Assembly (NCBI GenBank): GCA_021018995.1
Contig: CM037586.1
Location: 147,168,060 to 147,232,059, forward strand
Length of the DNA: 64,000 nucleotides
Source of the DNA: Chloranthus sessilifolius
Taxonomy: Eukaryota > Streptophyta > Magnoliopsida > Chloranthales > Chloranthaceae
Direction: 5' to 3'
Under the pieces are notes generated by a model. It saw nothing but the letters and a program-made list of their open reading frames with translations. It was not told the origin of the DNA and ran no database searches. Of the stretch, positions 1 through 64,000 are shown in pieces. Numbering within the stretch: position 1 is the first letter of the stretch; each line of letters starts with the position of its first letter. Both the position numbers and the translations under genes were made by a program.

Positions 1-208
1 AGATGTCTTGCCATGGTGTGTGTGGCACCGAAAAAGGCATATACATGCCCATGTTTTGTTTGTTTTGCTTAGACACTTGGCATGTATGACATTGCCTCAC
101 AACCTGGGCAACATCTCTCGTGATGCTAGGCCAAAAGAACCTATCTTTTACGAGCGCAATGGTCTTGTTGCACTCGAAATGACCGTCAATTCCTCCGGCA
201 TGTAACTC
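1..208 (-). pseudogene. gypsy integrase zinc-binding (H2C2) domain, partial
   Basis: Reading the minus strand gives an integrase N-terminal HHCC finger. A His-Ala-Gly-Gly...Gly-His-Phe-Glu segment is followed by RFFWPSITRDV and then CHTCQ. This is the usual H-x3-H...C-x2-C layout found before the integrase catalytic core in Ty3/gypsy elements. The core would continue left of position 1 and is not visible. The segment belongs to the gypsy element that extends to about 4225. Confidence 0.8.
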
Positions 209-930
209 TCAAATGAGGAAGTTGAGCAATGAAGTGTGAGGGATGCATAGGCGATTGCCCTTGAATAAATATCCACTATGTACGGTATAATTGGGGCTAG
301 TGCTCGCCGGGTCATTAAGGGTGGTCTTTCCCAAATCTGGGCACTCGGGATACTCTTCTTTCAACCGCTCAAATCCGACAATCTCGGTGCTCATGGAGTG
401 CAAAGTTGCCACCCGACAACTAAGCGCATCTGTGGCTTTGTTCTCAATATCGATTTTGTGCTTCAACACTAATGACCCTTGGAGGCACTCGACCAACGTC
501 GAGTGTCTCGAGTTTAACTTCTTTTGGGAAGCAAGGAAGCGCACAACTTCGTGGTCAGAAAATAAGACAAATTCGTGCGGTCAGAGATGGTGTTTCCAAT
601 ACCATAGGGATCGGACTATCGCATAGAACTCCTTGTCATAGGTGGCGTATTTTTCTTTCGCCTTATTGAGCTTCTCGCTAAAGTAGGCCATCGGGTAGCC
701 TTCTTGGCAAAACACTCCTCATATGCCCACACCAGATGCATCACATGCAACCTCGAAACCTTTAGAGAAGTCCGGTAACCGCATGACGGGTGCTGCACTT
801 GTCATTTTCTCTTTGAACTCGGCAAAGGCCTTCGTCACAAATTTGCTCCATTGAAACTCCCCCTTTTTCATATAATCAGTGATGGGAGCCATAATGACGC
901 TAAAGCTTCAAATGAAGCGACAATAGAATG
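209..930 (-). pseudogene. gypsy RNase H domain, broken
   Basis: The fragments at 209-544 and 616-798 carry the end of the RNase H domain that follows gypsy reverse transcriptase. Visible motifs include FEVACDASG, an [13 protein letters not shown] region, FVLFSDHE, and ENKATDALS near the C-terminus (canonical form NKVADALS). At least one stop interrupts it, and an internal segment of the frame is lost between the two fragments. It sits between the reverse transcriptase (above 934) and the integrase finger (below 208). Confidence 0.7.
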
Positions 931-933
931 TAG

Positions 934-1640
934 CTAATTCGTAGAAGCTATGGACATCGTGAATATTCTTAGGTTGAGCCATTCCACAATAGCCTTTACT
1001 TTTTTCGAGTCCACAACCATCTTGTCAGCCGAGACAGTGAACCCTAAGAAGACAACGAATCGTTGCATGAACGTGCACTTCTTGAAATTCACATATAATT
1101 TTCCTCCCCTCAAAGTCTTGCAAACCATCCTAAGGTAGGTCAAGTGTTGCTCCTTGTCATGGCTATAGATCAAGATGTCATCAAAATACACTACAAGGAA
1201 CTTGCCTAGAAACGACCGCAACACTTGGGTCGTGAGCCTCATGAAGGTGCTCGGGGCATTAGAAAGCCCAAAAGACATGACCATCCACTCATAAAGACCA
1301 TCTTTGGTCTTGAAGGCAGTTTTCCACTTATCACCTGGGCGGATTCAAACTTGACGGTAGCCACTCTTGAGGTCTATCTTGGAGAAGACATTAGCACCAA
1401 CCATCATATCCAACATGTCGTTGAACCACGATATAAGAAACCAATACTTAACCGTAATCTTGTTGATGGCTCAACTATCCACACACATTTGCCAAGTACC
1501 GTCTTTCTTGGGTGCGAGTAGTGCGGGTACGGTACAAGGGCTCAAGCTCTCTTGGATGAACCACTTTCGAAGGAGCTCATTGATAATTTCAAATTATCGG
1601 CCGAGAGAGCAGTTTTCAATTTTGAAATTTCGGGTATAAA
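934..1640 (-). pseudogene. gypsy reverse transcriptase domain, broken
   Basis: The 934-1284 frame contains [18 protein letters not shown] and [11 protein letters not shown] motifs. The second holds the catalytic Asp pair of the reverse transcriptase active site. A KKCTFMQ...FLGF segment follows, typical of the thumb region of Ty3/gypsy enzymes. Upstream palm and finger sequence continues toward 1640 in other frames, interrupted by stops. The initiator Met given by the open frame is not a true start; the domain belongs to a polyprotein. Confidence 0.8.
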
Positions 1641-2025
1641 CTAAGCGGGTGATGGTGTGTGTCGACACCACATTGGTGTAACTCCCGCTATCCACGATAA
1701 CCTTACAACTTTTCTCACTACACTTAGCGTAAGTGTAGAAAATGTTGTCTCTACACCAATCATCTATCTCATTTTGTTGAGGTTGTACTAGGGCGCACCT
1801 TACAACCAAAGCATGGCCACCATCATCACCTTCCTCATCACTAGGTGTGACGTCCGGCTCATATACTTCTTCCTCAACATCTCTGTCCTCATCAATCTCT
1901 CCCTCTACCAATAGATTTCTTTGGGAGTCTCTCGTAGGACATTGGACAGCATAGTGGCCAGGCCCATGACATTTGTAACACTTGGTTTGAGAATCACCCT
2001 TTGAGGATTCCCCAATCACACCTTT
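1594..2025 (-). pseudogene. gypsy gag zinc knuckle and aspartic protease
   Basis: This 141-codon frame begins with a CCHC knuckle, CYKCHGPGHYAVQC, which binds nucleic acid in the nucleocapsid part of gag. An acidic stretch follows, then a retropepsin active site VIVDSGSYTNVVS, with DSG in place of the usual DTG/DSG. It joins the gag N-terminal part (to the right) to the reverse transcriptase (to the left). The frame ends before the polymerase region, so a frameshift or stop separates the parts. Confidence 0.8.
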
Positions 2026-2029
2026 CCCT

Positions 2030-2962
2030 TGTCAAACCTTACATTCGTAAGAGTGGGTTGCGTAGGCTTGAGAGGTGAGTTCCCGGCACTAGGCCTCATC
2101 TCTCCAGTTTGATGGCCGCCAGTATGTGGTTCAAATGGTCTCACCACCATCATTTTTAAGTACTGCTCAAGGTCTTGCACCACGGCATAACACTCTTCAA
2201 GAGTGTGAACGGGGGTGAGAGATCAACTCCTTTTGCAATTCTACGCGCAATCCGGTGTGGAATCTAGAGAGGGTAACTTGAGGATCCTCCGAGACATTAA
2301 CCCTCATCATAAACTCCTCAAATTTGCCAATGTACTCAGTTACGAGCATACTGCCTTGGTGTAAATTTTGTCATCGATCAAGTAAACAATGGTAGTATGA
2401 CAAAGGAACGTACTTCTCCGTAAGTCGCTCCTTCATGTCCTCCTAATGGGTAATGGGAGCACGACTGACATTCGCTCTCATGCGCTTGATGTTGGTCCAA
2501 AAGAGTCTAGCTTGACCGAAGAGCTTCATCTTGGCGAGTTTAACACATCGTTCATGCTATACCACTCAAAATGGTGATGCATATCGGAGACCCAATCGAC
2601 GAAGACTTTAGGGTCTATTCTTCCGTTAAAAGTCAGAAACTCAACTCCATTTTTGAGGAGTTTCTCATCCGAATCATAGTCATCTCCGCGATGATTTATT
2701 TCCCTACGGTTCTGATTCCAATCCTCATGTCCACCATCGCGCTCAAAGCGCAGACCATTATGCTCACAGCTTCGGTCATAGTGCTTATCAAGTTCAATTA
2801 CTTCCAACCGATCTAATCGGTCGTCTAATTGCTCATTGGAGGCACCTACGGTCGTTTAGGTTTGCTCCATGGCATTCATCCTCTTATTCATCGCGATCAT
2901 CGTGGCTAGGATGCTCCGAAGAGCATCGACAATCTCACTTGTGTCCATGGTGATCATGACTC
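2030..2962 (-). pseudogene. gypsy gag capsid region
   Basis: The frame from an ATG near 2958 begins MDTSEIVDALRSILATM and soon meets a stop near 2860. It reopens as the 2526-2807 frame, whose end FLTFNGRIDPKVFVDWVSDM resembles the start of a retrotransposon gag (capsid) domain. The remainder down to the zinc knuckle is split by further stops. It is placed right after the primer binding site, as expected for gag. Confidence 0.65.
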
Positions 2963-3105
2963 ACTCTAAAATGAATAAGTAACTATGAACCACAAGTAAT
3001 TAAGTAATTTTAACAAACACAAGATGAGCACACGATCGAACACACAAAATGAAATAGAATCAAACGAAATCGAAATGACACACAAATGCCCTAACCTAGA
3101 ACCTA

Positions 3106-3118
3106 GGCTTTTATGCCA
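3106..3118 (-). other. Primer binding site of the gypsy element
   Basis: The minus strand reads TGGCATAAAAGCC. It matches the tRNA-iMet complement TGGTATCAGAGCC at 10 of 13 positions. It lies between the gag start and the putative 5' LTR, as required for minus-strand priming. Confidence 0.6.
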
Positions 3119-4225
3119 AAACTTACGCGGGACAATGACCCTAAAATACGTGAATGCCCATGAGATGCTAATTTACTGAAATTAAACTAATTAATTGAAT
3201 AATTAATCATAAATTAATGTGATACCTTAGGGCTTCATCGAATTCCTCTTAGGTAACCATGATCAATTCGGGTAGGGTCCAATCCGACGCGCGAGCCCGT
3301 TAGAATTGCGGAAGGTGTGATCCTAGAGATAGAACTCTAACATCCTCTGGACGACGTTGCTCGTAGATCGAGATGAATTCTTGTAGCTCCTCACTAGGGT
3401 TTTAAAGGGAACGATCAACAAGTACAATTGGAGCGATCTCGAGCCCAACAACGATTGTGGATCAATGGGTATCGAAGAGAATCAATCCACAAGGATGGAC
3501 GTCAAGATAGCACAAGATTTAGGGATGAGGGGTTTGAAATAAGAAGTAGATGGCAAGATAGCAAACAAAATAAAAGAATAGGTAAGAAGAAAATCCAAGA
3601 TAGAACATGGGCATCACACCCTTGGCCTCAGACCAAACCCACATGGGGAAGAAGACTCACTCTCCATTAAGCTCTCAATGCATAGCATTTTCATTAAAAT
3701 CAACCAATGCCAAATTTAGCTTACACAGGGACATTATATACTAGGGGCAAAAAGAAACTAACTCTAAAATAGCAAAATACTAAATTGTCCCCAAATAGAA
3801 CATTACATTAGCCTCAAAAGGTAAGAGAAGAATAAAGCAAAGGACATCTGTCTTCATTAGACTCGTTCGAGCGGGTTTGGTTCTCGCTCGAGCAAGAATC
3901 TGAAAGGCTTGACAGAATCTCCAAGGGATGAGTTGCTCGAGCGACAACCAGGGGTCGTTCGGGCGATGTCTGACCGGAACTTTTGGCCTTTGGATTGTCT
4001 TCAGCCTCGCTCGAGCGATAGGTAGGGTCGCTCGAGCGACTCTGGGCAGTTAGGTGACCTCTTGTCACTCTTCTAGGATTCCCTCCCGGATGATGTCGAT
4101 GCTCTATGGTTCCTTCTTCGCTTCTTGTGTCGATACACGCGATGCGGCTCAAAATCTACGTCCACAGTGTCCACGTCCCAGCCATGCTTACTTCATACTT
4201 TTATGGGGATTACTAAAAGAGCACA
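3119..4225 (-). repeat. 5' LTR of the gypsy element
   Basis: About 1.1 kb of non-coding DNA upstream of the primer site. On the minus strand it has a TATATAATG box (plus-strand 3732-3740), which could start the element's transcript. Further upstream is a region with six copies of a palindrome related to TCGCTCGAGCGA (3863-4039). The outer end is uncertain and the partner LTR is outside the window, so the limits could not be checked by LTR comparison. Confidence 0.55.
3863..4039. repeat. Three tandem pairs of a 12-bp palindrome in the LTR
   Basis: Copies of TCGCTCGAGCGA or one- to two-base variants begin at 3863, 3884, 3933, 3955, 4007 and 4028. They form three pairs spaced 21-22 bp within a pair. 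The pairs repeat about every 70-74 bp. The last two copies are perfect palindromes. The position upstream of the LTR TATA box fits a regulatory array, but this is inference. Confidence 0.75.
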
Positions 4226-4248
4226 ATAGAAGGATTTAATTTTTAAAG

Positions 4249-4251
<3 letters not shown>

Positions 4252-4281
<30 letters not shown>
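4252..4281. repeat. (TA)n microsatellite
   Basis: An uninterrupted TA dinucleotide run of about 30 bp next to the outer end of the gypsy LTR. Confidence 0.9.
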
Positions 4282-4283
<2 letters not shown>

Positions 4284-5556
4284 AAAGATCATCTATGCAA
4301 ACAATTTCCTTATCCAATGAGTGACGGTCAAAAAATAGTTTTGCGGGATTAATTCTAAAGATCTAATTCAAGATTGAAAACATAACCAAAATGAAGTGAC
4401 AAATGAAAAAATACGAGGAAATTCATCATTGGCAGCCCATGTCTCTTGATTCTAATTACATGTGCGAAGGCAATAAAATGTACACGTTCTAAAGAAAAAC
4501 TCAACTAGAAAAAGTAGTCCCTCGAGAAGCAAAGGATCTTCAAAATCTCATACTTTAATAATGATATCTAGGGTAAGGGGAAGTCCCCCGTTATAAAACT
4601 TCCATAAATATGAAAGTTTCGAAATAATTAAAATTCTCAATGGCTGCGTTGCAAATTTAAACTATTGATAAATTTCTTAAAGATGCTAAAATTCTAAAAT
4701 TTATGCGGTTAACAATTATTTCTAACCAAATTGAACAATTAAAAAAAAATTATAAAAACATTCTGGGCCATGAAAATTTTGAAGGCAATACATGCAGTGC
4801 CATACTTATTAAAACGAATAAAAAAACCATGTAGCATCATGACAATGTCAACATGTGTGGTGATCCCTACCGGGTGTAGTTTCACCAATTTCTATTTTTG
4901 AGTTGCCTTTATTGCTGCTTCACTCAGTTGCCTTTTTTGCTGCTTCACTCAACTAATTTTGATTGATCACTGTTGACCAGCTCTGGTCACTGACTTCCCG
5001 TGACGATAGGAACTTGTAGTTATATGACATCACTGATTTTTAAGCCCATTTAACTCATCATCGTCTTGTCCCGTCTGTTTGATTTTACTTTGTAAGTACT
5101 ATGTCTCAATTCATTTCCGTTCAAGGCTAAATTTTGGATAATCGGCAATCCATCATGTCACTTGTCAATACTTCTCTCTAATTTTTTATTGGTTTTTCCC
5201 ATCACCTACTTCCTTGTGTTATTTTAAGTTTCCAATGGAAATGCCCAAACAATCGCAAACTACATTCTTTAATTTTTCTCATTTATTGGGGCCACCACCA
5301 AATTTCCTCATACGAATTTGTTCCTAATTCTATCCTTATTTGTTATTCCATGTGTCCACCTTAGCAAACGCATCTTAGCCACATGCACATTGTCTTCTTA
5401 TTGTGGCCTCCTCGTATTCAAACACTACACCATACAGTAATGCAGGTCTTAAAGCCAGTTTATAAAAATATCCACTTACTGCTCACACAACACAACACTC
5501 ATGCACATTTGCAGTCTTTAAATTGGTGTGATTTATTTTTTCAATTGGTATAATGG
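4282..5556. other. Intergenic, nothing recognised
   Basis: AT-rich sequence without a supported reading frame, RNA gene or terminal repeat. A short direct repeat of a GTTGCCTTTATTGCTGC-like phrase occurs near 4910-4950. I see nothing else to annotate. Confidence 0.5.
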
Positions 5557-6205
5557 CTCCGACCGACATTTAAACACCAAAATGGTGTTTAAATGATCTT
5601 ATGCCAATAAAATTATACCTTTTACCTTACACCTTTTTTTTTTTTTGATAACCTGGGTATCCGGGCCTCTTAGAGCACCCGCCTAATCCCAGGGGCACAT
5701 GCGCACCCCAAATTCAGCACATGCCGGGTCAGCACAGGATATAAATCCCTAGGGTGGCCTCAAGGGGGGGAGGGGATTCGAGCTCAGGTCTCCTGCTTTT
5801 GGAAGCAGGTACCTGGCCAGCTCACCTAACCCCTTGAGGTTCTTTTACCTTACACCATTGAAACTTGATTTATCATCATGCCATCTGGCACACATATGTG
5901 ACTAATCTAAATTGTCCAAGTGGCAATCTATCATTAAAAACATATCTCAGCCCAAAGAAACATGCCTATAAGTGGATGTAAAGCATCCGATTGATGAACT
6001 TTAATATCAGTCATTAAACTTAGAAAACAACCGTTGATATTATGGTCAATAAATTGGATGGTTTAAATCTCCCTTAAACACCATTTTTGGGCATGTTGCA
6101 TTTCAATCTATGATCTATCACTTTAATGTATGGATCACCCACTCTTAAACCAATGATGGTATACGATCATTTAAGCACCATGTTGGTGTTTACATGACTG
6201 TCAGG
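5557..6205. mobile_element. MITE-like element with long terminal inverted repeats
   Basis: The left end (GACCGACATTTAAACACC, then a short hairpin and TTAAATGATC) is repeated inverted at the right end near 6150-6205 with moderate divergence. The inner half resembles the arms of the foldback element at about 16190-16756, for example the phrase CCAAGTGGCAATCTATCAT. It therefore belongs to a multi-copy family. No coding capacity is seen. It is interrupted by a SINE at 5634-5841, so it is older than that SINE. The exact ends and target duplication are not resolved. Confidence 0.65.
5634..5841 (-). mobile_element. tRNA-derived SINE with 15-bp target duplication
   Basis: The element is flanked by perfect copies of CTTTTACCTTACACC at 5619-5633 and 5842-5856. 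It starts on the plus strand with a poly(T) run, so the SINE reads on the minus strand and ends in poly(A). Near its 5' end the minus strand has an A-box-like GGTGAGCTGGCCAGG and a B-box-like GAGCTCGAATCCC. These are internal RNA polymerase III promoter elements derived from a tRNA. Length, tail and target duplication all fit LINE-mediated insertion. Confidence 0.85.
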
Positions 6206-7175
6206 AGAGTTGTGTCATTTTCAATTCCATCCCTTCTTTCAGGAGCTCAGAACAGGGAAGGTGGTTTGGGTAATGGAAATTAGTTACGGGTGATTCTTGG
6301 AATTTGTGGCATAAGCATTTGATACAAGTGACTGACGTGAGCAATAAATAATATAAGCAGAATGTGGATTTTTCTAGTCCCATTTTATTCTATAAATCTA
6401 TGGAAATAAGATATTTTAATGACTATATTACATGTCAGATATCCAACCATATCAAATTATTAGAAAAAATTATTGACTTACAGCTTTTAACTTATTCATT
6501 AAATTGTTTGTGGACCGGGCCCTATTATTTCTTTCCTAGCGCATTCTATTTTGTTATGCATATTGAATAAAGTAACCTTTATATACTTTCAACAAAATAT
6601 TATGCACCCAATTTGGCAATTTTATCCAATTTTTAGTACTAATTATGGATGAGAATATTCCTCCTACGCATTCCCATCAGTATCTTGCTTTCCATGGAGG
6701 TTTTCCCCAGAACTTGTATCTTTATACCTCTGAACAGGGTGGAGTTGTCAAGTGGAAGAACATAAATTTTCTCACTGTACCTTGTTGCCTCATCTAGGAC
6801 ATGCATCTTCTTACAATATTTCGGGTTGAATTTGTCATGATCACAACTTATGCCATTCAATTGAATTGTGGCATACTGACACTATATTAGATAAAAACTA
6901 TTTCACTTTTCACTGCTTGGAAAACAAACTAAGCATGATATTTTTTCATAATTTTAGTTGTTTATGTTTTGTTCATGTTATATCTGGTCTTAGAAACTTA
7001 GTGATACAGCTCGTCCTGGAGTCTTACTTCAACAACACGGAAAGGAAACATTTTTATAACTTAATTACTAGAAAAACCTTTGTCACGTCACTTTTTAAGG
7101 AAAATTCCCTCTCTTTTATTATTCTACCTAAGCAAAGTTTGATTTCACTATGATGTCTAGTCCTCGGGGGAGGGA
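6206..7175. other. Intergenic; one unrecognised 73-codon minus frame
   Basis: The only longer frame is on the minus strand at 6639-6860. It is Lys/Met-rich and an in-frame stop lies just upstream of its Met. I do not recognise the product and see no splice context that would make it an exon. The rest is AT-rich DNA without features. Confidence 0.4.
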
Positions 7176-7690
7176 TTGCATATTCTTGGTGTTTTATTAA
7201 CACTTGTGAAAGACACAGTGCAAAACATCTCCAATGCAGAAGAGATTCAGATTGGTTGGAAGGCCATGTTAAAAAAATCATACCCTCTCTTGTATCACCG
7301 AATAAAGGATCAACCTCAATCCCGTAGCTTGAGGGGATCCGTCCTTGCGATTCACCCAAAAATTCATTATGTATCTTATGGTGTGGTTCCCACTACTCAT
7401 TACACTCTTAGATCTACCATTTCTTCTACTTGTGAATCCGCCATCTATCATGAAGTTGAGCCACAATCTTGTTGGCAACCTATCATGCAGGGCTCTAGAA
7501 AAAATAGTACTTGGGAGCTTATTAATTTTCCTAAGGGAAAACAAGTTGTTAATTAAGGGATTTAAGTAACTGTGTCAAATACGTAATGGAAGGAATGATG
7601 AAAAAAAGATCAAGGCATAAAGGATTGCCAAGGGATACTTAAAAGAAACGCAATATGGCTTGGAACATGCCTAAGTCTATAGATAGCCTT
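7176..7690 (+). pseudogene. Ty1/copia pol relic (before and into RT)
   Basis: The plus-strand frame at 7176-7556 matches the stretch just before the copia reverse transcriptase. It shows a YHEVEPQSCWQPIMQ segment followed by NSTWELINFPKGKQVVN (compare the usual NNTWxLVPLPxGKKxIG). The following sequence to about 7690 still resembles the KARLVAKG region but is frameshifted and stopped. No LTRs are visible. It is an old truncated copy, lying 3' of RAD1. Confidence 0.65.
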
Positions 7691-7962
7691 CTTGATATGA
7701 AGTCATCTCTGTCTGGTCAGCAAATCCACTTGGAGAGAATGTATCTGATTAATCTCACATTTGCAACAGGAGTAATCCCATCATATCTGCCCTAGATGGA
7801 TAGGGGATTTGAAGATGAAAGAGAAAGGATAAAAAAAACTATTTACAACGAGATTTTGAGAGAGAGTCCCACACAAGATTTTTATTTTTTTATAAAACCC
7901 TAAATATATCTTTTCTTTGATCTTTTTCTTATTGTTTCATCTAGAAAAGGGATCGAATAATC

Positions 7963-7963
<1 letters not shown>

Positions 7964-8012
<49 letters not shown>
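7964..8012. repeat. (GA)n microsatellite
   Basis: A pure GA dinucleotide run of about 49 bp in intergenic DNA downstream of RAD1. Confidence 0.95.
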
Positions 8013-8015
<3 letters not shown>

Positions 8016-9853
8016 GTTTCATTGGGAAAGACATTTTAACTCCCCTTAATTTCAATTGTTGAGCATTGACTACTAGTGAAACACATACATTTTTTTATAT
8101 AAAATAGTTGAACATATTTGTATTTTTTTCAAATTAGTTTAACTATAGCATATACTATAATGTCTGTATATTTTATACAAATGTTCATTAAAAAAAAAAA
8201 AAATAATCTATCTTGAGTCAACCAGTTACTCAAAAAAACCATCAAAGTAGAACTTTGAAATCTAATATTGATTTCCAAATTGAGTTTGAATTTTTAAACA
8301 TTGCTCCATCATCAGAGTGTTAAAAGTAAATAAAATTATATGTTCATTTTTTTTAGTGTTGTGTTTTTTAGTAATTTTGGACTGTTTAGGAAGAACACAC
8401 GTGATTTGTGTATCATAACATTTTGTACCATTTGACGATTGCATAAGTGTCACAACTCTCTCACCTATATAAAGAGGCTTTAGGAAGTGCAGAACGCATT
8501 CGACTCTTCTCCCACTTTACTCCCATCTTCAAACTCTTAACTCATTAATCTAAGATTTTGCGTATTATGATTTTCCTGTGCCAACAATATTTCCCACTAT
8601 ATTTTGTTATGCTTGTTTCAAGCGTAGTGTGATAAATTATCTACAAATAGGTTGTTTGTCGCATTTGAATGGGAAACAGGTTTTTTTAAAGACATTTGAA
8701 AGTATATCTGAAATTTACTATCTGCATGCAGTAGTCCTGCACAGTTAACAATATCCCATATAGAAGTTTCGATATTCTAAGTCATATGTTATGATGAAAA
8801 TAAAGTTTTAAGTGAGAAACAATTTTACCAAATCATGTAGACAATTTTTGAAGGTCTTTTGTAAAAAGAACTATATATTATAATCCATATGCCATGTCAT
8901 TCCTGTACTTTTCTCGACTGCTAATCAAACTACAAACTATAAGGAAATGTGGGAGGCCCTCTATAAGGTAGATGTCATATGATCTTCCTTAGCCACCTAA
9001 GGTTTTCTAGGGGTTATTCTACTTTTGGGAAAAGGTTCCTTCACATTCTTTTCGTGCAAGAAGGATGTATTTGATTTTTCTTTATCCATGAGCACAAGAA
9101 ACCAGGATGTAAGAATTGGGAAAGGCTTAATTAGATATCATTAACGTTGGAACATGTATTATGTGTCGTCCAATATTTGCTGGTCAGTTTTTGATTCAAC
9201 AGGCACTTTTTGCTTACAGTTTAAGATTGATTCTTATTTTTTTATAAACAGACATGATTACTTAACCATCTTACAGCTTGCTACTGTTTATTGCTGGTTT
9301 TATGCATCCATTTTGAATATTAAACACGTAACCTTTACAATCCTTAGAATGGTATCTGGTACACATCTTGGTGAACTTTCAAGTACATGTATAATACTAT
9401 ATAATGTCTAATTTTGCTTACATATCACTAAATTACAGGTACCATATTATTGTGGGAAAGTATAACCTGAAATCATATAGCACTGAGTCGGTTCATGTCT
9501 TTTTGGGCAGAAAACTAATTTTCACAAGATATAGATTTTTTATAAATTGGGGGCACTACAACAATAATTTTTGCAATTATGAATATTTACTTGAGCTTCC
9601 AAAACATTGGGAAAAACTCAATTGACCGTAATAAATAGACATTGTGAACGAACTAGGGAAGCCTCAGCTAGATAAAGACTAGTAATAATGCACATGCCTT
9701 TCTTGATTTGTTTAGGTCACGTGTTTTTGTGGGGAGCAGTCAGCATGGTAAGCAACAAAGCAGTTGCAGCAAATCAATTGACGGTGTTTAGAAAATATAC
9801 AGTCTGCAAGCACTTCGCTATTAAAAGGGATAACAAATACCTTCCCATGATGT
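8013..9853. other. RAD1 3' flank and intergenic DNA
   Basis: No supported gene. The RAD1 3' untranslated region and polyadenylation site must lie just below 9854, but no single signal stands out. Small frames here have no recognisable product. Confidence 0.5.
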
Positions 9854-10719
9854 CTACGAATCATTTACCGGATCATCTTCCTCTGGTTTGACGAAGAACT
9901 CAATATAAGCAATTCGACTAGGTTGTTGATGACCCCCACCCGCATAATTTTGTGGATGTTGAACACCTGATCTTCCAACAGAAACCAGGTGCTGGATTTT
10001 CAACATCCCACCTCTCCCAATCGTCAATTTACTTCCTCTATTATCCTTCAACACAATGCTAGGAATATTTGAAGTTGTCGCACGGAGAAACTTGTACTTA
10101 TACCTGTACATAGTTAAACAAGAATCAACATAGTTGGATCAAAATAGATGGTGATATAACTGATATATGATCAAAAAATACCTGTAAGAGATCCGCTGAT
10201 CACATTGGAATGCAATTAAAAGATCAGTGTTTGCATAATACAAGAAGTCAATCTGTCAAGAAAGACAAGTGCTTAACTGATGAAGTGGATTGAAGCCTGG
10301 AGACCATATTTGTATAAATTTGCAGTTGCACAGAAATATTGCAAAAGATGTTAGAACATACTTGTAAGTCACCATGTCCTTCACCTCGGAATGTAACTGA
10401 AGGTGGTTCTGGATGTATAAGTATCTGAATGCTTGAACCTGGCCATTCAAGATCGTCAATTGCCTCCTTCAGCATTGAAGACTGGATATGTATTAGTATG
10501 AGTGTATGACCATTTAATGGGACTGAGAATGAAAGGCAAACCATAGTCAGAATAAGACAACTAGCCTGTTTATAATAAGTTCAAAAACAAGATCTTACCT
10601 TAACAGTAAAACTGACTGGTACGTTTCCAATAGGTTCAAAATTGTAGTCCCAGGAGATGGTATCAGGGATCCTAGTCCTGATCTCCGCATATATGCAAGC
10701 ATCTGGTGAATCAACAGAC
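9854..10719 (-). CDS. RAD1: RAD1 exons 4-7
   Basis: Exon 4 (10599-10719) follows a pyrimidine-rich tract and a TTTAG acceptor. It opens with G, completing the split codon of exon 3, then reads [16 protein letters not shown]. Exon 5 (10362-10481) reads [15 protein letters not shown] to GEGHGDLQ. Exon 6 (10182-10252) reads [12 protein letters not shown] to RISY plus AG. Exon 7 (9854-10103) completes Arg224 and ends [11 protein letters not shown] with TAG. The introns are 117, 109 and 78 bp. This half encodes the second clamp domain and an acidic tail. Confidence 0.93.
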
Positions 10720-13700
10720 CTAAACGAAGAAAAGTAAATATGGTTGTAATACTAAACGGTCAGGCTATGGCTACATAAAAAAAGATGATGAATTCTGCCA
10801 TAAAATTTTCATTTTATGGAATGCAATTTTTTTTGCTATGCATCTAAACTAATATGTTTTAGCAACAAACCCAGGTGCATCAAACAAGCATTCACAAAGC
10901 TTTCCCTTGACTAAAAGTAATGACTAATGACACTTCTTGAATAGAAGATAGTAGAGCGATTTCAATTGTCAAATCTGGGATTGAACCTGCAGCCTCAAGG
11001 TTGCCAATATTGTCAAAGAACACCATTCAGCATCCCCTTTTGATCTTTTCAACAGATATAATTCTCTAAGGCTCTGAATGGCAAATACATAGAACATCAT
11101 ATCCAATATAATAATAACTGGGCATGCATTTATACATGATGGATTTCAGGATTGATCAATATACTGGCAAAACATGCAAATGCAAGAACAACCATTAAAC
11201 CTTTTATAATGGAGCAGTTACAAAGGAAACAAATACCAGATTTTCTAATACTCCTCGTCAAGCTGAAATAGGTCTCTGGACTTTCAAAAGCTTACTCACA
11301 GAAGATATTGTCAGTCTTTGGACTCCCTTGATATCTGCGAGTTTGTAAGTCACGCTTGACTTGTTCACGTGGACAACAATTATTTTGGAACATATAATTT
11401 TTTTATCTTACATCCTTTTCACTAAAGGGCGTTTTTTGTGCCAAATGTGAAAACCTATTGGACATGATCACATGAAAGATTAACAAGGATTGAGAAATAA
11501 GAAGTCATAGTCTCTCTCTCTCTCTCATGGACAACTCCTCACTTAACTAAGTTCCGTAAGCGTCCTATTTCCTAGTGCATTCCATTCAAAAGAAACTACT
11601 CCTAAGGCAACACAAAAGACCACACTAACCTAAATATGCCACCCTCACGGCCTTACCCGAAGGGCATCTCCATTTTTTTTGGCTATGTGAGTGAGTGTTA
11701 GTTCTTTCAAATAATGGAGAATACATTACATCGTGTCGAGAGCATACCCTCCTACAGTTCCATTACAGATTAAGAGACCATTTTTCGACTATCGGAATAA
11801 GAAAAGAGGGAAGGCCCGATGTTCTCCTATTAGAGATAGGTTCAAGGGCTTCAAGGACGTTCTTCAAAAGTCAAAACTTTTAAGCTCTGCGAAATGACCT
11901 TGATTTATTGTTTGCTTCACTAAGTTGCTTGCAACACTGGTGTGATTTCTCTGAATACAGGATTTATTTTCCACTCCTTATTTGAAAGAAGTTCCTAGCA
12001 TCTTCTAATTTGGACTTCAACGTTCCAAGGTTTTGGGAAAGGGGGATAGCAAGAGGTGTGTGTGTGTGCCTTCATGTGATCACATGATAGTGATCTGTTC
12101 CATGTTATTCTTATTTCTTCTATTTTGGAGATCTAGCTCCTCGCTCTTAAAGCCACATGTCACTTTACAGGTCAATATGTTTTTTCTGGCCAATAGGAAA
12201 GGCAATACGTTTTTTGCACCTCACCTTTTTCTCGCAAATCTCCATACGTGATCTTCAAGTTATCACGTGATAACTTAAGTCGTGACCTTCCTGTTTGTAT
12301 GCTTGTTGGATCTCTTTGATGATCTATTAAAAACTAGCCCAGGTTTAATTATTATTACTCTCAACAGTTTGCTAACAGCCTGCTAGTTTCTGTGTCCAGC
12401 AGTCTTTTGTTGTCTTGTTGGGTCCTTTTGACGGCCTATTAAAAGCCCACCCAAAATGTCCTTTAATCCTATTAATAGATTTGTTACGAGCTGTTTAACA
12501 GTTTAGCAATAGCTCATTAATAACATCAAATAGGCCTTCATCTCCTCTTATTCCATGCCTCTTGTTCTTCAGAATTGATAATTAAACCACATCAGTTTGT
12601 AAGCTGGAATGAGTAAAGAAAGAATGATCCATACAAGCCCAAATGTGAATCAGTCCATGGCGATTAGTGCAGCAAGTGAATGTATGAGCTGTAAAAACAA
12701 GGTCGAATGGATGACTTCATGAGAGTCAAACATTGTTACAGGATTACAATAATCACCACCTAGTTTTTCATCGGAAGTAAGGAAAACATTGAATTCGCCT
12801 ACTACCAAACCAACATCCAATGATTGGAGCCAATTATTATAAGTGTATTTGTGTTTCACACCATTCTTTTTCTCATCTTCTAGAATATTATATTGTTATG
12901 CCATGTAGGCTCGGGATTAGGATCGGTCCAATGCTATTGCAATGGCCTCATATTCGAGATTGTTCTCTGATGTATTATATAATGCCCATTATTGTAAGAG
13001 AATAATCAACTAGTGAATTACATCACTGTTCATCTAATTCTCCTATCTCTTCTATCGTGTTCTTCAAACTCCATGGTATCAATAGGGTTTTTGGACTAGC
13101 AATCCACTGAGCTCCCACGAGCTCCCTTCATTCCAAATTTTATCCCGATCCTCTGTGGTATGGCAACCTTACCACATAATCTTCAATTTCTTCTGTCCAA
13201 TCTTCATGCCTTAGTTATCGTCAAGGTTGACGCCACAACTCATCCGACGTGGAAATCTCAGATCCGAAATGTTCTGGGCGCCACTGGCTTCCTCCAATAC
13301 ATTGATGAGCTTGAATCTTGTCTGTTGGCTGCCATCATCGATTCCTCTGGTAAGGCCTCTACAAATCCCCAATATACTCAATGGGATCAAATCGATCAGC
13401 GGTTGGTGAGCGCTATTCATGCCCCCATCACACCATCTATTTTGCCATACGTGATCTCCATCAGGTCCTCTCACGCTCTGTTTGAAGCTCTTGAGGTTCG
13501 GCTCAATAGCCCCTCTAGATCTCATATTAAAAAGAAGTCTCAGCTCCAGCAACTGGAGAAAGGGAAATTATCCATGAAAGAATATATTGAGCAAGTTCAA
13601 GCTAATGCTGCTGATGTTGCAGCACCATCGTCTCAAGTCCCTCTACATCTCATATTAAAAAGAAGTCTCAGCTCCAGCAACTGGAGAAAGGGAAATTATC

Positions 13701-16700
13701 CATGAAAGAATATAGTGAGCAAGTTCAAGCTCTTGTTGCTTATGTTGCAGCACCATTGTCTCAAGTCGACGATGAAGATGTGATCCTATATACTCTCAAT
13801 GGACTCTGCGGCCGGCGTCTATGAACCTAGATGACTTCTTCTCCTTACTCATCAGTGAGGATCTCAACCTTGAGCTGGAATCTGACGATCCTGAACCTTT
13901 TAAATCAACCACTGCTCTTGCTGCTGCTCAACATCCTTCTTCTAGAACCCCAGCACCACCAGGTGGGCGTGGGGGACAAGGACCCAATTCCTATGGCGGG
14001 CGTCGTGGTTGCAGACAACAAGATCGCAATGGTGGGCGCTATGGGGGCCGGGGCTTCTGGAATAAAAAACCCCAATCCGTCGATCCTTCATCTCCGAATC
14101 AACCGTCAACTAGGTTCTGCCTGATCTGTGGCCACGCAAACCACTCAACCTCCCGCTGCTAGTACAAAATTGATGCTCCATATCCAGGAACCCCACCATC
14201 TCAACATCAAGCCTTTGCTGCTCACCATAACCTCCCTGATACTAATTGGTACATCGACAGTGGAGCGAGCAACCATGTCACCTCCGATCTTTCTCAATTG
14301 TCGATTCATTCTCCTTATCAAGGTTCAGACGCAGTTACTGTAAGCAATGGTAATGCTCTGCCCATTTCCCATACAGCTTCAGGAATTCTTTCTACACATC
14401 ACAAAAGTTGTCCTCAATAAAAATTTCATGTACCTCAGCTATCTTTCAATCTTTTTTCTGTTCATAAATTTGCAACTGATAACAACCTCATTCTATTATT
14501 TGATTCATCAGGTTGTGTGGTTCAGGATAAAGAATCGAAGAGAACTCTCATCCAGGGCAGTAGCAAAGATGGTCTTTGCCTGCTCCACTCCTCCATTGTC
14601 CACCTTCCATCAACCAAAGCCTTCCTCATGACTCGGAAATCTGCTGCAACATGGCACAGTAGTCTGGGACATCCATCTACTTCCATCTTTCGTTACTAGT
14701 TTCGAATTTTAATATTCCAATTTCCAGTTCCATTTCTATGCATTGTGAATCTTGTAATGTTGGGAAAGCTCACAAGCTTCCTTTTAAAGTGTCTAATTCT
14801 ACGTCACAAGCCCCCTTAGATTTAGTTCATGCTGATGTATGGGGGCCTTCTCCTTTACCATCTGTCAAAGGATTTAAATACTATGTTCTTTACATTGGTG
14901 ATTTTTCAAGATTTTGTTGGTTATATCCTCTTTATGCTAAATCTAATGTTTACCAGTCTTTTCTACATTTTAAAATTTTAGTTGAAACTCAATTTTCACG
15001 TAAAATCAAAGTGTTTCATAGTGATAATGGTGGGGAATTTGTCAACAACAAGATGCTTTCTCTCTTCACCTCTCATGGCATCCTACACCAATGGTTGTGT
15101 CCGCATACGCCTGAACAGAACGGCATTGCTGAGCACAAACATAGACATCTGATCGAAACCACTATTACCCTGTTACACACAGCCTTAGTAGCGATGACTT
15201 TGTAAAAATGATGGTGTGTGATGGATGTTTTATTCTCAAGATATTCAAGAAAGAGACAGAAGATGAGCTATTTAACACAATTGGTATGTTTCCTCATATA
15301 CTTCATGACATGTTTCTTTTAGAAAATCAGATCCCTTTCTTCATTTTAGAGTGCTTATTTGGCTTTATTATTGGGAAGGAGGATCAAGTGACTTCTCTTT
15401 TAGATGCATTAAGCAGTTTCGTGCAGTTAAATCCGAGGAAGTCGAAACCCTCAACGAAAGTTGTCCATCATTTGCTCCATTTCTTTTACTTGAGCATCTA
15501 CCCAAATCTTATATCAGATAATTCCAATAAGAAATCCGAAAGTCCAATACCTGACTCCAAGAACATGAAGAACTCAGTGTCTTCGTTTTGCTACAGTCAA
15601 CAGCCACTAGTAATTCATCAACAACAAGCCATTCCGTGCGCAACAGTGCTTCACCAAATTGGAGTTAAGTTCGAAAAGAGCGATGATCCCTATAGCATTT
15701 TGGACATAAATTTTGATAATGGTTTGATGAAAATTTCACTTCAATCAATTGACGATGGATATAATCCTCTTATTCGAAATCTAATAGCCTTTGAGCAATG
15801 CCACCCAAAGTCCGAAACTTTCGTCACAAGCTACGCTTTGTTTATGTGTCTTATAAAGACATCAAAGGATGTGGAATTACTCCAACAACATGGAATTATT
15901 GAAAATAGAATTGGGAGCAACAAAGAGGTGGCCCTCCTCTTTAACAACCTTGGTAAGCATGCATTTATCAACCATCTTCCTGACATATATAAAGATGTCA
16001 TTTCATACTGTGAAATCAAGAGGCACAAATGGTGGTAATGGCTACTTCTTCTTCTCTGCATGTGGATGCACAGGTACAACTGTTTGCCCATCTCTATGCT
16101 CAATTATTTTTTCTATTTCCGTTTTAAACATTACTTCTTTTCTTGTTTTTGGTTATCTTTGGCAATAAATATTTTGCTTTTTAATAGTTTAAGATGTAGG
16201 TGATCCATACCATCAAAGTCATATATAGATCTCATTTTGAACTACAATATCCTGAAAATGATGTTTTATGGAGATTTGAACCATCACATATGCGGACTTT
16301 AATATCAACCATTGTTTTAAGTGTTAATGGCTGATATTAAAGATCATCAATAGGATGGTTCGAATCCACTTATAGGGCATGTTTCTTTGGGCTGAGCCAC
16401 TTGTCAATGATAGATTACCACTTGGAAAATTTAGATTGATCACAGATATTCACCATATGGTGTGAGATTAAAAGTTTAGCTTTAATAGTGTCAGATCATT
16501 TAAACGCGAGTATGTTGTTTAAATGCCGGTCAAAAACCCTTAAATAATCTCACACCATTAAAATTAGATTTTTTTTCCCGTACCATTGCAGTGTGCCTTA
16601 TCATCATGCCATGTGACACACATCTATAATTAATCTAAGTTGCCCAAGTGGCAATCTATCATCGAAATATGGCTCAGCCCAATGGAATATGTCGATACAT

Positions 16701-19700
16701 GGATGTGGACCATCCAATTTATGAACTTTAACATTACTAATTAAAACTAGAAACAATGGTTGATATTAAAGATTTTGGCTACTCAACACTTCAAAAAGGC
16801 TACAGGTGCCTAGATCTCTCCACTGGGCACGGGCACATCTTCACCGCGCGCCATGTAAAGTTTTTCGAAAATATTTATCCCTTCCAACAGGCTTCATTTG
16901 CTACTCCCATCCCAACCTCCATTTTACACTCTGCTCCATCCACTGTCCCTATACCAACTGCTTCATCCGCACCTTTTCATCCATCTCCCCCAGCATCCCC
17001 TGCTACAATTACTCAACCCAACCATCCTAATTCACCCTCTCCCTCTGCACACAGCTCCCCTACACCATCTTCCCAACCTTCCCAGTCAACACCAACATCC
17101 TCTCTCTCGGAATATCCTAGTCCTATGGCCTCACCAGAAAATATCTCCTTGGCCTTCTCCTCGGCTCAGAGTCATTCTTCAATCCCTGAACCCAATCATG
17201 GCACAGCTCCTCCACCATCCAACTGTCATCCAATGCAAACCCGCTCTCGCAGAGGAATTGTTAGGAATAAGCACATTTTCACTCAGCATACTAAATGTCC
17301 CAGCATACCTGCTGAACCCCATACATACCTTCAAGCTTCCAATATTCCAGAGTGATGCTAAGCAATGTCAAGCAAATTTAATGCCCTTATTCAAGAAGGT
17401 ACATGGACCTTGGCACCCCTTCCCTGTGACCGTAAGCTCAGTGGGTGTAAATGGATTTTCAAACTTAAAACTAATGCCGATGAGTCCATTGCCCGTCACA
17501 AAGCTTGTTTAGTCGCTAAGGGGTACACTCAAGAATACGACATTTATTACATGGAAACCTTCAGCCCCATCGCCAAACAACCCACCATCTGAGTGTTTCT
17601 CTCTATGGCACTCAACTACAATTGGCCAATCCGGCAGCTCGAAGTGTCCAACGCCTTCCTCCATGGGAACTTTGCGGAAGATTTCTAAATGAGCCAACCC
17701 CAAGGCTATGAAGACCCCAATTTCCCTCATTACGTATGCAAGTTGTGGAAGGCGATATATGGGCTTAAACAAGTGTCCAGGGTATGGTTTGCAGCCCTCT
17801 CAAATTTATTAAAAAGTAAAGGGTTTCTCATGAGCACTGCAGACTCATATCTGTTATCACCATTGTAATTGTATATGTCGATGATATCCTCGTCACAGAC
17901 AGTGACAACAACTATATTACTGAGTTCATCACCATTCTTCGGAAACAATTCAGCATCAAGGATTTGGGGACTTTACAGTATTTCTTGGGTATCGAAGTCA
18001 AGCGAACTAACCCAAGCAAATATGCGCAGGAGATACTTCAGCGGGACTCAATGCTGGATAGTAAACCTTATTCCAGCCCATCATCTATAAAACCTTCTCA
18101 CAAATCTGATGGGGACCTTGCCTTCTCTGATGTCACTCTCTATAGCAGTCTGGTTGGGGCCCTCCAGTACCTCACGATCATGAGACTAGACTAATCTTTT
18201 CCAGTCAACAACGTCTGCCAAAACATGCATAAATCCCTCAACAGACAATTTGCTGCCATTAAAAGGATTCTTCGGTTTGTAAAAGGGAACACCAATCATG
18301 GAATAGCTCTAGCATGTGGACCTCTTGACATCATTGGATATTCTGAAGCTGACTGGGCGGGTGAGCCTTTTGATCACCGCTCCACAACGGGTGGGCTTTT
18401 GCATGTTTCTTGGTCCCAACATAATCTCTTAGTGCGCAAAGAAGCAAGCAACTGCCACGCGATCCTCCATTGAGGCCCAGTATCGTGAGTTGGCTAACAC
18501 TACTGCAGAAATTTGTTGGTTAAAACAGCTGCTCACTGATCTTCACATCATTGGCCGGCCAACTCCAATTTTGTGGTGCGACAATATATCTGCCATTTCG
18601 CTCACCTCCACCCCATCTTCCACGCTTGAACCAATCATATCGAGGTGGACTACCACTTTGTAAGAGAAAGGTGATTCAGAAAGAACTCCAAGTCTGGAAT
18701 ATCACTTTGGTTGATCAACTTGCTGACATTCTGACCAAACCCCTCTCTAAGTTACGGTTCACATATTTACAACACAAGCTGACGGTTCAAGAGGCACCAT
18801 CATCTTGAGGGAGGATATAAGTGTATTTGTGTTCCACACCATTCTCTTTGTCATCTTCTAGAATAGTATATTGTTACGCCATGTAGGCTTGGGATTAGGA
18901 TCGGCCTAATGCTGTTGCAACGGCCTCATATTCGAGATTGTTCTCTAATGTATTATATAATACCCATTCTTGTAAGGGAATAATCAACAAGTGAATTACA
19001 TCATTGTTCATCTAATTCTCGTTTTCTTCTATCGTCTTCTTCAAACTCTCTTCAATTATGACTATTAGCACATAATGAACCTCTTCTAAAACAGAAGCAC
19101 TCAACATACACCATGGCAAGCTTAATAGGGGTTTCAATGAAAGAAATCTTAAAAAATTGGTATAGGATGTTTAAAGCGAGGAAGTAAATTTGGTTTAGGT
19201 TGCCCAAACCAAAGAAACAAGATGGTACCAAGGAATCAACCTGACTATTATTGAATGACCAAGTACATTTATAAATTTTTTTTAGGGGTCGTTCATGATA
19301 CCCCCCATCATTCAAGCAAACTGAATTAATCATTGAAAGATGGGGAGGCATAGTTGTAATTGTTGGGGACATAGACCCTTACAATGTGAATAGGAGGCGC
19401 AAGAATATATCTAAAGCACCTCAACAGCGTCCTGCAACACTTTGGATAGGCGATTGAAGACCCATGTGCACGTGTGAGCAACATGAGAAGACCCACCGTG
19501 GGAGGACGAGCACATGGGAAGAAAATGAAGAGGACCAAAAGCTCAAAAGGAGTAGGCCATGAAAGTTCTCGGTCAATAGTGAATGAACAATGCTTTGTTC
19601 TTGTCAGAGAACAGAACGATAGTGCCTCACAGGCGACCGTGCTGAAGGTCACGGACGACCGTGAATTAACTCACGGTCGGCCGTTAGTTACATCCATGGG

Positions 19701-22700
19701 GATTTACGTTGCGAGACTTCTTTTTTTCCGTACGTTAACTTAAGGGTATTTTAGTCCAAGTGTGTTTAACTTAGTTTAGGGTTTCTTAAGTGCTATAAAT
19801 AGAGTTGTAATGACAATTATTACAATTATTGATGCTTGCTTATTGAATATTGAATGAAAATTCCTAAAAGCTTTAAACCCATGAGGGTTTGGAGCGAGGC
19901 CAATATTACATCTTCTATCATTCTCTTCTCTAATTCTCTATTAGTACAAGTTATTTTAATTGGTATTTTGATTTCAAGTTTGAATTTCAATTTTGCTTCA
20001 ACCCTAGTTATTGGAAATTCCATTAATCCTAGAAAATCCTTTGTTTGGAAATCCTCATCATTCTAAACCAATTATTTCTTCAAAACCCTAGAATGGAATC
20101 AAAAGACTCCATCACGGGTTGTCGTTTGATGCCCTAGGCTAGAGGGAAGTCAAGTTCTACCTTGAGAACCCGCATTTCTGAAATTTTAGGGACTATCGTG
20201 CTAGATTTAACACTGAATTGAACCTTATTTGATTACCTAAATTAAATTTTGCAATAATCCTATATTACTTGGTAGTCAATTCACTATTATGTTGCTCATT
20301 AATTCAATTAATTTCAGATTTCATAATTAGGGTTTCAGTGTTTGTTCCTGCACCTGTAAACCCGCGAATCCTTTATAGTTGTGAGCCTGTGACTCAGGTC
20401 CCAATGTTTTTTCAAATGAAAGATCAGTCCCTTCAATTTCTTTTCTTTGTCCCAATCACTTTTGTTGAAGTGGCTTCTTCAATTTCACCCATTGTCATTC
20501 GTTTGAGGGTCTAGTTCCTACTGGGTTAGTTTGTCATTGCTAATTGTTCCAACTGAGTTATTACCATCATGGGCATCACCAATATATATTGAACATCAAA
20601 TTATTTTTCATGTTGCTGAGTTGGATTTGTCCAAGACCAATCATGATGTCACTGTAATGACAGATACCCCCCCTCCCACAAAATCAAGTATGGAAGGCAC
20701 GGGGTGTATACCGTGGCTAACAACTGCAATATTAAGAATGCTAGCTAACTCTTTGTTCAGTCCCGTACCAGACATCTTTATTCTCCACTTCCACTCATTC
20801 AATGCATGCATTAATGTTACATCAATATGATTAGTTTAATCAATAAGTATCATGCAACCGTGGCACTATAAACTTCTATGAGCTGCCCTTGCATGAAATC
20901 AATTTCCACGATAACGAAGATTTGCACATCCTAGCCGTATAAGGTTGCCGAGTTAATTTTGGTTATTTCCATTAGTTAGATTAGATAGTATCTTGACCTA
21001 CATTAGACGGAATCTCTAATTCATTTGAATTGTGAATATTTATCTTTTAGTTGGAAAACATTATAAATAAGGGATGTAATTAGGGCTATCAAGAGGTCGG
21101 GTCAACCCAATACCTAATCTACTCGACCCAGTTTTTTAAATGGGCCGGGTACATAAACTCGACTGATCCGGCCTTTGGGTGGGTCCTCTTTTGTGTGTGT
21201 GTGTGTGTATTTAAAATAGAGGACTTTGAACCAAGGGTAAAAAAAAATCGGAAAACCGATACGTATCGTCCTGACCTTCAAGACGATACGTATCGTCCGA
21301 TACATTCAATGTATCGGCGATACATTGAATGTATCGGTTCAATACATTTTTTTTTGTATAGTCCAGAGAACGGGCGATATCTTAGGATATCGGCCGCTAA
21401 CATACCGCTATCTTGAAAAAAAATATATATATATATATATATTTTTAAGTTAGCGGCCGATATCTTAAGATAGCGGCCGCTAACATACTGCTATCTTAAA
21501 AATAAAAAAAATAATTTTTTTTTTTTTTTTTAATTTTAAGTTAGCGGCTACTAACTTAAGATAGCGGCCGCTAACATGCCGCTAACTTAATAAAAAAAAT
21601 AAAATAATAATAATAAATTTTTTTTTTTTTAAATTTTAAGTTAGCGGCCGCTAACTTAAAATAACGATCGTTTTTATATATATATTTTTTTTCAAAAAAT
21701 TAAAAATCAAATTATCGGACGATAATTTGAAATTATCGGACGATAATTTGAAATTATCGCTTGATAATTTCAAAGTATCGTCCGTATCATTCGATACCGG
21801 CGATACATTGCCCGTATCGGACGATAATTACCCTATTTTTTAGGGGGTACGATACATAGGGAATGTATCGTATCGCCCAGGTCCAAAACTGATACGTATC
21901 GGTATCAGACGATTTTTTGACCCATGGTTTGAACCAGATCAGTTCAGTTTTTGGGACGGTAAGGTCGGGCATATACACTTGACCTATCGAGCAGCCAAAA
22001 TTTTGGCCTAACCCGACTCATTGACAACCCTAGAGGTAATCTCTTTTGGAAATCAATGAAGAAAATGGTTGAAGTTGAAGGAGAGTGGTCCTCTCAAATG
22101 GATCAAAGGAGGTCTGATTACCTTGAATCAACCATCTTCTTATCCTATTCTATTTTTATATTTTATTCTATTCTTCAACTGTTACGATACATGCAGTATG
22201 GCAACAATTGGTATCAGAGCCACCAATCCAAATAATAGAGATTATGCACAAGCTTCGCCAAATACGATTGAATTTAACAATATTTGAGCATTGGTTGAAA
22301 AGATGCATTGCTCGGTGGAGAAGATGGATCGCCACATGGACAATCTCATGGAGTGGTTGCATCAAGGGATTATATTGTTTAGGCAAACGATGGAGGGAAG
22401 GCTTAAGATTTCTCCCACTATGGAATGGTAGGCTACAAATCAAATCTGCTCCTATAGACACTCAAAATTGGCCAAAGGCTCGATTGACCCATACTTCAAG
22501 AATGGCGTATTTCCGAGCTTTCGAAAGCACTTCTCGGACCCTTAGAACCCTTCCCGGACCCTTAGAATCCATACCGGACCCTAGAATCCATTAGAACCCT
22601 AGGCACCCTTCGAAAGACTTAGAAGAACCTTAGTGAAAGACCCCCGACCCCCGGGTGGTCCCAAAGTCAGCCAATGGACGCTCAAGGCCCCAAAAAATTA

Positions 22701-24550
22701 CATTTTACGGATTCATGATGTTGTGCGGCCCGCGAACTTCTGATGGCCATAACTTTTGATAGAGAACTCCGATTGATTAATATAATATATCGTTTTGGGG
22801 TAGCTCGAGATGATACATCCAATGGGAATGATAAAAAAAGCAAAATTTACTCTTGCGTGCATAGTATGCACGCAAAGCCAAATTAGTTCTTCTCCAGCTG
22901 GGGACTTGAACTTCTCTATTCCGAAAATGGGTTTTTTCACCTAAAAAAAATAGATTTCATATTTGGGGGTTTGACTTGTGGACCATCCCGGACTTCAGGG
23001 TTTGTTTCTTTAGGACCTTAGTACCCGTAATAGCTTAAATTATAACCCTTTTGCCATCTAAACCCTCACCCTATCATCCACCATTAAAACCCAATTCCCA
23101 CTCCTCCAAGCCCTAAAAAACCCAAAAAACCTTAGATTTATATTACCTAATTTCTAAACCCACTAGTGTCTTAACCACTCACTAATCACATCAAACTCTA
23201 TAAATAGAGATCCCCCTTCCTTGTTTAGGACACTTTTCCAAATCTAAAAGGAGAAACTCTACAAAAATTCCTCCTCATTCCATGATTCAAAGCATCCAAG
23301 CCTTAGAAAACCTTAGTTAAAGTTCTCTCATACCACCATTTCCAACCTTTTACTTCCAAACCATAGCAAGTTAGGAACCATCCCTACCCTCTTGTGCTAT
23401 CGGAAGCTCACCGGAGTTAGCATCGACGCGACGATCCGATGAACAGTGCTACAAGGGCTCGAGAGCTCCGACTCTCCCCTCTATTCCTCTACCTTCTTTT
23501 TTGGCTTTTCCTCTATCTTAGGATTTGAGCCGTTACGCCGTCGAAATTTCGGTGTTTGCAGAGAGCTCAATAGGATCGGTGTGCCTTCAAGTAAGAGGAA
23601 GTGCTGCTCATTTTTTATTTTTTATGTACAGTTGGCCATAGTAGAGACCGCTTATGAGCGAGTCAATCGGGTGCTTAACACCTTCCCGATTGATAACCGA
23701 AGTCCTTACCCAAGAGGCTTTAGAACTTCTCCTTGAAATAGGCCCCATTGCATATGTTTTCTCTTATTGCTAACTTTTGTCTATATTTGTGTTTGTTTTT
23801 TTTTCTTACCTATATGATTCCGGATTTTTTTACTTACCCCTATGATTCCGAGCATTTTTTTTGGCCTAGTCACTTGACTGGCCACGTCTTTACTCGCCTG
23901 CCATTTGGCGGGCCTACTTGATAATTAAATTTAAATTCCCGTCATTTACCGCCCAAGACGTTTGGCGGGCCTGCTTGATAAATTAACTTTAAATTCTCAT
24001 CATTTACATTTCCTTACATTCCCGCCTAGTCGCTTGACTGGCCCCGTACTTTTCTTACTACTTGTCATATTTCACCTTTGAACACCGACCTATAATGGCG
24101 GCACGGGACTCGCATAGCCCGGATTAAGATCGGTGGCGAAAGCCCCATTGTTGGACTTAAGCAAACTTCCCTCCCTTAAAATTGAATGCTAAAATGAACC
24201 AAGACGAGACATAATAATTTCGTTTCTCATGGGTAACTTTTTTAAAGGGGGGGAAAAAATAGACAACGATACACCCAAACCGATTCCAAGTAGAGCGACA
24301 ACCCTAGTGGTGATGATCTCGAAAAGAACCACCCCATCCAATATCTAAGAAGGCACTCGTGTTGGAGGTATATAGGGTGGGTAACCAAACTCATCACTAA
24401 GCTTAAAACCTTGGAGAGCGCGTTAGTAGCATCGAATCGACCTTGTATCCCTTAGGCACATAAAGGAGGGACCCAAAAAAGGCTAAAAGAAGAGTCTTGG
24501 GAGGCATTGCCTCAAAAACTCCATTTTTAGCCCAACTCGGATCTACAATT

Positions 24551-24605
<55 letters not shown>

Positions 24606-27600
24606 ACCCTTGCGTGCATATTATGCACGCATAGCTTATCTTGCTGTGCAGTCCGAATTTGGGGCCTTTTCCACAACTCCCTGCTCATTGGTTTTAAAAT
24701 TCCCGACACTTCCTACATTCTAAGGTGCCCAAACGTTCTCGCCAGTCGAGAGAGGCCACCCTCGTATTGGCTCTTACGAGAGATCGGGATACCGCATGGA
24801 AATCCGTGCCCTTAAAGATCAAGAGATTTATTCTCTTTTCCTAAGGAGGGCATTTGGGTCCCACCGTAGGAAACACTGAGGGTATTAATACCACCCGAAA
24901 AGGGAATTCCAAGGCCCCGAATAACATTATAAGGGAAGTTAGAAAGAGTAAAAAAAACAAAAAAGAAAGAGATTTAAAAAGTTGTGCAAAGGATTAAAAA
25001 AAAAAATCATCAATCAATCATCAAAATCAAAAAAAAAATCACCACAAAAAATATAAATAAAAAATCATCCAAAAAGAACCAAGAGGGTGTAAGTAGTGTT
25101 GTAACAATGGCATCGCCAAAGTTTCCAATATTGGGTAGTGCTTCAGTTTTCTGCCAATAGTTGAGATAGTCTAGATTGAAGAACTCTAAGAAGATGCTTG
25201 TTTCTCCCTCGGCTCTGGTGCTTAGAGCGGGGGATTGGATTTGCTCGATTTGTCGAAATGTTAATTTCCGACATAGGACAATATGCCACCGCCTTGGCTG
25301 CGTATCAACTACAGCTGATGGGGTGTTGGTCAAATCGACTGATGATTGCATTCCTAGGTGGTCCTTAATGGGAGTTACAATCATCAGGTGGTCCTTAATG
25401 TGAGTCAATTGCAAGACCTTGGCCATGGATGGTCTATCGCAGGCAGAAAGTTTAATCGGCCTTCCGGTTTGACTAGGAATACGGCACGCCGACGCCACGA
25501 GGTCTCTTTTGCCGAGGTCGTGGGGAAAGACGAGAAGAACTGGGGGGAGTCAGAATTATTGGCCACCTCTGTTGCGCCGATAGGTTCTATCCCGTCTCAA
25601 CCATCAGAGTGGGGAGATAGAAAAGATCAACTGGAATTCAACTCCCCTCAGGTTTTTCTCTCTTGCCAGGAACCTACAAAATTACTGGGTGGTGTTGTAT
25701 ACAAACATAGATTCTTTAGCTTTGTTTCATTTACATAAATGGATACAAAATACTTGGGATTACACAAAAAGGCCCGCGCTCTCGACTATCACAAAAACTA
25801 AATTTCTCATATTTTCGTCAGAGGAGGAGGCCATGGCTCTCTACAACAAAAAATCATTTCGAATTGATGGAGTGCCAGTGGAGTGTGGTGTCTGGGAACC
25901 GACAGTTGGAGAGGTTCATTTACAGTGGTCGGAGGGAGGTGTTTAGATCCGATTGTTTGTTTCATTCTACTTGTCGTCGACTATTGGGAACACATCCCCA
26001 GAAGCTGTGAGATCTGCCTCAGCGGTTAAAAACATCGGATCTTCATAGAATTGGAGTTGATGGAGAGGGTGCTCGTCCCGCAACAGTTGTGCGATGAATC
26101 CGCGGGGCCCCGAAACCTCGGGGTAGACATATTCTGTGGTCCCGTAGAAGAAATCTCGCCGGAGATTGAACCACTCGGGGACGGGGTGGAAAGGACCGGT
26201 CGGCCACTGTCGCGACGCTCAAAGGGGGCTCGTCCACGAATTCTACGCTCCATAGGTGGTCATCAGCGATGGCGTGGGGGATTGGTACCTCGGGTACCAA
26301 TCAAAGTGCTCATATCCCAGGGGTTGAGATCGAAGATGGAGAGATTATCGAAGGTGTTCACAATCTAGGCGATGAAACCTGGTTCTCGAGGAACGGTGTG
26401 GAGGGCTCTCTCGACCCGTTGCAACGTCCAGAGCAGGTAAACCACCACAAATCTCAGATCTTCGTCGCAACGGATCTCGCACCGACAACGCTTCCAACAG
26501 TCGAGGTCGTGTCCCACCCAAAGGGTGACAACATTCTAGTGTAGTCTGCAGAGGTAGGTGAGCCGACGTGGACGGTGGCAAGGAAGGACGATGTCAAGAA
26601 TCGTACCTGGGATCCGATGGTAATAGAGGCTTCGGTTTCCCTTTGAGGAAGAAGTACAGAGGTACCAAAAAGTGTGTTATGGTTTTTCATCGCAAGAGAA
26701 AGAGATATAGAGGGACTCGTGTTTCGAGCCGCGATGGGGAATCAACGTGTCATGGGCAGATGGTAGCTTCTAGAAACCGGCACAAGGTATCGCTGCGAGT
26801 TGACCATAAGTTTTCTTGTACTCTCGAATTGACACCGGGTGATATTTTGTCCCTATGCTCTGACGACTCTCGTGACAGTCACGTGCTGCAATTAATAGTG
26901 CCACATCGAAATCACAGGTGGGAGGCACATGCAATCCTTTATTCAAAAGGGGTATAGCTGGTTGGGGATAGCACATGGAGCCATAGCAATTCGGATCTGT
27001 GGTTTAATGTCTTTCAATCGGGTCCGGGGCCGAATTTGGATATGGTTTGCCTTAGGATGGGGCCTTCTCTGTTGGGCCTGATGCCATGGTCGATGGGGTT
27101 GTGGAGAAAGAATATTGGGCCCGGACGGAGTGTGGGGTAACTCGGCGAGTTAAGGAGTTCACTCAACGCCATATACCTCAGCGTCCAATACGGAACAATC
27201 GATGGTCCTGAATGAAGATCCTGCAACTCGGCTCCGCAAATTGGCAGATCAGTCCTCAGACATGATTCCTAGCTCGGCGTCCTCCTTGGACTCTCTGACA
27301 GAGATGCCACCGACAAGATCGACCAGTCAGGACGAGAGGGGAGATTGGGTCCAAAGATCCTTCAGATCTCCTAGTTGTACCAGTGAGGGTAGCTCCTCTA
27401 TGGCGATAGGATGTGGATTCTGTGATGGAATTGGCAACTTGTTAGCCGCCATGACAATAAAAAGAAGTGACGTGTCGGGTCTCGAGAACTCGCTCAATTA
27501 CAGTGGGGGACGTTTGATGGGAGGGGAGCTGGGGGCGCCTAATACCCAGTTTTCAGTAGTGGGCGGGCTGGGCACTATATGGTTATGAAGATGCTATCAT

Positions 27601-30600
27601 GGAACATGAGGGGTATATGTGATGGGATGAAGGGTGCTGGTGTTAAGCGGACTTTAAACCCGACAATTATTACGCTTCAAGAAACTAAATGAGGCAGTTG
27701 TGACAGGGTAAAAGTCGCATCTGTGCTCGGAGGAAATCACTGAAATTGGATTGGTGTCGATTCCGTTGGCGCATCGGGCGGTATTCTGGTGGCCTGGAAC
27801 TCTATTTTGTTCGACAAGGTGGATGATGAAGTGGGGCTTTACACGACTTCGGTAGTGCTCCGGACTAAAGATACAGGCAAAGTGTGGTCGTTTTCAAGTA
27901 TTTGTGGACTATTAGATGATAGAGACCGGAGAGATTTCTGGTTTGAGCTAGCTGCCATCACAGTCAGATGGGATTATCCGTTATGTCTGGGGGTGATTTC
28001 AATGCCATAAGGTGAGGGTACGAAAAGCAGGGTGGGCCGCTAGATGTAGCGGTGATGCGCGATTTCAATTCCTCATCTTTGATTGGGAGATGATGGACGT
28101 GCCTCTAACGGGATCAAGATTCACTTGGTCCGACCTCCAAGAAAACCCCTCCTTAAGTCGGTTGGATCGCTTCCTCTGCAATCTAGAGTGGTTGGACATC
28201 TTTCCGGTTGCCAGGTTGGAATGTTTAGCCAGGGCTGTCTCGGATCACCGACCTTTACTGCTTACTTGTGAAGCTCGGGGGAAGGGGTCGTCCCTGTTCC
28301 GATTTGAAAACATATGGTTGTTAGATGAGAGATTTCGGGCGGCGGTTCCTTCGTGGTGAAGCGAGCTTGCTCCTTCAGGAACGACAACTTTCATATTTAT
28401 TTCCAAACTTCAATGGATCAAGGGTCGTATCAAGGTTTGGATCAGAGAGGTGTATGGGCTGGTCCACATCACGAAAGACTCGTTGCTCCTACAGCTGAAA
28501 GAGCTGGACAATTTGGAGGAAGTTGGGAACCTTTCGGACGGCGAAAGAGAACAAATGTCTAAAAAAAAGCAGGAATTCAACAACATGTGCATGGCCGAGG
28601 AGGTGTGTTGGAAGCAAAAGGCTAAGGTGAAGTGGCTAAAAGAGGGGGATCACAACACCAAGTTCTTCCATGCGGTGGCCAACGCGCGGAACATAATTAA
28701 TTACTTGGGCAGCATTGCGGTGGAGGGAGTCACCTATGCTGGTCACGAGCAAATCTGGGACCATGTCGTCGCCTTCTACTCTAAGCTGTACTCCAATGAA
28801 GGTCTGACTCAACCAGAGCTGGACGAGCTGCCGTTCCATGCCATCTCGGTAGAAGATTGCGTGGATGTGGAGCAGCAATTTAGTGAAGAAGTCTGGTGGG
28901 CCATCAAGTTCGGCAATACGAACAGATCACCGAGACCCTACGGGGTTCACCATGGAATTCTTAAGTGCTTTTTGGCCAATCCTAAATGCGGACCTGATCT
29001 AAGTGTTCCATGAGTTCCACGCCACCGGCTTCATTGGGCGAAGCCTCAACTCCACCTTTATCACCCTTATTCCAAAAAGAGATGGGGCAGAGGACCTCTC
29101 GGATTTTTGCCCGATCTGCCTTATTAATAGCCTGTACAAGATCATATCCAAAGTGCTGGCCAACATACTCAAACCGTTAATGGGTAAGATCATTTCGGTC
29201 AATCAGGGAGCTTTCGTTCAGGGAAGACAATTAGTGGATCTCGTTGTGGTGGCCCAAGAGGTGATTCACTCGGCCTGTCAGGCGCGTCTTTCTGCTACCC
29301 TTTGGAAGGTAGATATGGAGAAAATGTACGACCGTGTAAGTTGGGACTGCTTAGACTATATGTTCGGCAAGCTGGGGTTCAGTCTACCTGGAGGGGGTGG
29401 ATGCAAGGATGTTATTCATCGACCTAATTTTCGGTGTTGATTAACGGGACACCAGCTGGTTACTTCAAGAGTTCCAGAGGGATTCATCAAGGTGACCTGC
29501 TTTCCCCATTCCTATTCAATATGGTGGGCGAAGCGCTAACTGGGCTCATTGCACGAGCGAAGCAGCTGAATCACATAATTGGTATTCAAGTGGGAACTCA
29601 TGGTCGATCCATTTCGCACCTCCAGTACGCGGATGACACCATTCTTTTTGGGAAGGCCGATGTTGCGGAGTTTATATCACTAGCTGAGGTCCTTTCGGTT
29701 TACGAGACTGATTCGGGATAGTGCATTAACTTACATAAGTCGGTGATCACAAGTATTGGGAGCAGCGATCAACTGATGACAGAATTAGCGAATATTGTAA
29801 ACTATGAGATCAAGGAGTTACCAATCAAGTACCTGGGGCTGCCACTCAGGCTCAGACAACCTACAGCTAGAGCATGGGAGCCGGTAATTCAAAGATTCGA
29901 GCAACGACTGTCTACATGGAAAGGAAACCTAATCAGCAGTGGAGGTCATCTTGTCCTGGTTAAAGCTGTCTTATCTAGTCTGCCCATCTTCTATATGTCG
30001 ATGTTCAAAAGCCCGGTAGGAGTGATCAATCGGCTCGAGCAAATCCAACGAAATTTTCTTGGGGAGGGGTCAGGTCTAGATAAACATACCATGTGGTTAA
30101 CTGGGACACATGTCAAGTTCCCGTGAGTTGTGGCGGGCTTGGCTTCGTAGTTTGAGGTGGACCAACATTATGTTCCTAGGGAACTCGTTCTGGCAAGCGG
30201 GTATGGTTGCTGAAAGTGATAGCCTTTAGCATGTTGTGTTGGTCGAAAAGTATGCGCAATTGAATGGTAATTGGGGAATCAATACTGCGGTCCACAGAGG
30301 CACTTCGGTTTGGTGGAAAAACATCTGTGGCACATGGTCTCTTTACGCTAGAGGCTTGCGATTCAGTTGGGGTTGTAGTACCAGGATTCGGTTCTGAGAG
30401 GACGCATGGGTGGAGTGTGGACCTTTCAAATCGACTTTCCCTGACTTATACTCCATATCCTTGAATCCTCTGGGGCTGATTGATGATTTTGTCTAAGAGA
30501 CTCATGGAGGAAGAATGTGGAATGTAACTACTCGAAGGCTCCTGAGAGGTGACGAGATGACTTCCTTCTCTAAGCTGCTACATACTCTATACGAGGTACT

Positions 30601-33600
30601 TCGGAACCCTAACGGTCAGGACAAACGGGTATGGAGTCCTAGCAAAAATGGCAGCTTCAGTGTCAAATCTTACTACCGGATGCTTTCGTGCCACCTGCTG
30701 ATCAGATTTCAAGGAGTAGGTGTGTGGAAGGCGGCCATCCCCCCAAAAGGAAAGTTCTTCGCATGGATGCTTATCAAAGAAAAAATTCTAATGATCGATC
30801 AACTCATTCGGCGGGGGAAGGATATCCCTAACCATTGCATGATGTGTCTCCATTGGGAAGAGTCTGCTTCGCATCTCTTTCTTCACTGCGGGATTGCGCA
30901 CAAGATTTGGAGCATAGTCCTAAAATCTTTTGCCATGAATTGGGTAACTTCAACAACGTACCTTCAGTTCCTGGAATGGTCTTCTGTCAGGTTTGAGGGT
31001 CAGTTAAGCGACTATTGGAAGGCAGCTTACTTTACAGTCGGTTGGAGTATATGGCTCGAGAGAAATATGCGGATTTTCAAGAATAAACGTCGGCCCGTGG
31101 GGATGATTATGAAGTCGGTCAGAGATCTGATGTGGTTTTGGGTAGCCAAAGGCAGCAATGATGTCAGGGGCGACAACTCTCCTTAGGACCAGGGTTAAAT
31201 AGGGATTGGTGCTGGCTAGGGTTGTCAATGGGTTGGGTTTCAGCTCGGGCCCGGCCTGGATGGGCCGGGTTTGGGCTCAATATTTTTATGGATTTATTAA
31301 ACGGGTCGGCCCCGGTCCGAGCTGCAAAGTGTAAGGCCTGGCCCGGCCCGGTAAAATGAGGTCCTTATTAAAAAAAAAACTCTTAAAAAATGCTTAAAAA
31401 GTATTAGAAACCCGGCCCGGCCTGGATAGCTAACCGGGCCTAGTTCGGGCCGCAACATTCCAAAACCGGGCTAAGCCCGACCCGACCCGATTAGCTATCG
31501 GGCCGAGTTCGGGCCCAAATTTTATATTTAAAAAAAAAGGGGGTTAGGTGGAAAACCCGGCCCGGTTCATTGACAGCCCTAGTGCTGGCAGATATGCCAC
31601 TCTACTGGCTTGTCCCTGCGTTCGTGGTTGTTTTGTGTCCTTTGTTTTTGTTTTGGTTTTTGTCCCTGTACTCTTTTTTCTGGCTGTGTCCTTTTTTTGG
31701 TCGAGCTAGCATTGTATTGGTCCTTCAAGTGTCTTGTTGGTTATCAATATAATTTCCTACTACTGATTAAAAAAAATCAACAGCATCACCAAACCTGCCA
31801 TCATCCCTCAGGGGAAGAAAAAAGAAAGTCTTTGGGCCTTACCCAAAAAACTCATACCCCACCCGCTATCAAACCATTTCGATCCAACCTTCTTTGACCC
31901 GGATTCATCCCCACCACACTCCTACATCGAAGATATTCCCATCTCCGACCCCCTAACCCAACCCTCATTTAATGTCACGGGTCCATTCGTCGTACCCATT
32001 TTCCCCTCCACATCCACCCAAAACACACCCATTTTCCCCTCCACATCCACTCAAAATACACTCATTTTTCCATCCACCCAAAATACACCCATTTTTCCCT
32101 CCACTCAAAATACGCCCTCTTTTCCATCCACTCAAAATACGCCCACTTTTTTCCATATCAACCCAAAACATGCCCAATTTCCCCACCACATCATGCCATG
32201 CATTGCCACCACCCCATACATCGTCCCCATCAGGTGAGCCATCCACATCCGACCCCATATCCAACCCCATGGCAATGATGGAAGACATGATGAGGGTATA
32301 AACAGCTTGGAAGGCTTCCCAAAGCCTTACCAATCCACCCCAAACATCGATAAACCCCCAACAAACGTCCAAAATCTTTACACCCCATTCACCCAAAACA
32401 CCAACCTCAATCAACCACCCATAATCCACACCACCTAAGGCTCCCACCTTCAATCATGAAACTATCCGAGTGGGCCACAAAGGCCCCATACCCAACCCCA
32501 AGCCAATTTAGGCCCAAACCCAAGGGTTACATTTTCGAACCCTCCATTCCCCCAATTTCCCACATACACCCACACCCAATAGGTACACCCTATTTCTCCT
32601 CAAATAGCAAACTCATTTCGCCCAACCCACTCATCCAACCCAAACCTATTTGCCCACACCCATCATATCCAACTCAACAAGGGAACCGATCACAAACCCC
32701 CAATTTACACATCCTCTCACCCCTCAACCAAATCATCAAAGTTCCCATCAACCCCAATGGTCTCACCCAGCACCCACTTAACCTCTCCAAACTCCAGTTC
32801 CCACATCCTCTCACCCTCAACCAAATCAACAAAGTTCTCATTAGCCACAGTGGCCTCACTAGATACCCACTCAACCCATTCAGAACCCGCCTAATAATCT
32901 CACCCTTCCTCCACCATTCTTCAATGCAGGTCATCAATATGAGGATGAGGCCCAAAATAGCGAAACCTACATGGGGGCGTTCGCCAGTTTCAACCCCCCA
33001 CAACCCACCTTTACCAACCAACAGGCAGCCAAAAATAATTGGGGGCAGCCCATTGGGGGAACAGCCCCAGCACAACCATCTAAAGAGTCCGAATTGTTGA
33101 GAGAACAAATGGACAAAATACAAAAGCAATTGATGAAAATGGGAGGAGCTAAGATCCATGCTACTGACTTCTCAGACTTGTGCCTGTTTGCAGAGGTGCC
33201 ACTGCCACCCAAATTCAAAGTGTCGTCATTTGATAAATACAACGGCATCGGCAACCCTATTGCCCACCTGCAATCATATTGTGGAGACATGTGCCACTAT
33301 GGCGGAGATGAACGACTCCTCATCAAAGTGTTCCAGAAAAGTCTCATAGGCCCTGCATTAAGATGGTTCACTTTTATTGAACCATCCATGATAAAAACAT
33401 GGAGATACCTCACCCACTTGTTTCAAGAACAGTACGTGTACAACATCGATATCGAGCCTCACAAATCTAATTTGGTTCGGTTGAAACAGAAATTCAACGA
33501 GACTTTCAACGAATATCTCGAAAGGTGGAGGGCCCTAGCTGCCCGAGGAACCACATACCAGATGAGGAACAAATTGAGATGATCTCAAAGACTGCATTAC

Positions 33601-36600
33601 CAATTATATTTGACTTTCTGGTGTACCAACAGCAGGCCAGTTTTGTTGATCTTATACGAAACGCCAACCACTGTGAAGATGCAATGAGAGAAGGTTGTTT
33701 AAATAAAACATTGGCCAGTGAGGCCCGCAAATTTGTAGAGCAGAGGAGTGAAAAAAGAACAGGGACAGAGCTCCAAGCAATAATGACCTCACAGCCCACC
33801 ACAAGCATAACACCGTTCCATTATGGGGCACCACAGCAAGCCCCAACATGGGCAGAGCCAACACAGAGACCCAGTAATGGTCCAGGGGCACAGATAACCT
33901 CCGAGCAAAGAAGGGCCCGATTTAACCGCATATTCACTCCCTTGGGGCAATCCCTCAATATCCTATTGCCCTTATTGATCGAAAAGGGTTTGGTTACCCC
34001 ATTTCAACCGCGACCTCCGCCAAATCCAATCCCGAGAAATTATGATCCCAACGCACACTGCAATTTCCACCAGGGTCCATGGCATCCGACTGATCGCTGC
34101 TTTCCATTAAAGCACGCAATACAGGATCTGATCGAGGCCAAATAGATTATCCCTCCAACACCTCCCCAAGCAAGTCCGCACACAAATATACTCCAAGCAC
34201 CATTACCGCCACACCCACAAGGAGGAATGGGCTTGAGGCCCAACATTAACATTGTGAAGAAGATGTGGAAGAATTTGATCCCTCATAATACATCAGCATG
34301 GGAGAATGTTTCGTCACACCAAGGCAGTGGAGCCAGGAGAATGAAATTGTAGGGGTAGTCGAGCCCTTGAATTTAGCTGACTACTTCCCCAATCTTACAC
34401 ACCAAGCAACACCTATAGATTTGAGACTTTACTTCCCAGCGCCAACACCCATCAACCATGTCTGGCCCAATTTTACCGCACCACCAGCAGTCCATCCACC
34501 TTCAACACGAATTAACCATATATGGCCCAGTTTTTCCATACCCCCACCAATCTATCTATCTCCAACACCAATCAACTACATTTGGCCCAGTTTCACCACG
34601 CCACCAATCCAGTCATCTTCGATACCCTCAAACACTCTATTCCAGATCCCCGGACTGACATATGATCCCCACTAGGTCCCGCTCAACTACAATCAAACGG
34701 ATGCTAATGCTGGCAGCAACAATGAAGGAGCAGTTGAGTTTATCACGTGATCGGAAAGGATTTCCAAGCAACCTAAGGTACCAGTACCAGCCCAACACGA
34801 GGAAAGTGCACGCTATGGAAAGAATGAGTCGAGAGTAGGCATTAGAAACACAGTTAAGGAGAACTCCGACCCACATCACCATTTGGGAATTGTTGATGAC
34901 GTCTCCACCATACTTCAAAGCTTTAATGGTGGCCCTGAAAGACGCTCACGTCTCCGATAAAGTGTCCCCAGATGAGGTCGGACAAATGATTGGGCAAGTG
35001 TTGGCTCCCAACGCTATCTCGTTATCCGACGCCGATCTTCCAATTGAAGGGGGTAACCATTCCAGATCCCTCAACATCACGACAAAAATGGGAAATTTGA
35101 TGATACCACTAGTACTGGTAGACAACGGTTCAACGTTAAGTGTGTGCCCTTTGAGAACTGCAACCATGATCGGAGTCGACCCATCAATGTTCAGGCCAGC
35201 CAAGACAGGAGTCCGTGGTTTCGATAGCACAAGAGAGGTAATATGAGAAGTTGATCTTGAGCTCACGATTGGGCCAATGACCTTCTCTATCCCCTTTCAA
35301 GTTATGGATATTAAATCCACTTTCAATCTGCTACTGGGGCGCCCATGGCTGCATGAAATAGGGGCAGTGCCCTCAACCCTGCACCAGAAGCTCAAATTCA
35401 TCTCCGAGGAAAAAGCGATAGAGATCCTGGGTGAGGGACGAGGAGAAAGAGCGGCACACAGCATAGAGAACCTACAATGTTGGACGTACTGCACATAGCG
35501 GAGGACACAAATCTTCACAGTTTCCAATACGACGTGTCAGCAATGGTGTCAGAGTCCCTCGGAAAGGTCACCATGAAAATCGGAGGAATGGTTGCAGCGA
35601 TAGCGATGCTCCAGAAATGAGGCTACCAGAAAGGAAAGGGATTGGGTCCTTTCCTATAGGGCAGAAGAGATTCGGTCAGAGCAAGAGGTGGGCAACATAT
35701 CAAATTCGGTTTAGGATACAAGTCTACAGAATAAGAGATCTGGGAGGCTAAGGAGAAAGCCCGAACCATTGCCGCAGCCAAGGCCAGGTGAATATACCTG
35801 GAGGAAGATGAGCCCCGTCTGCGACCATATATCCAGAGCACTTTTGTAAGCGTAGGCGTCATCAAGATCAACCAAAATGGGGCAACTCAGCTAACCCCTC
35901 ACAAAAGAGTCGTTGTCCATGAAACCAACCCCGAAATCATTCCCCCAATAATTGAAACAAACTTGGCCTCCATGTCGCACTTCGAGGAAGAGGTACCCCT
36001 GCCTGTACAGCCACCTGCCTTAACCCACCCCAAACTAATGTTAAAATTCGAGGACCAGGTTCAAGATGAACCCATGGTAAACATGTTGGAGGATGACCCC
36101 GGAAAACCATCTCAAGCCACCTCCTCCACAGAACATGGTAAAGGTGCAGCGCCCCAAGTAAGGAATTGGGCGTCAGTGCCCATAACCATGTAAGCTTCTG
36201 GTGGCCTAAAATTCGACATCCGCTTTCCAAAAAAAAAAAACCTTTAAAAAGTGAGGATAACCCTTGGCAAGCGATGCCATGCATATATAGAGACCTGCCT
36301 CACCAAGGGCCCACCTCCAAAGAAAAAGAAAATCCTAAAAAAATAGAAAAAATACAAAAAAGTTCAAAAATATCGTCTTTTAAAATTCCTTAAAAACGCA
36401 AGAAAATTGATGCCTTAAAGGAGGAACCCATCCATGTGAAATCGACATCTTTCTTGTAGAAATACAATGAGAGGTAGGAGCCACGGATCTGGATGAGGAA
36501 GTCCCAGCTGAGGAGCTACCCAATGAGCTCCTTGAGCAATACGGTGATTTTAAGAATGGCCCCATCCCAATAATTGAAGAGACCGAGGAAGTCAAGCTAG

Positions 36601-39600
36601 GCACAAAGGAGGATTCGAAAATCACCAAGATCGGAACGTCGTTGTCTCCGAGGAAAGAAAAGACATGATTAATTTCCTTAGGTCATACCGAGGCGTCTTC
36701 GTATGGTCGTACGAGGACATGCCTGGTTTGGACACCAATTTGGTCGAGCATGAGTTGTGCTATATCCAGATGTTAAGTCTGTCAAGCAGAAATTGAGGCG
36801 TCTCCGGCCAGAATGAATGTTAAAACTGAAAGACAAGGTCATAAAGCAATACAATGCGGGTTTCCTCATGGTTTCCAAATACCCGCAGTCGCTAGCCAAC
36901 ATTGTGCCTGTGTCGAAGAAGGACAGAAAGGTTCGCATGTGCATCGATTTCAGAAATCTCAACATGGCGATCCCGAAAGACGACTTCCCTTTGCCACACA
37001 TCGACATCTTAGTCGATAATACTGTCAGGCATGGGATGCTCTCGTTCATAGACGAATTTTCAAGGTACAATTAGATAAAATGGCAGAGGCGGATCGAGAA
37101 AAGACAACGTTCATTACTCCATGGGAAACTTTTTGCTACCAAGTAATGTCGTTCAGATTGAAAAATGTTGAAGCAACATATCAGAGAGCAATGATTGCGT
37201 TGTTCCACGACATGATGCACCGAGAAATGGAGGTGTACGTCGACGACATGATCACCAAGTCACAAGAAAGAGGTGATCATTTGGTGAACCTCTAGAAGCT
37301 ATTTGAAAGACTGAGAAAGTATAGGCTGCGTTTGAACCCACAGAAATGCGCATTCAGCGCCATGTCAGGAAAGTTACTAGGTTTCATCGTTAGCAGAAGG
37401 GGCATCGAGGTTGATCCCGTGAAGTGAAAGTCATCGTAGAAATGTCGCCACCATCTAAGGAGAGGGAAGTCAGAGGCTTCTTAGGCAGAATACAGTACAT
37501 CAGTCGATTCATTGCACAGCTAACTTCTATCTGCACTCCGATCTTCAAGTTACTGAGAAAAGATTCGCCCGTTGAATGAAATGATGATTGTCAAACAGCG
37601 TTCGATAAAATCAAAAGTTATCTTCTCAACTCTCCAGTTCTGGTACCGCCAGTCTCCGGGAGACTCCTGATGTACCTATCTACGACGGAAGTCTCAATGG
37701 GATGCATCCTAGGGCAGCACGATGAAACCGAAAGAAGAGGGCATGCAATTTATTATCTGAGCAAGAAGTTCATTGATTACGAGACACCCTATTCTCATCT
37801 GGAGAAAGCATGCCTGGCTCTCGTTTGGGCTACACAGAGGCTTCGTCACTACTTGCTATCTCAAGCAGTTCTCCTTCTGACACGAATGAATATGTTGAAG
37901 TACCTGTTTAAAAAGCCGACAGCTCCTCTTATCAGAATTTGACATCACATATGTCACCCAAAAGTCAATCAAGGGGTAAGCACTCGTTGATCATCTTGCT
38001 GAGAATCTCTTACCTGATTATGAACCCCTGATAACCGAGTTCCCTAATGAGGACATCTTGTTCATGACAGAGGATGACACAGAAGAGGCAGAGGAGTCTT
38101 GGGTAATGCACTTTGATGGGGCATCGAATGCTGAAGGTCAAGGAGTCGGCGCTATTCTAATCTCGCCAAAAGGGTCCCACGTACCAGTCTCCATCAAGCT
38201 CAACTCCCCTGCACCAACAACATGACTGAATATGAAGCTTGTGTAGCTGACCTGCAAGCAGCTCTCGACCTGAATGTGACCCATCTCAGGGAATTTGGTA
38301 ATTCGCAGCTGATCATATGCCAAACCAACGGAGATTGGAAGACAAAGGATGAGAAGTTAATCTCATACCATGAGCACCTCGAAGATCTAATCGTGTGCTT
38401 CGACGATGTCACTTTCTCCTATGTCGAGCGAGCGAGAAATCGATTTGCCGATGCCTTAGCAACTTTAGCATCAATGGCCAAAATTCCCTATAGCGTTGAG
38501 ATGAAGCCAATCATAATCGGGCAAAGAAACGAGCTGGCCTTCTACCTCCAGATTGAAGGATCAGCCAAGCCAGATGATGAACTCCCATGGTTCTCGGATA
38601 TCAAGAACTTCCTCGGAACATGAGCTTTTCTCGAGGGTACATCCAAGACGGAGAGGTGGGCAATCCAAAGTTTAACAGCAAATTACGCCATCTACAGCAA
38701 GTGCCTTTACAAGCGATCATATAACAATATCTTACTCAGATGTTTAACTGAGAAAGAGGCAGCCAATGTCGTGAAAGAAATCCACGAAGGAATATACGGG
38801 GCCCACGTCCATGGTCATATGCTCGCTAAAAAAATCCTATGGCAAAGGTATTTCTGGACTACCATGGAAACCAACTGTTGCAAGCACGTTCAAAAGTGCT
38901 ACAAATGCCAAGAACACTCCAGTCTAATACATGCTCCAGCCATAGATCTCCACAGCATGATCACGCCATGGTCATTTGCCACCTGGGGCCTCGACGTCGT
39001 CGGAAAGGTCAACCCAAAAGCTTCCAATGGACACCAGTTCATCCTGGTCGTTATCGAATACTTCACAAAATGGTTAGAGGCAGCATCCTACACCAGCATC
39101 ACGGCGGGTAATGTCAAAAAGTTTATCAAGAACAACATCGTCTATCGATTCGGCATGCCCAAGGATATCATCACGGACAATGGCACCAACTTTGCGAACA
39201 AGCGCATCAGAGCCTTATGTGAGCAGTAAAAAATCAAGCAGCATCGCTCATCACCATATCAGACGCAAATTAACGAAGCCGTCGAAGCTGCCAACAAAAC
39301 GTTAGTCTAAATCCTTGAGAAGATGGTCGTCACATACCGAGACTGGAGTGAAATGTTACCCTTCGCACTATGGGCCTATCGAACGTCAATCTGTACTGTT
39401 ACAGGGGCAACACCATTCTCCCTTATGTATAAAACTGAGTCTGTGCTATCGATTAGGTCGAAGTACCCTTACTCCGTATCCTCATCAAGTTTGATCTACC
39501 GGAAGCCGAGAGGGAGAGATCCCGTTTTGAGCAGCTAAATCTGATTGATGAGAAGAGGCTCGAAACTTTGTGTCACACTCAGGTCTATCAGGGAAGAATC

Positions 39601-42600
39601 GTATGCGCTTACAATAAACGTATTCGCATTCAAGCATTAGAGGTGGGCGACACGGTTCTCAAGAATCTCTTCTCTCCACGCTGATCAAAGGGGGAAATTC
39701 AAGCCCAATTGGGAAGGGCCCTATGGCATCCGAGAAGTACTTCCTATGTATGGACTCCATCTCACCACAATGAATGGAGACCATTTTCCTAAGTCAATCA
39801 ACGATGGATATGTACGACAATTCTACTCCTAGTCTCCCGCGGCAAGGTAGGTATTGATAAAAATCGATACGTGACTGCTTAAGGCTTAAAAAAGGTCATC
39901 ATTTCAAAAGCCAAGTAGCCACAAAGCCACTAAATGTTCATACCCTTTGCTACGCAATTTATGCCGATAGTCTTTCTTTCATAAACTCCTTCTAGAATAA
40001 GAAAAAATATATATATATACCAAAAAAGAGAAACTCCCAAAGCAAGAAGCGAAAGAGTTATCATCAAAAATCCAAAAAAGAACAGAAAAGTAAAATCCCA
40101 AAAAAGAGGATGTCTGAAAGAAAAACAAAAAGAAGAAAAAAATATATAAGAGAAAAAAGATAGAAAAATCATGGGGCATGTGCAGCAAAAACCCCCAAGG
40201 AAGAAGTGTATCGCAACTCAAACCTGAAAAAAAAAACATTTAAAATTCCTAACCTATCCCTTTCAACCCATGGCCACAATTCACCCTTGAAGGAAGCCCT
40301 CTTTAAAGTTCACAAGCAATCATTGTATCTATTGAGTCAGCACAAGCCCAGGCTGAAAGACAACAAAAGAAAACTTCGTCTAGCCGGCTATGACGGCATC
40401 AGTGTCCATATCATCGTGGTCCTTGAGAAAAGAAAAAAAAAAAAGAATTTAACTAGCTCAAAGCAAAAAGGAGATGAAAACCCGCAAGGGCCCCACGGGT
40501 AAAAAGAGACAACTTGTGCGGATCATGTGAAAACCTGAAAAGGCACCTGAAATAAAAAAGCAAAATACTCACGGACGTAGTGAAAACCTGAAAGGGCGTT
40601 ATGGGTAAAAAAGAGGGCGATAACGGGCATAGCGAAAAAGAAAAAAGAAAAAGAATCAGTTACTCCTTCGGTTACATCTTCGGATTATCTGGTCATCATT
40701 TGGGTCGCTTATGTTAGCTCAAATCGGGTTCTAATCAGGTAGACCTTCAGACTGTGCTGTCAAACGCATGACCCAAGGTAAGGAGAAAAGGTTAATTCAA
40801 TCCAAAGGAATGGACGTTCCAACCTTAGTGAAAATTTGGAACCCCCCTCAGGCCCAACTGCATGAACACCGTTCAACTATTCTCAAAATGGGACTCGTTA
40901 CCTCTTCTCCCGATTAAGGCTTCATACAAAAAAAAAAAAAAGAGAAGAAAAATATATATACCAAAAAAGAGTTCTCTATTTCATTTGCATTTCTGTACTT
41001 TACTTGCGCCACATCTCAAAAAATCATCTATGTGACGTGCTTTCCGCCTTTACATTTTTGAAAAAGAAAAAAAAAATACATAAACAACCCAAAAAAAAGA
41101 ATCTATCAGGGGGTTTTTATGCCCCTTCCCCTTTGGTATTTGATCTATACCAAGGGTCAAAATATCGGCCGATACCGATACGTATCGGTTTTGGACCAAG
41201 GCGATACGATAAAAAGCCTAATTCTCGAGTGCCCCCCCAAAACAGTCAATTTTTCGTCTGATACGGGCAAATTATCGCTCGTATCAGACGATAATTTCAA
41301 TTTATCGTCCGATAATATGGTGAAAACCCGATGACCCTTAAAATCTTGAAATTATCGGACGATAATTTGAAATTATCAGTGTGGGGCCCAACCACTTAAA
41401 GGGCACGGGGGTTTTTTAGTCGAAAAAAACTCATTTTTCCTCCCATTTCTTCCTCCTTTTTAGGCCTTTCTTCTTCCTCTTCACTTCTTAGCCACCGGGA
41501 GACCCAAAATTTCACTACTGACCACCCGGAAAGCTCAGGATACCTGCCGAATCGCCAAAGAATGTGGAGAAGGTACGTGTTCTACCATTTTAGGTCATTT
41601 TCCCGTCATTTTCTTACATTTTAGGGGTTAAAATTTCAAGATCTACCCATAAAATTTTAAGATCTACCCTTAAAATGTCAAGATCTACCCTTAAATTTCA
41701 AGATCAACCCTTAAATTATTTATAAAAATTAAAATACGAAATATTAACAAAATAATTAAAATAAAGAACTTAAATTTTTTCAATCAAATGGTGTAAATAT
41801 ATTTAATTATTGATGCATTTTTAAAGCCTTTTCTATATCAAAAGTAGTTAAAAATATTAATTTTATGTTAAAAATTCCTAGTTTACCAACTCTAATCTTT
41901 TGTTTGAACCAAAAAACAATCAATATAAAAACTTAATTTTTTATTTTATAAAATTATTTATAAATACTTAATAAATAATATATGTTAGTAATACATGTGA
42001 CACATATGTCATGGGGTATGTGACACGTGTAATTGATGTGTCCTACATGAACTTGATGTGTCACATACCCCATGACACGTGTAATTAATGTGTCACATTT
42101 GTATTTGATGTGTCAGATGGGTCATGGGGTATGTGACCAAGGGTCAAAATACCGGTTTTCCGGTACGTATCGTCCTGACCTCTCGGACGATACGTACCGG
42201 GTATCGTCCGATACATTCAATGTATCGGCGATACATTGAATGTATCGGTTTGATACATTCAAAAAATCGTTTTTTTTTTTTAAAATCCCAAAAAAATCCT
42301 AGAAAATCCCAAAAAATCTGAAAAATTATATTTATTTATTTTGTATTTATTTCAACTATTTTTGCTTTTATTTTTGACTTATTTGATGCATTATTTAGAT
42401 GAATATATAAGTAAGATGCCTATTTTGTAACTTAACCCAAGTCACATGCCTATTTTGTAACTTATTTTTGTCTTAAGATCACATTTTTGACTTAATGTAA
42501 TAGATCTTCTAACATTATGTTCGATCAGCTGATCACATGCCTATTTTATTAACAATATTTCATAATTTGATCGTATGAACGCATAAAGTAAATTACAATA

Positions 42601-45600
42601 TATATTGACAAAATAAATTATATATTGTCAAAAATAATAGCTATGTTGATAAAAATAAGTTTAATTGTACATGAAAACTTACTTTAGAGCCACATTGAAT
42701 TTCGGTGGTTCTTAGCCCTCATGATCATCGTCATCATCGATGCACGAGCTTTCCGGCCTTTGCCTATAATGTTGCCCATATTGATACCCATGATTATATG
42801 TGCCCGCTTGAAATCGAGGCTCATGTACGTAAGGCCGGTCCTCCAAAAATCGACCAACGAAGTCATATGGCAATCAATAGGTTTGTTGTGGCTGGTAGTA
42901 TGGGTTACTAGTTGCTGACTCTTCGGTATTTTGCAAACTGAATCCCCCGAAGCTAGAAGTCATATAACCCATATCCGTATCATCTTGTGGTGGTGGTGGT
43001 GTTTGATATGATTCCGACGCTCCTCTTCCTTCAACCCCTCCCATTCTAAATGTAGGAGTATCGAATTGTGTTAGCAGGCCGAGTCATCGCCTCATGCCGC
43101 CATATCTCTATAAGGATCAGAGGTACCAGCTTCCACCCCTCCTCCACAAGTGCCAACATCCCCTCACCATCATGCCCTCCGCCATCATCCTCACCACTCC
43201 CAACATCACTACCGGGCTGCGTTTCGACATCAGATCCAACCACAGAATGACGATTCAATCTTCTTTTCGCCTCGGTGGTTGGGAAGCCTCGCTCGCTTAT
43301 TCTTTCAAAGATTGTCCACCATTCGATTGCTCTCACTATCCAAGACGCTCTTCTCTCTCTTCGATCCATTCATTCAAAGGGTCATCCTCCTCGAATATAT
43401 AATCCAACTGGATGGGATCAAAATAATCACCGTCTGCAAGGTAGAATATAATAGATGAATTAGTATAATATGTAAGTAAGACTTCATGTAATTGCTTACC
43501 ACGGTTGGTCCTCTGTATATTCCTGACCCTTAATCGCATGTTGTAGTGGCAGTAGACTAACTTTTCCAATCGGTCCATAGTTAGTCTATTCCTTGTCTTA
43601 GTATGAATCAGAGAGAAAGTGCTCCAATTCTAGCTTGATTGGACGAGGAACACGTTTGCGACAATACCCTCATTGTTACCCGCCTCAATATCGGACCATC
43701 ACCTCCATAATGCATCCACCAATCAGCGGGTTTGTCGTGTTTAATTTGGGATTGCGCCAACGAGGTCCCAAATGACCCATGTCTCTTGCGAAACATGTCA
43801 ATCTATAAAGATGAAACACAGTAAGGCACATATCAATAAATAGATGATAATATCACATGACATTTGACTTATTACTTATAAGGTATGATACTATGATCAC
43901 TCACATCTCTTATGGCTTGGCCTTGGTCCGCTAACTCAGGGAGCATTCTTTGGATTACATTGAGCAAACCGGTATACACTTCATCGTTGTCGCCCATTTC
44001 AAAGCATCGCATATCGAAGGTCGGATTCAAGTAGTAGTGCTACATCAAATATGAGCAATTTCATCAAGATATAAAAATAATGAATAAATAAATAAAATCA
44101 CTACATAATTGTGCAACATGTTATACGCATGCAATCTTGGTGAAATTGTGCATCCCACCTCTTGTCGATAATCGCCCAGTATCGTTTATATTTTGTAGGG
44201 CATTTGGTTTTTATAGCCAATTTTGCCTTATCCATTGACTTATAAACGTACCCCATTGTTGGTTTGTCATCACCATCAACCAATCACCAAAAGCTAACGT
44301 CTTGTAGATCGGTCGCCAACTTGATGCAAGTTAGTCTCTTCGCTCGTGGGAGTCCTATTTCATGTTGATTCCATTCTTCCGACGACACCATACTTTTCAG
44401 CTCACGCCTATATCTAGCCAAACTCTGTAGGGCTAAGGCGTGTTGCAAAAGCGTAAGTCGCAGTCGGAGCAACTCATTGTTCGTGAATGCTCTCATGACT
44501 TATCCTTTGTTATACGGTGGGAAATGTCGTTCTTCCCTTTTGAATAGTTGCTGTGCCTTGCTTCTCTTTCCTAAATCCTCAAGAATGAGGTCCTTTAATG
44601 TGCGGCACACGGGTCCAAAGACGGTGACGTCCCTTCGCCATTAGTTTTAATCTAACGGCTTTGTAGTTTGCAGCATTGTCTATTACCACCTGCACAACCC
44701 CCGCCTCCAACCTCATGAACTACCATATCCATTAGTTTAAAGAGGTAGTCGTGCTTACGTGTCTAGAAGCATCAATCGATTTCAAAAATATCTCTGGCAT
44801 CATCGTAAACCAAAAGTTTATCAAGCTCTTCTTTGTGGGACTCATCCATCGCACATAATTGTGCAACCTCTCTCATCCCATACATCCTCAAAGCTCTTTA
44901 CATGGCGGTTATCTCATCGTACTCATCTGTTAGTAAGGGCGGATATCTCATATGGAGAAGGCTTTTAACTCTGGACCAACTCGCTGACTTGTATCAATCA
45001 TGCTTTTGAAGTACGGCGAGTCTGCTACTTGGCTCGGAATGTGGTTGTATATAAAAAACTTGGCAATGGATTTTCCAAGCTTCTTCCCCATTTTTGCAAG
45101 TGAGATTGCACTCAATTTGGTTTGTTTGGGGCTTTCAGTGCGATACATGAATGGATCCATGTAGTACGACCTCAGAGACGGCTATAATCCTCGGATCTTT
45201 GCAATGGCAGTCGCTCAACATCCTCATCAACATCAACAACATGTGGCCTATGACTAGATCCACCACGGCAGTGCATGGATGGACCAACTCACTGAAACCG
45301 ATAATCAGCTTCTTCCTGATCTCGACGCTGTTGTGCTTCCTTAGCACTCTCTCTCATAGCTCTCGCTATCTGCTCATCCCCATCCTCATCCTCATCATCC
45401 TCAAGTGCACCTGATGTAAACTCTGAATCTGGCCTCCTGATTCTCTCATACATTTCCCTATCACGATCGGCTTTTTCTTTCCTTTGCTTGTAAACTAGCT
45501 CTGATATTTTCTTTTACCTCTCTGGGTACACTAGGACACCCTCTTGTCTCTCCCTTTACATGAGCCAGATGCTCCTTTAATCGTGTGATACCTCCTCCCA

Positions 45601-48600
45601 GCAGTTTTTTTCCACAAAGATTACATTGAATCTGGAGTCTATTACCATCTATTGCTGTACCATATTGCCACGCTGGATCTGTCGAACGTACCATATTTAT
45701 TTATTTCACCTGCATGAATGAGCAAACGATTGAAAATAAACATCTAATTTACACTTGAAAATAAAATTTACAAGAGTAAACATCTAATTTACACTTGAAA
45801 ATAAAATTTATTTTTTAATTATTGCTATTTTAAAAATATCAGATTATAGTTTATCAAATTTATTTGATATTATTATAATTTTTGAATATTTATTTGATAT
45901 TATTATAATTTATGAATGTTTATTTGATATTATTTTAATTTATGAATATTTATTTGATATTATTATAATTTTTAAAAATTTATTTGAAATTTATTCCATA
46001 TTATTCTAATATTTTATGGGACATATCCCATAATATTAATTATTTTAATTATATGTGACAGTCACATATAATCAATATGGGTCACATATAATTAAATTTA
46101 TTATTAAAATTAATATGGGTCACATATAATTTAATATGTGACCCATAAATTTAATTATATGTGACCCATATTAATTTTAAGTTTAAATTATATGTGACCC
46201 ATATTGACCTTATTATTTTATTAATTATATGTGACCCATATTATATGTGACCCATATTGATTACATGTGACCCTTAATTATAATTATTTATATTATTTTT
46301 GACCTATCAATTTAAATATTTTAAATGGGGTCACATATAATTATTTTTGACCCATCATATTATTTTTGACCAATTATTTATATTATTTTTAATTAATTTA
46401 AATATTTTAAATTATTTTAAATAATATTAATTATTTTAAATAATTTAAATAATTAATATTATAGGTAAATGATAAATTTACCTATAAAATTAATTAATAT
46501 TAAGGTAGATCTACACTAAATAAGTGTAGATCTACCTTATTTTAGTATTTAAAATGAAATAAAACGATAGTAAAATGAAATACACGTACCTTCCACGTTG
46601 ATCCCGTGATTTTTTGTGCGATTTGACGCCGATTTAGGGTGTAGATAATCGAAAAATTAGAGAGGAAGAAGAAGAAGAGAGGAAGAAGAAGGAAGAAAAA
46701 AAAGGGTTACCCGACTTAAAAGTCGGGTCTATTGGTGGGGCCCACCGATAATTTGAAATTATCGTTCGTATCGGACGATATTTTGAATTTTTTTTATTTT
46801 TCAAATTTTAACCTTATTATCGGACGATAATTTGAAATTATCGTCCGATACGGACGATATTTTGTCCGTATCGGACGATAATTTACTCATTTAAATCATG
46901 GTACGATACATAGGGTATGTATCGTACCGTTCACGCCCAAAACCGATACGTATCGTCCGATACGTATCGGTATCGGACGATATTTTGACCCATGTATGTG
47001 ACACATGTGTAATTGATGTGTCATACATGTAATTGATGTGTCACATGTCTTACATACCCCATGACACATGTGATACATGTGTAATTGATGTGTCACATGT
47101 GTTATGGGATATGTGTCACATGTGACTCATCAATTAGAATAAATATCAATTAAATATGGTAAAGTGTAATGTAATATTTTAAATTTTAGAATAATATCAA
47201 ATAAATATGGTAAAATGTAATCTAGTATTTTAAAAATTAGAATGATATCAAGTAAAAATGATTTTCAAATGTAATCTAATATTTTACAAAATTAGAATAA
47301 TATCAAATAAATATGATAAAATGTAATATAATATTTTAAAAATATAATAATATCAAATAAATTTTCAAATGTAATCTAATATTTTAAAAATTAGAATAAT
47401 ATCAAGTAAAAATGATTTTCAAATGTAATCTAATATTTTACAAAATTAGAATAATATCAAATAAATATGGTAAAATGTAATCAAGTCTTTTAAAAATTAG
47501 AATAATATCAAGTAAAAATGATTTTCAAATCTAATCTAATATTTTACAAAATTAGAATAATATCAAATAAATTTTCAACTGTAATCTAATATTTTAAAAA
47601 TTAGAATAATATCAAGAAAAAATGATTTTCAAATGTAATGTAATATTTTAAAAATTAGAATAATATCAAATAAATTTTCAAATATAATTTAAAATTATAA
47701 AACTATTAGAATAATATCAAATAAATATAGTAAAATGTAATCTAATATTAGTCAACATGAATCAACATGCAATGATGTATCACATTAATTTAATACAATC
47801 GTTTGCTCATTCATGCAGGTGAAATAAATAAATATGGTATGTGGACTAAGGATCAAAATTTCAGCCTAAATGACCGAAATTTCGGCTGAAATTATCGGTT
47901 TCGGTCCCCACCGAAACGATAATTTGGACCGAAATTTCAGTCTAAATTTATATGGGATCCAAAATTTTGGCCAAATTTTCAATTTTCGGCCGAAATTTCG
48001 GTTCAAATTTTTTTTTTCGGTCAAGGCCGAAACCGAAATTTTGATCCTTGATGTGGACAAGATCCAACCTGGCAATACGACACAACGATAGATGGTGATA
48101 GACTCCGAATAGAATGCAAGCTTTGTGGGAAGAAATTGTTGGGAGGAGGTATAACATAGTTGAAGGAGCATTTGGCTCACGTTAAGGGAGAGACAAAAGG
48201 ATGTCCAAATGTACTAAAAGGTGAGAATTTATCAGAGCTAGCATGCAAGCAGCTAAGGGAAAGAAAAAACAGAAGCCGATTGGGATAGAGAAATGCATGG
48301 GAGAATAAGGAGGGGAGATCCAAAGTTTAATGCACCTGGATCTGAGGATGATGAGGATGAGGATGAGGATGTGGTGACAGAGATAGTCATGAGGGACAGT
48401 GCTAAAGAAGCACGACAGCAACGAGATCAGGAAGAAGTCGATTATCAGTTTCGATCCAGCTTGAGGGGCCCATCTATGCTTGCTGCTGGTGGTGGATCTA
48501 GTCATAGGCCATATATTGATGATGATGATGATGACATTCAGGGGATTGTTGGGTTGCGCCGGTCAGCATCTATGAGGGAGATCAGGCAGTCTATTACAGG

Positions 48601-51600
48601 CCGTACTATAGGCCCATGGATTCGTTCATGTATTGGACAAAAAGCTCCAAACAAACTAAATTGAGTGCAATCTCACTGAAAAAATAGAGGCTTGAAAAAA
48701 AATTGCAAAGTTCGTGATATACAATCACATTCCGAGTCAGGTTGTGAAGTCGTCATACTTCAAAAGTATGATTGATACAAGTGCAGAAGCTGGTCCATGA
48801 GTTAAAAAGTCTTCTGCATACGAGATATCTGAGCCCTTACTAAATGATGAGTACAAGGAGATAAGAGCTTATGTGAAGAGTTTTGAGAAAGTATGGGATG
48901 AGAGAGATTACACAATCATGTGCGATGGATGGACCGGTCCACAAGGAAGAATTTGATAAACTTTTTTGTTTACAGTGATGTTGGAATAGTATTTCTGAAA
49001 TCAGTTGATACTTTTTAACACGCGAAGACGGGTGATTACCTCTGTCAACTAATGGATAAGATAGTTGAAGAGGTGGAAAGAAGCGGGGTGCAGGTGGTAA
49101 CAGACAATGCCGCCAATTACAAAGCCGCAGGAAGGCAGTTAATGTTGAAAAGACCTCACTTGTACTGGACTACGTGTGTCGCTCATTTCATGGACCTCAT
49201 TCTTAAGGATTTGGAAAAGAAAAGCAAGTCACAGGCAACTATTCAGAAGGGAAGAACGATTACTTCTTACCTGTACAACAATGACAAGTTGGTGAATTTA
49301 ATGAGAGACTTTACTAAGAACGAGCTGCTCCGGCCTGCGATTACACGGTTTGCAACACAATTTCTAGCCCTATAGAGTTTGGCTAGATATAGGCATGAGC
49401 TGAAAAGTATGGTGTCGTCTGAAGAATGGAGAAAATATGAGTTAGAACTCCCACGATCAAAGAGATCTGCTTGCAATGAAGTTGACCTGATCTACAACCC
49501 CCTGTTTTGGGCAAATGTTGACCACTTGATCGCCGTCACTATCCCGTTGGTGCAAGTGTTGAGGTTGGTAGATGGTGATGAGAAACCAACGATGGGGTAT
49601 GTTTATGAGTCAATGAAAAGGCAAAATTGGTTATTAAAATCAAATGCCCTACAAAATATAAATGATATTGAGTGATTATCGACAAGAGGTGAGATGCACA
49701 AGTTCACTAGTACTTGCATGTTACAGGTATAGTATGCTAAACTGCTTATGTAGTGATTTATATTTATTTATTATTTTTCATATTATTAAGTGTTTTCATA
49801 TACTGATGAGATTGCCCATATTTTATGTATAACACACTACTTGAATCCGGTCTTCCAGTATACGCAACGCTTCGAGTTGAGTGAGGTCGATGAAGTGTAC
49901 AGTAGTTTGCTCAATGTGATCCAATGAATGCTCCCTGAGTTAGCGGACCAAGGCTAAGCCATAAGAGACGTGAGTAATCATACCTTATAACTAATAAGTC
50001 AAATGTCATATGATCTGTTTATTGATATGTGGGTTATTGTATTCCATCTTTGTAGATTGACATGCTCCGCAAGAAATATGGGTCATTTGGGACAAGGTTA
50101 GTGCAATCCCAAATCCAGCACGATAACTCGCTAATTGGTGGATGTGCTATGGAGGTGATAGTCCGATACTGTGGCGGGTTGCAATGCGCATTTTATCGCA
50201 AACATGTTCCTCGTCCAACTATGAGCGGAATTGGAGTACCTTCTCTCTCATTCACATGAAAACAAGGAATAGGATAATTATGGAACGATTAGAAAAGTTA
50301 GTTTATTGCCACTACAACATGCGATTAAGGGATGCAGAGGACCAACCATGGAAAGCAATTATATGAAGTCTTAGTTCATATAATTTTTATTTGATGTAAT
50401 TGACGAGGCATCTACTAATTCATCTATCATATTCTACCTTACGGATAGTGAATATTTAATCCCATCAAATTCGATTATATATTCACGGAGGATGACCCTT
50501 TGAATTAGTGGATCGAAGAGAGAGAAGAGTTAGTGTTGGAAAGTAAGAGCATTGCATGACTAGACAATGCTAAAAGAGAAACGGAGGAGCAGACTTCCCA
50601 ACAACCGAGGCGGAAAAGAAGATTGAATTGTCATTCAGTGGTTAGATCTGATGACGAAATGCAGCCCAATAGTGATAATAACGATGATGGGGGTGATGGT
50701 GGAGGCGATGAAACCCACGTTGGCACTAGTGGTGGAGGGGATGATGTTGATCCCTCTTATTCTTATGGAGGTATTACCGCATGGGATGATAAACCAGTAA
50801 CAATGTTTAACACTCCTACATTTAGAGGTGGAGGGGTTGAAGGAAAAGGAGCGTCAAAATCTTACCAAACACCACCACCACTAGGTCCAAAAGATGATTT
50901 GGGTTATATGACTTCTAGCTTCGGGAGATTTAGTTTTCAAAATAATAAAGATTCAGCAACCAGTAACCTATACTACTAACCTCAACCAACCTACCCCGGG
51001 CCATATGACTTCATTGGTCAAATTTTTGGAGGACCGACCTTTACCTATTACACTGAGTCATATTCGTCACTACTGCCTCAGTTTCAAGGGGGACATATGA
51101 TCATGGGTATCAATATGGCCAACACTATAAGGAAAGCTCGCGCACTGATGATGATGAACACGAGGGCCAAGAACCACCACGCAATTCAATGTGACTTTAA
51201 AGTAAGTTTTACATGTACAATGGACCTTTTAATTTTTTTATCTAGGTTGAAATAAGTTGTTTGACATAGCTTCTTTGACAAACATATATCCAATGGAATC
51301 TTTGGAAAATTACGTTTTATGTTGTAGTAGTACTATTTAAGTGCACTTGCTAAGTTGGTGATTAAGTGGGGATTTAGGATAGTGAATGAGCCAATTGGAA
51401 GAATATCGGTTTTGCATGAATCAGTGGTCAGGGTTGTTATTAATATGATATTCTGATCCACATGTTTTTTTTTTAGTTTGAAAAAGCACAACGAAAACAT
51501 AAGCATCAAATAAGCCTTAAATAAATTTTAAAAATTTTGAAATAACTAGAAAACCATTAAATATAATTTTTCGGATTTTGCTCGTATTTTTTGGGATTTT

Positions 51601-54600
51601 TTTGAAAAAAAAATATGTATCAAACCGATACATTCAATGTATCGGACAATACCCGATACGTATCGTCCTGGAGTGATGGACAATACGTGTCGAAATTCCG
51701 TGATTTTGATCCATGATCTATACTGAAGTATGTGCAGGACCAAGTCAGCGGCCAAACTCTCACTCCAAAACACGAATCTTCTCAAGCAAGGTGTTCTCAC
51801 GAGCATTTCAATCACTCATCCAACGACCATGGAGGCCCTTATAGCGCTTCCTTGAAGCATCAGTAGAACTGAGGACCTCATTCAAAACTCCTTCCAGACG
51901 AAAGCTCATGTTCAAAAGCCGCATCGCGTTCTTGCTCTTTCTAGGCGCTACTGCAAAAATGCAAAAAAAAAAAGAGAAAGAAAAACAAAAAATAAGGATA
52001 TATTTTGATGGCACACACTCCCAAAATGCGGGTCGATCTCCATTCGCTCTGCTTGAGTAATCATGCTAAATTAACCTCGGCGTCGATGTGTACGCTCAAA
52101 GACCTTGAACCCTACCTCGCGTAGGGGCACCCATGACCAATCAAAGTGGGGCAATCAATGTCTCATGAGATTGGGCGCAAAACACCGTTGGATCTTCGCG
52201 CCATTGCTTTACGCCAATCATTAAGTATGGGTCGATCACCCTCCTGCTCGCAGGGCTGCTTGGTTCAATGAGAAACTGGAGCATCATGCACCGTCAATCA
52301 TTTTCATCACCCGGTTATGCCCAGTTATGTCGCTAACCGCTTGAGGACCGATAATTTCAAGTGACGAACAATTACTCGATGATATGGGCTTCCGTCACTC
52401 TCCACTTTTTGTCCCAATTGATGTTTGTGTTTCACGTTGAATGCGACAAATCTGAGAGCGTTCGCCTTGGGTCTCTTCGGATGCCTCTTTCTTTGGTATA
52501 CGATCATTAGTGATCGAATACCAAGGAGGGGCATCTGTAGACACTCAATATTGGCCCAAGGCTCGATTGACCCATACTTGGAGAATGGCGTACTTCCGAG
52601 CTTCCGAAAGCACTTCTCAGACCCTTAGAACCCTTCCCGGATCCTAAGAATCCATTCCGGACCCCTAAAACCCATACCAGACGTTTAGAATCCATTAGAA
52701 CCCTAGGCACCCTTAGGAAGACTTAGAAGATCCTTAGTGAAAGACTCCTGATCCCTGAGTGGTCCCAAAGTCAACCAATGGAGGCTCGAGGCCGCAAAAA
52801 AATTACATTTTCCGGATTCATGATATTGTGCGACCCTCGAACTTCCGAACTTTTGATAGAAAACTCTCATTGATTAATATAATATATTGTTTTGGGGTAG
52901 CTCGAGACGATACATCCAATGGGAATGAGAAAGAAAGCAAAATTTACCCTTGTGTGCATAGTATGCACGCAAAGGAAGCAAGCCTGAACTTCTCTATTCC
53001 GAAAATGGGTTTTTTTACCTAAAAAAATAGATTTCAGATTTGGGGGTTTGACTTGTGGACCATCCCAGACTTCGGGGTTTGTTTCTTTAGGACCCTAGTA
53101 CCCCTAGTAGCTTAAATTATAACCCTTTTTCCATCTAAACCCTCACCCTATCATCCACCATTAAAACCCAATTCCCACTCCTCCAAGCCCTAAAAAAAAA
53201 AAAAAAAAATTAGATTTATATTACCTAATTTCTAAACCCATTAGTGTCTTAACCACTCACTAATCACATCAAACTCTATAAATAGAGACCCCCCCTCCTT
53301 GTTTAGGACACTTTTCCAAATCCAAAAGGAGAAACTCTACAAAAATCCCTCCTCATTCCAAGGTTCAAAGCATCCAAACCTTAAATTTTAGTATCCCTCA
53401 TAGCCATTACCTTTCCATCACTCCTAAGCCTTCAAACCTTAGTTAAAGTTCTCTCATACCACCATTTCCAACCCTTTACTTCCAAACCATAGCAAGTTAG
53501 GAACCATCCCTGCCTTCTTGTGCTATCGGAAGCTCACCGGAGTTAGCATTGATGCGACAATCCGACGAACAGTGCTACAAGGGCCTGAGAGCTCCGACTC
53601 TCCCCTTTATTCCTCTACCTTCTTTTTTGGCTTTTCCACTATCCTAGGATTTGAGCCGTTACGCCGTTGAAATTTTGGTGTTTGCGGAGAGTTCAATAGG
53701 ATCGGTGTGCCTTCGGGCAAGAGGAAGTGCCGCTCATTTTTTATTTTTGATGTACACTTGGCCATAGTAGAGACCGCTTACAAGCGGGTCAATCGGGTGC
53801 TTAACACCTTCCTGATTGCTAACCGAAGTCCTTACCCAAGAGGCTTTGGCGTTGACCGGTGATTCAGAGTCATACATCATACTTCGGTGCTCGCGATATT
53901 GATTTTGGGTATCTCGGGACACCAAAAGCTCCGAGTGGCGACTCCATTTACGAGCGCATCGTCGTGACGGACTCACAAAGTCCACAGTTGCACAGCTCCA
54001 TAAATAATAGTGAGGTGATAAGCTAAGCATTAGAAGAATCCAATAGATTCATTGAGGTTATGAAAATAGTTCACACAAAACAAATAGTTGATAAATCGAT
54101 ATAGCAGAAAGGAACGCAAGAATCAGATTCCTAATATTAACACAAATTACGCTTACTTTTTGACAATCAAACAAGTAGAAACAGTTTATTTGAACTCTGA
54201 ATTATTCAGTCTTATGATCGAGGACACATACAAGATGAGGATGCTCTACAGATTCACAATGGGGATGATCTATCAACCACATATGGCATGTGCATTACAT
54301 GTCTAGATGGGATCATCAGAGTGCGAGGATCCTGGTGGAACAAGGTTCGATTCACAAATCGAATCCTTAACGAGAAGGGTATCTTTAAGGAGGGTAGAAT
54401 GTCATGCACCCATGACACTATGAAGTCTTGTGAGCTGCCCTTGCATAGAATCAATTTCCAAGACAATAAAGATTCACACATCATAACCAAGGTATCAAAA
54501 CTCGGCCAACACTGATAGGTATTGGTAATGCCGAAAACCATATCGGTACTGCCTCAATATCGGCTGATATTATATTGGTATCGAACGATACAGTCATTTT

Positions 54601-56933
54601 TTTATTTTAATTTTTTTTCATAGAGAAAGCAGTTTCGATATCGACGATACCTTACCGGTCCAAAGATCGGCTCGATGCCCGATACCGAGTTAGATACCTT
54701 GATCACAACCATATAAGCCTACTGAATTATTTTTGGTTATTCCGTTAGTTAGATTAGATAGGATCTTCAATTAGTTTAAGTTATGAATATTCATCATTTA
54801 TCGATGTAATCTCTTTCGAAAATCAATGAATAAATAATTTAAGTTTTAGGAGTGAAAACGAGTTGGGTCAACTTGGCGGGTTTGAAGACGCAACCTGGTA
54901 CAAGTCAGGTTTAGGTTAAAAAACCTCGACCTATTGAGCTAGATCAGGTATAAAATCTCAACCTGTTGGTAAACAAGTCAGGTTCAGATTGGGCCCAAAT
55001 CCGAACTGGCACATGCTTATTTTTATATATAAATATATATTATTTTATATATATATATATACATATAATACTTAGGTATATAAGAGTAGCATCTTATATT
55101 TAGCTTATTATATGAAGTAAGTACTAAGCGAGACCTAATCTTTATTCTCAAACCCTAGCCTCGTGAACCCTATTCTTCTCCTTTCCCTCTTCTTCTTCTC
55201 CATTTGAAATCCATAATCTCTGAGCATTTTCACAGCTACTCAAAAGGGAAAAATCACAAGGGTTATATCAAAGCTAGGTACTTCAACTCTTCTCCATTCT
55301 ATCTTCTTCTCCATAGCTTTTTTTCCAAAATAATACAATAAGATAGCCTTTATTCAGTTACTATGGCAAGATGTTTCCAGCCTTTTGGAGTGTCTCATGG
55401 CATTCTTATTTTTCTATCTCTACTATGGTAATAGCCCTTCAGCTATTTGTAGGAAGGCTTTATTTATGCTGACTTTGTTCACCTAATATTAAGTTGAGGT
55501 CCTTGTTCCCCAGTGGAAACATTCTATCTTCTATTGGTTCTTTTTCATTATCCAGCGTGAATTGGATCTTCTATAAGTTTCACAATGAAAATAAGGACAA
55601 ATTTGTCATCAGTTTTTGGGAGGTGTTCATTTTACCTCAATTTTACTAATAAAAGACATTGTTCAGTTCAGCCTCTTCATTCTAAAATCCTATCTAAACC
55701 TGGTAACTATTCTGGTTGGGTGTTTCCGTTCAGGTTCAGGCCCAGGTCTAGCAGGTAGGGTTAAAGTCAGGTCCAGGTTTAGGTTTTTTTAACAGGTCGG
55801 ATACAAGCTCAGGTCAAGGTTTAGAAATTAACATATTGGGTCGGGTTCAGTTCAAGGAATGGAGTTAACAGGTCAGGTTCAGGTTGACCCTAAACCCAAC
55901 CCGTTTGCACCTTTAGTAATCTTCTCAAATAGAACAAAGGAGGTCCTGCTACCTCGAATCAGCCATCTTCTTATCCTTATTCCTCATTTAAATCTTACTT
56001 TAATCTTCAACCGACACGACAAAAGTGGCAACGTAACAATAAGATTAGACTGTTTACTTTGTTTCTCCAAATTTTTGTTCTCTACAGCTTCACAATAGTC
56101 AACAAAAAATAGCGGATGGCTAAACCGATGTTATAATTCACTCTGCTAAATAGTCACAATACTCAGACTACCATGCCAATCAAAATAAACAAATAAATCA
56201 AATTCTTACAGATCGGTCAAATAATCAAAATTCATAATACATATAAATTAATTAATGACTGAAATTATCAAGAGAAGTGACGAGTCTCATCTAAATTCTA
56301 ATTACCAAGCCCAACCAAAATAAAAATATTGGAAAAAAAAAAAAACAGAAAACAAGTTAAATAAAATGGAAACTTACTTGAGGAGGAGCTGCATATCAGG
56401 CCCTGGATAACGAATTTCGATTAAAGGCGCATGCCCCGGCGCAGAAAATATATTGAGGGAATCGACAAAGAGGCCCAAGCTCAGCCCAAATCTCGGGCGG
56501 CCCTCGGCCGCACCATAGTCGTAAACAAGAAAAAGCTGCAAATATTAGAGCTAAAAAAGAAGATTAAAACAGTTAAGGGGCATTCGAGTAAAGAAGCGCG
56601 TGGAATTTAAATACCTCGCGCTTCAGATAGACTTTGGCTTGAAGGCATCCTGTTTCTTCAACGATCAAAATAATGCCGTGTTCAGACAATTCGACGACTG
56701 CATCCTAATAGGAGGAGGAAGAGGAAGAAGAAGCGTAGTTGTTGGACTTGGAAACCCTAGAAATTTATTGTGTCTGTGTGGTTTGGAGAGAGAGAGAGAG
56801 TGAAACTGCCCTAGAAACGAACCTGGTGGCGTTTCCATCGAACGGATGTAAGGGCATCGACCATGCCTTGAACGTTGTCCAGCTGGCACACGAGGTCTGG
56901 TGCGTCTGCTTCAACTTCCGATGAACTCATCAT
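9854..56933 (-). CDS. RAD1: RAD1, 9-1-1 checkpoint clamp subunit (seven exons)
   Basis: This is the Rad1 subunit of the RAD9-RAD1-HUS1 sliding clamp, a nuclear PCNA-like ring loaded at DNA damage to activate the ATR checkpoint. The exons are 56823-56933, 56615-56704, 56378-56535, 10599-10719, 10362-10481, 10182-10252 and 9854-10103. They total 921 nt and encode 306 residues plus TAG. Every intron is GT-AG and the phases agree across each junction. Recognisable stretches, in order, are [111 protein letters not shown] and [14 protein letters not shown]. The length fits Rad1 proteins of about 280-320 residues. There are two adjacent Met codons; the first, at 56933, is chosen and the second is equally possible. 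Intron 3 is about 45.7 kb and full of transposons, while the others are 78-118 bp. The family call is firm; expression is not shown by the sequence. Confidence 0.94.
10722..12649. other. Unique-looking intron sequence
   Basis: AT-rich DNA just upstream of RAD1 exon 4, with a short (TC)n run near 11514-11525. Small open frames here (for example 11695-11883 and 12033-12251) have no recognisable product. I see no terminal repeats. Confidence 0.5.
12650..12837 (-). pseudogene. LINE endonuclease relic, downstream half
   Basis: The minus strand reads [32 protein letters not shown]. This resembles the metal-binding centre of plant L1-type endonucleases (WLVGGDFNVxLxxxEKxGG), with Glu in place of the conserved Asp of GDFN. 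It is continuous in frame with the segment at 19060-19380 once the copia insertion and one copy of its target duplication are removed. It is a short, old fragment. Confidence 0.65.
12838..13073 (+). repeat. 5' LTR of the copia element
   Basis: It aligns along its length with 18816-19054 with scattered substitutions, sharing for example TATAAGTGTATTTGTGTT and GATTGTTCTCT. A TATATAATGCCC box lies near 12975. It begins TATAAG instead of TGTTAAG, so the terminal TG is lost in both LTRs. Confidence 0.88.
13074..13086 (+). other. Primer binding site of the copia element
   Basis: TGGTATCAATAGG directly follows the 5' LTR. It matches the first eight bases of the tRNA-iMet complement TGGTATCAGAGC. 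Confidence 0.7.
13160..14162 (+). pseudogene. copia gag with CCHC knuckle, frameshifted
   Basis: The frame opens [16 protein letters not shown] and continues with a gag (UBN2-like) region, including [10 protein letters not shown] and [16 protein letters not shown] 128-bp tandem duplication (about 13513-13640 and 13641-13768) shifts the frame. A second frame (13821-14162) is Gly/Arg-rich and ends with the knuckle [14 protein letters not shown]. The product would be the structural protein of the retrotransposon particle. Broken. Confidence 0.8.
13513..13768 (+). repeat. 128-bp tandem duplication in copia gag
   Basis: The phrase CTCATATTAAAAAGAAGTCT begins at 13521 and again at 13649. The two units are nearly identical. 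Because 128 is not a multiple of three, the duplication breaks the gag frame. Confidence 0.85.
14240..14430 (+). pseudogene. copia aspartic protease region
   Basis: A frame here reads [18 protein letters not shown], the Ty1/copia protease active site (DSGA followed by H-x-T). It lies between the gag knuckle and the integrase, as in intact copia elements. Downstream it resembles the [13 protein letters not shown] segment, then is frameshifted. Confidence 0.75.
14600..15205 (+). pseudogene. copia integrase, N-terminal and core part
   Basis: [10 protein letters not shown] motif near 14650, followed by [14 protein letters not shown] at about 14745, makes the HHCC zinc finger. The core follows with [21 protein letters not shown] and [13 protein letters not shown], placing the D, D and E catalytic residues. 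The frame then ends at LVAMTL and a stop, exactly where the DUF247 fragment begins. The rest of the integrase (from the usual FWSEA onward) is absent until about 16770. Confidence 0.85.
15208..16038 (+). pseudogene. Captured DUF247 (UPF0481) gene fragment
   Basis: An open frame of 276 codons unrelated to retrotransposons. It begins [13 protein letters not shown] and has [51 protein letters not shown] and [18 protein letters not shown]. These are the conserved blocks of the plant DUF247 family, usually about 400-500 residues with a C-terminal membrane anchor. Here the N-terminal third and the anchor are missing. DUF247 function is mostly unknown; some grass members act in self-incompatibility. 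It lies in the sense orientation inside copia pol and has no stops, whereas the surrounding pol is full of them. Confidence 0.88.
16190..16756. mobile_element. Foldback/MITE-like element inside copia
   Basis: Two inverted arms are visible. Sequence around 16360-16480 (TGATAGATTACCACTTGG...) is repeated inverted at about 16590-16700 (CCAAGTGGCAATCTATCA...). The family also occurs at 5557-6205. It lies between the DUF247 fragment and the resumption of copia pol at about 16770. It is non-coding and its exact limits are not resolved. Confidence 0.65.
16760..17355 (+). pseudogene. copia integrase C-terminus and linker
   Basis: Copia pol resumes with [17 protein letters not shown], the conserved segment after the integrase core. 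It is followed by a long Ser/Pro-rich linker and [11 protein letters not shown], the usual lead-in to the reverse transcriptase. The frame closes at 17355. Confidence 0.8.
17365..18194 (+). pseudogene. copia reverse transcriptase, broken
   Basis: The segments carry [41 protein letters not shown] and [10 protein letters not shown] (active site YVDD), then [17 protein letters not shown]. Several stops (for example after KQPTI and in AEDF) and a frameshift near 17860 disrupt it. Confidence 0.85.
18225..18810 (+). pseudogene. copia RNase H, broken
   Basis: Frames read [18 protein letters not shown] and [19 protein letters not shown] (catalytic Asp in ADW). After a frameshift comes the [14 protein letters not shown] region, then [17 protein letters not shown], the typical copia C-terminus. 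It is immediately followed by the purine tract and the 3' LTR. Confidence 0.85.
18816..19054 (+). repeat. 3' LTR of the copia element
   Basis: Partner of 12838-13073. It follows the purine tract TTGAGGGAGGA and ends TTCA before ATTAT, the target duplication. Confidence 0.88.
19060..19380 (-). pseudogene. LINE endonuclease relic, upstream half
   Basis: The minus strand ends [20 protein letters not shown] followed by SHN. This corresponds to the VYAKC...R..LW region that precedes the GDFN motif in plant LINE endonucleases. It reads straight into 12837-12650 after the copia element is removed. The N-terminal part is not recognisable. Confidence 0.55.
19381..20842. other. Intron sequence with LTR-like segment
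   Basis: About 19500-20100 has the look of a retrotransposon LTR. It has inverted ACCGTGA/TCACGGT motifs near 19637-19680, a TATAAATAGAG box near 19795 and pyrimidine-rich DNA after it. No partner copy or internal region is seen, so a solo or truncated LTR is only a guess. The rest is unremarkable. Confidence 0.35.
21232..21926. mobile_element. Non-autonomous copy of the CGATACGTATCG hAT family
   Basis: The ends CAAGGGTAAAA and TTTTTTGACCCATG are inverted repeats. The flanks CTTTGAAC (21224-21231) and GTTTGAAC (21927-21934) match at seven of eight bases. Both ends carry the palindrome CGATACGTATCG or near copies, as do the large hAT elements at 41151 and 42138. The middle has tandem palindromes based on AGCGGCCGCT. 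No coding capacity. Confidence 0.85.
21375..21660. repeat. Tandem array of AGCGGCCGCT palindromes
   Basis: Units of roughly 110 bp combine AAGTTAGCGGCCGCTAAC, its variants with GATATC, and A/T runs. At least three units are visible. Each unit can fold on itself. Confidence 0.75.
22207..22452 (+). other. Element B primer site and internal start
   Basis: TGGTATCAGAGCC at 22209-22221 is the primer binding site. The following 230 bp contains a short frame with a helical look ([13 protein letters not shown]) that may be the start of a gag-like protein. It is cut by the Tat-like LTR at 22453. Confidence 0.6.
22453..23735 (+). repeat. 5' LTR of the Tat-like element (3' end lost)
   Basis: It begins TATAGACACTCAAAATTGG and aligns with 52536-53845, including CTCTATAAATAGAGA near 23198 (TATA box) and GGGTGCTTAACACCTTCC near the end. 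After GAGGCTTTA it diverges from the 3' copy. About 150 bp present in the 3' LTR, and the primer site, are missing here. Confidence 0.82.
23736..25090 (+). other. Tat-like element untranslated leader
   Basis: Non-coding DNA with repeated phrases such as GCCTAGTCNCTTGACTGGCC and TTTGGCGGGCCT. It also has a (TA)n run at 24552-24602 and a GCGTGCATATTATGCACGC palindrome near 24612 (a related palindrome occurs in the LTRs). It ends in A-rich sequence before the LINE. No gene is seen. Confidence 0.5.
24552..24602. repeat. (TA)n microsatellite
   Basis: A pure TA run of about 50 bp in the leader of the Tat-like element. Confidence 0.95.
25224..25301 (+). pseudogene. RanBP2-type zinc finger remnant
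   Basis: In the frame starting at 25176, residues 17-42 read [20 protein letters not shown] followed by CHRLGC. This fits the RanBP2 finger W-x-C-x2-C-x3-N-x6-C-x2-C, with the last Cys replaced by Leu. Such fingers occur in plant RNA-binding proteins and are not a usual LINE or gypsy domain. It could be a captured host exon at the 5' end of the LINE. The frame stops at 25403. Confidence 0.5.
25358..27588 (+). pseudogene. LINE ORF1-like region, broken
   Basis: Successive short frames without strong motifs lie ahead of the endonuclease. One stretch ([10 protein letters not shown], then [20 protein letters not shown]) resembles the DUF4283-like N-terminal part of plant LINE ORF1 proteins. Several stops separate the frames. 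Assignment rests mainly on position. Confidence 0.5.
27585..28360 (+). pseudogene. LINE endonuclease domain, broken
   Basis: It opens near 27590 with MLSWNMRGI, then ITLQETK, the metal-binding Glu motif. [32 protein letters not shown] and finally VSDHRPLLL with the catalytic His follow. This is the order of apurinic-type endonucleases that nick the target for LINE insertion. Stops occur after ETK, near 27740 and near 28010. Confidence 0.82.
28450..30126 (+). pseudogene. LINE reverse transcriptase, broken
   Basis: Motifs in order are [112 protein letters not shown] (active site YADD) and [10 protein letters not shown]. Breaks lie near 29000, 29435 and 29720. The order and spacing fit plant L1 elements. 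Confidence 0.9.
30127..31186 (+). pseudogene. LINE C-terminal region with zf-RVT domain
   Basis: The frame at 30515-31186 reads [35 protein letters not shown] and [19 protein letters not shown]. This is the zf-RVT zinc-binding domain found downstream of reverse transcriptase in plant LINEs (C-x2-C...H-x3-H-C). It ends [14 protein letters not shown]. The part before 30515 is frameshifted. Confidence 0.85.
31217..31581. mobile_element. hAT-type MITE (perfect TSD GTGCTGGC)
   Basis: A 365-bp element with inverted ends TAGGGTTGTCAATGGG and CATTGACAGCCCTA. It is flanked by identical GTGCTGGC at 31209-31216 and 31582-31589. The inside is rich in GGGCCGGGTT-like phrases and has no coding capacity. 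It is inserted in the LINE 3' untranslated region. Confidence 0.93.
31790..34145 (+). pseudogene. Tat-like gag polyprotein, broken
   Basis: A Pro-rich N-terminal part with a tandem repeat near 31985-32150 leads to a retrotransposon gag domain (32971-33582). It contains [34 protein letters not shown] and [15 protein letters not shown] second frame (33525-34145) continues to [15 protein letters not shown], the CCHC-like motif of this lineage, and [10 protein letters not shown]. Stops and a frameshift near 33580 break it. Confidence 0.85.
31985..32150 (+). repeat. Short tandem repeat in the gag N-terminal region
   Basis: About five units of roughly 30-36 bp follow the pattern CCCATTTTCCCTCCAC, CACCCAAAATACA. 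They encode a Pro-rich peptide in one frame. Confidence 0.7.
34298..35260 (+). pseudogene. Tat-like spacer with WP repeats and aspartic protease
   Basis: The frame at 34298-34675 contains three tandem copies of a unit of about 22 residues built on INHVWPNF and [19 protein letters not shown] phrases. After a break, the frame at 34890-35246 carries the protease: [19 protein letters not shown], with DNGS at the active site, then [14 protein letters not shown](S/T) is usual in the Tat and Athila lineages. Confidence 0.8.
35277..36640 (+). pseudogene. Tat-like protease end and linker to RT
   Basis: [20 protein letters not shown] follows the protease and is a conserved element of this lineage. The region to about 36640 is a linker with many stops. 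It includes a G-patch-like stretch near 35620-35660 and acidic segments. Confidence 0.65.
36650..37450 (+). pseudogene. Tat-like reverse transcriptase, broken
   Basis: [16 protein letters not shown] lead-in sequence near 36705 precedes [60 protein letters not shown] and [12 protein letters not shown] (active site YVDD). [20 protein letters not shown] follows. Stops follow SRYN and VNL, and a one-base shift lies near 37425. Confidence 0.88.
37450..37945 (+). pseudogene. Tat-like RNase H, broken
   Basis: [20 protein letters not shown] connection sequence, then the frame 37670-37942 with [38 protein letters not shown] and [15 protein letters not shown]. This is the ordinary gypsy RNase H following reverse transcriptase. 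Confidence 0.82.
38040..38640 (+). pseudogene. Second (archaeal-type) RNase H of the Tat lineage
   Basis: [20 protein letters not shown] near 38100 gives the catalytic [22 protein letters not shown] supplies the Glu, followed by [18 protein letters not shown] and [15 protein letters not shown] with the last Asp. The domain between RNase H and integrase is the hallmark of Tat/Ogre elements. A frameshift falls just before TEYEA. Confidence 0.85.
38740..39540 (+). pseudogene. Tat-like integrase, broken
   Basis: The zinc finger is formed by [20 protein letters not shown] and CYKCQEH. The core has [19 protein letters not shown] (Asp), [14 protein letters not shown] (Asp) and, after a stop, [10 protein letters not shown] (Glu). 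The frame at 39323-39538 continues [28 protein letters not shown]. Confidence 0.88.
39541..41142 (+). other. Tat-like integrase end and 3' untranslated region
   Basis: Traces of the integrase C-terminal part continue to about 39830. Below that is purine-rich DNA with recurring GTGAAAACCTGAAAGGGC and GGGTAAAAAG phrases, common between pol and the 3' LTR of this lineage. Minus-strand hydrophobic frames here are antisense of the A-rich tracts. Confidence 0.6.
41990..42137. repeat. GTGTAATTGATGTGTCAC array, left part
   Basis: Direct and inverted copies of phrases like GTGTAATTGATGTGTC and GTCATGGGGTATGTGAC. The array continues at 47003-47110 on the other side of the inner hAT element. The inner element therefore landed inside this array. 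Confidence 0.75.
42684..45694 (-). pseudogene. hAT-like transposase of the inner element, broken
   Basis: It starts [19 protein letters not shown] at 45694 with a BED-type zinc finger (CNLCGKK, then [12 protein letters not shown]) that would bind DNA. Next come [20 protein letters not shown] (DUF659-type region), [37 protein letters not shown], and the hAT dimerisation region with [10 protein letters not shown] and [14 protein letters not shown] near 43560-43750. The gaps near 43800-44100 may be introns. Stops and shifts separate the parts. The C-terminal tail is acidic and Gly-rich. Confidence 0.85.
45840..46420. repeat. AT-rich tandem arrays in the inner hAT element
   Basis: Two arrays are seen. 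The first has TATTTGATATTATTATAATTT units to about 45990. The second has TTATATGTGACCCATATT units at about 46040-46270, in both orientations. The second is comparable to the GTGTAATTGATGTGTCAC units around 41990-42137 and 47003-47110 in the outer element. Confidence 0.7.
47100..47760. repeat. AT-rich tandem array in the outer hAT element
   Basis: About a dozen units of roughly 50-57 bp contain AGAATAATATCAAATAAA and AAATGTAATCTAATATTTT. A shorter related array (TATTTGATATTATTATAATTT) is at about 45840-45990 in the inner copy, in the opposite orientation. It lies upstream of the transposase start. Confidence 0.8.
47836..50980 (+). pseudogene. hAT-like transposase of the outer element, broken
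   Basis: It is the plus-strand counterpart of the inner transposase. The start ATG at 47835 is separated from the BED finger (about 48051-48210, CKLCGKK...[12 protein letters not shown]) by a 204-bp MITE. Then follow [51 protein letters not shown] (catalytic region), [32 protein letters not shown] and [20 protein letters not shown]. After probable introns come [19 protein letters not shown] and [14 protein letters not shown]. An in-frame TAG in the finger region and several shifts break it. Confidence 0.87.
47847..48050. mobile_element. MITE inserted just after the transposase start codon
   Basis: The inverted ends TAAGGATCAAAATTTC and GAAATTTTGATCCTTG enclose 204 bp rich in CCGAAATTTCGG palindromes. 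The flanks are identical ATGTGGAC at 47839-47846 and 48051-48058. Comparison with the inner copy shows the uninterrupted gene would read through this point. Ends and duplication length resemble the larger family (CAAGGGTCAAAAT), so it may be a relative. Confidence 0.93.
51724..52535 (+). other. Tat-like element 3' untranslated region and purine tract
   Basis: This continues the Tat-like 3' region after the hAT insertion. No supported gene; the minus-strand frames at 51808-52014 and 52325-52534 have no recognisable product. The purine tract AAGGAGGGG at 52523-52531 precedes the 3' LTR. Confidence 0.6.
52536..53994 (+). repeat. 3' LTR of the Tat-like element
   Basis: It begins TGTAGACACTCAATATTGG after the purine tract and ends TTGCACA before GCTCC. 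A TATAAATAGAGA box is near 53277. Its last 150 bp (including GAGTGGCGACTCC) is not present in the 5' copy. A short segment near 53385-53440 is present only here. Confidence 0.82.
54000..54399 (+). other. Element B internal end and purine tract
   Basis: A small amount of element B sequence with a 72-codon frame of no recognised product. It ends in AAGGAGGGTAGAA just before the 3' LTR start TGTCATG. Confidence 0.55.
54488..54701. mobile_element. MITE with CAAGGTATC ends (TSD ATCATAAC/ATCACAAC)
   Basis: A 214-bp non-coding element. Its ends CAAGGTATCAAAACTCGG and CCGAGTTAGATACCTTG are inverted repeats. The 8-bp flanks at 54480-54487 and 54702-54709 match at seven positions. The ends resemble the CAAGGGTCAAAAT family. 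Confidence 0.85.
54847..55915. mobile_element. Non-autonomous hAT-like insertion
   Basis: The inverted ends TAGGAGTGAAAACGAGTTGGG (left) and CCCAACCCGTTTGCACCTTTA (right) interrupt the element B LTR, whose flanking sequence matches the other LTR. The body has many CAGGTTCAGGTT phrases and no transposase. A target duplication is not clear. Confidence 0.65.
56044..56377. other. Intron 3 start region of RAD1
   Basis: AT-rich DNA between element B and the exon 3 donor site. I see nothing else in it. Confidence 0.5.
56378..56933 (-). CDS. RAD1: RAD1 exons 1-3
   Basis: Exon 1 (56823-56933, 37 codons) ends RWKRHQ before a GT donor. Exon 2 (56615-56704, 30 codons) begins [10 protein letters not shown]. 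Exon 3 (56378-56535, 158 nt) runs from [17 protein letters not shown] to [10 protein letters not shown] plus AA. The introns between them are 118 and 79 bp. Exon 3 ends in phase 2 with AA before a GTAAGT donor at 56377. It needs a G from the next exon to complete Lys120, and the exon at 10719 supplies it. This half encodes the first PCNA-like domain. Confidence 0.93.
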
Positions 56934-56934
56934 C

Positions 56935-56942
56935 TTCCCGCC
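56935..56942 (-). promoter_or_regulatory. E2F-like site next to the RAD1 start
   Basis: The minus strand reads GGCGGGAA directly before the start codon. It resembles the E2F core TTCCCGCC, common in DNA replication and repair genes. A single match of this length may be chance, and it would be within the 5' leader. Confidence 0.3.
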
Positions 56943-56988
56943 TAAATGCCTGTTTTTGGATTTAGCTGCTCGGGAGAACTCCGGAAGG

Positions 56989-56994
56989 TTTATA
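56989..56994 (-). promoter_or_regulatory. Probable RAD1 TATA box
   Basis: The minus strand reads CTTTATAAACC, with TATAAA 56 bp upstream of the RAD1 start codon. It lies between the start codon and the end of the hAT element at 57016. Position and sequence fit a plant TATA box; use is not shown. Confidence 0.5.
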
Positions 56995-57409
56995 AAGGGA
57001 GCTGCTACTTTATAATAGGGCTGTGAACGGGTCGGGCCGGATTTTTGTGTAAGCCCTTTTTTAGAAAAAATATGTAATAAGAGCTTGAACCCGGCCCGAT
57101 AGCTATCCGGGCTGGGCTCAGCCCAATTTTTAAATGTTGTAGACCGAGCCCGGCCAAAAAAAACCCGAGTTCAGGGCTGAGTTCAGGCCCATATTCAGGT
57201 CGGATTTCTAATATTTTTTAAGAGTTTTTTTTCTATATATTTTTCTATGAGTTTTTTGCAGTAACTTATTTCAATAATTTTTTTCAGCAGCTTGTTTCAA
57301 GATATAATTATTATAAACATTCAACATTCGAAATAGAAAATAGAATTACACAAAAGTAATTTTTAAAAATTACACAAAATAATAAGGTATCCCATGCCAC
57401 CTATTAGCT

Positions 57410-57637
57410 ATGGGCCTATGGCTATGTTCTTAGAAATAAAAAATTATACACTCATAAAAATCACAAATTACAATTATGAAATTATAATCTCCATAAAAAT
57501 CTCCAATCGCTTCCATGTCACATATGAGCCTATAACTATGTTCTTAGAATTCATAAATTATACAATCATAAAAATCACAAATTATAATTACGAAATTATA
57601 ATCTCCACAAAAATCTCTAATCGCTTCCATGCATCTC
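57410..57637. repeat. 114-bp tandem duplication near the hAT end
   Basis: The phrase TGTTCTTAGAA begins at 57425 and 57539, and the surrounding sequence (AATCACAAATTA, ATCTCCAATCGCTTCCATG) repeats with it. Two diverged copies are seen, in the non-coding end of the element. Confidence 0.8.
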
Positions 57638-57779
57638 CTTTCCAATCATTTTCCATGAAAAGCTCCATGTTCAATAACCTGCAAAACAGAAAATATATAA
57701 GCATTAGAACTTATACATTATAAAAGTTATAAATATGATTTATATCCGAATCAAACCAATCCTAAAAAAAACTCATAAT

Positions 57780-59860
57780 CTTTCATTCTCATCTATACCA
57801 ACAACATCACCATAATCATGGCGTATCATATATGGACCACAAATTAGCATTTCCACCGTCTTCGGATGTAAGGAACATCTACGTTGATCAAGCACCCTTC
57901 CCCCGGTACTAAAGACGGATTCCAAAGCAACCCTTGAAAAGGGAATAGCTAGCTAATACATCTTGCACAATTCGAGAATGAATCGAGTATATAGTTAAGT
58001 TAATTTTCCACCAAGCTAAAATATTATAAATTTTGGTTTGAGGTTCTTGTGGGCTCTCTACAAGTCTAATTCAAACTTTGTTCCTAAAGTAGTCGGGCCT
58101 CTACGCTTACTCGTATTTTTAAATTGTTGCCACAATGAAAAAACTTAAGGACCATCCTCATTGATTGGAATACTTGGAGGTAAGTTACAATCATTACCAT
58201 CATCATTGGAACCAAATTTAATATTATACTCATCAAACATGATCATCAAATCACCGAGTACATTCTTCATATATGTATCACCATTCTCTTCATATAAAAT
58301 ACCAAAAATAAAGGCCACATATTTCATTTTAAATTGAGGATAAAAAACCACCGCAATTGAGAGGAGTACAGAATATTTTTTCCAGTATTTATCAAATTTA
58401 ACTAGAATTAGCTTAGCCATATTATGAGCCCATGTAACCTTTTCATCTGTCGTTTATTTTTTAAGTTGTACGTAAATCTTAATTACTTGATGAAAAAATA
58501 AATGAACGATTGGATAATTGGTACCGGAAAGAATATTTGTAGCTTCGAAAAAGAATTTCAAATAACCAAAAAGGGCTTCGGTAATAACCCAATCTTCAAC
58601 CGATGGAGCCCATTAATAGTTTGAATCACGCTCTTTTAACCAAGTGAACCCATCTCTAAATGGAAATACAAATTTAACTATTAGATAAGTGAAGTTCCAT
58701 TGAGTTAAGACATCTAGAGATAATCCTCCAAAAATGTGCTTAGCATTCGCTTTTATCTAAATATTAAAATTTTGTTTGCGGGATTGTGATGATTTAATAT
58801 ACTTGACGCTCTCCATAATATTGATAATAGTATCTTTATTGACTTTCAACCCATCTTGCACAATCAAATTGAGAATATGGACGGAACATCGAATGTAAAA
58901 TAACTTACCACCAATTGGAAGCAAGTTCCTTCTAGTATGATGCTCTCTTAAAGATTTAGCCATATTTTTATTATTAGATGCATTATCTAATTTTATAGAA
59001 AAAATTTTATGCTCTAATTTTTATTTAATAATATATGATAAAATATGATTACAAAGAGCTTGACCCGTGTGAGGATAATGGATCAAGGGAAGTTAATCAC
59101 GCAGTTAGACACATATACCCAAGTTGTTGATTTGAAGTCCAAATATTCGAAGTAAAGCTAACCTTTCCTGGTATTTTTTTAAATAAGTTACACAATTTTA
59201 CTTTCTCTTTTTTGAAGACTTCAAAACAATCCTTATTAATTGTGTTACGAGAGACCATTTTATATTTGGGTTGTAGACCTTTACATACGTCAATAAACCT
59301 TACGTGACTAACAAAATTAAATGGTAATTCATGCAAAATTATCATCCTATCAGTTAACTCACGACATTTACTTTGGTCAAACTTATAGTTACCAATTCCT
59401 TTTCCATCCACACACAACTATTGTTGTTTACTATCATAGTTAACTCCATTTATTTTTGCACAAGTTTTTTTGCCATGTCTTTTAAATGACTAGTTCTATT
59501 AGGCCCACTTTCGGTGACTAATTGAGCCTTACAAAGCTTACATTCAGCTTTGAGGACTCCCTCAACCGTCACTTTGTTAAAATAATTTCAGACAGTAGAT
59601 GTCATTTTTCTTTTTTTACGATCAGGGCATTCATTGGAGTTTAAAGTAGAGGGAGCTGGAATCGTTGGATCAATGGGCATTGTGGAGGTAGAGGAGCTCA
59701 CACCACCTACTGATAGTAGATTTCCTTCAAGAGGACTCATAATAATATCAACATCATTGTCCACTGCCTCCATCTCCTCAATGTCATGATCCTCAAATAG
59801 ATTAAAGGGATTTGACATATCTAATAAAATAATAACTAATTTTAAAAAATAATTAAACAA
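57780..59860 (-). pseudogene. hAT (RICESLEEPER/Ac-like) transposase, broken
   Basis: A likely start, MSNPFNLFEDHDIEEME, lies near 59818. After a stop comes a BED zinc finger (CKLCKAQL...HLKDMAKKTC, about 59460-59550). Then HELPFNFVSHVRF and VSFTSNIWTSNQQLGYMCLTA (catalytic region), FYIRCSVHILNLIVQDGL and KYSVLLSIAVVFYPQFKMKY. Finally the C-terminal dimerisation part follows at 57780-57940: VALESVFSTGGRVLDQRRCS and TVEMLICG. Stops and shifts occur throughout. It differs from the DUF659-type transposases at 42-51 kb. Confidence 0.87.
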
Positions 59861-60340
59861 AATTAAAAATCATCAGACAGTGAGGCAAATCTATGAATCT
59901 AACAAAAAGATCAGGCATAAATAAAAGATCAAGCAAAAATAAAATCTAACAAAAAGATCACACAAATTACTCACTAATTTAAAATTGATTTAAACTAATT
60001 TACAAAAAATGATTTAAACTGATTTAAGCAAAATAAATTGATTTAAACAGATTTTTTTTAAAATTGAAAAATTAATAAATAAAAAAGATCAGGCAAAAAT
60101 AAAATCTAACAAAAAGATCACACAGATTACTTACTGATTTAAAATTGATTTAAACTGAATTAAAAACTGATTTACAAAAAATGATTTAAACAAAAAAAAA
60201 ACAGACAGATTAATAAAAAATCAGTGATAAATCACTAAAACAGACAGATTAAAATAGAAAAAAAAAAATTGATTTAAGAAAGAGGATTAAAGAAAATTAA
60301 CTTCAAAAAAAGACTAATGCACTAATTTAAACTTAATAAT
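59861..60340. other. AT-rich non-coding part of the hAT element
   Basis: Repeated phrases such as AAAAAGATCAGGCAAAAATAA and TGATTTAAACTGATTTA form a loose direct repeat. No gene is seen. Confidence 0.5.
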
Positions 60341-60599
60341 AAAAAAAAAAAAACTTATTGGCAAGTTGATGGTGGTGGACTAATAGTGTCGGTGGTGTGC
60401 GACCTAGTAGTGGTGGCGGTTCGTGCACCGATTGAAACCTTTGAAACCCATCGGTGTCGGTCGTCCATTGTGAAGAAACCCTAGGGCTAGAAACCCTTAC
60501 TATGATTTCAATCTGGGAGAGATTGGCAAACCAAAATGGTTGGGAAAAAATGTAGAGAGAGAAGAGAGTTGTTGTGAAGTGCAGTTGAGACTCAGGGAG

Positions 60600-60653
60600 A
60601 GATTGCAGAGAGAGAGAGAGAAGAGAGATTGCAGTGAGGTGCGGTTGGGAGAG

Positions 60654-60703
<50 letters not shown>

Positions 60704-60757
60704 AGTGAAGTGCGATTGGGCTTGTGGCTGGGAGAGATTGCAAAGAGAGAGAACAGT

Positions 60758-60797
<40 letters not shown>

Positions 60798-61020
60798 GAG
60801 AGATTACAGTGATGTGCGGCTGGGCCTGCGGCTGGGAGAGATTGCAGAGAGAGAAGAGAGGGAGAGAGAGAGAGAGAGAGAGACGAAGAAGAAGAAGCTA
60901 GGGCTGTTGTGACTTGTGATTTTGTGAGGAAGAGAGTTGCGCCTGCTGTGGCTGTTATGACTTGTGAGGAAGAGAGTTGTGCCTGGGAGAGATTGGAGAG
61001 AGAGAGAGAGAGAAGAAGAG
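60600..61020. repeat. GA-rich microsatellite cluster
   Basis: Several (GA)n runs (about 60656-60700, 60760-60790 and 60857-60882) are separated by repeats of GATTGCAGTGA and GTGCGGCTGGG. They form an imperfect tandem repeat of about 70-110 bp. Frames across it encode only Arg-Glu or Leu-Ser runs. Confidence 0.85.
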
Positions 61021-61164
61021 ATTGGATAAAAGAGAGTTGCGGCCGCTGGGAGGCGAGATTGCAAGAGAATGAATTATGAGAGATAAGAGAAACCCTAGTT
61101 GTCCTTATATAGGACTAATAACTTTAATAAATTAATAAGAGGTAAAATTACTTATTTGCTCCTT

Positions 61165-61355
61165 GATGAGATTTGGAAGAAGAAGATATATTCTCATTCA
61201 TTGATTTTTTTTACAGAGATTAAAGGTATATTTAAAGAAGAAAAATCTACCTAGTTTTTATACATTTCATGGAAAGAATAAAGGTTTACCCTTAAAGCAG
61301 GGGATTCATAGTAAATGGATCCTATAATTTCTCTAATGATAGCTCACGCCAACAC
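61165..61355 (-). repeat. 3' LTR of the right-hand copia element
   Basis: It starts TGTTGGCGTGAGC on the minus strand, directly after the purine tract GAGGGGTAG. It ends approximately at 61165 after CTTCTTCCAAATCTCATCA. The partner LTR is outside the window, so the inner limit is an estimate. Confidence 0.6.
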
Positions 61356-61361
61356 TACCCC

Positions 61362-62960
61362 TCAAGTTGGTGCATACAAATCTTGGATGCTCAACTTGCC
61401 AAGTGAGTTATAGAAATTCTTACTACAGATAGCCTTTGTGAGCATATCTGCTAGCGGGTCTTCAAATTTGACAAATGGAAATCGAATTATTTTGGCCTCA
61501 AGATTCTGTTTAATAAAATGTTGATCCACCTCCACATGTTTCGCCTTGTCATGTTGAACTAGATTATGTGAGATATCAATAGCAGCCTTGTTTTTGCAAA
61601 ACAAATCCATCTCACAGCTAGGAGCAAAGCCAATTTCAGTTAACAATCTTCTAAGTCAGAGAAGTTTGCAAAGACCCTTAGCCATCCCACGAAATTCAGC
61701 TTCGACACTTGACAATGACAATGCCACCACTTTTTGTTTCTTACTTCTCCATGTAACAAGATTCCCTCCAACGAAGGTGAAATACCCCAAAGTTGACTTT
61801 CTATCAGAAATATTTCCTACCCAGTCTGCATCTGTATATCCCTCTACCCTTAGATGATTATTTTTCGAAAACACAATTCCCTTCCCAGGAGAAGACTTCA
61901 AGTATCGAAGAATTCTGATCACTGCATCCATGTGATCTTCACTTAGACAGTGCATGAATTGACTTACTACACTCACGGCATAGGTAATATCTGGGCAAGT
62001 GTGAGAGAGATAAATAAGTTTTCCAACCAGTCTTTGGTACCTCTCTTTGTCCGTAGGTACTTGGTTAGTGTATTCTCCAAGCTTGTGATTTTGGGCAATT
62101 GGTGTGTTTGCAGGTTTACACTCTAGTAACCCAACTTTTGATAGTAAATCTAGAATATATTTTTGTTGGGAAAGAAATATACCTTGCTTTGATCTAGCAA
62201 CCTCAATTCCCAAAAAATATTTAAGTCCTAGATTCTTCATCTTGAATTCAATCGCCAACTGCTCTTGGAGTCTTGATATTTCTTCTGGATCATTTCCCGT
62301 AATAATCATGTCATCCACATAGACTATTAGAGTCGTTACCTTGCCTAGTTGACTTTTTAGAAATAGTGTATGATCTGAATTGCTTTGTCGAAAGCCATAT
62401 TTCTTCATTGCTAAGCTAAATCTCTCGAACCATGCTCGAGGTGATTGTTTTAATTCATACAGTGCTTGCTGCAATTTGCACACCACCTTTGGCTCTGAGG
62501 TTGCCGTATAGCCTGGTGGAATATCCATGTAGACTTCCTCCTCAAGATCACCATGGAGGAAGGCATTTTTTACATCAAACTGGTGTAGTGGCCAATCAAG
62601 ATTAGCTGCAAGAGATAACAACACCCTAATTGTATTCAACTTGGCCACTGGAGAGAAGGTCTCTTGATAGTCCACAACATATGTTTGTGTATAGCCTTTT
62701 GCCACTAGTCGTGCTTTGTATATCTTAATTGATCCATCTACTTTGTGTTTGATAAAGAACACCCATCTACATCCCATCGGTTTTTTCCTTTCGGGTAAGG
62801 GTACCAAGGTCCAGGTTCCATTTTTCAGCAAAGCATCCATTTCTTCTTTTATAGCTTGAGTCCACTTAGGGTCGGCCGATGCTTCATGAATACTTGTAGG
62901 TACATGACATGAGGAAAGTGCATGTGCAAAGGTTTTGAGAGATTCAGAAAGCCTTTACTA
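61362..62960 (-). pseudogene. copia reverse transcriptase and RNase H, one nonsense codon
   Basis: The 394-codon frame 61656-62840 has [74 protein letters not shown] (active site) and MKNLGLKYFLGIEV. RNase H follows: VEGYTDADWVGNISDRKS and SSVEAEFRGMAKGL. A TGA where copia proteins have Trp (LLWLRRLL) ends it. The same frame goes on at 61362-61646 to KHVEVDQHFIK and LADMLTKAICS, the normal C-terminus. Confidence 0.93.
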
Positions 62961-63111
62961 GACACAAAATTTGCAATTGGATACTTTGACCTTCATGCTT
63001 CAAATTCTGGAGAATATCTATTAGGTTGTTTGCCTCGATTATGTTTGACAGGTAAAGTATAGCCAACAGTGGTATTTATATCATTTGAAATTGGAGATGT
63101 AGTGGGAGAGC

Positions 63112-63985
63112 TTACCTCAGGAATATTCTTAGGGGTAGGGTTGTCGGGTACTGAGGAGAGGGGGGTTCTATGTTTGCTTCAATTGTATCTTTCGGGGATG
63201 TAGCTAACACATTCGGTGTTGTGTCAGATTCAAGATGTTCGGTGTCATTGAGCCAGTCAAACCGTAACCAATTCGGTGCTTCATCTAGATGCTCCCCCTG
63301 ACATGGAGAATTGGTATGCTTTGAAAAGGTGTCAGACTTGAGAAAAGTAACATCCATAGTCACATAAGTTCGGTTACTAGCCGGATCGTAGCACCGGTAT
63401 CCTTTTTTATGGGAGCCATATCCCAAAAAGAGACATCGAACAGCGCAAGGATCTAATTTCATGCGTTGGTTCTTATGAAGATGAACGAAGGCGACACATC
63501 CAAAGATCCAGGGAGGGATCATTAACACCGAAGGCAAGGAGACATAGGTGGAAAGTGCCTGAAGAGGGGTCTTAAATTTAAGATTTTGGAGGGCATCCGA
63601 TTGAGGAGATGTACCGTCGTGGCAACCGCATCGGTTCAATATCGGCCGGACATATTAGCACCAAGTAATAGTGCCCGAGTAGTTTCAAGGATATGGCAAT
63701 TTTTTCGCTCAACAACTCCATTTTGCTGAGGGGTATGAGGGCATGAGGTTTCATGAATAAGTCCATGTTGTTGAAAGTAATCACGAAACTTCTTTTTCGC
63801 ATATTCTCCACCATTATCCGATCGGAGAACTTGAATTTTAGCGGAGAATTGAGTTCGAACCATAGCATGAAAAGACTGAAACACATTTAGGACTTCATCT
63901 TTATGTTTTAGTAAATAAAGCCACGTCATGTGAGTACAACCATCTACAATGATCACAAACCACCGAATGCTAGACACACTAGAAA
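63112..63985 (-). pseudogene. copia integrase core and C-terminal part
   Basis: The frame 63636-63977 reads FVIIVDGCTHMTWLYLLKHK, VLRSDNGGEYAKKKF and HTPQQNGVVERKNCHILETT, with D, D and E catalytic residues. A frameshift at about 63636 leads to 63112-63639 with WIFGCVAFVHLHKNQRMKLD and CLFLGYGSHKKGYRCYDP. This is the usual segment after the core and the start of the linker. Confidence 0.9.
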
Positions 63986-64000
63986 CTAGAGAAGGACCCC

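What the first reader, a model, noticed from the sequence alone, without database searches (positions are those of the whole stretch)
9854..56933. RAD1 checkpoint gene with a 45.7-kb transposon-filled intron
Seven exons on the minus strand join in frame into a 306-residue Rad1. Exon 3 ends in phase 2 (AA before GTAAGT at 56377) and the next exon, 45.7 kb away, supplies the missing G after a TTTAG acceptor at 10720. Five other introns are 78-118 bp. The gene stays open while the transposons around it have decayed, so it is likely still under selection. This makes one of the core checkpoint genes dependent on splicing across a 45-kb nest of repeats.
Basis: partly seen in the sequence, partly recalled or inferred. 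Interest (0 to 1): 0.88.

Follow-up and report, generated by a model that had tools for sequence, protein, structure and literature searches.

The report
RAD1 gene with giant transposon-filled intron
A flowering plant's only detectable copy of the DNA-damage checkpoint gene RAD1 looks intact but has one 45.7-kb intron, about 91% of it built by mobile elements landing inside one another; this is real, but introns of this kind are already known from related plants.

Summary
Seven minus-strand exons join into a 306-aa Rad1; introns are 118, 79, 45,658, 117, 109 and 78 bp, and the exon 3/4 codon is split AA|G. The protein matches Pfam Rad1, is 87% identical to avocado Rad1, and aligns to 25 plant relatives without a gap at the junction. 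All 7 matches in its 2.17-Gb genome lie here.

The intron grew by insertion. A copia element (12838-19054) and an older LTR element (20848-56038) each sit between perfect 5-bp target-site duplications. A gypsy element with its own duplication (22453-53994) lies inside the older one, with LINE pieces and a long inverted repeat. Without copia element and older nest, 4.25 kb remains. This argues strongly against a misjoin or split gene. The four retroelements identified read antisense to RAD1. The junction itself is untested: no RNA data.

The kind is known: long TE-filled introns are reported in Chloranthus, magnoliids and ginkgo, and MSH1 introns reach 101 kb. Myosin loci in this genome look similarly stretched. 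Side finding: a host DUF247 gene piece inside the copia element. Interest is modest.

The parts
56823..56933 (-). RAD1 exon 1 (ATG at 56933), 111 nt
   Evidence: genome protein search aligns residues 1-37 here
56615..56704 (-). RAD1 exon 2, 90 nt
56378..56535 (-). RAD1 exon 3, 158 nt, ends in phase 2 at AA|GTAAGT
10720..56377 (-). RAD1 intron 3, 45,658 bp
   Evidence: internal anatomy
10599..10719 (-). RAD1 exon 4, 121 nt
10362..10481 (-). RAD1 exon 5, 120 nt
10182..10252 (-). RAD1 exon 6, 71 nt
9854..10103 (-). RAD1 exon 7 with stop codon, 250 nt
12838..19054 (+). Copia-order LTR retrotransposon, antisense to RAD1: LTRs about 235 bp (92% identical), PBS TGGTATCA at 13074, purine tract before 18816, integrase before RT, target-site duplication ATTAT at 12833-12837 and 19055-19059
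15183..16772 (+). Block of a host DUF247 gene carried inside the copia element: 91.7% identical (BLAST, gaps counted) to a locus on contig C15; open frame 15145-16035
20848..56038 (+). Older LTR retrotransposon with later insertions nested in it: LTR1 20848 to about 22206 and LTR2 54400-56038, alignable only in pieces; PBS TGGTATCAGAGC near 22208; purine tract before 54400; target-site duplication ATAAG at 20843-20847 and 56039-56043
22453..53994 (+). Gypsy-order LTR retrotransposon nested in the older element: LTRs 22453-23721 (cut short) and 52536-53994; purine tract before 52536; gag, RNase H and integrase pieces at 32863-39226; target-site duplication GCTCC at 22448-22452 and 53995-53999
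25584..31183 (+). LINE coding pieces nested in the gypsy element (weak DUF4283 below its cut-off, RVT_1, zf-RVT); outer ends not fixed
42664..51221 (.). Long inverted repeat: arms 42664-45683 and 48056-51221, 76-77% identical, with tandem repeats between them; class not determined

Best explanation
This is the functional, probably single-copy RAD1 gene of a magnoliid-like flowering plant. Its third intron, at a position shared by other flowering plants, grew from about 4 kb to 45.7 kb by successive insertion of retrotransposons antisense to the gene. Shown: intact exons and splice sites, family identity, no second copy found, and target-site duplications indicating insertion into one locus. 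Inferred: Pol II transcribes through the nest; the repeats stay silenced; factors such as IBM2/EDM2 suppress poly(A) sites inside it; and the spliceosome joins 56378 to 10719 as an ordinary GT-AG intron, so that a normal Rad1 enters the 9-1-1 clamp.
For: Gene model and phases. Family match. 87% identity and full coverage to Persea. No gap at the junction in 26 plant rows. Constraint: 1 departure in 119 invariant columns, and that residue (I for S in NIPSIVLK) is shared with the Magnolia sinica protein P0216, which was not in the alignment. Single copy: 7 of 7 genome matches are the seven exons here. Three perfect 5-bp duplications; mean chance match of two intronic 5-mers is 0.0013, or 0.027 if each end may slide by 2 bp. 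The age order fits the nesting: K = 0.20 for the outer LTR pair, 0.072 for the gypsy inside it. Conserved intron position: of 7 N-terminal fragments read, 3 (Helianthus, Trifolium, Mucuna) leave the Rad1 sequence right after K120, as if reading into an intron, and 4 go on into exon 4; of 5 C-terminal models read, 3 (Nelumbo, Ananas, Phtheirospermum) start being Rad1 at exon 4. The exon 3 donor scores third of the gene's six. A passage in PMC5364540 says IBM2 and EDM2 prevent ectopic 3'-end processing in atypically long introns.
Against: No RNA evidence was available. The intron carries 45 AATAAA and 33 ATTAAA on the RAD1 sense strand, and 11 of 2413 GT sites score at least as well as the true donor, with no depletion against a dinucleotide model (11 against 12.5 +/- 3.4); premature ends or cryptic exons are therefore possible. 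The window protein is further than Persea's from 17 of 24 other rows, equal in 3 and nearer in 4 (rows are related, differences small). In C. spicatus expression declines when intron length exceeds 40 kb (passage; it does not say whether per intron or per gene). A passage in PMC5364540 suggests that over 20 kb may exceed what Arabidopsis handles in one T-DNA case. The donor weights were recalled, not fitted.
Confidence: 0.88

Rival explanations
1. The gene is cis-spliced, but most transcripts end or are mis-spliced inside the nest, so full RAD1 mRNA is rare and the gene is a weak allele.
For: Many sense-strand poly(A)-like hexamers; cryptic donors not depleted; expression drops above 40 kb of intron in C. 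spicatus (passage).
Against: The outer element is old (K about 0.20), yet the coding sequence shows little sign of relaxation: 1 departure in 119 invariant columns, and distances to other rows only slightly above those of Persea.
Confidence: 0.2
2. The gene is broken in two: exons 1-3 and 4-7 are now separate transcription units, joined by trans-splicing or dead.
For: The distance of 45.7 kb, and the lack of transcript evidence.
Against: Both halves stay intact and conserved, no other copy was found, and the match to human RAD1 needs both halves (residues 8-243).
Confidence: 0.04
3. The 45.7-kb distance is an assembly misjoin of a short-intron gene with unrelated repeats.
For: Repeat-rich regions are where assemblies fail.
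Against: The window has no N and lies within a 187-Mb contig. Perfect target-site duplications on both sides of the copia and outer elements link the exon 3 flank to the exon 4 flank step by step.
Confidence: 0.02

Closest known systems
Long introns of Chloranthus and magnoliids (PMC8626473, PMC7917104; passages read)
   Same: In C. spicatus LTR elements are named the main contributor to long introns while exon structure is conserved, and expression is discussed for intron lengths over 40 kb; some M. biondii genes are said to have exceptionally long introns.
   Different: Those are genome-wide statistics; RAD1 is not in the passages read, and no element-by-element nesting is shown in them.
MSH1 expansion in green plants (PMC10487979; passages read, part of the abstract among them)
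   Same: A DNA-repair gene enlarged by TE-filled introns; longest intron 101,025 bp (V. planifolia); gene over 50 kb also in Magnolia officinalis and Liriodendron chinense.
   Different: MSH1 has many long introns in many clades; here one of six introns is long, in a different gene.
Ginkgo long introns (PMC5118899; passages read)
   Same: 16,939 introns over 20 kb (12.45%), attributed to TE insertion.
   Different: A gymnosperm with a far larger genome.
Heterochromatic introns handled by IBM2/EDM2/AIPP1 in Arabidopsis (PMC5364540, PMC10241880; passages read)
   Same: TE or T-DNA sequence inside an intron of an active gene, read through and removed.
   Different: Chromatin state and dependence on these factors are untested here, and 45 kb exceeds the plant introns mentioned in the passages read (at least 17 kb spliced; over 20 kb not suppressed).

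Membership tests
Rad1 (PF02144) checkpoint clamp subunit | Match to the Rad1 profile above the curated cut-off | tested here: met
   85.2 bits against a cut-off of 24, profile 3-232 of 257
Rad1 (PF02144) checkpoint clamp subunit | Full length, conserved residues kept, no missing exon | tested here: met
   26-row plant alignment ungapped at the junction; 1 departure in 119 invariant columns
Rad1 (PF02144) checkpoint clamp subunit | Assembles with Rad9 and Hus1 and acts in the DNA-damage response | not testable with these tools
   Inferred from family identity only
Long TE-expanded intron | Length made up by identifiable insertions with target-site duplications | tested here: met
   41,408 of 45,658 bp (90.7%) lies in two insertions with perfect duplications
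Long TE-expanded intron | Spliced out of mature mRNA | not testable with these tools
   No RNA reads available
Copia LTR retrotransposon (12838-19054) | LTRs, PBS, purine tract, integrase before reverse transcriptase, target-site duplication | tested here: met
   rve at 14663-15202, RVT_2 at 17820-18191; ends and duplication
Gypsy LTR retrotransposon (22453-53994) | LTRs, purine tract, gag, RNase H before integrase, target-site duplication | tested here: met
   gag 32863-33579, RNase H 37580-37939, integrase 38624-39226; duplication
Gypsy LTR retrotransposon (22453-53994) | Reverse-transcriptase domain and primer-binding site | tested here: inconclusive
   Among the 40 of 47 frames of 120 codons or more that were scanned, the reverse-transcriptase matches belong to the LINE, the copia element or elements outside the intron; no PBS seen after the cut-short LTR1
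Outer LTR element (20848-56038) | Superfamily-defining pol domains | tested here: inconclusive
   LTR pair, PBS and target-site duplication found; no long frame in its two remaining internal stretches was assigned a domain

The most novel reading that the evidence does not exclude
The heterochromatic nest makes the genome's only RAD1 a read-out of transposon silencing: when silencing falls, transcripts end inside intron 3 and checkpoint (9-1-1) capacity drops. This would resemble IBM1, called a heterochromatin-sensing demethylase in the title of PMC11265718 (title and start of abstract seen); that its sensor is an intron is recalled.
Probability: 0.05. Interest if true: 0.7.

Novelty: new member of a known kind. 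Interest (0 to 1): 0.27.

Why it matters
It is a clean, datable example of a single-copy genome-stability gene tolerating a roughly tenfold growth of one intron through antisense retrotransposon insertions. Because the nest is resolved by target-site duplications, it gives a concrete test of whether plants splice a 45-kb intron efficiently and depend on silencing to do so. RAD1 belongs to the 9-1-1 clamp; rice lacking its partner HUS1 shows ectopic interactions between non-homologous chromosomes (PMC4046934, passages). Beyond that it is ordinary for this kind of genome.

Tried and rejected
Considered and rejected: a missing exon at the junction (none against 25 plant relatives); a second RAD1 (none; the Pfam-profile search found 0, but it also missed this gene, so it says nothing); selection against decoy donors in the intron (no depletion); an RNA gene in the window (0 Rfam matches at gathering score). 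One recursive-splice-like site at about 49272 was not tested against chance.

Not resolved: the ends of the LINE and the class of the long inverted repeat; whether other copies of the copia/DUF247 join exist (dna search did not complete); whether relatives share the insertions (I had no plant genome other than the window's own). Of 47 frames of 120 codons or more, 40 were scanned against Pfam and 7 were not. A plasmid search with the exon 1-3 stretch (56378-56933) gave no match and is uninformative. A search for papers holding RAD1, checkpoint, long intron and transposon returned 0; the search with RAD1, 9-1-1, intron, plant and alternative splicing listed 5, and no title or abstract start shown names this case. 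I make no claim about print beyond these searches.

Full report
What was checked. All seven exons, the phase-2 break at AA|G and the intron lengths are as stated. The spliced protein is 306 residues and matches Pfam Rad1 and solved human RAD1 (one single-residue gap at S121 in that distant alignment). It is 87% identical to an avocado protein over its whole length, the best of 399 hits (120 listed). In an alignment of 26 sequences (the window plus 25 hand-picked plant hits) the join between exons 3 and 4 falls at K120/S121 with no gap in any row, and of those 25 only avocado shares a one-residue insertion in YGAAEG. The C-terminal half has a Magnolia sinica protein as its top hit (88%), and the genome is 2.17 Gb.

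Is it a live gene? The protein departs from 1 of 119 columns that the other 24 rows keep invariant; those rows themselves range from 0 to 9 departures (25 of 26 rows used, truncated P0110 dropped). The one departure, I in NIPSIVLK, is also in the Magnolia protein. Its distance to 24 other rows is larger than avocado's in 17, equal in 3 and smaller in 4, by a few residues. A protein search of the whole genome gave 7 matches, all seven in this window and together covering residues 1-306. The tool scores only its best candidates, so a very diverged copy could be missed.

Is the intron position real? Seven N-terminal fragments from other plants were read: three (Helianthus, Trifolium, Mucuna) leave the Rad1 sequence immediately after the residue matching K120, while four continue into exon 4. 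Of five C-terminal models read, three (Nelumbo, Ananas, Phtheirospermum) become Rad1 at the first residues of exon 4; the Citrus and Magnolia ones start earlier, within exon 3 (proteins picked by hand from the 95 and 120 listed hits). My reading is that these are retained-intron or truncated models showing the same, older intron position.

Anatomy of the intron. Self-comparison, domain searches (40 of 47 long frames) and inspection of element ends give a nested history. (i) A copia-order element, 12838-19054, has LTRs 92% identical over 235 positions, a primer-binding site, a purine tract, and the duplication ATTAT on both sides. (ii) An older LTR element, 20848-56038, has LTR pieces 82.5% identical over 292 aligned positions, a primer-binding site near 22208, and the duplication ATAAG on both sides; its end is 339 bp from exon 3. 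(iii) Inside it lies a gypsy-order element, 22453-53994, with LTRs 93% identical over 1,232 positions and the duplication GCTCC. (iv) Inside that lie LINE coding pieces (25.6-31.2 kb) and a long inverted repeat (42.7-51.2 kb, arms 76-77% identical). The copia element and the older nest make up 41,408 of 45,658 bp; 4,250 bp remains, and may hold further old insertions. Pairwise K values are 0.20 (outer), 0.086 (copia) and 0.072 (gypsy), so the order of ages agrees with the nesting. At 1.51e-9 per site and year, the rate quoted in PMC8626473, these mean about 67, 29 and 24 My; at 1.3e-8 (recalled) about 8, 3.3 and 2.8 My. Absolute dates are therefore loose.

Why this settles contiguity. The duplication around the copia element ties 10720-12837 to 19055-20847, and the duplication around the outer element ties 19055-20847 to 56039-56377. 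Exon 3 and exon 4 thus flanked one intron before the insertions. The chance of a 5-mer match is about 0.0013 per pair, or 0.027 if each end may slide by 2 bp. I located the ends partly by eye, so the looser figure is the fair one.

How it probably works. The three LTR elements and the LINE lie on the plus strand, antisense to RAD1. With four elements this is suggestive only. It would spare RAD1 the elements' own sense-strand poly(A) signals, but AATAAA and ATTAAA are about as common on the sense strand (45 and 33) as on the antisense strand (43 and 31), and strong donors are not depleted. Passages of PMC5364540 and PMC10241880 describe IBM2 and EDM2 suppressing premature 3' ends in such introns in Arabidopsis. 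That this happens here is inference; chromatin and RNA were not available.

How unusual it is. PMC8626473 (passages) reports long introns as prevalent in Chloranthales and magnoliids, and discusses intron lengths over 40 kb. PMC7917104 (passages) speaks of genes with exceptionally long introns in M. biondii. PMC5118899 (passages) counts 12.45% of ginkgo introns above 20 kb. PMC10487979 (passages) shows the repair gene MSH1 with introns up to 101,025 bp, and the gene over 50 kb in Magnolia officinalis and Liriodendron. In this same genome a myosin-head profile search (79 matches listed, 65 of 160 candidates scored) shows six loci with both early and late motor pieces. Their matched motor regions span about 14, 22, 25, 37, 49 and 83 kb, and one has 33 kb between profile positions 131 and 150, which would be one intron or two around a tiny exon. 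Whether all six are intact genes was not checked. RAD1 is thus at the long end, not apart.

Side finding. The copia element carries a 1,590-bp block (15183-16772) of a host DUF247 gene: 91.7% identical by BLAST, gaps counted, to a locus on contig C15 that keeps a 414-aa frame, and sharp at both ends. Its divergence from that locus (K 0.059; 0.067 in the non-coding part) is near that of the element's LTRs (0.086, 235 positions), as expected if the piece was picked up about when this copy inserted. A simple count gives dN/dS 0.58 (12 synonymous, 30 non-synonymous differences), which does not show that the piece is itself under selection.

Noticed in passing
window 15183-16772 (+): A piece of a host DUF247 gene (about the C-terminal two thirds, stop and 3' flank with a palindromic repeat) sits inside the copia element, 91.7% identical by BLAST to G000 C15:9.4908-9.4924 Mb, in an open frame of 297 codons. 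In my reading it replaces copia sequence between integrase and the SH3-like region. All 4 coding indels against the C15 gene are multiples of three; dN/dS 0.58.
   Followed up: partly
G000 C2, about 43.935-43.936 Mb (in L021): A third DUF247 copy, 97% and 89% identical in two pieces to the C15 gene; the window's copia element matches this 9.9-kb stretch only in the DUF247 block.
   Followed up: partly
window 42664-51221: An 8.6-kb structure with about 3-kb inverted arms only 76-77% identical, nested in a gypsy element whose LTRs are 93% identical; the arms are more diverged than their host element, and no clear target-site duplication was found.
   Followed up: partly
window 57016-57155: A repeat about 70% identical to 31437-31581 lies about 80 bp upstream of the RAD1 start codon, next to TATAAA-like motifs, so the core promoter abuts repeat-like DNA.
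   Followed up: no
G000 C9:66.80, C13:42.25, C2:80.32, C2:141.30, C14:96.89 Mb: Myosin-head fragments with the same paired pieces (profile about 25-77 and 70-130) recur at these five scattered places, as if copied by a mobile element.
   Followed up: no
window 61659-63998 (-): A copia element just upstream of RAD1 keeps long open frames (432-codon RT, SH3-like and integrase pieces), so it looks younger than the intronic elements.
   Followed up: no
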